Shown piece by piece: positions 1-64,000 of a DNA stretch of 64,000 bases. Source of the DNA: an uncultured Faecalibacterium sp. (GTDB taxonomy: Bacteria > Bacillota > Clostridia > Oscillospirales > Ruminococcaceae). The stretch is taken from contig CAKSYT010000005.1 in NCBI GenBank assembly GCA_934524985.1, forward strand, positions 62,001 to 126,000. The letters run 5' to 3'. The notes beneath the pieces were generated by a model. That model did not search any database and was not told the DNA's origin. It saw only the letters and a program-made list of their open reading frames with translations. Within the stretch, counting starts at the first letter, position 1. Every line of letters starts with the position of its first letter. The position numbers were made by a program, and so were the translations under genes.

Positions 1-575
1 ACACTGCACAGCAGAATGCTCACCAGCGTGATCAGCGCGGCGGTGCTGATCTTCTGGAAGCCGCCGGGCACCTCGTGCCGTCCGCACCACAGCAGGTACC
101 AGCTGGCCGCCAGCCCCGCCCCGGCAGCTGCCAGCGCGCTGCGTAGGTTGCCGCCGAACATCATGGCAAAGCAGAACGCCCCGCACAGCCCGGACAGCAG
201 CTGCACATGATCTTTGGGGAAGGGCAGCCGCCGCGCCAGCACCAGACGGCTCTCGGCTTCGTCCAAGGTCATTCCGGTCTGGGCGATTTGGCGGGAAAGC
301 TCGTTCACCGCCGCCACCCGCCCCAGATGGGTGGTGCGCACCGGCACGTTGCGCACTTCGCTGATCTCGGCAGTGCCGGCACTGGCAAAAATGCCGTTGG
401 TCAGCACATAAACGTGGAATTCCCGCAGATGGAAGCTGCGCGCCATGATCTCCATGGTCTGCTCCACCCGGAACACCTCCGCGCCGTTTTCCAGCAGGGT
501 CTGCCCTGCGGCCATGATAAAATCCATGATGCGGCGGCGCAGCTCTTCATCGGGAAAAGGGTCTCTGCTGTTCAT
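1..575 (-). CDS. Threonine/serine exporter family protein (ThrE-like), C-terminus outside window
   Basis: The minus-strand reading frame begins with ATG at 575-573, preceded by a GGAGAG-type ribosome site, and stays open to the window edge (191 codons seen). Residues 1-125 look like the cytosolic N-terminal domain of the ThrE/DUF1212 family. A hydrophobic stretch from about residue 128 (LLSGLCGAFCFAMMFGG) opens the membrane part. ThrE proteins export threonine and serine; here the family call rests on overall pattern, and the rest of the membrane domain lies beyond the window. Its upstream region has two promoters with a terminator between them. Confidence 0.75.
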   Translation of the reverse strand, partial: MNSRDPFPDEELRRRIMDFIMAAGQTLLENGAEVFRVEQTMEIMARSFHLREFHVYVLTNGIFASAGTAEISEVRNVPVRTTHLGRVAAVNELSRQIAQTGMTLDEAESRLVLARRLPFPKDHVQLLSGLCGAFCFAMMFGGNLRSALAAAGAGLAASWYLLWCGRHEVPGGFQKISTAALITLVSILLCS

Positions 576-606
576 TGCCTGCTCTCCTTGCAAAAGATGA
601 TACCCT

Positions 607-635
607 ATTTTATCATGTGCACCAGCCGCATACAA
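607..635 (-). promoter_or_regulatory. Proximal sigma-A promoter of the thrE-like gene
   Basis: On the minus strand TTGTAT (635-630), a 17-bp spacer and TAAAAT (612-607) form a promoter just upstream of the start codon at 575. It lies downstream of the hairpin at 647-679, so its transcripts avoid that terminator. Confidence 0.5.
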
Positions 636-646
636 GAGCATATAAT

Positions 647-679
647 AAAAAACCGCCACCCCGGCAGGTGACGGTTTTT
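647..679 (-). terminator. Intrinsic terminator in the thrE-like leader
   Basis: Inverted repeat AACCGTCACCT / GGTGGCGGTT with a T-run on the minus strand (it also has T's on the plus strand). It lies between a distal and a proximal minus-strand promoter, so it would end a short RNA of about 95 nt or attenuate the gene. Confidence 0.6.
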
Positions 680-746
680 CTTTGGATAAAAGTTAAACTA
701 AAAACCTAAAGGGCCAACCGCTTGTCGCAGTGCCTTTTGTAGTTAT

Positions 747-775
747 AGTATATCCTTTTTTGTGCGCATTGTCAA
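747..775 (-). promoter_or_regulatory. Distal sigma-A promoter, minus strand
   Basis: TTGACA (775-770), a 17-bp spacer and TATACT (752-747): a near-consensus promoter firing towards the thrE-like gene, with the terminator at 679-647 in its path. Confidence 0.7.
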
Positions 776-837
776 GCAAAATGGGTGCGGCAGCAGGCCG
801 GTAGCCATATCCCTACCCAAAAACTTCGTTGAAGGTG

Positions 838-866
838 TTGACAAATGCCGCCGATGGGGTTATTAT
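838..866 (+). promoter_or_regulatory. Promoter of the methionine operon
   Basis: TTGACA (838-843), a 17-bp spacer and TATTAT (861-866). Transcription would start near 873 and run through the T-box leader. Confidence 0.8.
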
Positions 867-872
867 AGTGTC

Positions 873-1181
873 AATATCACAAAAATGGCTGTGAAGAGAA
901 GAGTAGGCCTTCGCATTGATCCTTACCAGAGAGCCCGGGCGGTGGAAAAGGGCAGGAAACAGGAAGCTGAAAATGGTCTCGGAGCCGTGCGGACGAGGCG
1001 CAGGAGTGCTAAGCCCGCAACGGGATGCGCCCGTTACAGCGTCCGGCTGTAAGCAGCACACGCTGCCGCAGCATCGAGGCTGTATCCGTAAGGATGCAGT
1101 GAACCAAGGTGGTACCACGGAAGTATGTTCATGCCTCCGTCCTTGCAGAGCCTAAGGCTTGTAAGGACGGGGGCATTTTTC
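873..1181 (+). ncRNA. T-box riboswitch (methionine specifier) with terminator
   Basis: The leader has a purine-rich AGAGAAGAGTAGG element typical of T-box stem I (about 893-907), an ATG in the expected specifier region (973-975) and a clear T-box core, AAGGTGGTACCACGG (1106-1120). In its bulge TGGT would pair with an uncharged tRNA ending in ACCA. A long hairpin (1131-1175) followed by T's is the terminator; the T-box core is placed to compete with it. Family knowledge: uncharged tRNA-Met favours the antiterminator and turns on the downstream genes, here methionine uptake and synthesis, which agrees with the ATG specifier. The specifier position was assigned by eye without folding. Confidence 0.88.
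1131..1180 (+). terminator. T-box attenuator terminator
   Basis: Stem ATGCC-TCCGTCCTT pairs with AAGGACGGG-GGCAT and is followed by a T-run at 1176-1180. It sits between the T-box core and metQ. Confidence 0.8.
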
Positions 1182-1265
1182 ATGCGTCCGTTCAAGGCCG
1201 CGCGCGGAAAGGTGCCGTGCGGGCCGCAGTACATAATAGAGAACAAATAGAGAGGGAACAAAACT

Positions 1266-2180
1266 ATGATTACTCGTCGCGATTTTCTGAAAGTTACCGG
1301 TGTGGCAGCCGCAGCCGCTGCCCTGACTGCCTGCGGTGGTTCTTCTTCCACTGCTTCTTCCGCTGCTGCATCCGGCAGCGTGGCATCCTCTGCCGCAGCT
1401 AAGCTGGACAAGATCAAGGTGGCTGTGCCCAACGATACCACCAACGAGGCCCGCGCCCTGACCCTGCTGGAGAAGAATGGCTTCTTCAAGCTGAAAGCAG
1501 ATGCTGGCCTGACCGCCACCAAGAACGACATTGAGGAGAACCCCCTGAACGTCACTGTGGACGAGGTGGAGGCCGCTCAGGTGCCCAACGTTCTGCAGGA
1601 CGAGGACTACGCCGTCATTAACTCCAACTACGCCATCTCTGCCGGTCTGGACCCCATGACCGATGCACTGGCCATGGAGGACGGCTCATCTGCTTACGTC
1701 AACATTCTGGTCTGCAAGGACGGCAATCAAGAGGAGCCCAAGATCAAGGCTCTGGCCGCTGCTCTGCAGAGCCAGAAGGTGAAGGACTTCATGGATGAGA
1801 CCTACAAGGGCGCCGTGGTGTCCGTTGTGGAGAACCCCACCGACGGCTATGATTCCACTGTGGACTACGATGCTCTGAACGGCCAGACCGTCAGCTGCGC
1901 CGCTACTCCCGCTCCCCACTGCGAAGTGCTGGAGATCTGCAAGGAGATCCTTGCCGCCAAGGGCATCACGCTGGATATCCAGGAGTACGACGACTATGTG
2001 ATCCCCAACCAGATCGTTGAGGACGGTCAGGTCGATACCAACTACTTCCAGCATCAGCCGTATCTGGACAACTTCAACGCCGAAAAGGGTACCCATCTGG
2101 TATCTGTTGCCGGTATTCACGTGGAGCCCATGGGCATCTACGGCGGCAAGCAGGACAGTCTGGCACCCATCGAGGGTTGA
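1266..2180 (+). CDS. metQ: Methionine ABC transporter substrate-binding lipoprotein
   Basis: A 304-residue NlpA/MetQ-family lipoprotein and first gene after the methionine T-box. The N-terminus carries TRRDFLK, a twin-arginine-like motif, then an Ala-rich hydrophobic stretch and a lipobox ending LTAC at about residue 23. The mature part binds D/L-methionine outside the membrane and delivers it to MetNI. The downstream ATPase and permease make the methionine assignment firm, together with metY and metA in the same transcript. The Tat-like signal is unusual for a binding protein, which normally uses Sec. Confidence 0.9.
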   Translation: MITRRDFLKVTGVAAAAAALTACGGSSSTASSAAASGSVASSAAAKLDKIKVAVPNDTTNEARALTLLEKNGFFKLKADAGLTATKNDIEENPLNVTVDEVEAAQVPNVLQDEDYAVINSNYAISAGLDPMTDALAMEDGSSAYVNILVCKDGNQEEPKIKALAAALQSQKVKDFMDETYKGAVVSVVENPTDGYDSTVDYDALNGQTVSCAATPAPHCEVLEICKEILAAKGITLDIQEYDDYVIPNQIVEDGQVDTNYFQHQPYLDNFNAEKGTHLVSVAGIHVEPMGIYGGKQDSLAPIEG

Positions 2181-2216
2181 TCTACCATCGAGGGATAATC
2201 TAAAGGAGCAATTTCT

Positions 2217-3230
2217 GTGATCGAACTCAAGTACCTTTCCAAGACCTTCCAGATGAAGGATGGCGCGGTGAAAGCGCTGCAGAACATCAACCTCACCATT
2301 CCCGATGGCTCCATCTACGGCATCATCGGTATGTCCGGTGCGGGCAAATCCACGCTGGTGCGCTGCATCAACCTGTTGGAGCGCCCCACCGGCGGCAGTG
2401 TGGTGATCGACGGCGTGGCTATGGAGACTTTGTCTCCCGCCTCGCTGCGCAAGCGCCGCCGGGAGATCACCATGATCTTCCAGCAGTTCAACCTGCTCAT
2501 GCAGCGCACCTGCCTGAAGAACGTCTGCTTCCCCATGGAGCTGGCGGGCGTGAAGAAGGCCGAGGCGGAAAAGCGTGCCATGGAGCTGCTGGAGATGGTG
2601 GGTCTGCCGGATAAGGCCAACGCCTACCCGGCACAGCTGTCCGGCGGTCAGAAGCAGCGCATCGCCATTGCCCGCGCACTGGCTACCAACCCCAAGGTGC
2701 TGCTGTGCGACGAGGCCACCAGTGCGCTGGACCCCAACACCACCCACTCCATCCTGACCCTGATCAAGGATATCAACCGCAAGCTGGGCATCACCGTGGT
2801 GGTCATTACCCACCAGATGAGCGTGGTGGAGGAAATCTGCGACAGCGTGGCCATTCTGGACGGCGGTGTGGTCGTGGAACAGGGCTCGGTACAGGAAATT
2901 TTTGCAAACCCCAAAACGGCGGCTGCCAAGCGTCTGGTGGCCCCCAACGGCGGCAGCGCAGCGCGGGACCTTTCCTGCTTTGCGCCGGATGACCATGTGG
3001 TGCGCGTTACCTTTAACGGTTCCTCCACCGCAAAGCCGCTGGTGGCAAGCCTTGCCGCCGAAAAGGGCATTCTGGTGTCGGTGCTCAGCGCCGATACCCG
3101 TGATCTGAGCGGCCAGTGCTACGGCTCCATGCTGCTCAAGCTGCCCGCAGAGCTTGCGGTCGCACAGCAGGCTGTGGAGTATATGCGCAGCCAGTCTGGC
3201 GTAACGGTAGAGGAGGTGACCGGTATATGA
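2217..3230 (+). CDS. metN: Methionine ABC transporter ATP-binding protein
   Basis: 337 residues starting at GTG (2217) behind AAAGGAG. Walker A GMSGAGKS lies at residues 38-45, the ABC signature LSGGQKQR at 141-148 and Walker B VLLCDEATS at about 161-169. The last about 80 residues form the NIL domain, which in MetN proteins binds methionine and inhibits transport when the pool is full. The stop codon overlaps the metI start (ATGA). The gap between metQ and metN holds an 18-bp near-duplication (CATCGAGGG twice). Confidence 0.93.
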   Translation: MIELKYLSKTFQMKDGAVKALQNINLTIPDGSIYGIIGMSGAGKSTLVRCINLLERPTGGSVVIDGVAMETLSPASLRKRRREITMIFQQFNLLMQRTCLKNVCFPMELAGVKKAEAEKRAMELLEMVGLPDKANAYPAQLSGGQKQRIAIARALATNPKVLLCDEATSALDPNTTHSILTLIKDINRKLGITVVVITHQMSVVEEICDSVAILDGGVVVEQGSVQEIFANPKTAAAKRLVAPNGGSAARDLSCFAPDDHVVRVTFNGSSTAKPLVASLAAEKGILVSVLSADTRDLSGQCYGSMLLKLPAELAVAQQAVEYMRSQSGVTVEEVTGI

Positions 3231-3883
3231 ATATCGCAGATTATGGCTTTGCCATCTGGGAGACCTTTTATGTAACGGTGCTCTCCACCGCCTTTGCGCT
3301 GGTGCTGGGTCTGCCGCTGGGCGTGCTGCTGGTAGCCGGTGACAAGGATGGCATTCTGCCCCTGCCCGGCTGGCTGATGCACCTGATCAATATCGTCATC
3401 AACATTCTGCGCAGCGTGCCCTTCCTGATTTTGATGATCTGTGTGTTCCCGCTTACCCGCGCTATCGTGGGCACTACGGTGGGCACCAAGGCCACCATCG
3501 TTCCGCTGGTGGTCGCCGCCTTCCCCTTTGTGGCACGTCTGGTGGAGACCAGCCTGCGGGAGCTGGACGAGGGCGTAGTGGAAGCTGCCCAGAGCATGGG
3601 CGCGACCCCCTTCCAGATCATCACCAAGGTCATGATCCCGGAGTGCCTGCCCGGCCTGATCTCCAGCATGACCACCGCGCTGACCACCATTCTGGGCTAT
3701 TCCGCCATGTCCGGCGTCATCGGCGGCGGTGGTCTGGGCAAGATCGCCCTGTCCTACGGCTACTACCGCTACCAGACCAACATCATGATCGTCTGTGTGG
3801 TGCTGCTGGTGCTGATGGTGCAGGCGTTCCAGTCTGTGGGTACCCTGTGGGCCACCAAGAGCGATAAGCGCCTGCGGAAATAA
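3227..3883 (+). CDS. metI: Methionine ABC transporter permease
   Basis: 218 residues. The start at 3227 was chosen over a longer open frame because AGGAGGTGA sits 8 bp upstream and the ATG overlaps the metN stop as ATGA. It is a MetI-type permease with about five membrane helices; the EAA loop is visible as EAAQSMGATPFQIITKVMIPE-like sequence near residues 124-144, where it docks to MetN. The gene ends the uptake trio in the T-box operon. Confidence 0.92.
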   Translation: MNIADYGFAIWETFYVTVLSTAFALVLGLPLGVLLVAGDKDGILPLPGWLMHLINIVINILRSVPFLILMICVFPLTRAIVGTTVGTKATIVPLVVAAFPFVARLVETSLRELDEGVVEAAQSMGATPFQIITKVMIPECLPGLISSMTTALTTILGYSAMSGVIGGGGLGKIALSYGYYRYQTNIMIVCVVLLVLMVQAFQSVGTLWATKSDKRLRK

Positions 3884-3899
3884 GAAGCTTTGTTTTTTC

Positions 3900-3936
3900 G
3901 ATTCCCCGCCGGAGGCAGCCCCTCCTGCGGGGAATC
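3900..3936 (+). other. GC-rich hairpin between metI and metY
   Basis: Perfect 10-bp arms GATTCCCCGC / GCGGGGAATC enclose a loop with CGGAGG and CCTCC. No T-run follows, so it is more likely an mRNA processing or stability hairpin than a terminator. Confidence 0.45.
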
Positions 3937-3975
3937 GTCCTTCCCGACCAAAAAACCAGCAAAGGAGTATGTTGT

Positions 3976-5250
3976 ATGAACCGTGATACCATCTGTGTGC
4001 AGGGCGGCTACACCCCCGGCAACGGCGAACCCCGTCAGATCCCCATCATCCAGTCCACCACCTTCAAGTACGCCACCAGCGAGGACATGGGCAAGCTGTT
4101 CGATCTGGAGGCAGACGGCTATTTCTATTCCCGCCTGCAGAACCCCACCTGCGACATGGTAGCCAAAAAGATCTGCGAGCTGGAAGGCGGCACCGCCGCC
4201 ATGCTTACCTCCAGCGGACAGGCCGCAAACTTCTTTGCGCTGTTCAATATCTGCGAGGCCGGGGATCACATCGTGGCCTCCAGCACCATCTACGGCGGTA
4301 CCTTCAACCTCATCTCGGTCACTATGGCAAAGATGGGCATCACCGCCACCTTTGTAGACCCCCTGTGCACCGAGGAGGAGCTGAACGCCGCCTTCCAGCC
4401 CAACACCAAGGTGGTGTTCGGCGAGACCATCGCAAACCCCGCCCTGACCGTGCTGGACATTGAAAAGTTTGCCAAGGCTGCCCACGCCCACGGCGTGCCG
4501 CTGATGGTGGACAACACCTTCCCCACACCGGTCAACTGCCGCCCCTTTGAGTGGGGCGCGGACATCGTGACCCACTCCACCACCAAGTATATGGACGGTC
4601 ACGGCGCAGTGCTGGGCGGTGCCATCGTGGACGGCGGTAAGTTCGACTGGATGGCCCACGCCGAGAAGTTCCCGGGTCTGTGCACCCCGGACGACAGCTA
4701 CCACGGCATCACCTATGCCGAGCGCTTCGGCAAGGAGGGGGCTTTCATCACCAAGGCCACCGCGCAGCTGATGCGGGACTTCGGCTCCATGCAGTCCCCC
4801 ATGAACGCCTATATGCTGAACCTTGGTCTGGAAAGCCTGCACGTTCGAATGCAGCGCCACTGCGCCAACGGCATGGCGGTGGCACAGTTCTTGGAGAACC
4901 ACCCCAAGGTGGCCTATGTGAACTACTGCGGGCTGGAAAGCAGTCCCTACCACGCACTGGCGCAGAAGTACCTGCCAAACGGCAGCTGCGGCGTGGTGAG
5001 CTTTGGTCTGGCGGGTGGACGTCAGGCTGCCAGCACCTTTATGAAGGAGCTGAAGCTTGCCGCCATCGAGACCCATGTGGCGGATGCCCGCACCTGCTGC
5101 CTGAACCCTGCCTCCAGCACCCACCGTCAGATGAACGACGAGCAGCTGGCTGCCGCCGGTGTGCCCGCCGAGCTGGTGCGCATGAGCTGCGGTCTGGAAT
5201 CCGCGGAGGATCTCATTGCCGATATCGCACAGGCGCTGGATAAGGTGTGA
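3976..5250 (+). CDS. metY: O-acetylhomoserine sulfhydrylase
   Basis: 424 residues, a Cys/Met-metabolism PLP enzyme. The PLP lysine is K204 in HSTTKYMDGHG, and the PLP-ring/phosphate region SSGQAANFFAL is near 79-89. The length and the GE/NPAL motif fit the O-acetylhomoserine sulfhydrylase branch rather than cystathionine synthase. It converts O-acetylhomoserine and sulfide to homocysteine. The acetyl-type MetA immediately downstream would supply the substrate. AAAGGAG precedes the ATG at 3976. Confidence 0.9.
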   Translation: MNRDTICVQGGYTPGNGEPRQIPIIQSTTFKYATSEDMGKLFDLEADGYFYSRLQNPTCDMVAKKICELEGGTAAMLTSSGQAANFFALFNICEAGDHIVASSTIYGGTFNLISVTMAKMGITATFVDPLCTEEELNAAFQPNTKVVFGETIANPALTVLDIEKFAKAAHAHGVPLMVDNTFPTPVNCRPFEWGADIVTHSTTKYMDGHGAVLGGAIVDGGKFDWMAHAEKFPGLCTPDDSYHGITYAERFGKEGAFITKATAQLMRDFGSMQSPMNAYMLNLGLESLHVRMQRHCANGMAVAQFLENHPKVAYVNYCGLESSPYHALAQKYLPNGSCGVVSFGLAGGRQAASTFMKELKLAAIETHVADARTCCLNPASSTHRQMNDEQLAAAGVPAELVRMSCGLESAEDLIADIAQALDKV

Positions 5251-5298
5251 TTCCCTCCCGCGACAAATGTGAAATCAAAAATCATGATACCCCTGAAG

Positions 5299-5329
5299 AT
5301 GGCAAAGCGAACGCGGCGCCATTTTTGAA
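5299..5329 (+). repeat. Decayed copy D of the two-hairpin intergenic repeat
   Basis: ATGGC (5299-5303) and GCCAT (5318-5322) pair around a loop AAAGCGAACGCGG, followed by TTTTTGAATCG. This matches stem 2 and the trailing AAAATCGT of the copies at 50961 and 63584. The first long hairpin is missing. It lies between metY and metA. Confidence 0.5.
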
Positions 5330-5355
5330 TCGTCTAGCAAAGGAGCGACTTCCCT

Positions 5356-6294
5356 ATGCCGCTGATCATCCCCAAGACCTTACCCGCCTTTGACGCCCTG
5401 TATGAAGAAAACGTCTTTGTCATGCACCGGGAGCGGGCGCTGGCGCAGCATATCCGTCCGCTGGAAATTCTGATCCTGAACCTGATGCCCACCAAGATCG
5501 CCACCGAGACCCAGATCGCCCGACTGCTGGCAAACACCCCGCTGCAGGTGCACATGACCCTGCTGCAAACTGCCAGCCACTCTGCCACCCATGTGTCGGC
5601 TGCGCACCTTGAGGCCTTTTACAAGACCTTTGACGAGGTGAAGAACAACCGCTACGACGGCATGATCATCACCGGCGCGCCGGTGGAGACCATGGATTTC
5701 GAGCAGGTGGACTACTGGAACGAGCTGTGCGAGATCATGGACTTCAGCGAAACGAACGTCTACTCCACCCTTCATGTCTGCTGGGGCGCACAGGCCGGGC
5801 TGTACTACCACTACGGCGTGCGCAAGCAGCTGCTGCCGGAAAAGATGTTTGGCGTGTTCGAGCACCGGGTCACCCGTCCGGCAAACCCGCTGGTGCGCGG
5901 CTTTGATGAGGTGTTCTACGCCCCCCACAGCCGCCACACCGGTATCTGCCGGGAGGATGTGGACAACTGCGCCGCCCTGCGCATTCTGGCCGAGAGCGAC
6001 GCCGCCGGGCCCTTCCTGATGAGCACCGAGAACGGGCGGCAGATCTTTGTCACCGGCCACCCGGAGTATGATAAATACACGCTGGATGCCGAGTATAAGC
6101 GGGACGTGGCCAAGGGCCTGCCCATCCATGTGCCCGCCAACTACTACCCGGACGACGACCCCGCAAAGCCGCCGCTGTTCCGCTGGCGTGCCCACGCCCA
6201 CCTGCTGTATGAAAACTGGCTGAACTATTATGTCTACCAGAACACCCCCTACGACTTGGGTGAGATCCAGCGGGTCAAGCACGAAGAAGCATAA
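5356..6294 (+). CDS. metA: Homoserine O-acetyltransferase (MetA family)
   Basis: 312 residues. It has the MetA fold with catalytic Cys142 (HVCWGAQ) and the His/Glu pair in VTGHPEYD near residues 235-239. Residue 111 is Glu (GAPVETMDF). In characterised MetA proteins Glu111 selects acetyl-CoA and Gly111 succinyl-CoA, so this enzyme should make O-acetylhomoserine, the substrate of the MetY upstream. It is the last gene of the T-box operon and is followed by a strong terminator. Confidence 0.93.
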
Positions 6295-6304
6295 GAAACA
6301 TCAG

Positions 6305-6341
6305 AAGCCGCCGCGCAGAAAAACTGCCCGGCGGCTTTTTT
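6305..6341 (+). terminator. Terminator of the methionine operon
   Basis: AGCCGCCG / CGGCGGCT arms followed by TTTTTT. Confidence 0.85.
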
Positions 6342-6354
6342 ATACAGGTAGGTA

Positions 6355-6384
6355 TTGTGTGAAAAAAGTACAGGTGGTACAATA
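6355..6384 (+). promoter_or_regulatory. Promoter of the acyltransferase gene
   Basis: TTGTGT (6355-6360), 18-bp spacer, TACAAT (6379-6384). Confidence 0.5.
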
Positions 6385-6432
6385 AAATACATAAATCGCC
6401 TGAAAAAAGGCGAAAACAGAAAGGGTGGGGTC

Positions 6433-7581
6433 ATGGAACAAAAAGTTTTTGCGGACAAAAGCAGAATGCGGGATTCCGGCGTTGAGCTTTTGAAGGTCAT
6501 TGCGGTCGTTCTGATCGTAATAAGCCATGTGGTGCTGACATTGATAACGGAAAACGAATATATCCCGTATAACGACTATCTTCTGGATTGCACCCATGCA
6601 ACGACCAGTATAACCGTTCTGCTTTTAGTGATTATGCGGCATTTTGGCGCGCTGGGGAACTGGATCTTCTTCGTTGCTTCTGCGTGGTTTTTGCTGGACA
6701 GCACGAAAGTATCCGGGAAGAAAATAATGGGAATGCTGCTGGATATCTGGGTGATCTCCGTTCTGTTCCTTGGAATAACGCTTTTGATCCGGGGCAAGGT
6801 AAGCGGGAAACTTTTCCTTTTCTCGCTTTTTCCAACGCTCTTTGCAAATAACTGGTATCTGACCTGTTATCTGCTATTCTATTCCATCCATCCGTATTTG
6901 AACCGTCTGATCGCCGCGATGACGCAAAAAGAACATCTGAAGATGATCTCTGTGCTGGCGGTGCTGTATATCGGCTTTAACTTTATAAGAGACAGGTTTT
7001 TCTTTCCGAATATGCTGCTGCTCTGGATCAGCGTATATCTGATCGTTGCCTATATCAAGCGCTACTGCATGGGGGTGTATTCCAGCGCAAAAGTAAACAG
7101 CATCCTTCTGCTGTGCGGTGCGGCGGGGGCAGTGGGCATCGTGGTTTTGACCGACCTGCTTGGATTGAAGATCGCTGCACTGTCGGATCAGCTTTTGCGG
7201 TGGGTGAGCAATTTTAATCTTTTTTTGATCCTGATCGCCATTGCGGCGTTTGGGCTGGCCAGAAAGAACCACTTTAAAAATAAAAACGTGAATCACATTG
7301 CAAAGTGTTCCATGCTGATCTATATCATCCATGAGAATATCTTGCTGCGAACCTATGCAAGACCCTATCTCTGGCACTGCATTTTTGACCGGTATGAGTA
7401 TGCCCATCTGTTTTTGTGGGTCTTTTTGTATTCGGCAGGCTGGCTGCTTGCGGCACTTGTGCTCAGCCTGTTTTACGAAAAGAGTATTCAGAAGCTAACG
7501 GCACAGGTAAGCGAAAAAATGCTGAAATGGATAGGCAGCTGGTATCAAAAATACGAGGCTGCCCTGCTGAAGCTGCATTGA
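6433..7581 (+). CDS. Acyltransferase-3 family integral membrane protein
   Basis: 382 residues from ATG 6433 behind AAGGGTGGGG. The N-terminal VELLKVIAVVLIVISHV is the helix-1 signature of acyltransferase family 3 (OafA/WecH-like), with the catalytic-type histidine in ISHV; about ten membrane helices follow. Members transfer acyl groups to sugars of surface polymers; the substrate cannot be read from the sequence. Codon choice (AAA, TTT, TTG) is visibly more AT-rich than in all neighbours, and the gene is flanked by terminators on both sides, which suggests acquisition as a single-gene unit. Confidence 0.8.
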   Translation: MEQKVFADKSRMRDSGVELLKVIAVVLIVISHVVLTLITENEYIPYNDYLLDCTHATTSITVLLLVIMRHFGALGNWIFFVASAWFLLDSTKVSGKKIMGMLLDIWVISVLFLGITLLIRGKVSGKLFLFSLFPTLFANNWYLTCYLLFYSIHPYLNRLIAAMTQKEHLKMISVLAVLYIGFNFIRDRFFFPNMLLLWISVYLIVAYIKRYCMGVYSSAKVNSILLLCGAAGAVGIVVLTDLLGLKIAALSDQLLRWVSNFNLFLILIAIAAFGLARKNHFKNKNVNHIAKCSMLIYIIHENILLRTYARPYLWHCIFDRYEYAHLFLWVFLYSAGWLLAALVLSLFYEKSIQKLTAQVSEKMLKWIGSWYQKYEAALLKLH

Positions 7582-7614
7582 TAAAGCCGCAGCCTGCCCG
7601 GACTTGATCCCGTA

Positions 7615-7661
7615 AAAAAGGAACCCTCTCAAAGCAAAAACTTTGCAGAGGGTTCCTTTTT
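7615..7661. terminator. Bidirectional terminator
   Basis: AAAAGGAACCCTCTC/AAAG pairs with CTTTGCAGAGGGTTCCTTTT. It serves the plus-strand acyltransferase and the converging minus-strand flavoredoxin operon. Confidence 0.85.
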
Positions 7662-7671
7662 ATGTGATGGA

Positions 7672-8256
7672 TTATTTTTTGCGCTTTGCAGGCTTTTTCT
7701 TGCGCACGCTGTAACCAAAGGTGCCCAGCTTTTTGCCAAGGGCCAGATACTCGCCGTGGCTGTACACGATGAGATTTGCCTTGTCCAGACACAGCTTGCC
7801 TTTTTCGTCCAGCAGGCTCTCGTCCACATCGCAGGCCACCACCTCGGCTAAAAACAGGTCGTGGCTGCCCAGCGGGATGCGCTGGGTGATGCGGCACTCC
7901 AAGTTGACCGGGCTTTCCTCCAGCACCGGGCAGTCGGTCAGCACGCTGCCGGGGGCGGCGTGCAGGCCGCAGGCGGCAAACTTGTCCACGTCGCGGCCGC
8001 TCTTCACGCCGCACCAGTCAATGGCGCGCACCAGCTTTTCGGTGGGCAGATTGATGGCGAACTGCCCGCTCTCGCACAGCAGCTGATGGCTGTACCGCTC
8101 CGGGCGCACGCTGATGGATACCATGCTGGGCTGGGTGCAGATGGTGCCTGTCCAGCCGATGGTGATAAGATTGGGCTTTTCCAGCCCGCCGCAGGATACC
8201 AGTACCGGCGGCTCCGGGTTCAGAAGGGTGCTGCCCTTCCAGCTTTGCTTGCTCAT
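7672..8256 (-). CDS. Flavoredoxin / flavin reductase-like FMN-binding protein
   Basis: 194 residues. ATG at 8256 overlaps the stop of the upstream glycosyltransferase (ATGA) and has AAAGGAA upstream. The sequence matches the flavin reductase-like split-barrel family: PNLITIGWTGTICTQPSMVSI and the downstream conserved INLPT. Such proteins bind FMN and carry electrons or reduce flavins with NAD(P)H; the physiological partner is unknown. A lysine/arginine-rich tail (RKKKPAKRKK) ends the protein. It is the last gene of a Crp/Fnr-glycosyltransferase-flavoredoxin operon. Confidence 0.8.
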   Translation of the reverse strand: MSKQSWKGSTLLNPEPPVLVSCGGLEKPNLITIGWTGTICTQPSMVSISVRPERYSHQLLCESGQFAINLPTEKLVRAIDWCGVKSGRDVDKFAACGLHAAPGSVLTDCPVLEESPVNLECRITQRIPLGSHDLFLAEVVACDVDESLLDEKGKLCLDKANLIVYSHGEYLALGKKLGTFGYSVRKKKPAKRKK

Positions 8257-9233
8257 CCGTGATATTTCCTTTCGTAGGGAGCCCATGTGCGCTCCGAGAT
8301 GATATAGCGCGGGCGGGCCTTTGTTTCCATATAGATCTTGCCGATATACTCGCCGATCACGCCCAGACACACCAGCTGCACGCCGCCCATAAAGCAGACG
8401 ATGCACACGGTGGACGCCCAGCCTGCCACGCTGCTGCCCATGGCGGCGCATACGATGGCCCAGATGACCCCGATAAAGCTGACAAGGCTTACCACGATGC
8501 CCGCCCCGGTGATGATGCGGATGGGCTTATTGGAAAGGCTGGTAATGCCGTCAAAGGCCAGCGCCAGCATCTTGCTCAGGGGGTAGTGGCTCTCGCCGGC
8601 CAGACGCTCGTGGCGCTCGTAGGTGACCACATCGTGGGCAAAGCCCACCAGCGGCACCATGCCCCGCAAAAAGATGTTGACCTCCTTGTAATCCGCAAAG
8701 CTTTCCAGCACGCGGGTGCTGATCAGGCGGTAGTCTGCGTGGTTGAACACGATATCCGCGCCCAGAGCGTTCATCACATGATAAAAGCCCTCGGCGGTGA
8801 ACCGCTTGAAGAAGGTGTCGGTGTCCCGGCGGCTACGCACACCGTACACCACTTCGGCACCGTCCAGATACTTTTTCACCATCTCGTCCATGGCGTTGAT
8901 GTCGTCCTGACCGTCGCAGTCGATGGAGATGGTGATATCGCAGCTGTCGCTGTGCAGTGCCTCCATCAGCCCCGCCAGCACGGCGTTCTGGTGGCCGCGG
9001 TTGCGGCTCTGGGAAATGCCGATATAGTGCTCGTCCTGCGCGGCAAAGCCTTGAATCAGCTCCCACGTTTTGTCGCGGGAGCCATCGTTGACAAAGAGCA
9101 CCCGGCTTTTATCGCTGACCAGCCCCTGTGCGGTCAGACTATGGATCTTTTCCAGAAACATGGGTGCTGTAATGGGCAGCACCTGCTCCTCGTTGTAGCA
9201 GGGAATCACGATCCAGAGAACAGGTTTGGACAT
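8253..9233 (-). CDS. Family 2 glycosyltransferase, GtrB/polyprenyl-phosphate type
   Basis: 326 residues from ATG 9233 with AAGGAG upstream. The N-terminal GT2 domain shows the nucleotide-sugar motifs IPCYNEE and VNDGSRD and the DXD-like SIDCDGQDD near residues 100-108. Two C-terminal membrane helices (about 228-300) are typical of GtrB/DPM1-like enzymes that load a sugar onto undecaprenyl phosphate at the inner face of the membrane. No partner flippase is next to it. It is translationally coupled to the flavoredoxin gene. Confidence 0.87.
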   Translation of the reverse strand: MSKPVLWIVIPCYNEEQVLPITAPMFLEKIHSLTAQGLVSDKSRVLFVNDGSRDKTWELIQGFAAQDEHYIGISQSRNRGHQNAVLAGLMEALHSDSCDITISIDCDGQDDINAMDEMVKKYLDGAEVVYGVRSRRDTDTFFKRFTAEGFYHVMNALGADIVFNHADYRLISTRVLESFADYKEVNIFLRGMVPLVGFAHDVVTYERHERLAGESHYPLSKMLALAFDGITSLSNKPIRIITGAGIVVSLVSFIGVIWAIVCAAMGSSVAGWASTVCIVCFMGGVQLVCLGVIGEYIGKIYMETKARPRYIISERTWAPYERKYHG

Positions 9234-9273
9234 TGCTTGATTGCTCCTTAAATATAAAATAGCTGGCAGAAAG

Positions 9274-9954
9274 TCACTGCACCATCTGCTGTAAGGCATC
9301 CGGCTCCAACAGCTTGAAGCTGCTGCGGTAGGTGTCGATGAGCCCTTCCTTCTGCATGGTGCTCAGCTCCCGGGAAAGGGCGCTGCGGTCGCAGTTGAGG
9401 TAATCCGCCAGCTGGATGCGGGAGAAGGGGATGCTGAAGGTCAGGCTGTGGGCGCGGGCAGCTTCGCTGAGCAGATACGCCGCCACCTTGGCGCGCAGGC
9501 TCTTCATCACCAGCAGGTCGATGCGGCGGGAGAGGGAGAAATATTTGTCGCTGATGGTGCGCACAAGGTTCTGCACCACCCGCTGGTGGGCGGGACTGCC
9601 GTCCGAGAGCAGCAGCCGCTCGTAGGGCAGCAGCAGCACCTCACAGGGGGCGGCAGCCAGCACGGTGACCGGGCTGGACAGGCTGGAGCCTCCCAGCACG
9701 TCCCCGAACACCCCGCCCGGCTCTACCCGGGCAATGGGGATGCGTGCCCCGCCCGGTGCCGGGCGGTAGGCCTCCAGCTCGCCGGACAGCACGATGCCTA
9801 CCCGGCGGCTGGGTTCCCCCGCCAGCACAAGGGCTTCGCCCTTGCCGTAGCTGCGCACACTTGCCCCCAGCCGGGACAGCAGCGTGCTGAGCTCCGCAGC
9901 GGAAAGACCCGCGAACAGCGTGGTGGTTTGTAACAGCGGCAGATAATTATTCAT
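9274..9954 (-). CDS. Crp/Fnr family transcriptional regulator
   Basis: 226 residues from ATG 9954. The cyclic-nucleotide-like effector domain covers about 10-120 (GEALVLAGEPSRRVGIVLSGE, PGGVFGDV) and a Crp-type helix-turn-helix lies near 170-200 (SRIQLADYLNCDRSALSRELS). No N-terminal Fe-S cysteine cluster of classical Fnr is present, so the signal is unknown. The gene is divergent from the substrate-binding lipoprotein at 10142, and a perfect 6-N4-6 palindrome lies between them, so local control is likely. Confidence 0.85.
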   Translation of the reverse strand: MNNYLPLLQTTTLFAGLSAAELSTLLSRLGASVRSYGKGEALVLAGEPSRRVGIVLSGELEAYRPAPGGARIPIARVEPGGVFGDVLGGSSLSSPVTVLAAAPCEVLLLPYERLLLSDGSPAHQRVVQNLVRTISDKYFSLSRRIDLLVMKSLRAKVAAYLLSEAARAHSLTFSIPFSRIQLADYLNCDRSALSRELSTMQKEGLIDTYRSSFKLLEPDALQQMVQ

Positions 9955-10001
9955 CGCAACTCCGCAGAGAAAATAGTGTTCTCCGCAGCCTCCTGCAATT
10001 G

Positions 10002-10017
10002 CGTTGCACACGCAACG
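10002..10017. promoter_or_regulatory. Putative Crp/Fnr-type operator
   Basis: Perfect palindrome CGTTGC-N4-GCAACG, the half-site spacing of Fnr boxes, in the divergent intergenic region. It overlaps the expected -35 of a plus-strand promoter whose -10 is TATTAT at 10031-10036. Confidence 0.55.
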
Positions 10018-10141
10018 GTATTTTTACCCCTATTATAGTAAACTGGAACGCGCAAAGCAAATGATTTTGCAAAATTTTTCAAAAAAAGACCGGTTTCCGC
10101 TTCCCGTACCGGGGCGTGCCGGGTGTGAAAAGGAGTATATC

Positions 10142-11194
10142 ATGAAAAAGATCCTGTCCTTACTGCTGGCGTTCAGCCTTGCACTGAGCCTTGCAGCCTG
10201 CGGCGGCAGCGCAAGCTCTGCCGCTTCCAGCACGGCGGTGTCCGAGACTGCTTCCTCTGCGGCTGCTTCTGAGGAAGAGACCGCAGCGCCGCTGTCTGCT
10301 ACCGAGCCGCTGCGCATCGCGGGCCTGAAGGGCCCCACCACCATGGGTCTTGTCAACCTGCTCTCGATGGAGCAGGCCGGCACTGCCGCCATGGACTACG
10401 ATCTGCAGCTCTACGGCGCTGCAGATGAGATCGTACCGCTGCTCATCAAGGGCGAGTTGGACATGGTCGCCATCCCGGCCAATCTGGCTGCGACCCTGTA
10501 CCAGAAAACAAACGGCGGCATTCAGGCCGTGGCAGTGAACACCTTGGGCGTTTTGTATGTGGTGGAGCAGGGCGACACCGTCCACAGCATGGCTGACCTC
10601 AAGGGCCGCACCATCCTGTCCACCGGCAAGGGCACTACCCCGGAGTATGTGCTGCGCTATCTGCTTACCGCCAACGGCATTGACCCGGACAAGGATGTGG
10701 ACATCCAGTATTACAGCGAGGCTACCGAGGTGACCGCCCAGATGGCCAGCACGCAGGACGCCATTGCAGTGCTGCCCCAGCCCTATGTGACCGCCGCCGG
10801 GCTGAAGGACGACACCCTGCGGGTAGCCCTTGACCTGACCGCCGAGTGGGATAAGGTGGCAGACACCCAGCTGATCACCGGTGTGACCGTGGTGCGCAAG
10901 GCCTACGCCGAGGAGCACCCGGACGTGGTAGCCGCTTTTCTGGCAGACTACGCCCAGAGCGTGAACGCCGCCAACACCGATCTGGACGGCACTGCCGCTC
11001 TGTGCGAGGAGCAGGGCGTGGTGGCAAAGGCCGCCATCGCCAAAAAGGCACTGCCTAACTGCAACATCGTCTGCCTGACCGGCGAGGAACTGAAGACCGA
11101 TGTCTCCGGTTACCTGCAGGTGCTCTACGATGCCGACCCCGCTGCCGTGGGCGGCACGCTGCCCGGCGAGGACTTCTACTGGGCAGCCCAGTAA
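10142..11194 (+). CDS. ABC transporter substrate-binding lipoprotein (NMT1/TauA-like), orphan
   Basis: 350 residues from ATG 10142 with AAAGGAG upstream. A Sec lipoprotein signal (MKKILSLLLAFSLALSLAAC) is followed by a Ser/Ala/Glu-rich linker. The mature domain has the periplasmic-binding-protein type 2 pattern seen in nitrate/sulfonate/thiamine-precursor binders (DEIVPLLIKGELDMVAIP, LKGRTILSTGKGTTPEYVLR). The ligand is not decided by sequence. No permease or ATPase lies beside it, so it would have to work with a transporter encoded elsewhere or as a sensor. Confidence 0.82.
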   Translation: MKKILSLLLAFSLALSLAACGGSASSAASSTAVSETASSAAASEEETAAPLSATEPLRIAGLKGPTTMGLVNLLSMEQAGTAAMDYDLQLYGAADEIVPLLIKGELDMVAIPANLAATLYQKTNGGIQAVAVNTLGVLYVVEQGDTVHSMADLKGRTILSTGKGTTPEYVLRYLLTANGIDPDKDVDIQYYSEATEVTAQMASTQDAIAVLPQPYVTAAGLKDDTLRVALDLTAEWDKVADTQLITGVTVVRKAYAEEHPDVVAAFLADYAQSVNAANTDLDGTAALCEEQGVVAKAAIAKKALPNCNIVCLTGEELKTDVSGYLQVLYDADPAAVGGTLPGEDFYWAAQ

Positions 11195-11219
11195 CAACCT
11201 GAAAAAAGCATTCCATCTC

Positions 11220-11257
11220 CCGCCGCTCTGCCGTGGTACGCAGCGCGGCGGTTTTTT
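11220..11257 (+). terminator. Terminator of the orphan binding-protein gene
   Basis: CCGCCGC / GCGGCGG arms followed by TTTTTT. Confidence 0.8.
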
Positions 11258-11498
11258 GTTGTGGAACGATTTAGAATGGCTTCCGCTGGGGAAAGGGGTG
11301 GTAGCCGAGGGATGTTCTCTTTTGGTGGCAAAAGAGAACCAGAAAACCACCAGCGATTTCGACGCGCTGGAGCCACGAAAAAGGGGCTGCTCGCCCCTTT
11401 TAACCCCAAAGAAGTGGGCTACACCGGAAAAAACTGAAGATTCACGCCTGTTCGGCGTGAAGATCTTTTAACCGTTTTTTCCGGCTCCGCCGATTAGA
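11258..11498. other. Non-coding stretch before the MITE-like repeat
   Basis: No credible gene. It contains a hairpin GATTCACGCC-TGTT-GGCGTGAAGATC around 11441-11468 with T's after it. The rest has no recognised content. Confidence 0.5.
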
Positions 11499-11690
11499 AG
11501 CCCCTCAGTCTCGCTACGCTCGACAGCTCCCCCAAGGGGGAGCACGCCCTCTCAGGCGCTCCCGCGCCAGCTCTCCCAAGGGGAGAGCCAAGCCGTTAAC
11601 CTCGTTGCTAAAGTTTTAGGAACGATGAGAAAGCTTCCGGGCGTGCTCGCTCCCCCTCGGGGGAGCTGTCGCGCAGCGACTGAGGGGCTA
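11499..11690. repeat. MITE-like repeat, complete copy
   Basis: About 190 bp bounded by imperfect inverted repeats of about 50 bp: AGCCCCTCAGTC...CGACAGCTCCCCC...AGCACGCCC (11499-11549) matches the reverse complement of 11639-11690. The interior carries a second hairpin (AGCTCTCCC/GGGAGAG) and a core (11583-11648) found again at 50619-50684 and 50787-50850. No transposase inside. Confidence 0.8.
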
Positions 11691-11703
11691 TAAATGGAGA
11701 AGC

Positions 11704-11752
11704 GAAAAAAGCGTTAAAGCGATAGCGCCGACTGGCGCAGCGCTAGCTTTTT
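11704..11752. terminator. Bidirectional terminator-like hairpin
   Basis: AAAAAAGC...GCGCC-GACT-GGCGC...GCTTTTTT; A-run on one side and T-run on the other. Confidence 0.45.
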
Positions 11753-11822
11753 TGTGCTTCGACTTCTTCTTTAGGATTGTCAAGGGCGTGCAGCCCTTGG
11801 CCCGTTGCGGGGTGGGTGGAGT

Positions 11823-11868
11823 CCAGAGGTAGGGAGGGGGGACTCGGAACACCCCTCCCTGCCTCTGG
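11823..11868. repeat. Long inverted repeat
   Basis: CCAGAGGTAGGGAGGGG and CCCCTCCCTGCCTCTGG pair with one mismatch around a 12-bp loop; no gene and no T-run. Function unknown. Confidence 0.6.
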
Positions 11869-11941
11869 CCCAGCGGAGCGTCCCTGCACGCTTGCGGCTG
11901 GCGGTAACTGCCCCAGCGGAGGCCATTTTCAATCCTCCCGG

Positions 11942-11970
11942 TTGCAATTCTGCCGCAAAAGTTCTACAAT
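11942..11970 (+). promoter_or_regulatory. Promoter of the C69 dipeptidase
   Basis: TTGCAA (11942-11947), 17-bp spacer, TACAAT (11965-11970). Confidence 0.7.
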
Positions 11971-12003
11971 AGAGGCACATTATAGAATATGGAGGGAAAA
12001 CCT

Positions 12004-13488
12004 ATGGCTTGCACTACCATTCTGGTCGGCAAGGCAGCATCGTACGATGGCTCTACCATGATCGCCCGCAACGATGACTCCGGCTCCGGCCATTTCACCG
12101 CTAAAAAATTCACCGTGATCCACCCGGAGGATCTGCCCAAGACCTACCGCAGCGTCCTTTCCCATGTGGAGATCCCCCTGCCGGAGGGCGCACTGCGGTT
12201 TACCGCCATGCCCAACGCCGTAGAGGGCAAGGGCATCTGGGCGGCTTCCGGCGTCAACGCCGCCAACGTGGGCATGACCGCCACCGAGACCATCACCTCC
12301 AACCCCCGCGTGCTGGGCGCAGATCCGCTGGTGGAGTATCAGCCCGCCAAGGGCGAAAAGCCCGAGGTGCCCGGCGGCATCGGCGAGGAGGATATCGTCT
12401 ATCTGGTGCTGCCCTATATCCACTCTGCCCGCGAGGGCGTGCTGCGTCTGGGCAGTCTGCTGGAGCAGTACGGTACTTACGAGATGAACGGCATCGCCTT
12501 TCAGGATGTAAACGAGATCTGGTGGCTGGAGACCATCGGTGGTCACCACTGGATCGCCCGCCGCGTGCCGGACGATGTGTATGTGGTCATGCCCAACCAG
12601 CTGGGCATCGACACCTTTGATCTGGAGGATGCCTTCGGCGCACAGGAAAACTACCTCTGCTCTGCCGATCTGCGGGAATTCATTGCAAAGAACCACCTCG
12701 ACCTCTCTTTGGACGGTGCGCTGAACCCCCGGGACGCCTTTGGCAGCCACGATGACGCCGACCACGTTTACAACACCCCCCGCGCATGGTATATGCTGCG
12801 CTACCTCAACCCCCGCACATGGGTATGGGAGGGCGCTGACGCCGACTACACCCCCATGTCCGATGACCTGCCGTGGTGCATGGTGCCGGAGCGCAAGGTG
12901 ACCCCGGAGGACATCAAATATATGCTGTCCAGCCACTATCAGGGCACCCCCTACGACCCCTACCTGAGCTACGGCGACAAGTCTGCAAAGGGCGCATACC
13001 GCTCCATCGGCATCAATCGCAACGACTTTATGGCCCTGCTGCAGATGCGCCCCGACCAGCCGGAGGAATCCCGCGCAGTGGAATGGGTAGCCTACGCTTC
13101 CAACGCCTTCAACACCATGGTGCCCTTCTACGCCAACGTGGAGCGCACCCCGGAGTATCTGGCAAACACCACCGGCACCGTGTCCACCGATAACTTCTAC
13201 TGGACCAGCCGCCTCATCGCCGCCATGGCAGATGCTTCCTATAATAAGTCCCTGTTCCACCTCGAGCGCTACGAGGAGGCCGTGCTCTCTGCCGGCCGCG
13301 CACTGGTGAACCAGTACGATGCAAAGCTTGCCGACGAGCCGGACGCTGCAAGCCGTGCCGCCCTGCGGGAGGAGGCCAACACTGCCATCGCCGCCATGCT
13401 GCAGGAGAAGGCCGCTGACACGCTGGACAAAGTCCTGTTTGAGCTGAGCAGCCAGATGAAAAACGCCTACTCCCGCTCGGATGCCTGA
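12004..13488 (+). CDS. Family C69 dipeptidase (PepD-like)
   Basis: 494 residues. ATG 12004 was chosen over the in-frame ATG at 11989 because the earlier one lies inside the ribosome site (ATGGAGGG). Processing after MA would expose Cys3 (MACTTILVGK), the N-terminal nucleophile of peptidase family C69, followed by the family pattern DGSTMIARNDD. No signal peptide, so it acts on dipeptides in the cytoplasm. It stands alone between its own promoter and terminator. Confidence 0.88.
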   Translation: MACTTILVGKAASYDGSTMIARNDDSGSGHFTAKKFTVIHPEDLPKTYRSVLSHVEIPLPEGALRFTAMPNAVEGKGIWAASGVNAANVGMTATETITSNPRVLGADPLVEYQPAKGEKPEVPGGIGEEDIVYLVLPYIHSAREGVLRLGSLLEQYGTYEMNGIAFQDVNEIWWLETIGGHHWIARRVPDDVYVVMPNQLGIDTFDLEDAFGAQENYLCSADLREFIAKNHLDLSLDGALNPRDAFGSHDDADHVYNTPRAWYMLRYLNPRTWVWEGADADYTPMSDDLPWCMVPERKVTPEDIKYMLSSHYQGTPYDPYLSYGDKSAKGAYRSIGINRNDFMALLQMRPDQPEESRAVEWVAYASNAFNTMVPFYANVERTPEYLANTTGTVSTDNFYWTSRLIAAMADASYNKSLFHLERYEEAVLSAGRALVNQYDAKLADEPDAASRAALREEANTAIAAMLQEKAADTLDKVLFELSSQMKNAYSRSDA

Positions 13489-13540
13489 TGTAAACCAGCC
13501 GGAGCACCAAAACCGGTCAAGACCGGTCACATAAACGCAG

Positions 13541-13578
13541 AAAAGACCACCGCATACACAAGTGCGGTGGTCTTTTTT
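13541..13578 (+). terminator. Terminator of the C69 dipeptidase
   Basis: AAAAGACCACCGCA / TGCGGTGGTCTTTTTT. Confidence 0.87.
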
Positions 13579-13667
13579 AGCGTAAAAACGCTCTTGTATC
13601 CCACATATTGGCAACTGTGCACAAAAATTGGAGCAATTCTTTGGTGAGCGAAAATGACTGAAACTGA

Positions 13668-13695
13668 TTGATTTTGACGATATTTTTGCTATAAT
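13668..13695 (+). promoter_or_regulatory. Promoter of the fructose operon
   Basis: TTGATT (13668-13673), 16-bp spacer, TATAAT (13690-13695). TGA-containing direct repeats (ATGACTGAAACTGATTGATT) just upstream may be FruR sites. Confidence 0.55.
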
Positions 13696-13773
13696 AAAGA
13701 CACAGACAACCAAAACACGCCAAGACCGTGCAGAAACGGTCAGGCGTGGGAAGGAAAGAAGGGAAAAGACACC

Positions 13774-14529
13774 ATGCTGGCAGAGGAACGTTTTGCACTG
13801 ATCTTAGAACAGCTGAACGAAAAGCGCACCGTGACGGTGCAGCAGCTGTGCGAGGCGCTGCACACCAGCGAATCCACCATCCGGCGCGATTTGACCGAAC
13901 TGGACCGGCAGGGCAGGCTGAACAAGGTGCACGGAGGAGCCACCCTGCCGGACAGCCGTTTTCTGGCAGACGAGCCCACCATGGAAGCAAAAGAGACGCT
14001 GGCTGTGGCTGAAAAGCGCAGCATTGCCGCCGCCGCAGCAGCGCTCATCACCGCCGAAGATTTTGTGTTCATCGATGCAGGCACCACCACGCTGGAGCTG
14101 GTGCGGGCGCTGACGGGTGCGGCGCTCAAAGCTACCTATGTGACCAACGGTGTGGCGCACGCCCGGCTGCTGGCGCAAAAGGGGTGCCGGGTGTATCTGC
14201 CCGGCGGGCTGCTGCGCCCCCAGACCGAAGCCATCGTGGGTGCTCCGGCGGTCAGCAGCATTCAGCAGTATAACTTCACCAAAGCATTCATGGGTGCCAA
14301 CGGCGTGGCGCTGGAAGCAGGCTTTACCACCCCGGACCCCGAGGAAGCAGCGGTAAAAGCCGCAGCCGTCCACCGCGCAAGGGAAAGCTGGTTCCTTGTG
14401 GATGACGCCAAGTTTGCTAAAATTTATCCGGCGGTCATCACGGATCTGCACGGCGGTGCCATCCTGACCAACCGCTGCCCGAACCCCAAGTATAAGCAGT
14501 ATACCTTTGTAAAGGAGGCAGAAGTATGA
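13774..14529 (+). CDS. fruR: DeoR-family regulator of fructose utilisation
   Basis: 251 residues. An N-terminal DeoR winged helix (1-57) has the family signature VTVQQLCEALHTSESTIRRD and HGGA. The C-terminal DeoRC sugar-phosphate sensor has DAGTTTLELVRAL near residue 91. DeoR regulators of this position normally repress the fru genes and release DNA with fructose-1-phosphate. The stop overlaps the fruK start (ATGA), so the regulator is part of the operon. Confidence 0.87.
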   Translation: MLAEERFALILEQLNEKRTVTVQQLCEALHTSESTIRRDLTELDRQGRLNKVHGGATLPDSRFLADEPTMEAKETLAVAEKRSIAAAAAALITAEDFVFIDAGTTTLELVRALTGAALKATYVTNGVAHARLLAQKGCRVYLPGGLLRPQTEAIVGAPAVSSIQQYNFTKAFMGANGVALEAGFTTPDPEEAAVKAAAVHRARESWFLVDDAKFAKIYPAVITDLHGGAILTNRCPNPKYKQYTFVKEAEV

Positions 14530-15431
14530 TCTACACCGTTACCTTTAACCCGGCTATTGATTACGTTGTGCGCTTGGATGCACCACTGGAAGTGGGCGCA
14601 GTGAACCGCGCCAAAGGCGAGGACTGCGTGCTGGGCGGCAAGGGCATCAACGTGTCCGGCGTGCTGGCACAGCTGGGCTGCGAGAGCGTGGCGCTGGGCT
14701 TTGTGGCCGGTGAGACCGGCGCATGGCTGGAGCGCGGTCTGGCGGCACAGGGACTGAAAACTGACTTTGTGCATCTGGAAAACGGCATGACCCGTATCAA
14801 CGTCAAGATCAAGGCGGGGCAGGAGACCGAGCTGAACGGCGCAGGCCCTGCCATCCCGGAAAGCGCGTTGCAGCAGCTGGAAGCCCAGCTGGACAAGCTG
14901 ACCGAGGGCGATATCCTCATTCTGGCGGGCAGCATCCCGGCAAGCCTGCCGCAAAGTGTCTACGAGCGGCTGCTGGCGCGGCTGCAGGGCAGGGGCGTGC
15001 GCGCGGTGGTGGATGCCACCCGCGACCTGCTGGTGAACGTGCTGCCCTACCACCCCTTCCTCATCAAGCCCAACAACCATGAGCTGGGTGAGATCGTGGG
15101 CAAGGTGTTGACCACTGACGCTGAGATCGTGGCCGCTGCCCGTACTTTGCAGGAAAAGGGTGCCCGCAATGTGCTGGTGAGCATGGCAGGGGACGGTGCG
15201 CTGCTGCTGGACGAGCAGGGACAGGTGCACCGCATCGGCTGCCCCAAGGGCAAGGTAGTCAACAGCGTGGGCGCAGGCGACAGCATGGTGGCCGGTTTTG
15301 TGGCCGGGTATCTGCAAAGCCGCAGCTACGCGCAGGCGCTGCGTCTGGGCACGGCCTGCGGCAGCGCCACGGCTTTCAGCCTTGGGCTTGCCACAAAGGA
15401 GAAGATCGACGAGCTGCTGGCGCAGCTTTGA
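14526..15431 (+). CDS. fruK: 1-phosphofructokinase
   Basis: 301 residues of the PfkB family: N-terminal GGKGINVSGVLAQLG near 38-52 and the C-terminal catalytic motif VGAGDSMVAGF near 246-256 with the base Asp. It phosphorylates fructose-1-phosphate to fructose-1,6-bisphosphate. Translational coupling to fruR and position before the fructose PTS fix the substrate assignment over tagatose-6-phosphate kinase. Confidence 0.9.
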   Translation: MIYTVTFNPAIDYVVRLDAPLEVGAVNRAKGEDCVLGGKGINVSGVLAQLGCESVALGFVAGETGAWLERGLAAQGLKTDFVHLENGMTRINVKIKAGQETELNGAGPAIPESALQQLEAQLDKLTEGDILILAGSIPASLPQSVYERLLARLQGRGVRAVVDATRDLLVNVLPYHPFLIKPNNHELGEIVGKVLTTDAEIVAAARTLQEKGARNVLVSMAGDGALLLDEQGQVHRIGCPKGKVVNSVGAGDSMVAGFVAGYLQSRSYAQALRLGTACGSATAFSLGLATKEKIDELLAQL

Positions 15432-15458
15432 TAGGATAAAGGGACAGGAGGAAGTTTT

Positions 15459-17387
15459 ATGCGCATTACCGAGTTATTTACCGCACAGTCCATTGCGCTG
15501 GACGAGGCGCTGCAGACGCAGGAGCAGATCCTGAGCCGTCTGGTGGAATTGCAGGCCACCCACGGCAATATCACCGATAAGGAGGCCTACAAAAAGGCAC
15601 TCTACGCCCGCGAGGCCGAGGGCTCTACCTATGTGGACAACGGCATCACCGTGCCCCACGCCAAGACCAATGTGGTCACCCGCCCCAGTCTGGCCGCTCT
15701 GCGGCTGAGCACCCCGGTGCAGTACAACGCCGAGGATGACGGCACCACCGACCTGCTGTTTGCCATTGCAGCTCCGGAAAACGGCAGCCTGCATGTGGAT
15801 ATGCTGGCCCGCATGATGCAGATGCTGATGAACGAGGACTTTGTGGAAAAGCTTAAAGCTGCCAAGACTCCCAAGGAGTTTTTGGAGTGCATCGACGCGC
15901 AGGAGGAAGCACAGTTCGGCACAGAGAGCTTTACCCAGCAGGCCATCCCGCAGGACGGCTACCGCATTCTGGCTGTGACCGCCTGCGTCAATGGCATCGC
16001 CCACACCTACATGGCCGCAGAAGCACTGACCAAGGCCGGTGACAAGCTGGGTCTGCCCACCAAGGTAGAGACCAACGGCTCGGATGGCGCAAAGAACATC
16101 CTGACCCGCGCCGAGATCGCCGCCTGTGACGGCATCATCGTAGCAGCGGAGAAAAAGGTGGATACTGCCCGCTTCGATGGTAAGCCGGTGCTGTTCACCC
16201 GCGTAGATGACGGCATCCACAAGCCGGAGGAACTCATCAAGAAAATCGCTCACGGCGAGGTGCCTGTGTTCCACGCCGAGGGCGGCGCAGCAGCCGAGGA
16301 GGACGCTTCCGGTAAGGACAGCTTCGGACGCAGCCTGTACAAGAACCTGATGAACGGCGTTTCCCATATGCTGCCCTTCGTGGTGGGCGGCGGCATCATG
16401 ATCGCGCTGGCCTTCCTGCTGGACAATTACAGCATCAACCCCGCAAACTTCGGCATGAACACCCCCGTTGCCGCTTTCTTCAAGACGGTGGGCGGCGCAG
16501 CCTTCGGCTATATGCTGCCCATTCTGGCAGGCTTCATTGCCATGTCCATTGCCGACCGTCCGGGCTTGGCCGTAGGCTTTGCCGGCGGCGTGCTGGCTAT
16601 GAACGGCACCAACTTCACCGACCTTGCCGCAGGCAGCACCACCGGCATCTCCGGCGGCTTCCTTGCAGCGCTGCTGGCCGGTTTTGCAGCGGGCTACATC
16701 GTGCAGTTCCTTAAAAAGATCACCGAAAAGCTGCCCGCCAGCCTGAACGGTATCCGCCCCATGCTCATCTACCCGCTGGGCGGCATTCTCATCGTAGGTG
16801 CGATGATGTGCGCCGTGAACCCGGTGATGGGCATGATCAACACCGCCATGACCGACTGGCTGAACGCACTGGGCGGCAGCTCTAAGGTGCTGCTGGGCGC
16901 CATCGTGGCCGGTATGATGAGCGTGGATATGGGCGGCCCGGTCAATAAGGCAGCCTACGTCTTTGGCACTGCCGCCCTTGCCTCCGGCAACTACGAGGTG
17001 ATGGCCGCCGTCATGGTGGGCGGCATGGTTCCTCCCATCGCCATTGCCCTGTCCACCACCTTCTGCCCCCGCAAGTGGACGCCGGAAGAGCGCCGCAACG
17101 GCATCGTGAACTACGTAATGGGTCTGTGCTTCGTGTCTGAGGGCGCTATCCCCTACGCAGCAGCCGACCCGCTGCGCGTTCTGCCCAGCTGCGTTATCGG
17201 CTCTGCGGTCGCCGGTGCGCTCTCCATGACCTTCGGCTGCGCACTGCGCGCACCCCACGGCGGCATCTTCGTGTTCCCGGTGGTGGATCACGCCGTGCTG
17301 TACTGCGTGGCGTTGGCTGTGGGCAGTGTACTGGGCGCAGTGATCCTGAGCCTTGTCAAAAAGACCCAGCCCGCCGAGGCAAAGTAA
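15459..17387 (+). CDS. fruA: PTS fructose transporter, IIABC fusion
   Basis: 642 residues with three domains: IIA at about 1-150 with phospho-His67 (GITVPHAK); IIB at about 168-265 with phospho-Cys176 in VTACVNGIAHTYMAAEAL; IIC from about 290 to the end with several membrane segments. The IIB loop reads CVNG where the common form is CPTG. It takes up fructose as fructose-1-phosphate for FruK. AGGAGGA precedes the ATG at 15459. Confidence 0.92.
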   Translation: MRITELFTAQSIALDEALQTQEQILSRLVELQATHGNITDKEAYKKALYAREAEGSTYVDNGITVPHAKTNVVTRPSLAALRLSTPVQYNAEDDGTTDLLFAIAAPENGSLHVDMLARMMQMLMNEDFVEKLKAAKTPKEFLECIDAQEEAQFGTESFTQQAIPQDGYRILAVTACVNGIAHTYMAAEALTKAGDKLGLPTKVETNGSDGAKNILTRAEIAACDGIIVAAEKKVDTARFDGKPVLFTRVDDGIHKPEELIKKIAHGEVPVFHAEGGAAAEEDASGKDSFGRSLYKNLMNGVSHMLPFVVGGGIMIALAFLLDNYSINPANFGMNTPVAAFFKTVGGAAFGYMLPILAGFIAMSIADRPGLAVGFAGGVLAMNGTNFTDLAAGSTTGISGGFLAALLAGFAAGYIVQFLKKITEKLPASLNGIRPMLIYPLGGILIVGAMMCAVNPVMGMINTAMTDWLNALGGSSKVLLGAIVAGMMSVDMGGPVNKAAYVFGTAALASGNYEVMAAVMVGGMVPPIAIALSTTFCPRKWTPEERRNGIVNYVMGLCFVSEGAIPYAAADPLRVLPSCVIGSAVAGALSMTFGCALRAPHGGIFVFPVVDHAVLYCVALAVGSVLGAVILSLVKKTQPAEAK

Positions 17388-17431
17388 CAAGCCATTCTCT
17401 TTTTCCATACGGATAAGTTCTCCATAAAAGC

Positions 17432-17466
17432 AAAGGGGGCTGCCGCACAACGCGGCGGCCCCTTTT
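17432..17466 (+). terminator. Terminator of the fructose operon
   Basis: AAAGGGGGCTGCCGC / GCGGCGGCCCCTTTT. Confidence 0.85.
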
Positions 17467-17603
17467 GCATTTTCCGACCGTCTGCGGTAAAAAGATGTTT
17501 TTTGCACCGGACAGTTCCCCGGCGGTGGAAAATGTGCTATCATAGAAACGATAAGAATGTGTAAGACCCTGCACTTGCGGGGAGAAAGGAAACGATCAGT
17601 TCC

Positions 17604-19100
17604 ATGCGCAGACAAAGCTTCTGGAACCACCGGTTCACCCGCACCCGGATCAAAAGCGAGAAGGTCCAGCTGCCGGAGATGCTCTTCGGCTATATTCTGG
17701 GCCCCATGGGTGCTTCCATCTCAGGCAGTATTTTCGGCAGCATTCTGCAAAGCTACTTTACCGATGTGCTCCGGCTGGATCTGCGGTTCCTCAGCCGGCT
17801 GCAGCTGGTGTCCACCGTGCTCATCGTGGCGGCAAACCTTCTGGTAGGGCAGCTGATCGAGCGCACCCGCGCCACGGCGGGCAAGGCAAGGCCGTGGCTG
17901 CTGCTTTCGGTATTTACCTTTTCCTCTGCCAGCGTGCTCATGTTCATCGTGCCATTTCAGGGCGTGGCGCGCATGGTGTGGATCGCCGTGGCGTACAACC
18001 TGTACTACTCGTTTGCGTCCCCCATTTACAGCACAGCCAGCAGCATCATGCTCTCGGTGTCCACCCGGGACAGCCGCCAGCGCGGGCTTCTGGCCTCTAT
18101 CAACAGCATGGTGGGTCTGGGCGTGATGGGCACTTGCAGCATGGTGTTCCCCATGCTGGTGTCCTTTTTCCTCCGGGAAAATATCCACCGCTGGTTTTTT
18201 ACCATGCTGGGGGTGGCGGTGTTCACCGGGCTTACCATCTACTTGCAGTTTGCCTTTACCCGGGAGCGCGTTACCGAGGAGCGCCGCATTCTGGAAGGCC
18301 TGTACGGGCCGGAGGATGAATTTGAAGCCGCCCGGCAGGCAGAAGCACCCCCGCCGGAGCCTGCACCGGTGCAGCGGGTCTCGCTGCGCCGCCAGCTGCG
18401 GGCGGTGGCTGCCGACCCCATGTGGTGGCTCATACTGGGCGTATGCGTTTTGTTCCAGTGGAGCGGCTCTTTAAAAAACAGCACCATGACCTACTATTGT
18501 AAGTGGGTGGTGGACAACACCTTTTTGGGCAGTGCGGGTGCATGGGGCGCGTCCCAATCCCTGCTGACCATGATGGGTGCGCTGCCCATGGCGCTGGCCT
18601 CGGTGCTGCTGGTGCCGCTGACCGACCGGTTCGGCAAGCGCAAGGTGTGCGGCTGGTTTCTGCTGCTGGGCGCTGTGGGCGGCGTCCTCGCGGGGCTGGG
18701 GCAGGGCAGACTGATCCCTGCTGCCATCGGCGTTGCGCTCAAGTGCTTCGGCTCTGCGCCTACCTGCTGCCTGCTGCTTGCCATGGTGACCGATGTGGTG
18801 GACCATGTGGAGGGGCGCAGCGGCATCCGCACCGACGGACTTACCATGTCGGTGTACAGCTCCCTGTCCGTGGCGGGCGGCTCGGTGATGAGCGCACTGT
18901 TCAATGGGGTGCTGGCGCGCACCGGTTATGACCAGTGCGCCAGTACGGCGCTGGGCACTGCCGCCCAAAACGCCGCCGTGCGCCATGTGATCGCAGGCGG
19001 GTATATCTGGGTGGAAACGCTCAGCTATGTGGCGGCGGGGCTTCTGCTGCTGGCCTTCTGGAAGGTGGAAAAAGACCTTACCGCCCGGCAAAAAAACTGA
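17604..19100 (+). CDS. GPH/MFS-type sugar symporter
   Basis: 498 residues, about 12 membrane helices. The pattern near residues 20-60 (LPEMLFGYILGPMGASIS) and the conserved loop segment near residue 80-95 (LVGQLIERTRATAGKARPWLL) fit the glycoside-pentoside-hexuronide (MelB-like) family: the D-R-T/K-x-G-R-x-RPW motif is present as ERTRATAGKARPW. The substrate is unknown and no glycosidase is adjacent. It is monocistronic as far as can be seen. Confidence 0.78.
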   Translation: MRRQSFWNHRFTRTRIKSEKVQLPEMLFGYILGPMGASISGSIFGSILQSYFTDVLRLDLRFLSRLQLVSTVLIVAANLLVGQLIERTRATAGKARPWLLLSVFTFSSASVLMFIVPFQGVARMVWIAVAYNLYYSFASPIYSTASSIMLSVSTRDSRQRGLLASINSMVGLGVMGTCSMVFPMLVSFFLRENIHRWFFTMLGVAVFTGLTIYLQFAFTRERVTEERRILEGLYGPEDEFEAARQAEAPPPEPAPVQRVSLRRQLRAVAADPMWWLILGVCVLFQWSGSLKNSTMTYYCKWVVDNTFLGSAGAWGASQSLLTMMGALPMALASVLLVPLTDRFGKRKVCGWFLLLGAVGGVLAGLGQGRLIPAAIGVALKCFGSAPTCCLLLAMVTDVVDHVEGRSGIRTDGLTMSVYSSLSVAGGSVMSALFNGVLARTGYDQCASTALGTAAQNAAVRHVIAGGYIWVETLSYVAAGLLLLAFWKVEKDLTARQKN

Positions 19101-19190
19101 CCCAAAACGGCATCTGCAACAAAAAACAGAACTCTGTACCGCCCAAAACGGCATATCCTGCCGGAATTGTGTTCTGCGCCTTGTTTTGCA

Positions 19191-19219
19191 TTGCGCCCCA
19201 CCCCGGGCTGTGGTATACT
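19191..19219 (+). promoter_or_regulatory. Promoter of the DUF1846 gene
   Basis: TTGCGC (19191-19196), 17-bp spacer, TATACT (19214-19219). Confidence 0.45.
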
Positions 19220-19279
19220 TATATTTGTGATTTTTTAGCCCGGGTATGGTGTGCCGGGCCACCAGAGAGGAAACGAACG

Positions 19280-20773
19280 ATGAAAATAGGATTTGACAAC
19301 GACAAATATCTTGCGATGCAGTCTGAGCATATCCGCGAGCGCATCAAGAAGTTTGACAATAAGCTGTATCTGGAATTCGGCGGCAAGCTGTTCGACGATT
19401 ACCACGCTTCCCGCGTGCTGCCCGGCTTTCAGCCGGACTCCAAGCTGCAGATGCTTTTGCAGCTCAAGGAGCAGGCCGAGATCGTCATCGTCATCAGCGC
19501 CGAGGATATCATCAGCAGTAAGGTGCGCGGCGATTACGGCATCACCTACGATCTGGATGTGCTGCGCCTCATCGATGCTTTTCAGGAGGTGGGGCTGTAT
19601 GTGGGCAGCGTGTGCGTGACCAAGTACACCGCCGCCGCCGAGGTGGAAGCCTTTGAAAAGCGGCTGAACAGTCTGGGCATCCGCACCTTCCGCCACTACA
19701 AGATCCCCGGCTACCCCAACGACGTGGCACGCATCGTCAGCGACGAGGGCTACGGCCGCAACGAGTACATTGAGACCGAGCGCCCGCTGGTGGTCATCAC
19801 CGCGCCCGGCCCCGGCAGCGGAAAAATGGCCGTCTGCCTGTCCCAGCTGTACCATGAATATAAGCGGGGCGTCAAGGCCGGTTACGCCAAGTTCGAGACC
19901 TTCCCCATCTGGAACATTCCCCTGAAGCACCCGGTCAATCTGGCCTACGAGGCCGCCACCGCAGACCTGAACGATGTGAACATGATCGACCCCTTCCATC
20001 TGGAAGCCTACGGCGTGACCACCGTGAACTACAACCGCGACATCGAGATCTTCCCGGTTGTGAATGCGATGTTCGAGCTGATCGCAGGCCAGAGCCCCTA
20101 TAAGTCCCCCACGGACATGGGCGTGAACATGGCCGGTAACTGCATCGTGGACGATGCCGTCTGCTGCGAAGCCTCCCGCAAGGAGATCGTGCGCCGGTAC
20201 TACAAGTGCCTGTGCGAGCAGAAGATCACCGGCACCGCCAAGGAGAGCGAGCGCTACAAGCTGGAGCTGCTGATGAATCAGGCCGGGCTGACCATGGGTG
20301 CCCGGGAAGTGGAAAAGCAGGCACACGCCCGCAGCGAGGCCACCGGCGGCGCACCGGCTGCTGCCATTGAGCTGAGCGACGGCACCGTGATCACCGGCAA
20401 GACCGGCCCGCTGCTGGGTGCTACCGCAAGCGCCCTGATCAACGCGCTCAAGTATCTGGCGGGCATCCCGCAGGAGACGGATCTGGTCAGCGCTGCTGCC
20501 ATCGAGCCCATCCAGACCCTCAAGACCAACTATCTGGGCGGCAAGAACCCCCGTCTGCACACCGACGAGATCCTGATCGCCCTGTCCAGCTCTGCTGCTT
20601 CCAGTGAGCTTGCCGCAGCAGCCATGCACCAGCTGCCCAACCTCAAGGGCTGCGATGTGCATTCCACCGTGCTGCTTTCCAGCGTGGACAGCAGCACTCT
20701 GAACCGTCTGGGCATGTATCTGACCTGCGACCCCGTCTACGAGGAAGAGGATCGCAAGTACCATAAGCTGTAA
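19280..20773 (+). CDS. DUF1846 (UPF0371) family protein
   Basis: 497 residues. The ATG at 19280 follows AGAGAGGAAACG and a promoter, so the longer upstream frame was not used. The whole protein matches the DUF1846 pattern: MKIGFDNDKYLAMQSEHI at the start, the AEDIISSK segment near residue 75 and the nucleotide-loop-like TAPGPGSGKMAVCLSQ near 175-190. Structures of the family exist but the reaction is not settled. No signal peptide or membrane segment; neighbours give no pathway hint. Confidence 0.85.
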   Translation: MKIGFDNDKYLAMQSEHIRERIKKFDNKLYLEFGGKLFDDYHASRVLPGFQPDSKLQMLLQLKEQAEIVIVISAEDIISSKVRGDYGITYDLDVLRLIDAFQEVGLYVGSVCVTKYTAAAEVEAFEKRLNSLGIRTFRHYKIPGYPNDVARIVSDEGYGRNEYIETERPLVVITAPGPGSGKMAVCLSQLYHEYKRGVKAGYAKFETFPIWNIPLKHPVNLAYEAATADLNDVNMIDPFHLEAYGVTTVNYNRDIEIFPVVNAMFELIAGQSPYKSPTDMGVNMAGNCIVDDAVCCEASRKEIVRRYYKCLCEQKITGTAKESERYKLELLMNQAGLTMGAREVEKQAHARSEATGGAPAAAIELSDGTVITGKTGPLLGATASALINALKYLAGIPQETDLVSAAAIEPIQTLKTNYLGGKNPRLHTDEILIALSSSAASSELAAAAMHQLPNLKGCDVHSTVLLSSVDSSTLNRLGMYLTCDPVYEEEDRKYHKL

Positions 20774-20792
20774 AAATAAAAGAGAAACTGGT

Positions 20793-20837
20793 AAACACCC
20801 CGGTCAGAGCCGTCAGGCTCTGACCGGGGTGTTTGTT
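20793..20837 (+). terminator. Terminator of the DUF1846 gene
   Basis: Arms AAACACCCCGGTCAGAGCC / GGCTCTGACCGGGGTGTTT, 19 bp perfect. Confidence 0.87.
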
Positions 20838-20919
20838 CTGTTGCTTGCCAGTTGTCCGCAGTTGTGGTACACTTGTTCTGCTTAACTTTTATAGCGAATA
20901 GGAAAAGAGGAACAACAAT

Positions 20920-22290
20920 ATGGAACAACAACACAAGCGCAGTGCGTTCTCCGGTAAGATCGGGTTCGTGCTGTCTGCCGCAGGCGCTTCGGTGGGTCTG
21001 GGCAACATCTGGCGCTTCCCGTATCTGGCAGCCAAATACGGCGGCGGCATTTTTCTGCTGGTATACATTCTGTTGGCAGTCACCTTTGGCTATACCATGA
21101 TCGTGGCCGAGACCGCGTTGGGCCGCATGACCCACAAAAGTCCGGTCAGCGCCTACGCCCACTTCGGCAAGGGCAGGGGCATCCGGTTCGGCGGCTGGAT
21201 CAACGCCATCATCCCCATCCTGATCGTGCCGTACTATTCGGTCATCGGCGGCTGGGTCATCCACTATCTGGCCGAGTACCTGTGCGGACGCGGCGGTAAT
21301 CTGGCGGCGGACGGCTATTTCTCCGCCTTTATCACCAACGGTTTGCAGGCCGAGCTGGCCTTTTTGCTGTTCAGTCTGTTCACGCTGGGCATCATCTTTG
21401 CCGGTGTGCGCAACGGCGTGGAACGCGTCTCCAAGGTGATGATGCCGGTGCTGGTGGTGCTTTCGCTGGTCATCGCGGGCTATTCTGTCACCCGTCCCGG
21501 TGCGCTGGCGGGCGTAAAGTACTTTCTGGTGCCCAACCCCAAAAACTTCTCGTGGATGACCGTGGTCACTGCCATGGGGCAGATGTTCTACTCGCTGTCC
21601 ATTGCCATGGGCATTCTGGTCACCTTTGGTTCTTATATGAAGAAGGATGTCTCCATCGAGGAGTCCACCGAGAACGTGGAGGTGTTCGATACCGCCATTG
21701 CCATCATGGCAGGCCTGATGATCATTCCGGCGGTGTTCGCCTTCTCCGGCGGCGACCCGGACACCTTACAGGCTGGCCCTGCACTGATGTTCATCACCAT
21801 CCCCAAGGTGTTTGCCAGCATGGGTCTGGGCACCGTGGTGGGTGTGCTGTTCTTTGTGCTGGTGCTGTTTGCAGCCATTACCAGTTCCATCGCCCTGACC
21901 GAGAGCGCCGTCTCCACCTTTGAGGACGAGCTGGGCTGGGACCGCACCCGCTCCACCGTGCTCATCGGTGCCATCATGGTGGTGCTGGGCAGCCTTTCGG
22001 CACTGGGCTACGGCCCGCTGGCCGGGGTGACCGTGTTCGGAATGCAGTTTTTGGACTTCTTCGACTTCCTGACCAACTCGGTCATGATGCCCATTGCAGC
22101 CATTGCCACCTGCCTGTTGGTGTCCCGCGTCATCGGCGTGGAGCAGATCGCGCAGGAGGTGGAGCAGGACGGTCAGCGCTTCCGCCGCAAGCCGGTGTTC
22201 AATTTTATGATCCGCTGGCTTTGTCCCATTTTTGCAGCCATCATTCTGGCAAGCTCGGTGGCAAATGCTCTGGGCTGGATCGCCATGTAA
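20920..22290 (+). CDS. Neurotransmitter:sodium symporter (NSS/SNF) family transporter
   Basis: 456 residues with about 11 membrane helices. The N-terminal helix 1 has the NSS hallmark GASVGLGNIWRFPYLAAKYGG-type motif (unwound substrate/Na+ site) near residues 23-43. Bacterial members import amino acids such as tryptophan, tyrosine or leucine with sodium; the substrate here is not resolved. It lies upstream of adenine deaminase with 64 bp between, which may or may not mean co-transcription. Confidence 0.88.
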   Translation: MEQQHKRSAFSGKIGFVLSAAGASVGLGNIWRFPYLAAKYGGGIFLLVYILLAVTFGYTMIVAETALGRMTHKSPVSAYAHFGKGRGIRFGGWINAIIPILIVPYYSVIGGWVIHYLAEYLCGRGGNLAADGYFSAFITNGLQAELAFLLFSLFTLGIIFAGVRNGVERVSKVMMPVLVVLSLVIAGYSVTRPGALAGVKYFLVPNPKNFSWMTVVTAMGQMFYSLSIAMGILVTFGSYMKKDVSIEESTENVEVFDTAIAIMAGLMIIPAVFAFSGGDPDTLQAGPALMFITIPKVFASMGLGTVVGVLFFVLVLFAAITSSIALTESAVSTFEDELGWDRTRSTVLIGAIMVVLGSLSALGYGPLAGVTVFGMQFLDFFDFLTNSVMMPIAAIATCLLVSRVIGVEQIAQEVEQDGQRFRRKPVFNFMIRWLCPIFAAIILASSVANALGWIAM

Positions 22291-22354
22291 GGTAAAGAAA
22301 ACAGGTCTTTCAAGCAGCAGAACGCAGGCTTTTTAACAGGATAAGGGGGTTCTT

Positions 22355-24094
22355 ATGAAAATGGAAACCTTGAAACAGCAGATCCTGACAGCAAAGGGTG
22401 ACGTGCGGGCAGAGCTGGTGCTGAAAAACGCCCGGGTCATCAACGTGTTCACAAACGAGATCGAGCAGGCCGATGTAGCCATCAGCCAAGGCATCATCCT
22501 TGGCGTGGGGCACTATACCGGCGAGACCGAGTTGGACTTGCAGGGCAAGTATGTCTGCCCGGGGCTTGTGGATGGGCACATCCACATTGAAAGCTCCATG
22601 CTCTGCGGCCCGGCCTTTGAACAGGCGGTGCTGCCCCACGGTACTACGGCGGTGGTCACCGACCCGCACGAGATCTCCAATGTAGCAGGTACGGCGGGGC
22701 TGGACTTTATGCTGGAGACCACGAAAGATCTGGCGCTTTCGGTCTACTTCATGCTGCCCTCCTGCGTGCCTGCTACCGGGCTGGACGAGTCCGGCGCGGT
22801 GCTGGAAGCGGAGCAGCTGCGCCCCTATTACCAGCAGCCCCGGGTGCTGGGTCTGGCGGAGCTGATGAACTCCTACGGCACAGTGCGCGCGGACGAAAAA
22901 ATCCTGCAAAAGATCTGCGACTGCACCGCTGCGGGCAAAAAGATCGACGGGCACGCGCCCTTCCTCAGCGGGGAGGAGCTGAACGCCTATATCGCCGCCG
23001 GGGTGCAGTCCGACCATGAGTGCTCGGACATCCACGAAGCCATGGAAAAGCTGCGGCGCGGCCAGTACATCATGGTGCGGGAAGGCACGGCGGCGCAGAA
23101 TATGGACAGCCTGCTGCCCCTGTTCCGGGAGCCCTATTGCAGCCGCTGTATGCTGGTGACCGACGATAAGCACCCCGGAGACCTGTTGCAGGGCGGGCAT
23201 ATCGACTATATCATCCGCAAGGCCATTGCCGCCGGGGTAGACCCGGTGGTGGCGGTGCGGATGGGCACCCTTGTCCCGTGCCAGTATTTCGGTCTTGTGC
23301 ACAGCGGCGCGATAGCCCCCGGCTATACCGCCGACCTGATCGTGCTGTCGGATCTGGAGCAGTTCACGGTGGAGCAGGTGTACAAAAAGGGCAAGCTGGT
23401 GGCGCAGCAGGGCAAAATGCTGCACCCCGCCGCCCTTGCGGTGGACAAGGTACGGTTTGCGCGGGTGTTCGATTCCTTCAATATAGACGAGATCACCCCA
23501 GAGCAATTGCAGCTGAAGCAGTCCGGCACCCGGCAGCGGGTGATCTGCCTGACCCCGCATTCCCTGCTGACCACGGAAAAGATCGTTCCGTTCTGTCAGC
23601 ACCCGGGCACAGCGCCCGGCGTGGACGTGGCGCAGAAAATCGTCAAGCTGGCGGTGTTCGAGCGGCATCACCGCTCCGGCCATGTGGGCTTGGGCTTTTT
23701 GGGCAACTACGGCCTGCAATGCGGCGCAGTGGCTTCCAGCATCGCTCACGACTCCCACAACCTCATCGTGGCGGGCACCAATGATGCCGACATGGTGCTG
23801 GCGGGCAACACGGTGCGCAAAAATAAAGGCGGCTTGGCCTTTGCGCTGAACGGGCAGGTGGTAGGGGAACTGCCGCTGCCGGTGGCAGGGCTTATGAGCA
23901 CCGAGAACGCCGAGGCCGTGGAGGAAAAGCTGCAAACGCTCAAGGCAGCGCTGAAAGCCCACGGTATCTCGGAGGACATCGACGCCTTTATGACCCTTGC
24001 CTTCGTCAGCCTGCCGGTCATCCCGAAGCTGCGGCTGAACACCTACGGCATCGTGGATGTGGATGCCCAGCAGATCGTCCCGGCGGTGTTCTGA
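22355..24094 (+). CDS. ade: Adenine deaminase
   Basis: 579 residues of the AdeC amidohydrolase family: PGLVDGHIHIESSML near 68-82 supplies metal-binding histidines, TDPHEISNVAG near 103-113 is typical of bacterial adenine deaminase, and HDSHN near 464 belongs to the C-terminal part. It converts adenine to hypoxanthine and ammonia for purine salvage. Length and motifs are intact. GGGGG precedes the ATG at 22355. Confidence 0.92.
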   Translation: MKMETLKQQILTAKGDVRAELVLKNARVINVFTNEIEQADVAISQGIILGVGHYTGETELDLQGKYVCPGLVDGHIHIESSMLCGPAFEQAVLPHGTTAVVTDPHEISNVAGTAGLDFMLETTKDLALSVYFMLPSCVPATGLDESGAVLEAEQLRPYYQQPRVLGLAELMNSYGTVRADEKILQKICDCTAAGKKIDGHAPFLSGEELNAYIAAGVQSDHECSDIHEAMEKLRRGQYIMVREGTAAQNMDSLLPLFREPYCSRCMLVTDDKHPGDLLQGGHIDYIIRKAIAAGVDPVVAVRMGTLVPCQYFGLVHSGAIAPGYTADLIVLSDLEQFTVEQVYKKGKLVAQQGKMLHPAALAVDKVRFARVFDSFNIDEITPEQLQLKQSGTRQRVICLTPHSLLTTEKIVPFCQHPGTAPGVDVAQKIVKLAVFERHHRSGHVGLGFLGNYGLQCGAVASSIAHDSHNLIVAGTNDADMVLAGNTVRKNKGGLAFALNGQVVGELPLPVAGLMSTENAEAVEEKLQTLKAALKAHGISEDIDAFMTLAFVSLPVIPKLRLNTYGIVDVDAQQIVPAVF

Positions 24095-24141
24095 GAACGC
24101 TGCCTGAGACAGACGGTCTTTAACCCTGACGTTTTTATCGC

Positions 24142-24180
24142 AATGCCGGACAGTCTGCGGGCTGTCCGGCATTGCGTTTT
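24142..24180 (+). terminator. Terminator of adenine deaminase
   Basis: AATGCCGGACAG / CTGTCCGGCATT followed by GCGTTTT. Confidence 0.7.
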
Positions 24181-24195
24181 ACGGCAAGAGGGCTC

Positions 24196-24224
24196 TTGAC
24201 TTTTTGCCGCAGAACCGGTATGTT
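24196..24224 (+). promoter_or_regulatory. Promoter of fdhD
   Basis: TTGACT (24196-24201), 17-bp spacer, TATGTT (24219-24224). Confidence 0.55.
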
Positions 24225-24275
24225 GATACTGTCCGTCTGACACACAGCATTGCATTTATAATATAAGGAAACTTT

Positions 24276-25046
24276 ATGGAAAAACGCAGCACACCCTCTT
24301 TGCAGATCACCGACCGCTTTGGCGCACAGGCGGCCTTTGCCAGCCTGCGCCTGCCGGACGGCACTGAAGCCACCGTACCGGCAGAGCACGCCGCCGCTAT
24401 TTATGTAAACGAGCAGCCAGCCTTCCGGGTGGTATGCACCCCGGCGCTGCTGCCGCAGCTGGCTTTGGGGCGGCTGCTCACCGAAGGGTGGATCGCATCT
24501 GCGGACGAGGTGGAGCAGATCGCTGTCTGTGCCGAGGGTGCAAAGGTACAGGTGTATCTGCGCCACCCGCTGCCCACCCGCCGCGCCGCCGCGCAGGAGG
24601 TTGCCAGCTGCTGCACGGATAATATCGCGCTGGGCAGTCCGGTGGAGTTACAGCCTTTGCGCCTTGTGCCCGGGCTGACCTTGCAGCCGGAATGGGTGGA
24701 GCGCCTGACCGCAGCCATGCACGCCGGACTGCCGCTGTACCGCGCCACCCGGGCGGTGCACAGCTGCTTTGTGCTGCACAGGGGCAAGATCGTTTTTGCC
24801 TGCGAGGATCTGGGGCGGCACAACGCGCTGGATAAGGCGGTGGGCTGCGCGGTGCTGGCGGGGCTGCCGCTGGCGGAATGTGCGCTGTACACCAGCGGCC
24901 GGGTGCCGCTGGATATGGTGCGCAAGGCCATCCGCGCCGGGGTGCCGGTGCTGGTAAGCAAGAGCATGCCCACCGTGCAATCCGCAGAGCTTGCAGCGGA
25001 ATACGGCCTGCAGCTGGTGTGCGGGCGCAAATTCCCTAAAGTTTAA
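24276..25046 (+). CDS. fdhD: FdhD sulfurtransferase for molybdo-enzyme cofactor
   Basis: 256 residues. The C-terminal GRHNALDKAVG near 186-196 and SGRVPLDMVRKA near 210 are FdhD hallmarks. FdhD passes sulfur to the Mo/W cofactor of formate dehydrogenase. The usual CxxC sulfur-carrying loop reads ASCCTDN here (Cys112, Cys113 adjacent). No formate dehydrogenase lies in the window; the gene sits directly upstream of the AOR and molybdopterin genes, so it is either for an enzyme elsewhere or works in this module. Confidence 0.87.
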   Translation: MEKRSTPSLQITDRFGAQAAFASLRLPDGTEATVPAEHAAAIYVNEQPAFRVVCTPALLPQLALGRLLTEGWIASADEVEQIAVCAEGAKVQVYLRHPLPTRRAAAQEVASCCTDNIALGSPVELQPLRLVPGLTLQPEWVERLTAAMHAGLPLYRATRAVHSCFVLHRGKIVFACEDLGRHNALDKAVGCAVLAGLPLAECALYTSGRVPLDMVRKAIRAGVPVLVSKSMPTVQSAELAAEYGLQLVCGRKFPKV

Positions 25047-25098
25047 GCAAATATTACAAAAACAATAGTTACAAAACGGAAAAGCCTGTCCGTTTCTG

Positions 25099-25127
25099 TT
25101 GACATACTCCGCGCACGCATGTTAATA
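25099..25127 (+). promoter_or_regulatory. Promoter of the AOR operon
   Basis: TTGACA (25099-25104), 17-bp spacer, TTAATA (25122-25127); TAATAT one base later is the alternative. A hairpin CCGCTC...GAGCGG (25143-25171) and CCGGGGTTACCCGG follow in the leader. Confidence 0.65.
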
Positions 25128-25224
25128 TATTATCGAAGAGACCGCTCCGCTGTTGCAGCAGCCAGAGCGGCCTCAATTGTTGTCCGGGGTTACCCGGCAA
25201 AATAAAAAACAGGCAGGTGATAAC

Positions 25225-26142
25225 ATGAAGCAGGCAACCAACCCGTTTGCGCCCGTACCGCTGTGGCGCAAGCGGCTGCCGGGCTATGCAGCCATGGGCG
25301 TTGCGACCATCGCCTTGGCGGTCGGTCTGACCACCTTGCAAAGCGCACGCACCACGGTTGCCGGTACGCTGCTGCCGGTGTCGGAGACGGATGCAGCCGC
25401 CTATGGCATCAGCGCAGTGTACCAGCTCGACGATGGCAGCTACCGCGTGGAAGGCTCTCAGAAGGGCTTCCAGAGCGATGTGCAGGCTGCCGTGACCATT
25501 GACGCCGAGGGCAATGTTTCCGCAGTAGAGATCCTCTCGCAGGACGAAACGGAAAGCCTTGGCGGCCAGTGCGTCAATCCGGAGTTCACGTCCCAGTATC
25601 AGGGCGCAGCTCCCTTCACGCTGGCGGGCAAAAGCTACACCGTAACGGACCCCGTTACCGGTGCCGCCTATGCCGCTGCCGGTGCGGCGGAGGAGCAGCC
25701 CGCTGCTGCCGGGGATTTTGACCCCGCACAGTGGCGCACCTTCGATACCTCTCCCGAGGCCGAGGCGACCCGCAAGATGTATGCTGCGGGGCTTACCCTC
25801 TCGGCGCTGAAGGGGGAGCCTTTGGACGATGAGCTGGCCCCGCCGCTGGATTCCAGCGCAGAGGCCGTGGCACGGCGCAAGCTGTACGCAGCCATGCTCA
25901 GCAAGAGCGCACTGGACGGCGAGCCGATGGCAATCCCCTTTGCGGATCTCTCGGCAGAAGAGCAGTCTAAGGTGCGTCTGGAGCAGGCCAGCCTGACCAC
26001 CACCGGCAATGCGTCCAGTGCTGTCAGCGCAGACCTGACCGAGGTGGACGCCCTTTCCGGTGCGACCATCACCTCTTCGGCTGTGACGACCATCGTCAAC
26101 AACTCGTATTTCTATGTGACCGGGGTACTCTGCGCAGAGTGA
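25225..26142 (+). CDS. Membrane-anchored FMN-binding (RnfG/NqrC-like) protein with duplicated insert
   Basis: 305 residues from ATG 25225 (AGGTGATAAC upstream). One membrane helix (about 19-38) leaves the rest outside the membrane. The FMN-binding domain begins with DGSYRVEGSQKGF near 70 and ends with DALSGATITSSAV (275-287), the motif where ApbE attaches FMN covalently, expected at Thr281. Between them an insert holds two related repeats, residues about 176-199 and 210-234, each with (R)RK-x-YAA-x5-SAL-x-GEP. The insert is not part of the usual domain. It is the first gene of the AOR operon and probably an electron carrier for it. Confidence 0.83.
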   Translation: MKQATNPFAPVPLWRKRLPGYAAMGVATIALAVGLTTLQSARTTVAGTLLPVSETDAAAYGISAVYQLDDGSYRVEGSQKGFQSDVQAAVTIDAEGNVSAVEILSQDETESLGGQCVNPEFTSQYQGAAPFTLAGKSYTVTDPVTGAAYAAAGAAEEQPAAAGDFDPAQWRTFDTSPEAEATRKMYAAGLTLSALKGEPLDDELAPPLDSSAEAVARRKLYAAMLSKSALDGEPMAIPFADLSAEEQSKVRLEQASLTTTGNASSAVSADLTEVDALSGATITSSAVTTIVNNSYFYVTGVLCAE

Positions 26143-26164
26143 CCTCAACGGAGGAATGGAACCT

Positions 26165-26809
26165 ATGGCAAAAACTGATTTCCTGACGGCTGATATGACC
26201 CGCCGTCAATTCATGAAGATCTCGGGCAAGAGCCTTGCAGGGCTCACCCTGTCCGCTTCCATGCTGTCCCTGTTCGGCTGCTCTCAGCAGCAGGTGGATT
26301 CCGGCGCAGTGGCCACTTGGGCACTGCCGCAGGGCCTGCTGGTGGTCAATGCAGACCTGTGCACCGGCTGCCAGCGCTGCGAGATCAACTGCACTCTGAC
26401 CAACGACGGCGTGTGCTCCTCTTACATCAGCCGCGTCAAGATCCAGCGCCGCCTGAATCTGGACGGCGCAGGCAACGGCCTGCTGTCCGGCACCGATAAC
26501 TGCTGGGTCTACTTCCCGGATACCTGCCGCCAGTGCGAGGACCCCGCCTGCGGCAACGCCTGCCCGCAGAAGGCTATCACCACCGACAGCCGCGGCATCC
26601 GCGTAGTGGATACCGACAAGTGCATCGGCTGCGGTGCCTGCCATGAGGCCTGCCCGTGGCACATGCCCACCGTCAACCCCGAGACCGGCAAGTCCTCCAA
26701 GTGCATCGCCTGCGGTGCCTGCGTGGCAGGCTGCCCGTCCGGCGCATTGTCCATCGTGGATTGGGATGCCGTTACCAGCGCAGCACAGGCTGCATACTTG
26801 GATCTGTAA
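26165..26809 (+). CDS. Tat-type four-cluster [4Fe-4S] ferredoxin subunit
   Basis: 214 residues. ATG 26165 was chosen because GGAGG lies 10 bp upstream; the in-frame ATG at 26156 is too close. TRRQFMK (12-18) is a twin-arginine motif, followed by a hydrophobic segment and a lipobox-like LFGC (Cys39). Four cysteine groups are intact: C66-C69-C72-C76, C121-C124-C129-C133, C153-C156-C159-C163 and C180-C183-C186-C190, enough for four [4Fe-4S] clusters in the DmsB/YdhY-like layout. It is next to the AOR catalytic gene and should be its electron-transfer partner. Confidence 0.88.
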   Translation: MAKTDFLTADMTRRQFMKISGKSLAGLTLSASMLSLFGCSQQQVDSGAVATWALPQGLLVVNADLCTGCQRCEINCTLTNDGVCSSYISRVKIQRRLNLDGAGNGLLSGTDNCWVYFPDTCRQCEDPACGNACPQKAITTDSRGIRVVDTDKCIGCGACHEACPWHMPTVNPETGKSSKCIACGACVAGCPSGALSIVDWDAVTSAAQAAYLDL

Positions 26810-26821
26810 GGAGGAACTACA

Positions 26822-28978
26822 ATGGCTGAAAGTTATGGCTGGGCAGGCAAGATCCTGCGCGTCAACCTGACCACCGGCGAGATCACCACGCAGGATGACG
26901 AAAAGTACCATAAGTATATCGGCGGTATGGGCATGGCCTACCGCATTATGTATGAGGAAGCTCCCATGGAGCTGGACCCCTATGACGAGAAGGCTCTGGT
27001 CATCTTTGGTGTCGGCCCCCTGACCGGCGCAGGCGTGCCCTGCTCCGGCCGTATGAACGTGACCTTCCGCTCCACCTGGTCCAAGGGCCGGTCCATCGTT
27101 GACGCACACATGGGCGGCCACATCGGCTCCATGCTGAAGTATGCCGGTTACGACGGCATCGTGGTCAGCGGCATCTCTGAGAAGCCCGTCTACCTGCGCA
27201 TCGAGGACGGCGAGGTCTCTCTGGAGGACGCAACCGAGATCTGGGGCAAGGGCACCTTTGCTGCCAACAAGTGGATGGTAGAGCAGAACGGCCGCGAGTT
27301 CGAGACCGCTTCCATCGGCCCTGCCGGTGAGAACTTGGTGGATTACTCCACCCTGAACACCAGCTTCGGCAACTCCGGCGGTGCTGGTCTGGGCGCTGCC
27401 ATGGGCAACAAGAAGCTGAAGGGTCTGGCCATCCGCGGCACCGGCAGCGTCAAGGTCGCTGACCCCAAGAAGGTGCTGGAGCTGTCCAACTACATGATCG
27501 GCAACCTGATCGGCGGCAACAACAACCACAACGTGCCCGCACAGCCTCAGAGCTGGGCAGAGTACAGCGCCACCTCCGGCAAGAACCGCTGGTCCGGCGC
27601 TCCCGGCCGTATGTGGAAAAAGGCTCCCGGCGGCCCTGTGGATACCGGCGAGCAGCCCTACTACGACCTGAACAAGGTGGCCCTGCGCTGCTTCAAGGGT
27701 TACTTTGACTTCGGCGCTCCCGCTGCCGAGTACACCGTGAAGAACGGCGGCTGCTCTTCCTGCCCCATCCGCTGCTACACCGAGTATGATGTAGACCCGC
27801 TGGCAGATTACGATCTGCCCACCCACAACTCCAACACCTGTATGCCCGTGCTGTACGGCACCCGCGTCTACCCGGACGGCGTGCACGACTTCAAGTACGA
27901 GGGCGACGGCACCATGGTCATCAATCTGGCATGGTCTCATGCTGTGGACGATATGGGTCTGTGGGACAACTACGGCAACCTGAACCGCGACCTGCAGTGG
28001 ATCCTGCGCATGCCGCGTGAGGAGGCCACCAAGTACATCAGCGAGGCCGAGTACGACTCTCTGCCTTGGGAGTGGGAGAAGGCCGGCGATCCCCGCTGGG
28101 AGGTCGAGCTGATCCGCCGCATGGCTTACGGCGAGGGCGATCTGTCCGTCATCGCCAAGGGCACGCTGGCCATGATGGAAAAGTTCGGCCTGCCCAAGAG
28201 CTGGCTGGACCGCACCGATGGCGCTACCAACTCCAACCTGATCTACAACGGCTTCCCCAACCACCACGGCCCTGCTGAGGCATGGCAGGTGGGTATGCTG
28301 TACAACCTCGTCTACAACCGTGACTGCATGATCCACGAGATCGTCTGCGAGACCGGTTCCGGTGCTCCGTATGAGGTGACCAAGAAGGTCATGGAGGACT
28401 TCTTCGGCGAGGGCTGCTACGATAAGGCCAAGGCCTACACGCCCATCAACGAGAACAAGGCAAAGCTGGCTGCCTACTGTGTCAACGACAAGAACTTCCA
28501 CGACTCTGCCACTCTGTGCAACTGGATGTGGCCCATGACCCAGTCTCCCTCCAAGGAGCGCAACTACCACGGCGATCTGGACCTGCAGGCAGACTTTATG
28601 ACTGCCGTTACCGGCGAGACCTATACCCAGGCCGGTCTGCAGGAGGACGGCGCCCGCATCACCCAGATGCTGCGCGTGATGACCGCCATCAGCTTCCAGC
28701 AGAACTGCGGCAGCGCAAACCTGCGTCAGGAGCACGATGCCATCTGCGATTGGGTGTTCGATAAGGACCCCGATTTCAAGGCATTTGAGGAAGGCACCAC
28801 CAAGCTGGACCGCGCCGACATGGAGAAGGCTAAGGATCTGTTCTACGACATCTTCGGCTGGGACCGCACCACCGGTGTGCCCACCCGTGAGACGCTGGAG
28901 AAGTATGATCTGGCTGACATGGCCGATGATCTGGAAAAGCGCGGCATCTACGCCCAGAACACCGCAGCAGCTGAATAA
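26822..28978 (+). CDS. Aldehyde ferredoxin oxidoreductase family protein (YdhV-like)
   Basis: 718 residues, complete for the AOR family. The N-terminal domain binds the pterin cofactor (WAGKILRVNLTTGE, FGVGPLTGAGVPCSGR near 62-77). The [4Fe-4S] ligands are C311-x2-C314-x3-C318 with C566 the likely fourth. There is no signal peptide. AOR enzymes oxidise aldehydes or related compounds with a W or Mo bis-pyranopterin. The ferredoxin-AOR-downstream-protein order resembles E. coli ydhY-ydhV-ydhW, so this may be a YdhV-type enzyme of unknown substrate. The molybdate-uptake and cofactor genes that follow favour Mo, but W cannot be excluded. Confidence 0.9.
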   Translation: MAESYGWAGKILRVNLTTGEITTQDDEKYHKYIGGMGMAYRIMYEEAPMELDPYDEKALVIFGVGPLTGAGVPCSGRMNVTFRSTWSKGRSIVDAHMGGHIGSMLKYAGYDGIVVSGISEKPVYLRIEDGEVSLEDATEIWGKGTFAANKWMVEQNGREFETASIGPAGENLVDYSTLNTSFGNSGGAGLGAAMGNKKLKGLAIRGTGSVKVADPKKVLELSNYMIGNLIGGNNNHNVPAQPQSWAEYSATSGKNRWSGAPGRMWKKAPGGPVDTGEQPYYDLNKVALRCFKGYFDFGAPAAEYTVKNGGCSSCPIRCYTEYDVDPLADYDLPTHNSNTCMPVLYGTRVYPDGVHDFKYEGDGTMVINLAWSHAVDDMGLWDNYGNLNRDLQWILRMPREEATKYISEAEYDSLPWEWEKAGDPRWEVELIRRMAYGEGDLSVIAKGTLAMMEKFGLPKSWLDRTDGATNSNLIYNGFPNHHGPAEAWQVGMLYNLVYNRDCMIHEIVCETGSGAPYEVTKKVMEDFFGEGCYDKAKAYTPINENKAKLAAYCVNDKNFHDSATLCNWMWPMTQSPSKERNYHGDLDLQADFMTAVTGETYTQAGLQEDGARITQMLRVMTAISFQQNCGSANLRQEHDAICDWVFDKDPDFKAFEEGTTKLDRADMEKAKDLFYDIFGWDRTTGVPTRETLEKYDLADMADDLEKRGIYAQNTAAAE

Positions 28979-29017
28979 ATCCAACAGATAAATCCCATAG
29001 AAAGAGGAAAGACCGTC

Positions 29018-29935
29018 ATGTTGTTTGGCAGACGTAAACCCGGCTACACCACCACGGTGGATGGCAGCGTAGACCCGGAACAGGCCGTTCTGGAACTGCA
29101 AAAGGCAGAGCTGGCCGCCAAGAAAAAGCCCAAGGCAGAGGTGTTCGACATCGACGCCGCAAGCGAGACTGCCCGCCGTCTGAAGGAGACCGGCAGCACC
29201 TTTGACGGCAGCGCCGCCAAGACCGGCGAGGATGTGATCGCCGCAGTGGAGCGGGAAACCGCCGAGCTTGCCGCAAGGCAGGCCGCCGAGGCCGCACCCG
29301 AAGCCGCCGAAGCTGCGCAGCCCGATGCTGCAAAGCCGGAGCTGCTGGATTTTCTGGCCGGTGAGCCGGAGGCGGAAAACGACCCCTTTGCGGATCAGCC
29401 CACCAAGACCGCCCCGGAACTGCCCCAGCTTACCCCGGCACAGGAACTGGCTGGTTACATCCGCGCCCGCTCTGCGGCTGCGCTGCTTACCCCCCACGCT
29501 TTGCTGCTGGAGGAAGTGGAAAATGCCGACGAGCTGCTGGCGCAGATGCCCGCAGACCCCCAGTGCACCGATATCGTCACCCGCGCGGGCGCAAAGGACA
29601 CCTACTACTACTCCAACGCCAACATGAGCGATAACTACGCCATGATCGCGCAGCTTATCGAGGACAAGGATCTGTGTGTGATGTTCGCCGAGATGGTGCG
29701 GTTCAACGCCCGCATCTATCCCAGCGCCACCCCGCTCAAGTACTTCCAGCGCTCTCCCTACGGCCTTGCGCCGGAGGTCATTGAGCAGACTTGGAAGGCT
29801 ATGCAGGAGGACCCCGCCTATGCCGATATCGAGGAGCTGACCAACAACCAGAACGAGCGGTTCCTCTTTTCCACCAAGCACCTCACCCGCCGCTACGCCA
29901 AGGCCATCAGCGACGTGGACGAGTTCTGCGATTAA
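29018..29935 (+). CDS. AOR-associated protein of unknown function
   Basis: 305 residues. I do not recognise a named family with certainty. Residues 1-140 are charged, Ala/Glu-rich and probably disordered; residues about 145-305 are compact and hydrophobic-patterned (LTPAQELAGYIRARSAAALL to HLTRRYAKAISDVDEF). There are no membrane segments and no cofactor motif. It follows the AOR gene by 39 bp and occupies the place of YdhW in the E. coli ydh operon, so an assembly or chaperone role is a reasonable inference only. Confidence 0.7.
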   Translation: MLFGRRKPGYTTTVDGSVDPEQAVLELQKAELAAKKKPKAEVFDIDAASETARRLKETGSTFDGSAAKTGEDVIAAVERETAELAARQAAEAAPEAAEAAQPDAAKPELLDFLAGEPEAENDPFADQPTKTAPELPQLTPAQELAGYIRARSAAALLTPHALLLEEVENADELLAQMPADPQCTDIVTRAGAKDTYYYSNANMSDNYAMIAQLIEDKDLCVMFAEMVRFNARIYPSATPLKYFQRSPYGLAPEVIEQTWKAMQEDPAYADIEELTNNQNERFLFSTKHLTRRYAKAISDVDEFCD

Positions 29936-30371
29936 ACCAATCTACAATTGAATCAGGGTATAAGAGCTTCTTTGAGCAAAGGTGTCTAAACTCCCGCAAA
30001 GAGCAGGACACCGCGCCGCAATGCTGCACCCGCAAGGGCGGGCATTCAAGGGTGGCGGGGGAAACCCCACCGCCTTCCCGCAGAAGAAACGCTGCAATTT
30101 GAAAAAAAGAACTCCTCCCATCTTCACAGGTGCTTTTTGGCTGTGTGCTGCCGCTGCAAGGGCTGCGCATAGCCAAAGGCTGCCACCGGCGCAGCAGACT
30201 GCAAACTGCCGCCGCCGGTTTTGTGGGGATATTCTGCGGAGGCGTTTTGATTTTCCGGTCAAGACGTCTCCGCTTCTTTTTCACCTGCCTTTTTTGAAAA
30301 AAGAATACCCCCGCTCCCCCACCTGAGCCATAGCAGAAGGGGAGAGCGGCGGGTCTATGGAGGAAGTTATC
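29936..30371 (+). other. 435-bp structured non-coding leader before moeA
   Basis: No gene seen on either strand. GC-rich inverted repeats are visible: GGCGGGGG-AAAC-CCCACCGCC (about 30055-30075), a long interrupted GC stem around 30180-30225, and CCGCTCCCC / GGGGAGAGCGG (30311-30349) that lies just before the ribosome site of moeA. Such a leader could be a cofactor- or metal-sensing riboswitch; I could not match the Moco riboswitch consensus by eye. Confidence 0.4.
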
Positions 30372-31610
30372 ATGAACCAGCCTTTCTGCTCCCCCGTTCA
30401 GGCGCTGCGCAGCGTGCTGGACGCGGCAGCGCTTCTGCCTTCTCCGTCCCCGGAGACCATCCCGCTGGAAGCCGCCTGCGGGCGCATTGCCGCCAGTGAC
30501 CTCTGTGCCCGGATGGACCAGCCCCCCTTTGACCGCAGCCCGCTGGACGGCTACGCCCTGCACAGCGCGGATACCGCCGGTGCAAGCCGGGAGAACCCGG
30601 TCACCCTGCCGGTGGTGATGAAGCTTTACGCGGGCGATGCCCCGGCTGCGGCGCTGCCCGCAGGGTGCGCTGCCCGCATCATGACCGGAGCACCCCTGCC
30701 GGAGGGCGCGGACTGCGTCCTGATGCAAGAGCTGACCGACAGCGGCGAAGACGCCGTGCAGCTCTATGCCGCCGTAAAACCGCAGCAAAACGTGGTGTTC
30801 CGGGGCGAGGACGTGGCCGCCGGTGCGGTCATTGCGCCCGCCGGGACGGTGCTCACCCCCGCCCATCTGGGCGTGCTGGCCGGGCAGGGCTACGCCGAGG
30901 TAACCGTCTGCCGCCCGCTGACCGTGGGCATCCTTTCCACCGGCAGTGAGCTGCTGGAACCCGGCGCACCGTGGACACCCGGTAAAATTTACGATGCCAA
31001 CGGCATCCAGAACGCCGCCCGGCTGCGTCAACTGGGCTTTGCCGTGGAGCGGCAGCAGTGCTCCGACGACCCGGAGGTCATCACCGATAAAATGCAGGAA
31101 CTGCTGACTTGCTGCGATGCTGTCATCACCAGCGGCGGCGTCTCCGTAGGGCAGAAGGATTATCTGCCCCTTGTGCTGGAAAAGCTGGGCGCACAGCTGC
31201 TGGTGGAGGGCGTAGCCCAGAAGCCCGGCAGCCCCATGCTGGCGGCAACGCTGGGCGGCAAGCTGGTGTTCTGCCTGTCCGGCAACCCCTTTGCCGCCGC
31301 CGCAACGCTGGAACAGTACGCCATTCCCGCGCTGCTGCGCGCTGCCGGGCGGCGGGAGGAGAGCTGCATCCCTGCCCGCACCGTCTGCACCCTGACCAAT
31401 GGCTTTTCTAAACCCAGCAAGGGCAACCGCTATCTGCGGGCGACTGTCTGCGGCGGCAAGGTGACCCTGCCCGGCGCGGGCAACACCGAGGTGCACTCTT
31501 CCGGTGCGCTGTCCGCCATGATGGGCTGCAACTGTCTGGTGGAGATCCCTGCCGGCAGCGGGCCGGTAGAACCCGGTATGGAAGTGGAGGTGCTTTGCTT
31601 TGTACAGTGA
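30372..31610 (+). CDS. moeA: Molybdopterin molybdenumtransferase
   Basis: 412 residues; ATG 30372 follows GGAGGA, while the in-frame ATG at 30357 lies in the ribosome site. Domains in order: MoeA N-terminal (FDRSPLDGYAL near 53-63, MTGAPLPEGADCV near 104-116), the MPT-binding Mog-like domain (GILSTGSEL near 190, SGGVSVGQKDYL near 256) and a C-terminal barrel. MoeA inserts Mo (or W) into MPT-AMP. It is the first gene of the cofactor operon. Confidence 0.9.
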   Translation: MNQPFCSPVQALRSVLDAAALLPSPSPETIPLEAACGRIAASDLCARMDQPPFDRSPLDGYALHSADTAGASRENPVTLPVVMKLYAGDAPAAALPAGCAARIMTGAPLPEGADCVLMQELTDSGEDAVQLYAAVKPQQNVVFRGEDVAAGAVIAPAGTVLTPAHLGVLAGQGYAEVTVCRPLTVGILSTGSELLEPGAPWTPGKIYDANGIQNAARLRQLGFAVERQQCSDDPEVITDKMQELLTCCDAVITSGGVSVGQKDYLPLVLEKLGAQLLVEGVAQKPGSPMLAATLGGKLVFCLSGNPFAAAATLEQYAIPALLRAAGRREESCIPARTVCTLTNGFSKPSKGNRYLRATVCGGKVTLPGAGNTEVHSSGALSAMMGCNCLVEIPAGSGPVEPGMEVEVLCFVQ

Positions 31611-32118
31611 ACAAAAACAGGCGCTGGCCGAAACGCAGGCGCTCAAGCGCCCGGCGGTGCTGGCGGTCAGCGGGGTGCACAACAGCGGTAAGACCACCCT
31701 GCTGGAAAAGCTGCTGCCCGTGCTGCGCAGCCGTGGGCTGAAGGTGGGCGTCATCAAGCACGATGGCCACGATTTTACCCCGGACGTGCCCGGCACCGAC
31801 AGCTACCGCCTGCGGGAAGCCGGTGCCGAGGGCGTGGCGGTCTACTCCGGCATGCGCTACCTGCTGGCCGAGGAATTTCGCCTGACCGAGCAGGACCTGC
31901 TTGCCCTGTTTGAGCGTCACGGCTACGACCTTGTGCTGCTGGAAGGGTTCAAATCCAGCGGCTGGCCGAAGATCGAGGTGGTGCGCAGCGCCATCTCGGA
32001 TGCGCCCGCTTCCTTCCAGCCGCTGGCGGTGGTGGGGGATATCCCCGGCGCAGATTTTGACCTGAACGATATTCCGGCACTGGCAGACTGGATCGAAGCC
32101 CAGATGCCCGCGCTGTAA
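31600..32118 (+). CDS. mobB: Molybdopterin-guanine dinucleotide biosynthesis protein B
   Basis: 172 residues beginning with TTG at 31600, 9 bp after GGAGG and overlapping the end of moeA by 11 bp. Walker A GVHNSGKT lies at residues 25-32, and the MobB signature GVIKHDGHDF follows near 50. MobB is a GTP-binding helper of MobA in making MGD. AOR enzymes do not carry the guanine nucleotide, so MobB probably serves another enzyme. MobA is not in the window. Confidence 0.87.
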   Translation: MYSEQKQALAETQALKRPAVLAVSGVHNSGKTTLLEKLLPVLRSRGLKVGVIKHDGHDFTPDVPGTDSYRLREAGAEGVAVYSGMRYLLAEEFRLTEQDLLALFERHGYDLVLLEGFKSSGWPKIEVVRSAISDAPASFQPLAVVGDIPGADFDLNDIPALADWIEAQMPAL

Positions 32119-32131
32119 GGAGAATGCCATC

Positions 32132-33151
32132 ATGAAACTGATCCGTACTGTTGACGCCGCAGGGCAGGTGCTCTGCCATGATATCACCCAGATCATCCCG
32201 GGCGAGTACAAAGATGCACGCTTCCGCAAGGGGCACGTCATCCAGCCCGAGGACATCCCTGTGCTGCTTTCCATCGGCAAGGAGAACCTCTACGTCTGGG
32301 AAAAGCACCCCGGCATCCTCCACGAGGACGAAGCAGCCGCCCTGCTGTACAAGGCCGCTGCGGGCAAAAATATCCACGGCACTGCGCCGAAAGAGGGTAA
32401 GATCGAACTGATCGCGGACTGCGACGGGCTGCTAAAGATCAACCGCAGGGCGCTTCTGGCTGTGAACAGCACCCCGCAGATGATGATCGCCACCATCCAC
32501 GGCGACCTGCCGGTGAAAAAGGGCCAGAAGCTGGCCGGTACCCGCATCATCCCGCTGGTCATCGAGCAGGAGAAGATGGACGCCATGCAGGCTGCTGCCG
32601 GGGCAGAGCCGATTTTGAACGTGCTGCCTATGCAGGCCAAAAAGGTGGGCATCATCACCACCGGCAGCGAGGTGTTCAAGGGCCGCATCGAGGATAAATT
32701 TACCCCCATCCTGCAAAGCAAGCTGGCTGTCTATGGCTGTGAGATGGCTTTCCATAAAGTCTGCGATGACGACCCTGCCGGGATCACTGCCGCCATTCTG
32801 GAAGCCAAAGCCGCAGGATGCGAGCTGATCTTTACCACCGGCGGCATGAGCGTGGACCCCGACGACCGCACCCCGCTGGCGATCAAGAACACCGGGGCCG
32901 ATATCATCACCTACGGCGCACCGGTGCTGCCGGGGGCCATGTTCCTTGTCAGCTATCTGGACGGTGTGCCGGTGTGCGGCCTGCCCGGCTGTGTGATGTA
33001 CGCCAAGCGCACCATCTTTGACCTGCTGCTGCCCCGTCTGCTGGCGGATGACCCCATTACCGCCGAGGATATCGCCCGCTTGGGCGAAGGCGGCCTGTGC
33101 CTGAACTGCGAAGTGTGCCACTGGCCGAACTGCGGCTTTGGGCATTGCTGA
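32132..33151 (+). CDS. Molybdopterin-binding protein with Cys-rich C-terminus
   Basis: 339 residues, a MoeA/MogA-like MPT-binding domain (VGIITTGSEVFKGRIEDKF near 170-188, FTTGGMSVDPDDRTP near 230-244) preceded by a separate N-terminal half without MoeA motifs. It ends with CLNCEVCHWPNCGFGHC, five cysteines and two histidines in 17 residues, which looks like a metal or Fe-S site. Similar proteins accompany molybdenum genes in Clostridia, but the exact role is unknown to me. Confidence 0.8.
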   Translation: MKLIRTVDAAGQVLCHDITQIIPGEYKDARFRKGHVIQPEDIPVLLSIGKENLYVWEKHPGILHEDEAAALLYKAAAGKNIHGTAPKEGKIELIADCDGLLKINRRALLAVNSTPQMMIATIHGDLPVKKGQKLAGTRIIPLVIEQEKMDAMQAAAGAEPILNVLPMQAKKVGIITTGSEVFKGRIEDKFTPILQSKLAVYGCEMAFHKVCDDDPAGITAAILEAKAAGCELIFTTGGMSVDPDDRTPLAIKNTGADIITYGAPVLPGAMFLVSYLDGVPVCGLPGCVMYAKRTIFDLLLPRLLADDPITAEDIARLGEGGLCLNCEVCHWPNCGFGHC

Positions 33152-33153
33152 AA

Positions 33154-33206
33154 CCCTCTCAGTCAAAGCCTTTCGGCTTTGCCAGCTCCCCCGAAGGGGG
33201 AGCTTT
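33154..33206. repeat. Half copy of the MITE-like repeat inside the moa operon
   Basis: CCCTCTCAGT, a small hairpin CAAAGCC-TTTC-GGCTTTG and AGCTCCCCC-GAA-GGGGGAGCT, the end module of the element at 11499-11690. It lies between the MPT-binding gene and moaC and supplies a hairpin just before the moaC ribosome site. Confidence 0.7.
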
Positions 33207-33222
33207 ACTAAGGTGAAAAAAT

Positions 33223-33720
33223 ATGAGTGAAAATAATCTGACACATTTTGATGCCGCCGGAAACGCCGTGATGGTGGACGTGAGCGCAAAGCCCGTCACC
33301 ACCCGGGAAGCCACTGCCCACGGCATTATTACCATGAACGCCGAAGCCTTTGCCGCCGTGCAGAGCGGCACCGTGAAAAAGGGCGATGTGCTGGGCGTGG
33401 CGCGCATTGCGGGCATTATGGCCACCAAGCGCACCAGCGAGCTGATTCCCCTGTGCCATCCGCTGCCGCTGACAAAGGTGGGCATCGAGTTCCGTCTGCT
33501 GCCCGAGCGGCAGGCCGTGGAAGCCTTGTGCACCGTAAAAACCAGCGGTGTGACCGGCGTGGAGATGGAAGCGCTGACCGGCGTTTCCACCGCGCTGCTG
33601 ACCATCTACGATATGTGCAAGGCCGTGGATAAGGGCATGGAGCTGGGCGAAATCCATCTGGTGGAAAAGACCGGCGGCAAGAGCGGCCACTACATCCGGG
33701 CGGAGGGCGGCTATGTTTGA
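33223..33720 (+). CDS. moaC: Cyclic pyranopterin monophosphate synthase
   Basis: 165 residues. Family motifs are intact: [18 protein letters not shown] near the start, [24 protein letters not shown] sequence near 53-72 and [13 protein letters not shown] near 75, with [15 protein letters not shown] near 107. With MoaA it converts GTP to cPMP. Its end overlaps the moaA start by 8 bp. Confidence 0.94.
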
Positions 33721-34690
33721 TCGTTACCAGCGCGAGATCCATTATCTGCGCCTGTCGGTGACCGACCTGTGCAACCTGCGCTGCCGCTACTGTATGCCGG
33801 ACGGTGTGGAAAAGCTGGAGCGGGAAGCCGTGCTGACCTACGAGGAATTTCTGCGCCTGGCCGCGCTGTTTGCCCAGTGCGGCATCGACACCGTGCGGGT
33901 GACCGGCGGCGAGCCGCTGGTGCGCAAGAACGTGGCGCAGCTGGTGGCAGGGCTTAAAGAGACCCCCGGCATCCGCCGGGTCACCCTGACCACTAACGCA
34001 GTGCTGCTGGCAGAGCAGCTGCCCGCTTTGCTGGACGCCGGGCTGGACAGCATGAACATCAGTCTGGACACCCTGCGCCCGGAGGTGTTCCGGCAGATCA
34101 CCGCCCGGGACGATTTTGCCGCCGTGCAGGCGGGCTTGCAGGCGGCGCTGGAAAGCGGCCTGCCGGTCAAGCTGAACTGTGTGCCGCAGGCGGGCGTCAA
34201 CGAGGGCGAACTGGAAGCGCTCGCCGCGCTGGCAAAGGATAGCGCCCTGCAGGTGCGGTTCATTGAGATGATGCCCATCGGCTACGGCGCGGCCATGCCC
34301 TGCATCTCCGGCCCGGAGCTGCGGGCGCGGTTTGCCCGGCGCTGGCCGGAACTTGCGCCCCTTTCCCCCGCGCAGGAGCACGCCTTGGGCGACGGCCCGG
34401 CGGTGTACTACACCGTGCCGGGCTGGCAGGGCAGCATTGGCTTTATTGCAGCGGTGCACGGCAAGTTCTGCGCTTCGTGCAACCGGGTGCGGCTGACCAG
34501 TCAGGGCTTTTTGCGTCCCTGCCTTGCCAGCGAGACCGGGTGCGACCTGCGCGCACTGCTGCGCAGCGGCGCAGACGATGCGCAGCTGCTGGCCGCTATC
34601 CGGGAGACTATCTGGGCAAAGCCCCGGGAACACCATTTTAACGACAGTTCCATGCCCGCGACCCGCGGGATGTATCGCATTGGAGGATAA
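33713..34690 (+). CDS. moaA: GTP 3',8-cyclase (radical SAM)
   Basis: 325 residues. Radical-SAM cluster C20-x3-C24-x2-C27 in CNLRCRYC, a SAM-binding TGGEPLVRK near 63-71, and the C-terminal second cluster [18 protein letters not shown]. The protein ends in GG, the catalytic tail of MoaA. First step of molybdopterin synthesis from GTP. Coupled to moaC by overlap. Confidence 0.94.
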
Positions 34691-34696
34691 ATAACT

Positions 34697-35629
34697 ATGG
34701 GTAAGCTTCTGGCAATTTGCACCAGCCCCAAGCGGGGCACCGTAAAAACTGAGGTACCCAGCGCCGTCCTGACCCCGGAATGGGGCATCGTGGAGGACGC
34801 CCACGGCGGCAGCTGGCACCGTCAGGTCAGTATGCTCAGCGCCGAAAAGATCGAGGCCTTCCGTAAAAAGCTCTGGGTGGACTACGGTGCCTTCGGCGAA
34901 AATCTGGTCATCGAGGGCTTCGATTTCCGCAGCCTGCCGGTGACCAGCCGGTTCGCCATCGGGGACGTGGTGCTGGAAATGACCCAGATCGGCAAAGAGT
35001 GCCACAATGATTGCGTCATCAAGCAGCAGACCGGCGAGTGCATCATGCCCCACGAGGGTGTGTTCGCCCGGGTGCTCACCGGCGGCGAGATCCATGTGGG
35101 GGACGAGGTGACCTTGCTGCCCGCACTGGAAAACCCGCCCCTGCGCGCTGCCGTCATCACCCTTTCGGATAAGGGCAGCCGCGGCGAGCGGGAGGATAAA
35201 AGCGGCCCGCTGATCGCCGAAATGCTCACCGCCGCAGGCTATGTGGTGGAGGAGACCATGATCCTGCCGGACGAAGCCAAGGCGCTGAAAGCGCAACTCA
35301 TCCGCATGGCAGACGGCCGTCAGGTGAACCTTGTGCTCACCACCGGCGGCACCGGCTTCTCCCCCCGGGATATCACCCCGGAAGCTACCTGCGCCGTTGC
35401 CGACCGCAACGCCCCCGGCATTGCCGAAGCCATGCGCTACCACAGCCTGAGCATCACTCCGCGCGGGATGCTGAGCCGTGGTGTCAGTGTGCTGCGCGGC
35501 AAGACCCTGATCGTCAATCTGCCGGGCAGCCCCAAGGCGGTGCAGGAGAATCTGGAGTACATCCTGCCCAGTTTGGAGCACGGGGTACGCATCGCCGCGG
35601 GTCTGGACGGCGAGTGCGCCCGCAAGTAA
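34697..35629 (+). CDS. MOSC domain-MogA/MoaB fusion protein
   Basis: 310 residues with two domains. Residues 1-140 are a MOSC domain (VEDAHGGSWHRQVSML, FGENLVIEGFD, IGKECHNDCVIK with its cysteines). Residues about 148-310 are a MogA/MoaB domain (AVITLSDKGSRGEREDKSGP, LVLTTGGTGFSPRDITPEAT), which adenylylates MPT ahead of metal insertion by MoeA. The MOSC half may handle sulfur transfer or MPT hand-over. The fusion places both steps in one chain. Confidence 0.87.
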   Translation: MGKLLAICTSPKRGTVKTEVPSAVLTPEWGIVEDAHGGSWHRQVSMLSAEKIEAFRKKLWVDYGAFGENLVIEGFDFRSLPVTSRFAIGDVVLEMTQIGKECHNDCVIKQQTGECIMPHEGVFARVLTGGEIHVGDEVTLLPALENPPLRAAVITLSDKGSRGEREDKSGPLIAEMLTAAGYVVEETMILPDEAKALKAQLIRMADGRQVNLVLTTGGTGFSPRDITPEATCAVADRNAPGIAEAMRYHSLSITPRGMLSRGVSVLRGKTLIVNLPGSPKAVQENLEYILPSLEHGVRIAAGLDGECARK

Positions 35630-35703
35630 GGTTTCTCGCCCTGTTTTTCCTTTACGGGGCGTAGAAATAGAATATTTTTTACTTGAAGTAAGGAGAAACA
35701 GAT

Positions 35704-36588
35704 ATGAACGACCATCGCATTTCCCGTCGGAGTTTTCTGGCTGCAGCCGGTATGGCAGGTGCAGCCGCTGCCCTCACCGCCTGCGGCGGTGCTGCTTCCA
35801 GCGCAGCATCGTCCGTGGCTTCCTCTGCCGCCGCTTCCTCGGAAGCAGCCCAGAGCGTGGAGCTGATCGTGTTTGCCGCCGCCTCCCTCACCGAGACGCT
35901 GAACGCTCTCGGCGAAAGCTACACGGCAGAGCACCCGGAGGTGACCTTCCGCTTTAACTTCGACTCCTCCGGCACCCTCAAGACCCAGCTCCAGGAGGGC
36001 GCGGATTGCGATCTGTTCATCTCTGCCGGTCAGAAGCAGATGAACCAGCTGGACATCACCGCTTCTGCCGATGTGAACAAGGACGGGCTGGACTTTGTGG
36101 ATGCCGACAGCCGCGTGAATCTGCTGGAAAACAAGGTGGTGCTCTGCGTGCCGGAGGGCAGCGACAAGGGCATTGACAGCTTTGACGCACTGGCCGAGCA
36201 CCTGAAGGCACAGGATATCCTGTTCTGCATGGGCAACAGCGATGTGCCCGTGGGACAGTACACCCAGAAGATCCTTGCCTACTACCAGCTGGACGAGGCT
36301 GCACTGGCTGCTGCGGGCGTGATCACCTACGGCTCCAACGTCAAGGAGGTGACCACGCAGGTCACCGAGGGCAGCGTGGATGCCGGTGTCGTTTACTGCA
36401 CCGATGCGTACAGCGCCGGTCTGACCCCTGTGGACGAGGCCACCAAGGAGATGTGCGGTCAGGTCATCTACCCCGCCGCCGTACTGAAGGCCGCCCCCAA
36501 CGCCGAGGCTGCCAAGGAGTTTTTGGCCTACTTACAGACCGACAAGGCCATGACCGTATTTGAGGGCGTGGGCTTCAGCGCCGTATAA
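35704..36588 (+). CDS. modA: Molybdate ABC transporter substrate-binding lipoprotein
   Basis: 294 residues. N-terminus has a twin-arginine-like SRRSFLA, a hydrophobic Ala-rich stretch and lipobox LTAC (about residue 27). The mature start VFAAASLTETLNALGESY is the ModA signature, followed by the oxyanion-site FDSSGTLKTQLQEGADCDLF. It binds molybdate or tungstate outside the cell for ModBC. AAGGAG precedes the ATG at 35704. Like MetQ it carries an unusual Tat-like lipoprotein signal. Confidence 0.92.
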   Translation: MNDHRISRRSFLAAAGMAGAAAALTACGGAASSAASSVASSAAASSEAAQSVELIVFAAASLTETLNALGESYTAEHPEVTFRFNFDSSGTLKTQLQEGADCDLFISAGQKQMNQLDITASADVNKDGLDFVDADSRVNLLENKVVLCVPEGSDKGIDSFDALAEHLKAQDILFCMGNSDVPVGQYTQKILAYYQLDEAALAAAGVITYGSNVKEVTTQVTEGSVDAGVVYCTDAYSAGLTPVDEATKEMCGQVIYPAAVLKAAPNAEAAKEFLAYLQTDKAMTVFEGVGFSAV

Positions 36589-36598
36589 AGGAGCAGGC

Positions 36599-37270
36599 AT
36601 GGACTGGTATCCGTTGTGGAACAGCCTGCGCATTGCTTTGATCAGCTGCGCGGCGGTGTTCTTTCTTGGCATTTTTACGGCCTATTATATTGCCCGTCTG
36701 CCCCGGGTGGTCAAGGGTGTGCTGGACGTGCTGCTCACCCTGCCCATGGTGCTGCCGCCCACGGTGGTGGGCTACTTTCTGCTGCTGCTCTTCGGCGCAA
36801 AGCGGCCGCTGGGCATCTTTTTCATGCAGCAGTTCGGGGTAAAACTGGTCATGAACTGGTACAGCGCCATTTTTGCCTCCATCGTGGTGGCTTTTCCGCT
36901 GATGTACCGCACCGCGCGCGGCGCGTTTGAAAGCTTTGACGAAACGCTGGCGTGGTCGGCGCAGACGCTGGGACAGTCCGATACATGGATTTTCTGGCGG
37001 GTGCGAATGCCCGCCTGCCGTCAGGGCATTCTGGCGGGCACGGTGCTGGCCTTTGCCCGGGCACTGGGCGAATACGGCGCTACCAGCATGGTCGCGGGCT
37101 ACACCCCCGGCAAGACCGCCACCATTGCCACCACGGTCTACCAGCTCTGGCGCACCAACGATGAAATGGGTGCCATGCGGTGGGTGCTGGTGGATATCGC
37201 CATTTCGGCGGTGGTTCTGCTGGCGGTGAACCTGCTGGAGAAAAAACAGAAAGCGGGTGGCCGCAAATGA
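36599..37270 (+). CDS. modB: Molybdate ABC transporter permease
   Basis: 223 residues, start chosen at ATG 36599 because AAAGGAG lies just upstream. About five membrane helices; TLPMVLPPTVVGYFLL near 51-66 is a ModB hallmark, and the EAA-loop ARALGEYGATSMVAG lies near 150-164. The stop overlaps the modC start (ATGA). Confidence 0.92.
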   Translation: MDWYPLWNSLRIALISCAAVFFLGIFTAYYIARLPRVVKGVLDVLLTLPMVLPPTVVGYFLLLLFGAKRPLGIFFMQQFGVKLVMNWYSAIFASIVVAFPLMYRTARGAFESFDETLAWSAQTLGQSDTWIFWRVRMPACRQGILAGTVLAFARALGEYGATSMVAGYTPGKTATIATTVYQLWRTNDEMGAMRWVLVDIAISAVVLLAVNLLEKKQKAGGRK

Positions 37271-38316
37271 GCCTTGAAGTCAACATTGAAAAAAAGCTGG
37301 ACGGCTTCACCCTGCGGGCTGCTTTTACTGCGGGCAACACCTCCACCGCCCTGCTGGGCGCTTCCGGCTGCGGCAAAAGCATGACATTGCGGTGCATCGC
37401 GGGCATCGTAAAGCCGGACCGCGGACGCATCGTGCTGGACGGGCGGGTGCTGTTCGACAGCGTCCAGCACATCGACCTGCCGCCGCAGCAGCGGGGCGTG
37501 GGGCTGCTGTTCCAGAACTACGCTCTGTTTCCCAACATGACCGTGGAACAGAATGTCCTTTGCGGCCTGAAGGCGGAAAAAGACCCCGCCGCCCGCCGCG
37601 CCGCCTGCGCCGAAATGCTGCGTGCCATGCGGCTGGAACCGCTTGCCAAGCGCTATCCCGCCCAGCTTTCCGGCGGGCAGCAGCAGCGTGCCGCGCTGGC
37701 ACGCATTCTGGTGGGCAAGCCCCGCATCCTGATGCTGGACGAGCCCTTCAGTGCGCTGGACAGCTACCTGCGGGAAGAGGTCGAGGGCGAGGTGGGCAGC
37801 CTGCTGGCAAACTTTGCGGGCACCGCCCTGCTGGTGACCCACAACCGGGACGAGGCCTACCGCCTGTGCAAAGAGATGATCGTTTTGAACGAGGGACAGG
37901 TGCTGCGCACCGGCAGCACCAAGGCCGTTTTTGCCGACCCGCAGAGCGTTGCCGCCGCGCGGCTGACCGGCTGCAAGAACATTCTGCCCTGCACCCCGCT
38001 GGACAGCCACACCGTCCGGCTGGACGGCTGGGACACCACCCTGCGGCTGGCGCTGCCCGTCCCGGCAGGCTGCACCGCTGTGGGCATCCGTGCCCACGAC
38101 TTTACGCCCTGCGCCGCCGATGCACCCAACGCCATCCCGGTAAAGGCCGTTTCCACCAGCGAGAACCCCTTTGACTGGAACCTCATCTGCACTCCGCCGG
38201 AGGGCACGGCGCAGCTGTGGTGGAAGGTAAGCAAAAAAAGCCTTTCCTCGGCAGCGCCCGCCGCGCCGCAGTACCTGTGTGCCGTGCCGGAAAGCATTAT
38301 GCCGCTGAAAGGCTGA
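37267..38316 (+). CDS. modC: Molybdate ABC transporter ATP-binding protein
   Basis: 349 residues. Walker A GASGCGKS near 34-41, Q-loop LLFQNYALFP near 80, signature LSGGQQQRAALAR near 134-146 and Walker B ILMLDEPFSALD. The last about 120 residues form a divergent TOBE/Mop-type regulatory region that can sense oxyanion. Last gene of the molybdenum cluster. Confidence 0.9.
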   Translation: MSLEVNIEKKLDGFTLRAAFTAGNTSTALLGASGCGKSMTLRCIAGIVKPDRGRIVLDGRVLFDSVQHIDLPPQQRGVGLLFQNYALFPNMTVEQNVLCGLKAEKDPAARRAACAEMLRAMRLEPLAKRYPAQLSGGQQQRAALARILVGKPRILMLDEPFSALDSYLREEVEGEVGSLLANFAGTALLVTHNRDEAYRLCKEMIVLNEGQVLRTGSTKAVFADPQSVAAARLTGCKNILPCTPLDSHTVRLDGWDTTLRLALPVPAGCTAVGIRAHDFTPCAADAPNAIPVKAVSTSENPFDWNLICTPPEGTAQLWWKVSKKSLSSAAPAAPQYLCAVPESIMPLKG

Positions 38317-38324
38317 AAAAACGA

Positions 38325-38413
38325 ATGGCCTCCGCTATGCTCTGGCCATGTTTAGCGGAAGAATTATTTATAATTTTGGGATAGCGGAGCGCCCGCAGGC
38401 GCTCCGCTATCCC
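38325..38413 (-). repeat. Two-hairpin intergenic repeat, copy C
   Basis: Minus-strand copy. Long hairpin with 16-bp arms GGGATAGCGGAGCGCC / GGCGCTCCGCTATCCC (38378-38413), an AT-rich link, then stem ATGGCC / GGCCAT (38325-38349) around the loop AGAGCATAGCGGA. Compare copies A (50899-50985) and B (63521-63609). Confidence 0.75.
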
Positions 38414-38440
38414 ATTTTCACGGGGAACTTCCCCACACGC

Positions 38441-38478
38441 AAAGCAGCCGCTGCACAGTAAGATGCAGCGGCTGCTTT
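38441..38478. terminator. Bidirectional terminator between mod and glp genes
   Basis: AAAGCAGCCGCTGCA / TGCAGCGGCTGCTTT, 15-bp perfect arms, between converging transcripts. Confidence 0.85.
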
Positions 38479-38504
38479 GCTTATTTGTGTAAAAAGGGGA
38501 GTGC

Positions 38505-38852
38505 TTATGCCATATCGCGGCAGGTCACGATGTCAGCCCCGGTGCCGCAGACGTTGGTCAGCACCACATCACCCACATGGATGGGCGCATGCAGTACCAC
38601 GCTGTCCAGCGCGGCGACCACCTCAGCCATCTGTCCCTTGGGCACGGGCTTGGAGGTCTTGACCGGGCAGCGGGAGTGCAGGCAGCCCTCGGCGCGCACG
38701 GTGCTGGTAATGATGCGGGTGGGGTGGGTCAGCTCTTCCTTGCCGTAGGCGATGCCGTTGGGGCAGCCGTTGCCGGTCACCTTGTAGTCGTTGGCCTCAT
38801 CCACCTGCAGATGGCAGCCCTGAGGGCAGCAGGTGCAAATTACTTCTTTCAT
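38505..38852 (-). CDS. DUF1667 protein, glycerol-3-phosphate dehydrogenase-associated
   Basis: 115 residues. The start at 38852 has GGAGG 10 bp upstream; the in-frame ATG at 38861 overlaps the previous stop and is only 1 bp from that site. CTCCPQGCHL and GNGCPNG supply an N-terminal cysteine set, with further Cys in CLHSRCPVKTSKPVPKG. DUF1667 proteins are found third after GlpA-like and FAD/NAD oxidoreductase genes; the cysteines suggest a metal or Fe-S role. Product of the glp-like operon. Confidence 0.85.
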   Translation of the reverse strand: MKEVICTCCPQGCHLQVDEANDYKVTGNGCPNGIAYGKEELTHPTRIITSTVRAEGCLHSRCPVKTSKPVPKGQMAEVVAALDSVVLHAPIHVGDVVLTNVCGTGADIVTCRDMA

Positions 38853-38857
38853 ATCGC

Positions 38858-40111
38858 TCATGCCTCCTCGATCTCAATGGTCACTTCATCCACGGGGGCT
38901 CTGTCCAGCAGCACTCTGGGCAGGGCAATGTGCTCCATCTCGCCGGGGGCAAGGCGGTCGCGCTTGAAGCGTGCGATCACCGTGTCACCGCTCTTGACAA
39001 GGATGGTGCTCTTGCCGCAGATGCGGCGGACGCGGAAGGACACGTTGGTGCTCTTTTCCACGCCTTCCAGACGGATGCGCTGCGGCAGGGTGTAGCCAAG
39101 GTCTGCGCCGGGCTTCACGGTCAGCACACGCCCCTCGGCCACGGGGCCATTTTGGATATAGTTGGCAGCCGCTGCACCGGCCAGCTCGCTCTCGCCGGAA
39201 ACAAAGTCCACCAGATCGTGCACCTGCACCACGTTGCCGCAGGCAAACACGCCGGGAATGCTGGTCTCCATGTTCTCGTACACGATAGCACCCTTGGTGC
39301 GGGGGTCCATCTCGATACCGGCCTGCTTGGTCAGCTCGTTTTCGGGGATCAGGCCCACGCTCAGCAGAATGGTGTCTACGTCAAACTCCATCTCGGTGCC
39401 GGGGATGGGCTTGCGGTCGGGGCCGATCTCGGCCACGATGGCCTTTTCTACGCGGTCCTTGCCCTGAATATCCACGATGGTGTGGGAGAGGTACAGGGGA
39501 ATATCAAAGTCGTTCAGGCACTGCACGATGTTGCGGGTCAGGCCGCCGGAGTAGGGCATCACCTCTACGCAGGCCAGCACCTTTGCGCCCTCAAGGGTCA
39601 TGCGGCGCGCCATGATCAGGCCGATATCGCCGCTGCCGAGGATCAGCACCCGCTTGCCCACCAGATAGCCTTCCATGTTCACATAGCGCTGTGCTGCACC
39701 GGCGGTGTACACACCGGCAGGGCGGGTGCCCGGGGTACCAATGGCACCGCGGGTGCGCTCGCGGCAGCCCATGCCCAGCACGATGCTCTTGGCTTCGATG
39801 ATCTGGTAGCCGTACTCTTTGGAGACGCAGTGCACCTTTTTGTCCGGGGTCACTTCCAGCACCATGGTGTCCAGCTGCACCTTTACGCCGGTGTCCTTGA
39901 GCATCTCAATAAAGCGTCCGGCGTACTCCGGGCCGGTGAGCTGCTCGCCAAAGCGGTGCAGACCAAAGCCGTTGTGGATGCACTGGTTCAGAATGCCGCC
40001 CAGCTCCTTGTCACGCTCCAGAATGAGGATGTCGCGCAGACCGCTTTCCCATGCCTTGCAGGCAGCAGCAAGGCCCGCAGGGCCGCCGCCGATAATGACC
40101 AGATCAACCAT
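38858..40111 (-). CDS. NAD(P)/FAD-dependent oxidoreductase, second glp-like subunit
   Basis: 417 residues. FAD-binding GGGPAGLAAA lies at 8-17 and a second dinucleotide site (LILGSGDIGLIMARR) near 157-171, the pyridine-nucleotide-disulfide oxidoreductase layout. FACGNVVQVHDLVD near 300 closes the FAD site. With the GlpA-like gene upstream and DUF1667 downstream it forms the three-gene set proposed to replace GlpABC in Firmicutes. Start at 40111 has AGGAGG upstream and overlaps the previous gene by 8 bp. Confidence 0.87.
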   Translation of the reverse strand: MVDLVIIGGGPAGLAAACKAWESGLRDILILERDKELGGILNQCIHNGFGLHRFGEQLTGPEYAGRFIEMLKDTGVKVQLDTMVLEVTPDKKVHCVSKEYGYQIIEAKSIVLGMGCRERTRGAIGTPGTRPAGVYTAGAAQRYVNMEGYLVGKRVLILGSGDIGLIMARRMTLEGAKVLACVEVMPYSGGLTRNIVQCLNDFDIPLYLSHTIVDIQGKDRVEKAIVAEIGPDRKPIPGTEMEFDVDTILLSVGLIPENELTKQAGIEMDPRTKGAIVYENMETSIPGVFACGNVVQVHDLVDFVSGESELAGAAAANYIQNGPVAEGRVLTVKPGADLGYTLPQRIRLEGVEKSTNVSFRVRRICGKSTILVKSGDTVIARFKRDRLAPGEMEHIALPRVLLDRAPVDEVTIEIEEA

Positions 40112-41549
40112 TGCTCTTTCCTCCTACCTTCGTTTCGCTGACCAGAACGTTCGAGCCGTTCTTGTCCTGCAGAATGTCCAGGGGGCTCATGCCCAGCTCA
40201 CGGCTGATAAGCTCCAGCACGCGGGGGCCGCAGAAGCCGCCCTGACAGCGGCCCATGCCTGCACCGGCGCGGCGCTTGACGCCGTCGATGGTGTTGGCGG
40301 GCACCTCGCTGTGGAGGGCTGCTAAGATCTCGCCCTCGGTGATGGTCTCGCAGCGGCAGATGACCCGGCCGTAGGCGGGCTGCTCCTTGACCAGCGCTGC
40401 CTTTTCCTCTGCGGAAAGCTCCTTGAAGCGGATGTGGCGGCGGCCGTCCTTGTAGTCGGCCTTTTCCGCGCCCAGAACGCCGCGCTGCTGCAGGATGGCA
40501 ACGGCCTCCTCAGCAACGGCCGGGGCAGCGGACAGGCCGGGGCTCTTCATACCGGCCAAGTCGATCCAGCCGGGAGCTTCCGGCTCTTCGCCAATGATAA
40601 AGTCGTCCACGTCCAGATTGGCGCGCACGCCCGCAAAGCTGCGGATAGACTCGCCAAAGTTGATGCTGGGCACGCTGCGCTGGGCAGTGGTCTTGACAAA
40701 TTCCAGACCGCTGCTGGTGCAGGAGGTGTCGTTGCCCTCCACCGGCTCCGCGTTGGGGCCGACGATCAGGTTGCCGTGCACGGTGGGGGCTACCAGCACG
40801 CCCTTGCCCAGCTCGTTGGGGCACTGGAAGATGACGTGGCTCACGCGGGTGCCCTCGCTCTTGTCCAGCAGATAGTACTCGCCCCGAGTGGGGATGATGC
40901 GGAAGTTGGCGGGCTCCACCATGGAGTGCACCTTGTCCGCCCAGATACCGGCGGCGTTGATGACGCAGCGGGTCTCTACCGTGCCGCCGGGCACGGTCAG
41001 GCGGTAGCCGCCCTCGATGAATTCGGCATCGGTCACCTTGCAGCTGCGGCGCAGCTCTACGCCGTTGCGCACCGCCACCTCGGTCATGGCCAGTGCGTAC
41101 TCCCACGGGTTCACGATGGCGGCGCTGGGTGCCCACAGTGCGCCGCAGACCTTCTCAGAAAGGTTCGGCTCCATGGCAAGGGTCTCTTCCCGGGAAAGGA
41201 TCTTCATATCGGGCACGCCGTTGGCGGTGCCGTTCTCAAACAGATGCTGCAGGTGGGGCAGCTCCTTTTCGTCCAGTGCCAGCACCAGAGAACCGCACTG
41301 CTTGTAGGAGACATCCAGCTTTGCGCAGATCTCTTTAGCCAGCGCCACGCCGCGCACATTCAGCCGTGCCATGCGGGTGCCGGGGGCGGGGTCGTAGCCT
41401 GCGTGGAGAATGGCGCTGTTGGCTTTGGTGGTGCAGTCTGCCACATCGTTCTCGGCCTCAAGGATGACCACCTTGTTGTCGTAGCGCGACAGTGCGTAGG
41501 CGGCAGCGGCACCGATGACACCACAGCCGATGATTGCTACATCATACAT
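40104..41549 (-). CDS. GlpA-like FAD-dependent dehydrogenase with BFD-type [2Fe-2S] domain
   Basis: 481 residues, start at 41549 behind AGGAGG. N-terminal FAD site IIGCGVIGAAAAYALSRYD; DAO-type oxidoreductase body to about 375; then a BFD-like domain with CRCETITEGEI and GRCQGGFCGPRV, four cysteines for a [2Fe-2S] cluster. This is the GlpA architecture (glycerol-3-phosphate to dihydroxyacetone phosphate). The leader at 41550-41690 carries a terminator suited to GlpP antitermination, which supports the glycerol-phosphate role. Other DAO substrates are possible. Confidence 0.87.
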   Translation of the reverse strand: MYDVAIIGCGVIGAAAAYALSRYDNKVVILEAENDVADCTTKANSAILHAGYDPAPGTRMARLNVRGVALAKEICAKLDVSYKQCGSLVLALDEKELPHLQHLFENGTANGVPDMKILSREETLAMEPNLSEKVCGALWAPSAAIVNPWEYALAMTEVAVRNGVELRRSCKVTDAEFIEGGYRLTVPGGTVETRCVINAAGIWADKVHSMVEPANFRIIPTRGEYYLLDKSEGTRVSHVIFQCPNELGKGVLVAPTVHGNLIVGPNAEPVEGNDTSCTSSGLEFVKTTAQRSVPSINFGESIRSFAGVRANLDVDDFIIGEEPEAPGWIDLAGMKSPGLSAAPAVAEEAVAILQQRGVLGAEKADYKDGRRHIRFKELSAEEKAALVKEQPAYGRVICRCETITEGEILAALHSEVPANTIDGVKRRAGAGMGRCQGGFCGPRVLELISRELGMSPLDILQDKNGSNVLVSETKVGGKSNG

Positions 41550-41610
41550 TGTTCTTTTCCTCCTGTCCGTTCTGCCTTGGCCCGTCGGGAGCCGGGCAGC
41601 TGTTGATGGT

Positions 41611-41660
41611 ACAAAAAAGAGCGAAACAAACAAAGGCAATTGCCCTTGTCCGTTTCGCTC
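41611..41660 (-). terminator. Leader terminator of the glp-like operon (GlpP target)
   Basis: On the minus strand GAGCGAAAC...AAGGGCAATTGCCTTT...GTTTCGCTC followed by TTTTTTG. It lies between the promoter (41723-41695) and the first gene (41549), as expected for an antitermination site. Confidence 0.78.
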
Positions 41661-41694
41661 ATATCTCTTGAAACAAACAGCACTTGTTAAGCTT

Positions 41695-41723
41695 ATGATA
41701 CCCTCTCTCTGCACAAAAAGCAA
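41695..41723 (-). promoter_or_regulatory. Promoter of the glp-like operon
   Basis: Minus strand TTGCTT (41723-41718), 17-bp spacer, TATCAT (41700-41695). Confidence 0.65.
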
Positions 41724-41787
41724 GATGTTTTGCACTTTTTGTGAAACACTTACAAAAAACACCTACTGCTTTTGCGCAGAATGCGGG

Positions 41788-42354
41788 TCACATATCCCAC
41801 ACGGCCTGATTGGTGGTGGAAATGGCGGTGGCTCCGGCTTCCAGCGCAGCCAGTACGTCCTCCTTGTCCGCGATCAGACCGCCGGTCAGTACCGGCACCT
41901 TGGCCTTGGCGCAGACGCGGCGCAGGATCTTGGGCATAGCGCCGGGCAGCAGGTCCAGACAGTCCGGCAGGTTTGCGGGGATCTTGTCCAGACTTTCCAG
42001 CGCGATGGAGTCCAGCAAAAATACCCGCAGGATGGCGGCCAGCCCCAGCTCCTTGGCGCGGCGGATGAAGGACTGCCGGGTGGAGATGATGCCGTCCGCC
42101 TCGGTGGTATTGCGGATAAAGTCCACTGCTACCTCCTTGCCCGCCAGCCCGGCAATCAGGTCTACATGCACCACGGCAAAGCGCCCGGCTTCATGGATGC
42201 GGCGCACAATGGAGGAGATATTACAGATATCTCCATATAATACAAAGACCACCCGGATGTTCTCGTTGGTCAGCGCATTGCAAAGCCCTGCATCGTCCTT
42301 GACTGCCGCAATGACCGGCGTTTCCTGAATGGCATCCATCAGCTCCTGTTTCAT
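41788..42354 (-). CDS. glpP: Glycerol-3-phosphate-responsive antiterminator
   Basis: 188 residues, start at 42354 behind AGGAGGAAG. Matches the GlpP family along its length: VIAAVKDD near 12, VVFVLYGDICNISSIV near 34-49, HVDLIAGLAGKEVAVDFI near 62-79 and TGGLIADKEDV near 155. GlpP with bound glycerol-3-phosphate prevents termination in glp leaders; the leader immediately downstream has such a terminator. It is 35 bp after the M20 gene and likely co-transcribed with it. Confidence 0.9.
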   Translation of the reverse strand: MKQELMDAIQETPVIAAVKDDAGLCNALTNENIRVVFVLYGDICNISSIVRRIHEAGRFAVVHVDLIAGLAGKEVAVDFIRNTTEADGIISTRQSFIRRAKELGLAAILRVFLLDSIALESLDKIPANLPDCLDLLPGAMPKILRRVCAKAKVPVLTGGLIADKEDVLAALEAGATAISTTNQAVWDM

Positions 42355-42389
42355 GCTCTTCCTCCTGCCCGGCGTTCTGTGGGGCAATT

Positions 42390-43607
42390 TTACTGGTGAT
42401 CTGCCAGCCAGCGCAGGGCCATATAGGTGTAGGCCGCCGTGCCGCGGTACAGGACACTGTCGTCAAAGCGCACCTTGGGGTGGTGCTGACCGTAGGTGTA
42501 GCCCTCCTTGGCGTTGCCAGCAGCTAAGAACATGCTCACGGTGGGCACTTCGTGGCTGACAAAGGCGAAATCCTCGCTGCCGCCGCCGGGCTTGCCGCCG
42601 GTGAGCGGGGTCATATCCATAGCGCCCTTGCCCAGAAGTTCGGTCATATAGGTCAGGGCATTGCCCGCCAGCGGGGTGTCCACTACCATGCAGGGGCAGT
42701 AATCGCTGAACTCCACCTCGGCGGTGCAGCGGTAGGCGGTAGCCACGCCCTGTGCAATTTCGGTCATGCGCTGATGGATGAGGGCGCTGACCTTCTGCTC
42801 CGGGTCCACGGTGCGGATGGTGCCCCACATATCGGCAGAATCCGGGATGACGTTGGAGGCCTTGCCGGCCTCGAACCGGCCGGTGGTGAACACGCCGAAG
42901 CCTGCGGGGTCCAGCTCACGGCTGTTGATCTCCTGCAGGGCAATGTGGATGTGCGCCGCTGCGGTGATGGGGTCGATGCAGGCGTTGGGCATGGAGCCGT
43001 GGCCGCCCTTGCCGTGCACAACGATGTGGTACTGCTCGCAGCTGGCCATGGTAATGCCGCCGCCCGGTACCAGAACCATACCGGCGGGCAGGGGCATCCC
43101 GGCCAGCACATGGAACATGACCGCTGCGTCCACCTTGGGGTTTTCCAGCAGGCCGCTGTTTATCATATCCAGCGAGCCCTGAAAGATCTCCTCTGCGGGC
43201 TGGAACTCCAGCTTTACCGTACCCTCGATCTCGTCCTCGTGCTCCTTGAGCAGCTTGGCAGCACCCAGCACCATGGCGGTGTGCATATCGTGGCCGCAGC
43301 CGTGCATCTTGCCGGGCAGCTCAGAGGAAAACTCCTCGCCGGATTCCTCCTGCAGGGGCAGCGCGTCCATATCGCCGCGCAGCAGGATCACCTTGCCGGG
43401 ACACTTGCCGCCTGCAAGCGCCACCACGCCGCACTTGCCGCAGTCCTGCGGGGCGTAGCCCATCTCGGTCAGCGCCTTTTTGACCAGTGCCTTGGTCTGG
43501 GGCAGGTCAAAGCCCACCTCCGGGTGACGGTGCAGTGTGCGCCGCCATTCCTGCAGCTGCGGTTCCAGCGCCTTGGCGGCTTCCAACAGTTTTTCCGGTG
43601 CGATCAT
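42390..43607 (-). CDS. M20D-family amidohydrolase (N-acyl amino acid hydrolase)
   Basis: 405 residues. Metal-binding HGCGHDMHTA contains Cys104 and His106; RTLHRHPEVGF near 23-33 and the dimerisation-domain HGKGGHGSMP near 205-214 are typical of the hippurate hydrolase/IAA-amidohydrolase branch; the last ligand lies in GGSEDFAFV. It removes acyl groups from N-acyl amino acids. Start taken at ATG 43607 with AGGGAG upstream; a longer frame has no better site. Confidence 0.87.
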   Translation of the reverse strand: MIAPEKLLEAAKALEPQLQEWRRTLHRHPEVGFDLPQTKALVKKALTEMGYAPQDCGKCGVVALAGGKCPGKVILLRGDMDALPLQEESGEEFSSELPGKMHGCGHDMHTAMVLGAAKLLKEHEDEIEGTVKLEFQPAEEIFQGSLDMINSGLLENPKVDAAVMFHVLAGMPLPAGMVLVPGGGITMASCEQYHIVVHGKGGHGSMPNACIDPITAAAHIHIALQEINSRELDPAGFGVFTTGRFEAGKASNVIPDSADMWGTIRTVDPEQKVSALIHQRMTEIAQGVATAYRCTAEVEFSDYCPCMVVDTPLAGNALTYMTELLGKGAMDMTPLTGGKPGGGSEDFAFVSHEVPTVSMFLAAGNAKEGYTYGQHHPKVRFDDSVLYRGTAAYTYMALRWLADHQ

Positions 43608-43637
43608 TGTAAAATCAACTCCCTCTGAATTTATGCG

Positions 43638-43680
43638 GAAAACCCTCTCGGCCATGGCAGAGCCATGGCGGGGAGGGCTT
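43638..43680 (-). terminator. Terminator of secA
   Basis: Minus strand AAGCCCTCCCCGCCATGG / CCATGGCCGAGAGGGTTTT. Confidence 0.75.
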
Positions 43681-43690
43681 GTCCTTGCGG

Positions 43691-46531
<2,841 letters not shown>

Positions 46532-46601
46532 AGGTCACACCTCATAAATCTTAAAAATCGGGCTGTGATGCGCCCGGAATCGCGCATAACAATACAAGTA
46601 T

Positions 46602-46630
46602 ATGATACACCAAAGCGGCAGACACGTCAA
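46602..46630 (-). promoter_or_regulatory. Promoter of secA
   Basis: Minus strand TTGACG (46630-46625), 17-bp spacer, TATCAT (46607-46602). Confidence 0.72.
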
Positions 46631-46797
46631 ATCTGCAAGGCTATTTTAGCCCGTTTTTACATGAACTTTCTGTAAAAAGATGCTGCAAGCCGTTCACAGC
46701 TCCCTGATAAACCCGGCGGCACACTTTATTTTCGCCCTATCGCTTTTGGGGGAATCGTGGTAGAATAGGGCTATCACTGATAGGGAGGGCTATACTT

Positions 46798-47634
46798 ATG
46801 CTCAAACGGCTGCGCACCGCGCACCCCATTTTTTATTGTGTCCTGTCCGAGGTGCTGTTCCTGGGCAGCATGGTCTTGTTCAGCCTGCTGGCTACCATCG
46901 GGCTGGCAGCGGCAGGCGCGGATTTTAACACCATGGACGGCTATCTGTTTGGCTCTGTGCAGGAGGCTGTGGGGCTGGCGGTGGCGCTTTTGCTGCTGGC
47001 CCGCACCGGCAGGCTGGATCTGCTGCGGCGGCGGGGCTGCGGCTTTCTGAACGGAATGCTGGTGGGCATGTACCCGCTGTTCTTCATCGGGTACACGGTC
47101 TGCGGGACGCTGGCTTTCAGCCGCCCGGACACGCCACTGCTGCCGCTGCCCCGCATCCTGACCTTTATGCTGAACATGATCCTTGTGGGCGTGGCTGAGG
47201 AGCTGGTGTTCCGGGGCATTATTGCCCAGACCCTGCTGGAGCGCTACGGCACCGCCCGCGCCGGGGTGTGGAAGGCCTGCCTTGTGTCCGGCGTGCTGTT
47301 CGGCGCGGCGCACCTGAGCAACCTGATCGGTTCGGCCCCCTTTGGCGTGCTGATGCAGTGCGTGTTTGCGGCTTCGCTGGGTGTGATGTTCGCCGCTATC
47401 TATTTCCGCACCGGCAATGTGTGGGTGACGGTGTTTCTGCACAGCGCCATGGACATTGCCGCCATGCTCATCGGCGGGCTGTACGGCACCACCAGCGTGG
47501 CCGAGAGCGTAAGCGGCTACGATGCCTCGCGGCTGATGTCGGTGGCGGTGTACCTGATCCCCACCGTGTTTCTGCTGCGCAAAAAGAAGCTGCCGGAGGT
47601 GCAGCTGTACTGGGGCGGCATTGTAAAAAATTAA
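46798..47634 (+). CDS. CPBP-family intramembrane metalloprotease
   Basis: 278 residues and about eight membrane helices. The three CPBP (CAAX/bacteriocin-processing) motifs are present: EELVFRG (Glu134, Glu135, Arg139), FGAAHLSN with His172, and HSAMD near 221-225. Family members cleave in the membrane and some give self-immunity to bacteriocins or act on surface proteins. The gene is divergent from secA and has GGAGGG before its ATG; the substrate is unknown. Confidence 0.85.
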   Translation: MLKRLRTAHPIFYCVLSEVLFLGSMVLFSLLATIGLAAAGADFNTMDGYLFGSVQEAVGLAVALLLLARTGRLDLLRRRGCGFLNGMLVGMYPLFFIGYTVCGTLAFSRPDTPLLPLPRILTFMLNMILVGVAEELVFRGIIAQTLLERYGTARAGVWKACLVSGVLFGAAHLSNLIGSAPFGVLMQCVFAASLGVMFAAIYFRTGNVWVTVFLHSAMDIAAMLIGGLYGTTSVAESVSGYDASRLMSVAVYLIPTVFLLRKKKLPEVQLYWGGIVKN

Positions 47635-47655
47635 GGCTTGCGGACAAAAATCTTC

Positions 47656-47684
47656 TTGCAATCTGCTGTGCAATCTGGTATACT
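47656..47684 (+). promoter_or_regulatory. Promoter of rpsO
   Basis: TTGCAA (47656-47661), 17-bp spacer, TATACT (47679-47684). The leader of about 100 nt to the start codon could hold the usual S15 autoregulatory structure. Confidence 0.72.
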
Positions 47685-47790
47685 GTATCTGTTACCGTGG
47701 TACGGGGCTGGGAGTATGCCCGCTTTTGGGAGAACCGTTTCCCGCCGCTGTGCCATAGGCAGATAAATTACTTGAAAGAGGTACTGTATT

Positions 47791-48045
47791 ATGAATAAGC
47801 AGGAAGTTATGGCCAAAGTCGCTCTGACCGAGAAGGACACTGGCTCCCCCGAGGTTCAGGTCGCTCTGCTGACCGCTCACATCAACGAGCTGAACGAGCA
47901 CCTGAAGAAGAACCCTAACGATCACCACAGCCGCCGCGGTCTGCTGAAGATGGTTGGCCGTCGCCGCAATCTGCTGGCTTATCTCCAGAAGAAGGACATC
48001 GAGCGTTACCGTGCTCTGATCGCAACTCTGGGTCTGCGTAAGTAA
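47791..48045 (+). CDS. rpsO: 30S ribosomal protein S15
   Basis: 84 residues, full-length S15: [22 protein letters not shown] near 17-38 and [22 protein letters not shown] near 44-65 contact 16S rRNA. It is followed by its own terminator and then pnp, the classic rpsO-pnp order. Confidence 0.97.
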
Positions 48046-48054
48046 TTTTAACGG

Positions 48055-48084
48055 AGGGCAGGTACCGCAAAGGTACCTGCCCTT
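48055..48084 (+). terminator. Terminator of rpsO
   Basis: AGGGCAGGTACC / GGTACCTGCCCT followed by TTGCTTT. Confidence 0.8.
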
Positions 48085-48191
48085 TGCTTTATGTATAGCT
48101 CCATGTATCCCATGCGCACAAAATAGCGGTGGCAGCGTATTGCAGCAGTAAATCGAACGCCCGTGCCTGCGGGCAGGGACGCTGGATTTAT

Positions 48192-48200
48192 TGCTATAAT
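48192..48200 (+). promoter_or_regulatory. Extended -10 promoter of pnp
   Basis: TGCTATAAT: TG one base before a perfect TATAAT, with no good -35. Confidence 0.55.
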
Positions 48201-48255
48201 GCGCACGCCACGGCTTTTTGGATAGAACGATCCGAAAAACAAGGAGGCAGAAACA

Positions 48256-50397
48256 ATGGCAATCGAATTTGGTTCCCGCAAAGAGACCTTTGACAACTTC
48301 AAGGTCTACGAAACCATGTTGGCCGGCCGCCCGTTCAAGGTTGAAATGGGCAAGATGTGCGGCCTGTCCAATGCCAGCGCACTGATCCGCTACGGCGAGA
48401 CCTGCGTGATGTGCAACGTGGTCATGAGCCCCAAGCCCCGCGAGGGCGTGGATTTCTTCCCGCTGAACGTGGAGTACGAGGAAAAGCTCTACGCCGCAGG
48501 CCGCATTCCCGGCAGCTTTATGCGCCGTGAGGGCCGCCCCGGCGAGCGCGCTATCCTGACCAGCCGCGTGGTGGACCGCCCCATGCGCCCGCTGTTCCCC
48601 AAGGAGATGCGCAACGACGTGTGCATCACCATGACCGTCATGAGCCTTGACCCGGACTGCAGCCCCGAGATCGCCGGTATGATCGGCGCTTCTCTGGTGA
48701 CCGCCGTGTCCGATATCCCGTGGAACGGCCCCATCGGCGGCGTGCAGGTGGGCCTGGTTGACGGCGAGATCGTGCTGAACCCCACCCAGGAGCAGCGCAA
48801 GGTGAGCGACCTTGCCCTGACCGTTGCCGCTACCATGGACAAGATCGTGATGATCGAGGCCGGTGCCAACGAGGTGGACGAGGACACCATGCTGACCGCC
48901 ATCAAGACCGCACACGTTGAGATCAAGAAGATCATCGAGTTCATCAACAAGATCGTGGCCGAGCGCGGCAAGCCGAAGATCGACTTTCAGGTGGTGGGTC
49001 TGGACATGGACGTGTTCCACGCCATCCAGAACAAGTATCTGGACGACTTCAAGGCCGCTATGGACACCGACGACAAGAACGTGCGTGACGCAGCCCTGCT
49101 GCCCATCATGGACAAGATCGCCGAGGAATACCCCGACCTGTCTGCCGCAGATCTGGATCTGGTAAGCTACAAGATGCAGAAGTTCGTGGTGCGCCGCTGG
49201 CTGCTGGATGACGGCAAGCGCGTGGACGGCCGCGGCATCAACGAGATCCGCCCGCTGGCCGCAGAGGTGGGCATTCTGCCCCGCGTGCACGGCTCCGGTA
49301 TGTTCACCCGTGGCCAGACGCAGGTGCTTACCACCTGCACGCTGGGCGGCACCAAGGACAACCAGCTGATGGACGACCTGACCGACGAGCAGACCAAGCG
49401 TTATATCCACCACTATAACTTCCCGCCGTACTCTGTGGGCGAGGCACGCGCACCGCGCAGCCCCGGCCGCCGCGAGATCGGCCACGGCGCACTGGCCGAG
49501 CGTGCTCTGGTGCCGGTGCTGCCCTCCTTGGAGGAGTTCCCCTACACCATCCGCTGCGTGTCCGAGGTGCTCAGCTCCAACGGTTCCACCTCTCAGGCTT
49601 CCATCTGCGGCTCTACGCTGGCACTGATGGACGCAGGCGTGCCCATCAAGGCTCCGGTTGCCGGTATCTCCTGCGGCCTGATCACCGAGGGCGAGCGCTG
49701 GATGACCATGCTGGACATTCAGGGCGTGGAGGACTTCCACGGCGATATGGACTTTAAGGTCGGCGGCACCCGCAAGGGCATTACCGCCATCCAGATGGAC
49801 ATCAAGATCGACGGCCTGACCTACGACATCATTGCCGAGGCCTTCGAGAAGTGCCGCAAGGGCCGCCTGTATATTCTGGACGAGATCATCAAGCCCGTGA
49901 TCGCCGAGCCGCGTCAGGAGCTGAGCCGCTGGGCACCCAAGATGTTCAGCATGATGATTCCCACCGACAAGATCAAGGACGTGATCGGTAAGGGCGGCAA
50001 GGTCATTCAGGACATCTGCGCCACCTGCAACTGCAAGATCGACGTGCAGGAGGACGGCCATGTGTTCGTCTCCGCCGTGGATCAGGAGGACGCAAAGCGC
50101 GCCATCTTTACCATCAAGACCATTGTGGAGGATCCCGAGATCGGTGCCATCTACAAGGGCAAGGTGACCCGCCTGATGAACTTTGGTGCCTTTGTGGAGA
50201 TCGCTCCGGGCAAGGAAGGCCTTGTGCATATCTCCAAGCTGGACACCAAGCGCGTGGAGCGGGTAGAGGACGTGGTTGCCGTGGGCGATGCCATCGTGGT
50301 CAAGGTGACCGACATCGACCAGCAGGGCCGCATCAACCTGAGCCGCCGCGACGCCATTCTGGCTCTGGAAGCCAAAAAGGCCGCCCAGCAGCAGTAA
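48256..50397 (+). CDS. pnp: Polyribonucleotide nucleotidyltransferase (PNPase)
   Basis: 713 residues with two RNase PH domains (first about 1-215, second about 310-550), a KH domain with DVIGKGGKVIQDI near 575-588 and an S1 domain near 622-692 (GAIYKGKVTRLMNFGAFVEI). It degrades RNA 3' to 5' with phosphate. AAGGAGG precedes the ATG. Complete. Confidence 0.96.
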   Translation: MAIEFGSRKETFDNFKVYETMLAGRPFKVEMGKMCGLSNASALIRYGETCVMCNVVMSPKPREGVDFFPLNVEYEEKLYAAGRIPGSFMRREGRPGERAILTSRVVDRPMRPLFPKEMRNDVCITMTVMSLDPDCSPEIAGMIGASLVTAVSDIPWNGPIGGVQVGLVDGEIVLNPTQEQRKVSDLALTVAATMDKIVMIEAGANEVDEDTMLTAIKTAHVEIKKIIEFINKIVAERGKPKIDFQVVGLDMDVFHAIQNKYLDDFKAAMDTDDKNVRDAALLPIMDKIAEEYPDLSAADLDLVSYKMQKFVVRRWLLDDGKRVDGRGINEIRPLAAEVGILPRVHGSGMFTRGQTQVLTTCTLGGTKDNQLMDDLTDEQTKRYIHHYNFPPYSVGEARAPRSPGRREIGHGALAERALVPVLPSLEEFPYTIRCVSEVLSSNGSTSQASICGSTLALMDAGVPIKAPVAGISCGLITEGERWMTMLDIQGVEDFHGDMDFKVGGTRKGITAIQMDIKIDGLTYDIIAEAFEKCRKGRLYILDEIIKPVIAEPRQELSRWAPKMFSMMIPTDKIKDVIGKGGKVIQDICATCNCKIDVQEDGHVFVSAVDQEDAKRAIFTIKTIVEDPEIGAIYKGKVTRLMNFGAFVEIAPGKEGLVHISKLDTKRVERVEDVVAVGDAIVVKVTDIDQQGRINLSRRDAILALEAKKAAQQQ

Positions 50398-50423
50398 AAA
50401 CTTAATACAGACTGCATAAATCG

Positions 50424-50457
50424 AGAGCCGCTGTACAGAATGTGCAGCGGCTCTTTT
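50424..50457 (+). terminator. Terminator of pnp
   Basis: AGAGCCGCTG / CAGCGGCTCT followed by TTT. Confidence 0.82.
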
Positions 50458-50465
50458 GCGTGTAA

Positions 50466-50789
50466 CCCTCTCAGGCTCACTGCGTTCGCCTGCTCCCCCG
50501 AAAGGGGGAGCTTTTTGCACGCCCGCAAGCTTTGCGCGAAAGCCGGAAGGTTTGCGGTTGTGCCGGAAGCGGGCTCGCCCTCTCCGTCATCGCTGCGCGA
50601 TGCCACCTCTCCCAAAGGGAGAGCCAAGCCGTAAAGCTCGTTGCTAAAGTATTAGGTGCAATGAGGAAGCTTCCGGCAGTGCTCTTGGCTCTCCCTTTGA
50701 GGAAAGACTTCCCCCGCTCCGGGGGAAGATGTCGCGCAGCGACAAAAGGGGGAATCTGTCAAGCCCGACAGGGCTTGACTGAGAGGGCG
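50466..50789. repeat. MITE-like repeat, composite long copy
   Basis: Begins CCCTCTCAG and ends GACTGAGAGGG, with GCTCCCCC-GAAA-GGGGGAGC near the left and CTTCCCCC/GGGGGAAG towards the right. The 50619-50684 core (GAGCCAAGCCGTAAAGCTCG onward) matches 11583-11648. Several inner hairpins suggest nested insertion of related units. Confidence 0.75.
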
Positions 50790-50850
50790 CACGCCGTTGC
50801 CATCGGTACTAAAGTGACAAGAGCAATGAGAAGCCTTCCGACAGCACCCC
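50787..50850. repeat. Third, diverged core unit of the MITE-like repeat
   Basis: GCCGTTGCCATCGGTACTAAAG...GAGCAATGAGAAGCCTTCCGACAG follows the pattern of the cores at 11583 and 50619 with several changes. Confidence 0.6.
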
Positions 50851-50898
50851 TTAGATACTGCAAATGCAGTTTCCGGCTACGACCCATCCGTGAAAAAA

Positions 50899-50985
50899 GC
50901 GTCTGTCGCACTCCGCAGAGTGCGACAGACGCGAAATTATAAATATTCTTTCCGCTGATGATGCGCAGAGCAACGCGGAGCGCAT
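50899..50985 (+). repeat. Two-hairpin intergenic repeat, copy A
   Basis: 15-bp arms GCGTCTGTCGCACTC / GAGTGCGACAGACGC with loop CGCA (50899-50932); AT-rich link GAAATTATAAATATTCTTTC; stem ATGCGC / GCGCAT (50961-50985) around AGAGCAACGCGGA; then TCAAAATCGT. Confidence 0.78.
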
Positions 50986-51021
50986 TCAAAATCGTGCCGT
51001 GCCCGGCAGGGGAGAGGACAC

Positions 51022-51049
51022 AAAAAATGCTCCCCCTTGCGGGGGAGCA
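51022..51049 (-). terminator. Terminator of the pilus operon
   Basis: Minus strand TGCTCCCCC-GCAA-GGGGGAGCA followed by TTTTTT, directly downstream of the last pilin gene. Confidence 0.83.
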
Positions 51050-51098
51050 AATTCGGCAACGCAACGCCAAGCTATGCCGAAAAGAAAGGAGTGCGGGG

Positions 51099-51965
51099 TC
51101 AGTTTTCCTTTTTGCCCTGACGGTTCAGCACCCAGCCGATGGCAAACAGCAGCACACCGCTACAAGCCAGCACCGGCACGGGCCAGTTCAGCTGACCGGT
51201 CTGGGGCAGAACGGGCTTATCGGGGTTGGAAGGGGAGACCGGGTTGTCCGGGTTGCCGGGGCTCACGGGGTTATCCGGGGTACCGGGACTTACCGGGCTA
51301 TCAGGGCTGTCTGGGCTTACCGGGGTATCCGGGGTGTCGGGGTTTACCGGGGTATCCGGGTTGTCAGGGACGTCCGGCTCATCGGGAGTGTCGGGTGGTA
51401 CGTCCGGGGTGTCGGGGGTGTCCGGCGTTTCCGGAATGGTGGCACCTACCTTGGGGGTGGCGTCCACATCGTAGATCCAGTTATCGCCGTCGGGCAGCGG
51501 AATGGACACAAGGAAGGGTTTGATGGCCTCGTAGCCGTGGGAGGCCTCAGTCTGCACCACCAGATACAGCCCCTGCGGGAGCTTGGTGATGTCGGCATAG
51601 CCCTCCTCGTTCACGTCCTGCTGGGCGGCAATGGCGGGCACAGCGGGCAGATACTTTACCAGCTGGTCTGCCAGCGTGCTGTCGGAAAGATCGCCCAGCA
51701 CGACACTGCAGCCTGCAAAATCGCCGGTATAGTCAAAATACAGGTTGCCGTTGGTGCGCTTGACGGAAGCCACCTGATACAGGGTAAGCTCGCCGCCGCG
51801 CAGGGGCACATCGTTGTGGGTGTCGTACAGGCGGACGTGGAGCGAGCCCTGACGCCCCAGCACAATGTTGGCACTGGTGGCAAAGGCCGGCAGGGCACAG
51901 CATACCACAAGACACATAGCCAGCAGCACAGCCGCCAGACGATGACGCAGATCAATGCTTTTCAT
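51099..51965 (-). CDS. Small pilin / LPXTG-anchored pilus subunit
   Basis: 288 residues; ATG 51965 has AGAGG 8 bp upstream and overlaps the sortase stop, which is preferred to GTG 51974. A signal peptide ends near AFA (29). One pilin-type domain (about 35-170, LYQVASVKR, GLYLVVQT) is followed by a Pro/Asp/Ser-rich stalk (179-251), then LPQTG at 253-257, a membrane helix and a basic tail. The stalk suggests a wall-spanning basal or minor pilin fixed by sortase. Last gene of the operon. Confidence 0.83.
   Translation of the reverse strand: MKSIDLRHRLAAVLLAMCLVVCCALPAFATSANIVLGRQGSLHVRLYDTHNDVPLRGGELTLYQVASVKRTNGNLYFDYTGDFAGCSVVLGDLSDSTLADQLVKYLPAVPAIAAQQDVNEEGYADITKLPQGLYLVVQTEASHGYEAIKPFLVSIPLPDGDNWIYDVDATPKVGATIPETPDTPDTPDVPPDTPDEPDVPDNPDTPVNPDTPDTPVSPDSPDSPVSPGTPDNPVSPGNPDNPVSPSNPDKPVLPQTGQLNWPVPVLACSGVLLFAIGWVLNRQGKKEN
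51213..51431 (-). repeat. Pro/Asp/Ser coding repeat in the small pilin
   Basis: Imperfect units such as PDTPD, PDNPVSPG and PDSPVSPG in tandem over about 73 codons. Length variation by slippage is plausible. Confidence 0.75.
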
Positions 51966-52797
51966 GTTCTTCACCTCTCGTTTTCTTGGGTTTGCGTGTG
52001 GAAAGCAGCATACCGATCAGCAAGATCAGCAGCATGGGCAGCGCCATAATGGGCGCAACAATGATGGGTTCAATTTTAAGCGCTTCGGCGGTAACGCGGA
52101 GGTGCTTGTACTGATCCGGGGTCTCTACGCGGCGGCCGCGCACCAGCAGGCGGTGGGTGTTGATGCCGTAGGGGGTGCAGGTCATCAGGGTGACGTAGTC
52201 CTTGCCTTCGGCGATCTTCAGCTCGTCGGTCTCGGTGGGCAGCACGATGGAAATTTTGTCCACCTCGTAGGTGAGCACCCGGTCCAGCACGGTGATGGTA
52301 AAGGTATCGCCCACTTCCAGCTGGTCGAGGTTGGTAAACAGCTTTGCGCTGGGCAGGCCGCGGTGCGCCGAGATGACCGCGTGGGTGGACGCGCCGCCCA
52401 CCGGCAGGCTGGTGCCCTCTAAGTGGCCTGCGGCGATCTGCAACACGCTGTCGCCGGTGCCGTGGTAGATGGGCAGCTCCACGCCGATTTTGGAGATGGT
52501 GATGTAACCCATAATGCCGGTGCCGGTAATATCCAGCGTGTCGTTGTAGCCGGAAAGCTGATCCGGGCGGTAGAGGGCGTTTTCGTTGGCGGCCACCTGT
52601 GCGTTAAAGGCATCGGCGGCGTCAAAGTAGGCGCTGTAATCCGCATCGGTCATGTTGTCCACGTCCTGTGCGTAGCTTGCCACCGCGCGGGACTGGTTGC
52701 GCTGGTTGACGTAATCGCTGATGGTGGGGTATAACATCACGGATAGACCCACGAAAAAGACGAGGATCAGTATAATGGTGCTTTTGTTCTTTTTCAT
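51952..52797 (-). CDS. Class C (pilus-polymerising) sortase
   Basis: 281 residues. N-terminal membrane helix (8-24), sortase barrel with His145 (ISAHRGL), Cys207 (LMTCTPYGINTH) and Arg216, then a C-terminal membrane helix and basic tail, the class C layout. TLxTCTPYGxNxHRLLVRG is the class C signature. It links pilin monomers through LPXTG and a pilin lysine. It sits between the major pilin and the small pilin genes. Confidence 0.92.
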   Translation of the reverse strand: MKKNKSTIILILVFFVGLSVMLYPTISDYVNQRNQSRAVASYAQDVDNMTDADYSAYFDAADAFNAQVAANENALYRPDQLSGYNDTLDITGTGIMGYITISKIGVELPIYHGTGDSVLQIAAGHLEGTSLPVGGASTHAVISAHRGLPSAKLFTNLDQLEVGDTFTITVLDRVLTYEVDKISIVLPTETDELKIAEGKDYVTLMTCTPYGINTHRLLVRGRRVETPDQYKHLRVTAEALKIEPIIVAPIMALPMLLILLIGMLLSTRKPKKTRGEEHEKH

Positions 52798-52877
52798 GGG
52801 CTACTCCCTAACGTTATAGTTTCAGGATCAGAGCAGGGGGCCTTGCGGCCCCGCTCTGTGCCGGGGAAAAGGAGAAC

Positions 52878-54356
52878 TTAGCGGTTCTCCATGCGCTTTT
52901 TGGTAATGAGCAGAACGGCTGCTGCAACCATCAGGCCGCCGCCGATCACATAGAAGATGGTGGTGCCGATGCCGCCGGTGCCGGGCAGGGTAGTGCCGCG
53001 GTTGTTCTCAATGGTAGTGGACAGAGAGCCTTCATCCATTTTGGGAGTGAATTCAATAGTACCGTCTGTTGCATTGCCAGTCAGGGTTTTCAGCTGCGGA
53101 TCATCGGATTCGGTGTCATGGGTGGCAACGACCGTAAAAAACTGATCATCAATAGTGTTATAGCCAGCAGGGGTAATAACTTCGCTGATCTTATAGTCGC
53201 CATCATCCAGACCTTCCCATTCAAACGTGGTCTGCGTGTTATCTACAATGGTATATACACCATTAGATAAGGTAGCGTTGTTCAGTTTGACCAGATTATA
53301 GTTACCAGCCTTGTCCTTCTTATACAGTGCAAAGGCGGCACCCGGCAGTGTTTCATCAGTAGCACCATCGGTTTTGTTTGCAACGACCTTAAAGGTGAAA
53401 ACAGTGACCTTATCCTTGGGAGTGGTAGTAGTGCCGTTGGTGTCATAAGGGTTGTTAGAGTATTCCAGATATGCCTCGTTGGGGTTGCCCTTGGAGCCAA
53501 TCTTAGCCTTCTCGTTCAGCTTGGACTTGTACTCAACAACGACCTTAGCACCAGCGGCAGCGCTAGGGATTTGTTTCAGATCATCAATCACAACATGGAA
53601 GGTACATTTATCACCTGTGCTGGTGATAACGTCGTACTTGTCAGTGGTCAGCTTAGTGCCGCCAACAGTGACCTCAACAGTATCGGGCATAAAGGTCAGA
53701 CCTTCAGACTGCTCATCGTGGAACACGAACTTGTAGGTCTTGTAGTCAGCAAAGTTGCTTGCAATCTTAGCGGTCAGCTGGAAGGGAACCTCATCGTCGA
53801 TATCGTAGTCAGCACTATCCTGCCAGCCAGTGGTTTCTCCGGTAGAGTCGTTGGTGTCCATAACTTTCTTTTCCAGAGTGGGCTTGTCACCCTTCGGGGA
53901 AACCTTAACATCCTTAACGACTTTCAGAATAAAGCTGGTGTAGGTTTCGTTTTCGCCTACGGTACTATTCTTGATCAGATAATAACCGGCAGACAGACCG
54001 GTGATCTTGCCAGCAGCGTAAGTGCCAGAAGGTGCAGCAAGGTAGCTGCTTACTTCCTCAGCAAAAGCCTTGACGTTAGAGTTATCGAGGGCGGCAGCTT
54101 TGTCTTTAGCCGTGCCGAAATAGGTCTGACCATCAGTGGTGACACCAGTACCCCAAGTAACATTGGACAGGGTGCCATCATGAAGATCACCGGAGAAGAT
54201 CTGGTAGGCTTCATAAGTGCCAACGGGATTGTCGATGGTAATAGTGTAAGTAGTGCCAGCAGCACCAGCACCCTCAGCAAACGCCGGGATCGCCATGGCG
54301 CAAACCATAGCAACTGCCAGCAGCGCAGCCATGAGTTTCTTCATTGCTTTCTTCAT
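52878..54356 (-). CDS. Major pilin (backbone) with LPGTG anchor
   Basis: 492 residues. Signal peptide ends AFA (27). A pilin N-domain, then VSPKGDKPTLEKKV with Lys155 as the likely polymerisation lysine; an isopeptide D2-type domain (about 160-320); and a CnaB domain (about 330-440) with the E-box-like YKISEVITPAGY. LPGTG lies at 457-461, followed by a membrane helix and a basic tail. It forms the shaft after polymerisation by the adjacent class C sortase. Confidence 0.9.
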   Translation of the reverse strand: MKKAMKKLMAALLAVAMVCAMAIPAFAEGAGAAGTTYTITIDNPVGTYEAYQIFSGDLHDGTLSNVTWGTGVTTDGQTYFGTAKDKAAALDNSNVKAFAEEVSSYLAAPSGTYAAGKITGLSAGYYLIKNSTVGENETYTSFILKVVKDVKVSPKGDKPTLEKKVMDTNDSTGETTGWQDSADYDIDDEVPFQLTAKIASNFADYKTYKFVFHDEQSEGLTFMPDTVEVTVGGTKLTTDKYDVITSTGDKCTFHVVIDDLKQIPSAAAGAKVVVEYKSKLNEKAKIGSKGNPNEAYLEYSNNPYDTNGTTTTPKDKVTVFTFKVVANKTDGATDETLPGAAFALYKKDKAGNYNLVKLNNATLSNGVYTIVDNTQTTFEWEGLDDGDYKISEVITPAGYNTIDDQFFTVVATHDTESDDPQLKTLTGNATDGTIEFTPKMDEGSLSTTIENNRGTTLPGTGGIGTTIFYVIGGGLMVAAAVLLITKKRMENR

Positions 54357-54509
54357 GGAGAAAAGCCCCTTTCTTTTTTCTGCCCCTTGCCGCCCCCTGC
54401 ATTTTGCACAGGGGGGGGGTAGGGGTGTGGTTTGTGTTCGGACTAATGCGTAAACTTTGCGCTGGGCGGGCGGGGTTTTAGCTCCGGGCGTCCGGCAGGG
54501 AAGTGCAGT

Positions 54510-57500
54510 TTAATCATCTGCCCTCCCTTCGCGTCTGCGCTTGCGGTGGATAAAACTATATGCCAGCGCAGACAGCATCATTGTGCCGCCCACGGCTGTA
54601 AACGGGAGTGTACCGGCCCCGCCGGTAGAGGGGAGTTCGTAGCCGGTGTTGTCTTTTTCCTTGTTGGTCAGCGTAAGCAGACCGCCGTTTTCAACACCGG
54701 TTGTGTTGCTGTCGCTGTAAATTACATCATACTTGTTACCGGTAGAAGCTTCCTCAATGTAGTAGAGGTAGCCATCTTCCAAGTTGTTGTAGGTAAATGT
54801 CCAACTGTTGGTATTGTCCAAGATGATATTTTGTACAAATATGCCGTTTGTGCGCGTACCGCTTGTGCCGTCCTTTGCATACTTGTACAGCTTGACAGTA
54901 ACAGAAGTTTCTTCAGTCGGGTTCATACTTTGGCCGTTTTTATTGACCCAGAATTTCTGAATAGTCAACTGGCTACGGTCATTCTTGATATACAGGTCAT
55001 GAGCGGTACCGTATTGGTAAACAATGACATTCTCAAATTGCGGTACGTCCTCACCGGGCTGAATATTCTTACCAACGACCTTATTATAAAGTTCCTGATC
55101 GGTACCAGTCCAAGCATTTGGTGCCCAGACGAAGTAATAGGCAACGTCACTCTCGCGGTAGCCAGCAGGCGGGTCGGTTTCCGTCAGGCGGTACAACGTG
55201 GTAGCGTTCATGGTTACACTAGTAGAAGAGCCAACATAAATTGCAACCTTGCCGTTGGAATCTGTGCGCATGGTCTGGTTCTTATCGGTTTCCCACTTGC
55301 CGGTTTCAGGGTTGAAGCGGCTCAGAGTAAATTCGGCATCTTCCAAGCCTACCTTCTGGTTCAGGCTATCCACTTTGTGGATCGTCAGCAGACCTTGTTC
55401 AACCTTAGCCCAGCCGTTTACTTCATCAAGCTTTTTGGACGTCTCAGACGCCCATTTGCCTTCCAGATTAGCGGTGTTTTTCAGCTCGACATTTTGGTTT
55501 TTGGCATCCGTGTCATAACTGTACTTTAACACAAAGGCACGCTCGTCGGGAATGGTGAGTACCATGGTATACACGTTTTCACCGGCTTCATTGACGGAGG
55601 TGGAATAAGAGAAGGTGTAGGAGTTATCCGACAACGGATTGTCCAGATCATTGGCATCATACAACTTGACGGATTCCAGATCCAGCGTTGCAGCAAAGCC
55701 TTTTTGTACGGTCAACGTATCGGTCAGGGTGAGGTAATTTTTACCCGGAACCAGATTTTTACCGGTAGGATTGATCTTGATCGTATAGTCTGCACCATTG
55801 GTTTTGGCGCCAGAAGTATTTTCAGACTGCTGGCCGCTCTTTTCCAGAACATTTACCACACGGTTGACGGTTGCGGTTGCATCGTCCGAATGACCGTTCC
55901 AGCTGACCGTATTGATGTAGTCATGGGTCGTTGTTTCCGGGTCACGCCAGACGGAATCTTCCGAAGTGGTATCCAGCTCTACGGTGTAGCGGATCAGGAA
56001 ACCCTTTATCTTCAGAGAACCGGCATCACCTGTTTCTAGTTTTTGAAGGTGTTTAAAATTAAAATCAAGTGTCTGACCGCTGGAAGCATTACCGGTGGTT
56101 TGTGCATCAAAGAACGTAGCATCCCTCAGGTCATGCGCCTGAGGAAGTTTAGGAGTTTTATTGCCATTAACGTAATCATATTGGTTATATAGAATGTTCC
56201 AGAAATCACCATTTTTATACCAGAAGGTGGCTTCAGCGGAACCGTCTACATAGGTTACGCCCTCCGGCAGCTTATCAGTAACAGTGATGGTATCATCCAT
56301 AAAGGTGTCATCACTATTTTTTCGTTCCGACACATCCACAAGAACCTGATAGTACAGATACGTCTTGCCGTCATTATTGTAGCTGACGGTTGCGGTCTTT
56401 CCGTACTGATTGTTACCAGAACCAGTGCTGATATTATTCTGTTTTATGCCGCTTACACCCTTTTTGATCTCAGAAGGTGTGTCAGGGGTCTTTTTCTCGT
56501 ACGAATAATAAGCAGAAGTACCGGCCTTATTTTCGTACTGGACCTTTTTATCGTTCGGAACACCGGTCACATCCACATAGGTATAGTAATCGTTGATTAT
56601 CAATTCCTTAATGTGTTTGTCGCCTTTATAGTTGTTGGTAAGCTCGATTTTGAACGCTTGAACCTTTTTCGTCCTATCATTCGCTGGGATCTCAAGGTCA
56701 GAAGTCATATATTGATCGTGATTATCACTATAATATGTGATCTTGATACCAATACCAGCAGCAACAGCTTCCTGATAACTCAGAGAAGTACCGTCCGTGC
56801 AGTTAAAGTACAGATGACTCTTGAGCCTAGTATCCAACTCAGCGGCGATCCCGTAGTGAGCACCTTCATCAGGCTTGTTAGGCGTATAAATATAGTCCGT
56901 GATCGTTTTCTTATCCCAGTTGTTCGGGACAGCCGTTGTGATCTTCCAATAGGCTTTATAGATATTTGCCTTATCGGTTTCCTCCAAGGTACTCTTGGTA
57001 GCTGCTTTATTCAGGTTCCAGCCACGGTCTTTTACCTCTGCTTCGCTATAAGTAGAACCACCCGGAACAGAGGCTTCGTTTCTGACTTTTTGGCCTACGG
57101 TGGCAGGCGCGGTGGTCGTGTAAGTGAACTTATACTCCTCACCGGTAGCAGCTCTGGGGAACATATATTCAAAACTGCTTTGTCCACTCACACCAGTGAT
57201 CGTATCAAAGAGCGTTTCATCACCATAGTAGCGATGCAGCTTTTCGGTAACCTTGATATCGCCAACAATGGTCTGACCAGCTGTTTTAATAACGTCGTTC
57301 AGGGTGTAGCCTTTGGGAATGGTGCCGCCGTTGTAGTTAGTCACGGTGACTACCCATGTGATCAGGTTGGTATCCGGGTCGTAGGTACCACTCTTGAAAA
57401 GAAGAGCATTGTGCTGGATCCACGGTGTAACAGGCTTTTCATCATTCGTCCGTGCACTATTATTGTTGATGACGTAACTGCCATCCGCAGCGGGATTTGT

Positions 57501-59825
57501 TTTGTTGACTTCAACATCATAGGTCAAAATATACTGTTCGCCTTTTGACATTGCAGGCAGACCAGTAATCTCGAAGCCATTGTTATCAGGATTCTTGGTT
57601 AAAGTGTATTTGCTCGCATCAATAGGGTTGCCATTTTTATCTTTTAGCGTGAAAGAATCCCACTTGTAAGAAGTAGAGGTAGAGGTAGTATTATTCAGCT
57701 TATCCTTAATATATACTTCACCATTCCAGCCATTATCCGAGGTAACGGTAACAGTATAATGGATAATCGTTTTTCCGCTTATGGATTCATCAATGGAACC
57801 GGTCTTGTTGATCCTGATATCCTTCGGGTCGGTTACCTTGATGGTGACACTGCTGCCGGGGAAGCTGATGCTGCCGCCATCGCCAAGTTTTTCGGTCGTA
57901 ACTTTTGCTTCCAAGCCAAAGGAACCTTTAAAAGGCTGGTGGGCGTCAAAATCATCGTTGAGATGCAGGGTGACAAGGCCGGTCTTGGAAACATCCATTT
58001 TACCAATAACCTTACCGCTCTGGGTGATATCCTGCCCCTGAATGGCAGTGCTCAGATAGATACCGGTAGGCAGCTGATAAGTCAGACTGCGGTTTGTATC
58101 TGTCTCATTAAAGGTATTAGCAGGAATAGAAAAATTGTAATCCAGAACGACCTTGTCGCCAGTCTTCAGGTCGATCGAGCTGCCGGTCTGCACCACATTA
58201 TTGATCGTGATCGTAGTGCCAGTGATCCAGCTTTCCTGCAACGTGGTCGCGGTGCTTACGGTCGTGGGTTCACCCGCCAGCAAAAGCATATCGGATGCTT
58301 GCAGTGCGCCGTCAACGGCAGAGGAGAGCATCTCGTCTGCATACTGGGCATAGGCAACATCCACCACGCCCAGAACCTCGGCGTTGGAAAGGGTGACCTC
58401 AGCCACCTTGCCGTCCACGTCGCCGGAGATAACGGTCAGCGTGTTCTCGTCTGCTTCGCTCACGATGCCCACGGTCTCCACGGGCTGAGCATCGGTCACG
58501 GTGGTGGTCTGTGGCTCGGCAGCAGGGGAGACTACGCTGGGCGCAGCGGTGTCGGTGGTATCGGGAGTGGTCACACTGTCGGTGGTGGTATCCAGCGCAG
58601 CCGTGCCGGAACCTTCAAGCTCTGCGCCGTTTTCGCCATCGGCGTCCATGCTGAACAGGTCGTCCAGACCGTCCGCTGCACCATCGGCGCTGCTGTCCAC
58701 AGCCACGGTGCGGGTGACGTACTTATTATAAATAACGATGTCGCCCACATCGGCGGAACTGCCGTCCTCGCCGTCCAGCAGCCATTCCATGTCGCTCATG
58801 GAGCTGCGCAGGGCAAGCACGCTGGCCTCCTGCGGGATGGCGCTCTGGGGGATACCGGCGTACTTCAGGCAGTAAGAGAGGAACATCACGTCCCACTCGC
58901 CGTAGGGGTTGCCGTAGGACTGACCGTAGCGGGAGTAGTAGCGCAGGGTCACGCCGTCCGCGGGGTCAATCTCAAAGTTTTTCTCGCTCTGCTCGTAGCC
59001 CAGCTGGGTTTTTGCCACGCTGACCAGATCCTCGGCCCAGTTGCCGGAGATCACGGCCTCGGCGTTGGCGGCCTGCCACTCCTCGGGGGTCTCAAGGTCG
59101 GCGGAAGTGTCGCTCAGGCAGGCTACGGTGTGCTGATGCTCCGGCAGGGGGCAGGTGAGCACTTCCTCGTAGCAGGCATCGGTGTGGTGGTGGTAGATGG
59201 GCTCCACGGTGTCCACCATCGGTGCCAGCGCCACGGGCTCGGCCACAGCCATAGCAGCCAATGCGGCGCTCTGGGTGGGCTCCACCACCTGCTCCACAAG
59301 CTCGCCTTCCTGCAGGCCGCAGGTCAACTCGTACTCGGTGGTATAGCAGCTTTCGTCGTGGGTATGCTCAAATTTTTCGCAGATCAGGCTGCCGTCCTCG
59401 GGGTCGAAGCAGTCGTCACCGTGGACGTGCTCTTCCTCCATGCAGGTCAGGGTCTGCACCTCAGTGTAGCAGTCGTCGGTGTGCTCGTGGGGCACAAACT
59501 CGATCTGCGGCTCCAGCGACAGCGGCATGATATCTTCCTCGGCGCTGGGCTGGTCGGCCTCGGCGGCGGCCACTTCGGCTGCATTTTCAAGCTCGCCTTC
59601 CTCGTAACCGCAGGTCAGCACCTTGGTGTAGCAATCAGCCGTGTGGGTGTGCTCCTCCTCGCCGCACTGGTACTGCGCGGTCATAGAAATGCCCACGCCG
59701 TGCAGCTGCCAGTTGACGAACAGGGTGGTGATCATGGCAAGCGCCAGCACGAATGCGGTATAGCGCCGCAGGGTGTGCCGGTTCTCGCGGAACCGCTCCA
59801 TGTACGTTTTAAGGATGTCGTTCAT
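54510..59825 (-). CDS. Large LPXTG surface adhesin, probable pilus tip
   Basis: 1771 residues; AGGAGGT precedes the ATG at 59825. A membrane/signal helix (22-42) leads into six HxHxxxC units (59-236), a CHAP/NlpC-like domain (about 261-370) in which the catalytic Cys position is Asp312 (EWDVMFLSYC), an acidic Thr-rich linker, then repeated isopeptide/Cna-type stalk domains (about 540-1560) and CnaB domains (1570-1720). LPSTG lies at 1731-1735, followed by a membrane helix and a basic tail. First structural gene of the pilus operon. The stalk part is visibly richer in AT than the N-terminal part. Confidence 0.87.
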   Translation of the reverse strand: MNDILKTYMERFRENRHTLRRYTAFVLALAMITTLFVNWQLHGVGISMTAQYQCGEEEHTHTADCYTKVLTCGYEEGELENAAEVAAAEADQPSAEEDIMPLSLEPQIEFVPHEHTDDCYTEVQTLTCMEEEHVHGDDCFDPEDGSLICEKFEHTHDESCYTTEYELTCGLQEGELVEQVVEPTQSAALAAMAVAEPVALAPMVDTVEPIYHHHTDACYEEVLTCPLPEHQHTVACLSDTSADLETPEEWQAANAEAVISGNWAEDLVSVAKTQLGYEQSEKNFEIDPADGVTLRYYSRYGQSYGNPYGEWDVMFLSYCLKYAGIPQSAIPQEASVLALRSSMSDMEWLLDGEDGSSADVGDIVIYNKYVTRTVAVDSSADGAADGLDDLFSMDADGENGAELEGSGTAALDTTTDSVTTPDTTDTAAPSVVSPAAEPQTTTVTDAQPVETVGIVSEADENTLTVISGDVDGKVAEVTLSNAEVLGVVDVAYAQYADEMLSSAVDGALQASDMLLLAGEPTTVSTATTLQESWITGTTITINNVVQTGSSIDLKTGDKVVLDYNFSIPANTFNETDTNRSLTYQLPTGIYLSTAIQGQDITQSGKVIGKMDVSKTGLVTLHLNDDFDAHQPFKGSFGLEAKVTTEKLGDGGSISFPGSSVTIKVTDPKDIRINKTGSIDESISGKTIIHYTVTVTSDNGWNGEVYIKDKLNNTTSTSTSYKWDSFTLKDKNGNPIDASKYTLTKNPDNNGFEITGLPAMSKGEQYILTYDVEVNKTNPAADGSYVINNNSARTNDEKPVTPWIQHNALLFKSGTYDPDTNLITWVVTVTNYNGGTIPKGYTLNDVIKTAGQTIVGDIKVTEKLHRYYGDETLFDTITGVSGQSSFEYMFPRAATGEEYKFTYTTTAPATVGQKVRNEASVPGGSTYSEAEVKDRGWNLNKAATKSTLEETDKANIYKAYWKITTAVPNNWDKKTITDYIYTPNKPDEGAHYGIAAELDTRLKSHLYFNCTDGTSLSYQEAVAAGIGIKITYYSDNHDQYMTSDLEIPANDRTKKVQAFKIELTNNYKGDKHIKELIINDYYTYVDVTGVPNDKKVQYENKAGTSAYYSYEKKTPDTPSEIKKGVSGIKQNNISTGSGNNQYGKTATVSYNNDGKTYLYYQVLVDVSERKNSDDTFMDDTITVTDKLPEGVTYVDGSAEATFWYKNGDFWNILYNQYDYVNGNKTPKLPQAHDLRDATFFDAQTTGNASSGQTLDFNFKHLQKLETGDAGSLKIKGFLIRYTVELDTTSEDSVWRDPETTTHDYINTVSWNGHSDDATATVNRVVNVLEKSGQQSENTSGAKTNGADYTIKINPTGKNLVPGKNYLTLTDTLTVQKGFAATLDLESVKLYDANDLDNPLSDNSYTFSYSTSVNEAGENVYTMVLTIPDERAFVLKYSYDTDAKNQNVELKNTANLEGKWASETSKKLDEVNGWAKVEQGLLTIHKVDSLNQKVGLEDAEFTLSRFNPETGKWETDKNQTMRTDSNGKVAIYVGSSTSVTMNATTLYRLTETDPPAGYRESDVAYYFVWAPNAWTGTDQELYNKVVGKNIQPGEDVPQFENVIVYQYGTAHDLYIKNDRSQLTIQKFWVNKNGQSMNPTEETSVTVKLYKYAKDGTSGTRTNGIFVQNIILDNTNSWTFTYNNLEDGYLYYIEEASTGNKYDVIYSDSNTTGVENGGLLTLTNKEKDNTGYELPSTGGAGTLPFTAVGGTMMLSALAYSFIHRKRRREGRADD

Positions 59826-59847
59826 AACGGAATACCTCCTCCCGGGG

Positions 59848-60438
59848 TCAGTGGATCAACGAGAAGCTGGACAGGGGCCATACCCTCAAGAAAACCCTGC
59901 CCACGATCTGGCTTTTTTCAACGCAGCCTATCACGCTGCTGCGGCTGTCGATGGAAGTGGCGCGGTGGTCGCCCAGCACGAAGTAGCGGTTTTCCGGCAC
60001 CTGATAGGGGAACCGGATGTCGCATTCGCCCACGGTCAGCGCGTCCACATAGGGTTCGTCCAGCGCCACGCCGTTTACCGAGACCACGCCGTTCACGTCC
60101 ATATCGATCACATCACCGGGCTGCCCGATGATGCGCTTGAGCAGCAGCTTGTTCTGCCAGTAAAACCCGCACAGCTCGCCGTTTTCAATGTGGTTGGATT
60201 TTACCAGCAGGATAATGTCCTTATCATTCAACGTAGGGTACATGCTGTCGCCGGAGACCTGAAGCACCGGCAGAAACAGCGTAGCCAGCAGCACGGCTGC
60301 TGCGGCCACCACCACCAGAATATAGATCGTACTGCGCAGCACCCGCTGGTAGCGGTTCTGGTACGCAAGACGCTCACGTTCTGCGGCCACTTCCTCGGTG
60401 GAAGGGATGGAAGCGAACCGGATATCGCGTTTTTTCAT
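59848..60438 (-). CDS. lepB: Signal peptidase I
   Basis: 196 residues. One N-terminal membrane helix (about 37-58), catalytic Ser65 in SGDSMYPTL and Lys101 in LLLKRIIGQPGD, then GDHRATSIDSR near 155. It cuts signal peptides outside the membrane. Its place in a pilus operon, coupled to the upstream gene by ATGA, suggests it is dedicated to the pilins, as in other pilus loci with their own peptidase. Confidence 0.9.
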   Translation of the reverse strand: MKKRDIRFASIPSTEEVAAERERLAYQNRYQRVLRSTIYILVVVAAAAVLLATLFLPVLQVSGDSMYPTLNDKDIILLVKSNHIENGELCGFYWQNKLLLKRIIGQPGDVIDMDVNGVVSVNGVALDEPYVDALTVGECDIRFPYQVPENRYFVLGDHRATSIDSRSSVIGCVEKSQIVGRVFLRVWPLSSFSLIH

Positions 60439-60974
60439 GTTTCCTCCGAAGGCAGGCCGTCAGTGCTGCGGTACTGATCCAGCAGCTCGTTGGCCTTGCG
60501 GTCAAATGCCTGCCAGCGCTGCTGCACCTCCTGCTCGGCGCGCTCTACCATGGCCTTGCAGTCGGCCTCGGTCTGGGTGCGCTTTTGCGCGGCGGCGGCG
60601 GTCATGGCATCGCATTCCTGCTGCGCCTGCGCCTTCAGGCTGTCGGCGTCTGCCTGTGCCTGTTCCAGAATGCGTTTGGCCTCGCTGCGCGCCTGCGAAA
60701 GGGTGTTGGCGGCGGTGGCGTTGGTGTCCGCAAGGCTGGCCTGCACCGAGTGCAGATAGTCATCGGCGGCGGCCTGCGCGGCGGCGAACACGTTGTTCAG
60801 CTCCAGCGCGGCCTGCGCGATGGAACCGGCGCTTTCCAGCCGGAGCTGCCGGTCCTGCAGCTGCGCGGTGAGCGCGGCGTTCTGCGCCTTGAGCTGGTCC
60901 TCGCTCTGTTTCAGCGCGTAGATGATCTCTATCAATTCAGCGCGGTGCATTCGCCGCAGTTCACGATCTGCCAT
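60435..60974 (-). CDS. Coiled-coil protein of unknown function, first gene of the pilus operon
   Basis: 179 residues, almost entirely helical and charged. Two segments suggest coiled coils: about 8-45 (ELIEIIYALKQSEDQLKAQN) and about 75-165, rich in Ala, Gln, Glu. No signal peptide or membrane segment, so it is cytoplasmic. DivIVA-like polar-scaffold proteins look similar, but no firm family can be named. It overlaps lepB by 4 bp, so it is made together with the pilus export machinery. Confidence 0.72.
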   Translation of the reverse strand: MADRELRRMHRAELIEIIYALKQSEDQLKAQNAALTAQLQDRQLRLESAGSIAQAALELNNVFAAAQAAADDYLHSVQASLADTNATAANTLSQARSEAKRILEQAQADADSLKAQAQQECDAMTAAAAQKRTQTEADCKAMVERAEQEVQQRWQAFDRKANELLDQYRSTDGLPSEET

Positions 60975-61009
60975 TTGCGTACAAACTCCCGAATGTAAGA
61001 TGACGAAAT

Positions 61010-61032
61010 TTCTTTCGGAAATTCCGAAAGAA
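61010..61032. promoter_or_regulatory. 23-bp palindrome upstream of the pilus operon
   Basis: TTCTTTCGGAA-A-TTCCGAAAGAA, perfect 11-bp arms around one base, between a possible minus-strand -10 (ATTGTA at 61109-61114, TACAAT on minus) and the first gene. An operator is likelier than a terminator, as no T-run follows. Confidence 0.6.
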
Positions 61033-61312
61033 CTTAAAGAAATTGCCTGAAAAATCGCTTGCCGTCACGCTATTTGCGCGGCCGGAGAGATCTTTTATAA
61101 GCTATCTTATTGTAACACATCTCCCGTAACAACAATATAACAAATCGGACACAAAATCAAGAGATAAAGCCGAAAAAATATCGCAAAATTTTTTGTTTTA
61201 TGTGTAAAACACCTAAAAAGAAGGCAATAAACCGCAAAGTTGTTAAAATTTTCCTTCATAATTCTGGCTTGTGAAGTTCTGCACAGTAGTGTACTGAACT
61301 GCTGCGTCTACG
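61033..61312. other. AT-rich intergenic region upstream of the pilus operon
   Basis: No gene seen. It is clearly more AT-rich than the genes and probably holds the pilus promoter near 61100-61140. Confidence 0.5.
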
Positions 61313-61355
61313 AAAAACGGGAGCCGCACTTTTTCGGAAAAAGCGCGGCTCCCGT
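61313..61355 (-). terminator. Terminator of the double-glycine peptide operon
   Basis: ACGGGAGCCGC / GCGGCTCCCGT with a T-run on the minus strand (AAAAA at 61313-61317 on plus). Confidence 0.85.
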
Positions 61356-61378
61356 ATCCAAACTTTGGGGTGATCCTT

Positions 61379-61612
61379 TTACTTGCCAAAGCTGCCCAGC
61401 AGGCTGTTCAGCGATACAAAGGACTGGTAGATGACGTTGACGTTGTTGATGATGGAGCTTGCACCGGAGAAGATGCGGGCGATGTAGTTGAACACCTTGC
61501 CGATGTCCAGGAAGGACTGGTAAGCGTTGCTGGCACCGCCGTCCAGATAGGTCATCTCCTCGGCTTCGATGGCGGAATAGCTGGCGGGCATTTTCATGGT
61601 AGAAGTAGTCAT
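61379..61612 (-). CDS. Double-glycine leader peptide (bacteriocin- or pheromone-like)
   Basis: 77 residues; ATG 61612 with AGAAAGGGA upstream. The leader ends EAEEMTYLDGG at residue 26, the class II bacteriocin-type double-glycine site with the hydrophobic residues before GG that C39 ABC transporters recognise. The mature part is 51 residues, without cysteine, with two YQSF segments (AYQSFLDIG and IYQSFVSLN) and a hydrophobic-amphipathic middle. No C39 transporter or immunity gene is adjacent. Paired with the InlB-repeat gene upstream. Confidence 0.75.
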   Translation of the reverse strand: MTTSTMKMPASYSAIEAEEMTYLDGGASNAYQSFLDIGKVFNYIARIFSGASSIINNVNVIYQSFVSLNSLLGSFGK

Positions 61613-61658
61613 GGTAAGATCCCTTTCTTCAATGGTATCATTGCGTTTACAGCAGTGT

Positions 61659-62117
61659 TCAGAACATGGTGGCGACCAGCAGGGTGGTAAGCAGGGCACC
61701 GGCCACAAGTGCGGGCCCTACATACTTTTGCCACTGGACGGCGGCGGGCTGGGTGGTGGGCTGCGGCACGGTAGTGGTACCGGCCTTGGCAGTCCAGTGG
61801 GCGTAGATGGTGGCGTCGGAGGTGAACACGGTGGAGGTGGTCACCTTGCTGCCGCCCACCGGCTCGGTGTACCAGCCGTCAAAGGTGTAGCCCGTCATGG
61901 TAGGCTGCTCGGGCGTGCTCTCCAGCTTGCCGGACAGGTTCGTGTAGGTGACCACAGTAGAGCAGATGCCGCCTTGGGCATCCATACCAATGGCGTACAC
62001 GTTCTCTTCCTTTTTGCTCCCTGAAGTTTTGTCGGCAGCAAATGCAGCCGGCAGTGCGCAGCACAGCAGCGTGAACAGGCAAAGCCCGACCACCAGCGTT
62101 TTCAGGAATTTTTTCAT
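61659..62117 (-). CDS. Small membrane-anchored protein with one InlB B-repeat
   Basis: 152 residues. Signal peptide to about AFA (27). A single InlB/Flg_new-type repeat (about 42-110) with GYTFDGWYTEPVGGSKV and TIYAHWT, a Thr/Pro linker, then a C-terminal membrane helix (about 134-152) with no LPXTG. Such repeats mediate surface interactions. It lies 46 bp upstream of the double-glycine peptide gene in the same direction, so the two are probably one transcript. Confidence 0.78.
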   Translation of the reverse strand: MKKFLKTLVVGLCLFTLLCCALPAAFAADKTSGSKKEENVYAIGMDAQGGICSTVVTYTNLSGKLESTPEQPTMTGYTFDGWYTEPVGGSKVTTSTVFTSDATIYAHWTAKAGTTTVPQPTTQPAAVQWQKYVGPALVAGALLTTLLVATMF

Positions 62118-62487
62118 GAGATCCCTCGCTTTCCTTCACAAAGATGGAGACACTGCCCCGCCCGAGCGCAGCCCGGACGCAGGAGAAGTTTCTTCAACTT
62201 ATTTTTATCACATCCAGTGTACCAGAAGCGCAACAAAAAATACAGTCTTTTGAGAAAATAATAAGAAAAATCAAGAAAAAAATAAATTTCACCTTTGCAA
62301 GATGAATCTTATGCCCCTACGGACTGTGTTTTTTGAAAAACGCATCCCGCAAAACTTACCTTTCGTAAAAACATGGCAGGATATGGAAAACGCAAAACCC
62401 CTGCCGCAAAGCCCCAAAAACGACCTAAACTGCCGCAAATGCAGCGGGCGGCGCGCAGAAAAAAGCTGCAAAAACACGGCGCACCTC
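62118..62487. other. AT-rich intergenic region
   Basis: No gene that I can support. Two long runs of A/T at 62200-62300 look like the promoter region of the minus-strand InlB-repeat gene (TACACT on minus at 62221-62216). Short frames here overlap the tRNA promoter and are not credible. Confidence 0.45.
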
Positions 62488-62516
62488 TTGTGGAACGGCG
62501 GAAAATATGGTATACT
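62488..62516 (+). promoter_or_regulatory. Promoter of the tRNA-Gln gene
   Basis: TTGTGG (62488-62493), 17-bp spacer, TATACT (62511-62516). Confidence 0.75.
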
Positions 62517-62527
62517 ATTTTGCATGA

Positions 62528-62601
62528 TGCGCCATCGCCAAGCGGTAAGGCAGGGGACTTTGACTCCCCCATCGTAGGTTCGACTCCTGCTGGCGCAACC
62601 A
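62528..62601 (+). tRNA. tRNA-Gln (anticodon UUG)
   Basis: Acceptor TGCGCCA / TGGCGCA, anticodon stem GGGGA / TCCCC with loop CTTTGAC giving anticodon TTG, T-arm GTAGG-TTCGACT-CCTGC, encoded CCA. Own promoter and terminator. Confidence 0.95.
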
Positions 62602-62603
62602 GA

Positions 62604-62641
62604 AAAAGGCCGTTGTACAGGAGACTGTGCAGCGGCCTTTT
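62604..62641 (+). terminator. Terminator of tRNA-Gln
   Basis: AAAAGGCCGTTGTACA / TGTGCAGCGGCCTTTT. Confidence 0.83.
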
Positions 62642-62693
62642 CTGCATTCTGCTGCAAAAACAGGCTTTGCACAAAGATTTTACCCGGATTTGA

Positions 62694-62722
62694 TTGCATC
62701 TGCGGGGCGCGGCTACTACAAT
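62694..62722 (+). promoter_or_regulatory. Promoter of the HD-domain gene
   Basis: TTGCAT (62694-62699), 17-bp spacer, TACAAT (62717-62722). Confidence 0.65.
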
Positions 62723-62766
62723 AATAAGTGTTTTCTCCAACTGAAACAATAAAGGATGCAACGAAC

Positions 62767-63423
62767 ATGACATATAAAGAAATCAAAAACAATGAAGAGG
62801 TCAACGAGCTGCTGAAGAAGGGCGACCGGAACCTTGGACTGCTTGGCTATACCGACCACTCCAAGGCGCACTGCGTCCGGGTGGCGGAGACTGCCGCGCA
62901 TATCCTGAAAAAGTTCGGCTACTCGGAGCACGAGATCGAGCTTGCCCGCATTGCAGGCTATATGCACGATATCGGCAATGCTATCAACCGCAGCCGCCAC
63001 GCAGAATACGGTGGGTTGCTGGCGAATGAGATTTTAAAGCAATACGACCTGAGCGTTGCGGACCGCATCACCATTGTATCAGCCATCTCCAACCACGATG
63101 AATCCACTGGCGGCGCGGTGGACGCGGTGTCGGCGGCGCTCATTATCGGCGACAAGACCGATGTGCGCCGCAGCCGTGTGCGCGAAAAGCCCAAGGCGAC
63201 CTTTGATATCCACGACCGGGTGAACTACGCGGTCACGGATCAGACCCTGAAGATCGATCTGGACAAAAAGGTCATCTCGCTGAATTTGCAGATCGACACG
63301 GATATTTGCAGCATGTACGAGTACTTCGAGATCTTTTTGCAGCGGATGCTGATGTGCCGCGGCGCAGCGGATATGCTGGGCGCGACCTTCAAACTGACCG
63401 CAAACGGCGCAAAGGTGCTGTAA
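62767..63423 (+). CDS. HD-domain phosphohydrolase
   Basis: 218 residues, ATG 62767. Metal-ligand pattern of an HD domain: His35 (HSKAHCVRVAE), His67-Asp68 (GYMHDIGNA), His110-Asp111 (ISNHDES) and an Asp near 129. Members hydrolyse nucleotides or cyclic nucleotides; the substrate is unknown. The C-terminal part (about 145-218) is an unrecognised helical domain that could sense or dimerise. Own promoter. Confidence 0.83.
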   Translation: MTYKEIKNNEEVNELLKKGDRNLGLLGYTDHSKAHCVRVAETAAHILKKFGYSEHEIELARIAGYMHDIGNAINRSRHAEYGGLLANEILKQYDLSVADRITIVSAISNHDESTGGAVDAVSAALIIGDKTDVRRSRVREKPKATFDIHDRVNYAVTDQTLKIDLDKKVISLNLQIDTDICSMYEYFEIFLQRMLMCRGAADMLGATFKLTANGAKVL

Positions 63424-63520
63424 AGCGTAAGCATAATAAGGCCGGCTACAAGTCTGTTTCGAAAATAGCTGCTTTTTAGCGGCAGCTGCCGTTTTCCGCA
63501 GCGACCCCTCTCGTGAAAAA

Positions 63521-63609
63521 GTGGTTCAGAAACGCCCGCAGGCGTTTCTGAACCACAAATTTTAAAATAGTATTCCTTTAAACATGCCCAGAGCGCAAGC
63601 GGAGGGCAT
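63521..63609 (+). repeat. Two-hairpin intergenic repeat, copy B
   Basis: 16-bp arms GTGGTTCAGAAACGCC / GGCGTTTCTGAACCAC with loop CGCA (63521-63556); AT-rich link; stem ATGCCC / GGGCAT (63584-63609) around AGAGCGCAAGCGGA; then TAAAATCGT. Confidence 0.78.
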
Positions 63610-63630
63610 TAAAATCGTTCTGCTCAGCAA

Positions 63631-63666
63631 AGGCGGCTGCACAGCGCTTTGTGCAGCCGCTTTTGT
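63631..63666. terminator. Bidirectional terminator after the HD and FCD genes
   Basis: GCGGCTGCAC / GTGCAGCCGC followed by TTTTGTTT, between converging genes. Confidence 0.75.
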
Positions 63667-64000
63667 TTATTTTTTGCCCTCCGGCAGCTTGAAGTAGACG
63701 CGGTATTCGTCCGAGTAGATCTTGCTGCCCATGCGGCTCACGCCGCCGTACAGGTGGGTGCGCATCAGGGGCTCGATGGCGTCCAGATCCTTCTCCCGCA
63801 GAATGCGCAGCATCTCGGCGTGCTCGCTGACAACGCTGGGCACGTTGCGCGCGCCCACGATATCCAGACGGATAAAGCGGGAATAGTCTGCCTGCGGGCG
63901 GGTCATCTGTTCCCAAAGGTACTCCTTGCTGGTTTTGCGGAACCAGTACTCGTGCATGGCAAGGTCGCAGCTGAGAAAGTGGTTGAAATCAAAGTTTTCC
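63667..64000 (-). CDS. GntR-family regulator, FCD domain (5' part outside window)
   Basis: The frame runs off the end of the window; 111 codons are seen. DLAMHEYWFRKTSKEYLWEQM and SEHAEMLRILREKDLDAIEPLMRTHL match the FCD effector-binding domain of FadR/GntR-type regulators, with the metal-ligand type His in EHAEM and THL. The N-terminal winged helix is upstream of the window. The ligand and target are unknown. Confidence 0.75.
   Translation of the reverse strand, partial: ENFDFNHFLSCDLAMHEYWFRKTSKEYLWEQMTRPQADYSRFIRLDIVGARNVPSVVSEHAEMLRILREKDLDAIEPLMRTHLYGGVSRMGSKIYSDEYRVYFKLPEGKK

Follow-up and report, generated by a model that had tools for sequence, protein, structure and literature searches.

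A dispersed, probably mobile small-repeat family with a terminator-like hairpin in Faecalibacterium

The two-hairpin repeat found in the 64-kb stretch of DNA analysed here (the window) is probably a non-autonomous mobile small-repeat family of Faecalibacterium with its own intrinsic terminator, of the SPRITE/EFAR kind. It is a new family of a kind already known; the open-access literature searched yielded no account of such a repeat from this genus. The dispersed copies reported in the first-pass annotation are real: the copies in the window and many whole-genome covariance-model matches follow one common plan, and their location between genes was borne out. The reading given there as a whole is partly supported.

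Copies A (plus strand, 50890..50995) and B (plus strand, 63513..63618) extend from GTGAAAA through ATCGT, and copy C (minus strand, 38321..38421) from GTGAAAA through TCGT. The covariance model, in which these copies make up 3 of the 29 training rows, scores them at 105-116 bits: 105.9 for A (50886-50997), 116.3 for B (63509-63620), and 105.4 for C (38319-38425). Hairpin 1 has a 15-bp stem, a UGCG loop, and a TTTTTTCACG tail in A (minus strand, 50899..50932) and a 16-bp stem, the same loop, and a TTTTTCACGA tail in B (minus strand, 63521..63556); both were classified as terminator-like by a terminator scan. Its counterpart in C (plus strand, 38377..38414) has a 17-bp stem and a reversed loop (TGCG where other copies have CGCA), followed on the plus strand by TTTTCAC with four T only, and was not called by the scan. 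The three stems are all perfect, as had been described, while the length of 15-16 bp given for them applies to A and B and is exceeded in C. The pairs of stem 2 are those listed previously: ATGCGC/GCGCAT around the loop AGAGCAACGCGGA in A (plus strand, 50961..50985), ATGCCC/GGGCAT around AGAGCGCAAGCGGA in B (plus strand, 63584..63609), and ATGGCC/GGCCAT around AGAGCATAGCGGA in C (minus strand, 38325..38349). A, B, and the fourth copy, D, end in an exact ATCGT; in C, TCGT stands straight after the stem.

Copy D (plus strand, 5256..5335; 38.2 bits, E 1.3e-6) lies between genes for a Cys/Met PLP-enzyme (3976-5250) and a homoserine O-succinyltransferase (5356-6294). It has lost part of hairpin 1 and keeps stem 2 (ATGGC/GCCAT) and ATCGT. 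Its orthologs in genomes G023 and G004 retain hairpin 1, in agreement with its description as a decayed copy. A hairpin-only relative absent from the first-pass annotation, with a CCGCAG loop, a degenerate end, and no stem 2 seen, is located at 24111..24186 on the minus strand (41.1 bits, E 2.5e-7). The seven covariance-model matches in the window at E<1 comprise A, B, C, D, this relative, and two weak matches that merely represent hairpins C and B read on the other strand. The pattern GTGAAAA-N14-19-CYGCRG, which was derived from the same copies, occurs three times in the window versus 0.04 expected. When the stem-2 loop alone was sought with a loose 16-base pattern and two mismatches, 12 hits were obtained versus 11.1 in shuffled sequences, which is chance level; the window alone could therefore not settle whether the repeat is real, and the whole-genome scans do. 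Rfam at gathering thresholds detected no family for the repeat in the window; the matches obtained there were a tRNA and a Moco riboswitch, both away from the copies.

The nearest genome examined, G001, contains at least 150 matches. All 150 scored candidates passed E<=1e-3, and the figure is a floor, since 150 of 1,333 candidates were scored. With 150 candidates scored in each, four single-contig genomes of the same genus yielded at least 146 (G023), 129 (G030), 93 (G031), and 77 (G010) matches. One or more matches were present in 13 of 31 Faecalibacterium genomes and in none of 30 genomes from other genera. Plasmid records contained no match to copy B. Among 50,697 phage records, matches were seen in eight, all of them 'Bacteriophage sp.' contigs without annotation, 4.5-7.1 kb in size and derived from human faeces.

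A single unit spans about 105-115 bp: CCCCTCCC-GTGAAAA is followed by hairpin 1 with its CGCA loop, then by an A/T-rich link containing TTCCGCTGAA, by stem 2, and by TTCAAAATCGT. Stem 2 is formed by 6 bp around the conserved AGAGC..GCGGA; many aligned copies display a GNRA-like GCAA tip, and in most of them CGT sits 6-7 bases past this stem. Hairpins were counted in the best 39 of 65 matches from the G001 stretch and the best 39 of 74 from the G023 stretch (lowest scores kept, 70.9 and 77.1 bits, respectively; G001 and G023 share many of these sites as orthologs) together with A, B, and C. Hairpin 1 was present in 78 of these 81 copies and perfect in 66 of the 78; the stem measured 15-17 bp in 75 and the loop was C(CGCA)G in 70. 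As many as 64 different 5' arms occurred among the 78 copies, with the same arm found again at several loci. Mismatches numbered at least 14 in 1,235 pairs, a floor because stems were trimmed where pairing fails; G/T versus A/C mismatches (5 versus 3) were uninformative as to the strand. Copies C and A hinted at a pseudoknot TCCGCT/AGCGGA, which was rejected as a defining pair: several copies, including B, have TCCTT yet keep AGCGGA. Units occur singly or as inverted pairs, and the close pairs of G001 are minus-plus in 22 of 23 cases. Paired units are bounded by the inverted sequences ACGATTTGAAT ... ATTCAAATCGT, and single units have ACGA/TCGT at most.

On the strand opposite to the one first assigned, hairpin 1 looks like an intrinsic (Rho-independent) terminator, judging from its sequence. 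Read in this direction, it has a stem of 15-17 bp, a C(UGCG)G loop, and, in most copies, 4-6 U. A run of at least four T within 10 bases of hairpin 1 was found on the reverse strand in 72 of 78 copies and on the forward strand in three. The hairpin with an adjacent U-tract by which intrinsic terminators are recognized is thus present; the scan calls A and B but not C. Behind other genes, ordinary terminator-like hairpins resemble hairpin 1 in their stems, and CUGCGG is again the tetraloop seen most often (17 of 55). In a transcript entering from the ATCGT end, stem 2 would come first; hairpin 1 would follow as a stem closed by the C(UGCG)G loop and trailed by U4-6, at which RNA polymerase would stop. 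Two units back to back with their ATCGT ends outward would form a bidirectional terminator. Among the three options named in the first-pass annotation (structured RNA, protein-binding repeat, REP-type transposase substrate), structured RNA comes closest, in the form of an intrinsic terminator and on the other strand; stem 2 may yet serve as a protein-binding repeat.

The repeat is located mostly behind genes. Gene context was recorded for the same best 39 of 65 and best 39 of 74 matches using a crude ORF model, by which 4 of the 78 copies overlap a called gene by >30 bp. Convergent gaps accommodate 26 of 78 copies versus 106 of 533 gaps of at least 120 bp, and divergent gaps are avoided (3 of 78 versus 136 of 533). 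The gene at the ATCGT end points towards the repeat in 53 of 78 cases, with a median distance of 34 bp for those. Also, the gene on the GTGAAAA side points in at 48 of 78 copies, so that part of the context signal is plain promoter-region avoidance. In co-directional gaps, the orientation of solitary copies is hardly biased (19 in versus 14 away), which counts against the terminator reading.

Orthologous sites differ in the presence of the unit. Site D is clean and empty in G001, and both presence and clean absence were observed there among 27 readable genomes. The same gap in G010 and G031 contains a unit at a different exact place and with another hairpin; at D and in this separate unit alike, the flanking genes are co-directional and the terminator is antisense to them, a further point against the terminator reading. 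The empty site in G001 could also be explained by deletion. At 4 of 9 loci shown, inspection by eye revealed another hairpin or terminator where the second genome has the element. At 2 of 9 loci, the genome lacking the full unit retains remnants, stem 2 at 602112 and GTGAAAA at 487127, which favours loss over gain there. At 398314, 602112, and 297921, the element's hairpins differ by eye from the hairpin in the other genome, and capture of the local terminator by the element was rejected for these loci. A high copy number together with sites that are occupied in some relatives and vacant in others is a MITE-like pattern, which does not imply a direction of gain or loss. Site D showed no target-site duplication, and a partner transposase was detected neither in a PF01797 search of 31 genomes nor within two outward-facing pairs (the two examined, by eye), where the enclosed genes are transporter-like and PTS-like; mobility is therefore something that we infer. 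The unit may have been moved by an enzyme acting in trans, with stem 2 and the ATCGT end as its putative recognition site.

The changes in paired bases had been taken as direct evidence of selection on structure. Pairing is indeed kept. In an alignment of 29 copies (26 of the first 30 loci plus the three window copies, with L007 left out as rearranged and L016, L024, and L028 for an insert in the loop), 17 of 23 pairs were changed on both sides; in 65 copies, this was true of 23 of 23. None of the 500 shuffles reached the observed covariation of pairing. However, at 7 of 11 orthologous loci compared between G001 and G023, hairpin 1 or stem 2 was different as a block. These are the loci at which both genomes have a listed match at the same place, 343041 having been dropped from 12 as a tandem neighbour rather than an ortholog. 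Block differences affected hairpin 1 at five of the 11 loci, with at least 5 of 13 inner positions different, and stem 2 at three, one of them also a hairpin 1 case. Covariation among paralogs therefore overstates the number of independent compensatory events, and the conservation of pairing is not simply due to point-by-point compensation alone. Small compensatory changes were seen too, at site 496790/489510 in the G001/G023 comparison and at site A between G004 and G001. Nested insertion and deletion, or else conversion from one copy to another, may account for the exchange of hairpins.

An unlikely alternative is a REP/REPIN-like element, in which stem 2 would be the REP-type palindrome that a Y1 (HUH) transposase binds in single-stranded form, the inverted pairs would be REPINs, and the terminator a passenger. 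The fixed polarity of the inverted pairs in G001 is consistent with it, and so is an orientation that follows the replichore in 76 of 106 solitary G001 copies (P about 1e-5) and in 82 of 122 solitary copies among the listed matches of four other genomes, a count based on rounded genome lengths for three of the four. Gene-symmetric convergent gaps gave 17 to 3 (P 0.003), and single-strand insertion would produce such orientations. However, some sites in the convergent sets are orthologous between G001 and G023, so that this ratio overstates independence, and G010 by itself is unbiased (7 of 13). Y1_Tnp (PF01797), found in 11 of 31 genomes, had no match in the copy-rich G001 (at least 150 element matches) and G031 (at least 93), whereas G012 encodes it but lacks any element match. 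This distribution gives no support to a HUH transposase as the driver, nor to the earlier suggestion of a REP-type transposase substrate. By eye, the GTAG tag is absent beside either stem in the aligned copies and CGT stands away from the stem. CGTC beside an 8-9-bp stem, the mark of CGTC REPs in the accessible part of their description, is lacking in most aligned copies.

It is quite improbable that the repeat is an ordinary family of host terminators with conserved flanks, copied between genomes by homologous recombination and not mobile. Hairpin 1 does resemble host terminators, and CUGCGG hairpins also occur apart from the listed copies (G001 stretch, 15 of 51; G023 stretch, 16 of 49), several of which retain TTTTCAC and could themselves be copies in decay. 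Furthermore, a given 5' arm can turn up at several loci, and some absences resemble losses. Yet termination needs neither the conserved link nor stem 2 nor ATCGT, and this explanation is at odds with presence and clean absence at D among the 27 readable genomes and with the G010/G031 unit elsewhere in the D gap. A trans-acting structured RNA or riboswitch-like element on the strand first assigned is very improbable: strong covariation in two stems and the GNRA-like tip would suit it, but there is no Rfam match for the repeat in the window, the T-run is on the opposite strand, the ATCGT end is mostly toward gene 3' ends, and each copy-rich genome has about 80 to over 150 matches.

The preferred reading, a mobile small-repeat family with its own terminator, has several counterparts, which were compared in part by description alone. 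SPRITE, in the accessible parts of its description, is likewise a short dispersed repeat with a terminator-like hairpin, enriched between convergent genes and near gene 3' ends; 63.3% of its copies are on the leading strand, and it has no significant similarity to pneumococcal IS element ends. It differs in being AT-rich, with a stem and T-tract longer than those of its host's normal terminators; the copy-specific hairpin, second stem, ATCGT end, and paired form distinguish the Faecalibacterium repeat from SPRITE as described. EFAR has a modular build and takes the place of stem-loops at its target sites, a behaviour that would fit the pattern observed in Faecalibacterium. Efa-1 of Enterococcus faecalis (tabulated with 163 and 65) is, in the accessible text, also a small intergenic family with two adjacent stem-loops (PMC2267715), and EFAR is named in PMC3733652. 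As described, both belong to another genus and have another unit size.

GTAG/CGTC REPs and RAYT-driven REPINs resemble the repeat in being palindromic, intergenic, located downstream of genes, and arranged as head-to-head dimers, and CGTC REPs are likewise without a dedicated transposase (PMC3733652, accessible part). The Faecalibacterium repeat differs from REPs so described in a tag apart from the stem, a 6-bp stem 2 with an internal loop, and no consistent Y1 transposase; the phyla named for GTAG/CGTC REPs in that part do not include that of Faecalibacterium (PMC3733652). Uptake-sequence terminators of Neisseria and Pasteurellaceae are, in the accessible text, also a dispersed family doubling as terminator hairpins (PMC1852404). 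Their stem holds the highly conserved uptake sequence, whereas the stem is the most variable part of the Faecalibacterium repeat (PMC1852404).

We regard a more specific scenario as doubtful. The repeat would spread and renew itself via single-stranded DNA at the replication fork, land in a fixed orientation to the fork, and displace resident terminators; fold-back copying would rewrite both hairpin arms at once, and terminators would be exchanged across the genome with pairing almost never lost. If the preferred reading is right, many gene ends in several Faecalibacterium genomes would be supplied by a mobile repeat, whose hairpin would turn over faster than the flanking genes. Such a family would represent a natural experiment on terminator evolution, call for caution in taking covariation among paralogous repeats for point-by-point compensation, and offer ready terminator parts for Faecalibacterium.

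Three intact copies of the element lie in the window at 50890-50995 (copy A, plus strand), 63513-63618 (copy B, plus strand) and 38321-38421 (copy C, minus strand), where the sequence bears out the positions proposed in the first-pass annotation. The decayed copy proposed there (copy D, 5256-5335, plus strand) is a genuine remnant, according to a model match and a comparison of orthologous sites. The three intact copies and 26 copies from G001, the nearest genome compared, share a fold with two stems, of 15 and 6 bp, and a 2-bp tip. Paired cells accounted for 95.8% in this 29-copy alignment, compared with 70.1% after shuffling and 34-40% after sliding the partners. Pairing had been claimed to persist while bases change; indeed, 17 of the 23 pairs were altered on both sides. 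The corresponding values for 65 copies from 0.8 Mb of G001, in an alignment fitted to the covariance model and thus biased towards it, were 98.1% and 23 of 23.

The search of relatives with a covariance model, suggested earlier as a check, revealed at least 150 matches in G001 (model R1; 150 of the 1,333 candidates were scored and all matched). With stricter filters, the element was detected in 13 of 61 genomes, all of the same genus (13 of 31 within and 0 of 30 outside); no match was found in the other 18 same-genus genomes. Eight of the positive genomes had at least 61 matches each and five had 1-3. Four single-contig genomes ranged from at least 77 to at least 146 matches each. A pattern scan of named genomes yielded four stretches, all from Faecalibacterium prausnitzii. 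The 8-kb stretch of F. prausnitzii APC923/51-1 was 92-95% identical to stretches of G001 and G023, another comparison genome; the other three had no strong match to the comparison stretches. Among sampled 31-letter words of the window, 24% also occurred in G001. Element matches were also present in viral-labelled contigs (IMG/VR loci L303-L305; MT839100.1 and seven other faecal 'Bacteriophage sp.' records), which may be host DNA.

The unit is asymmetric. The consensus of the aligned copies reads CCCCTCCC-GTGAAAA, hairpin 1, AAATT(A)TAAAATA.., TTCCGCTGAA, stem 2 (ATGGCC-AGAGC..GCGGA-GGCCAT) and TTCAAAATCGT. Some units extend further 5', the extension having its own GC-rich hairpin. Among the 150 scored G001 matches, 22 of 23 close pairs (<450 bp) were arranged minus-plus with starts 107-292 bp apart, so that the ATCGT ends face outward and the T-run of each hairpin lies on the strand of transcripts entering from its own side. 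A second element is located within the hairpin 1 loop at three G001 loci (L016, where it measures 88 bp, L024 and L028).

Hairpin 1 was identified in 78 of 81 copies examined, with a stem of 15-17 bp in 75 and perfect pairing in 66. Its loop, for which lengths of 3-5 were allowed, comprised four bases in each of the 78 and was C(CGCA)G in 70; 64 distinct 5' arms occurred. On the reverse strand this loop reads C(UGCG)G, a UNCG-type tetraloop; such tetraloops are stable. A run of at least four T within 10 bases past the hairpin was present on the reverse strand in 72 of 78 copies and on the forward strand in three. Accordingly oriented minus-strand terminators were called at A and B by an independently run terminator scan, which did not call copy C. 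Among 147 terminator-like hairpins downstream of other genes in the same stretches, a set that may include weak unmasked element copies, 100 had stems of 12-18 bp, and the commonest tetraloop was CUGCGG (17 of 55). Hairpin 1 had a mean folding energy of -27.6 kcal/mol, compared with -24.8 kcal/mol in these ordinary hairpins.

The distribution of 78 copies among gap types, based on crude gene calls, was 26 convergent, 49 co-directional and 3 divergent, vs 106, 291 and 136 among 533 background gaps of at least 120 bp. An inward-pointing neighbour gene was present at the ATCGT side in 53 of 78 copies and at the opposite side in 48. The outer end of copy C lies 5 bp behind an ABC-transporter gene ending at 38316, and copy B is separated by 49 bp from the end, at 63667, of a minus-strand frame that continues past the window edge. 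Copy A is located about 100 bp behind a minus-strand ORF (51099-51974; SpaA match that is weak and under the curated cut-off); a plain terminator hairpin lies between the two. Copy D is the exception, sitting within an operon-like gap. The ORF near copy A contains an array of 27-base tandem repeats (51238-51434), and other dispersed repeats beside copy A (about 50560-50800) are shared with G012 (no element match) and G016 (one element match). An HD-domain ORF (62728-63423) separates a tRNA gene (62528-62598) from copy B; the stretch 62728-63512 is absent at the orthologous site in G001, G023 and G027, and its DNA is matched at other positions in G006, G027 and G023. The window also contains a Moco (molybdenum/tungsten cofactor) riboswitch match (29968-30113, plus strand; 36.4 bits vs a gathering score of 36) and a minus-strand ORF of 1,771 aa (54510-59825). 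A scan of the C-terminal 1,496 residues of this ORF gave an LPXTG cell-wall anchor match at their end.

Among the 150 scored G001 matches, 76 of 106 solitary copies followed the replichore, the origin being assumed at the record start and the divide at 1.6 Mb. The same sense was seen in 82 of 122 solitary copies among the matches listed for other genomes, with no bias in G010 (7 of 13). Convergent gaps are balanced for gene direction, and 17 of the 20 copies in them shared one orientation. This bias can mean fork-directed insertion or selection against head-on transcription.

Site D was obtained from 28 genomes, 27 of them readable. The unit with hairpin 1 is present in G023 and G004; part of the hairpin is gone in the window and all of it in G027, and in G001 the unit is absent (TATG-AAAGGAG). 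G010 and G031 possess a unit at a different exact position with another hairpin. G006 is one of the 18 matchless same-genus genomes, yet it retains an apparent remnant here; the remaining genomes display short gaps or other sequence. The same methionine-pathway gap contains other repeat-like sequence in G030, G021, G005, G017 and G013 (other species). At four of the nine polymorphic loci shown for G001 vs G023 (398314, 602112, 365033 and 297921), another hairpin or terminator was recognized by eye in the genome lacking the full unit. In such genomes a stem 2 remnant persists at 602112 and a GTGAAAA remnant at 487127; part of the presence/absence differences are therefore losses. A decayed stem 2 without hairpin is kept at site C in G001 and G027; in G023 (about 2.446-2.4475 Mb, L229) a PTS-like gene lies there between pieces of element ends.

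The ATCGT-side flanks of 11 orthologous pairs from G001 and G023 were 92-96% identical in 10 cases, one over only 264 bases; the eleventh is broken in G023 by DNA with an IS200-type gene. The 5'/3' arm differences over the inner 13 bases were 0/0, 10/10, 7/7, 0/0, 8/8, 0/0, 1/1, 0/0, 2/2, 10/11 and 5/5, that is, both arms change in step. Stem 2 type differs at 485051, where the hairpin is identical, at 496790, where it differs by one compensated pair, and at 478358. In total, 7 of 11 loci show a block difference in hairpin 1 or stem 2. At site A, stem 2 in G001, G023, G027 and G004 is identical to that of the window and the hairpin is different, with a small compensatory change between G004 and G001. 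Nested insertion or tandem recombination would be a simple route to such swaps, as suggested by two arrangements: at 275767 the G023 hairpin stem occurs in G001 directly upstream of another hairpin, and two tandem G001 units stand at site A in place of the single window unit, which combines an upstream-type hairpin with the downstream stem 2.

The proposal of a REP-type transposase substrate was not supported: the element lacks both a GTAG tag and an adjacent CGTC tag, and two copy-rich genomes had no match to the Y1 transposase (PF01797), so it is not classed as REP. The systematic search, which covered PF01797 only, revealed no mobiliser. A Y1 (IS200-type) transposase gene (G023:C1:2540218-2540574) lies a few hundred bases from one element copy, and G001 lacks the extra DNA there. 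The nearest known kinds are SPRITE and EFAR/Efa-1. The Faecalibacterium repeat appears to be a new family of a kind already known. Small and probably mobile, it carries a predicted terminator of its own, shows a strand bias and, as read from the orthologous copies, appears to hold a clear record of hairpin exchange.
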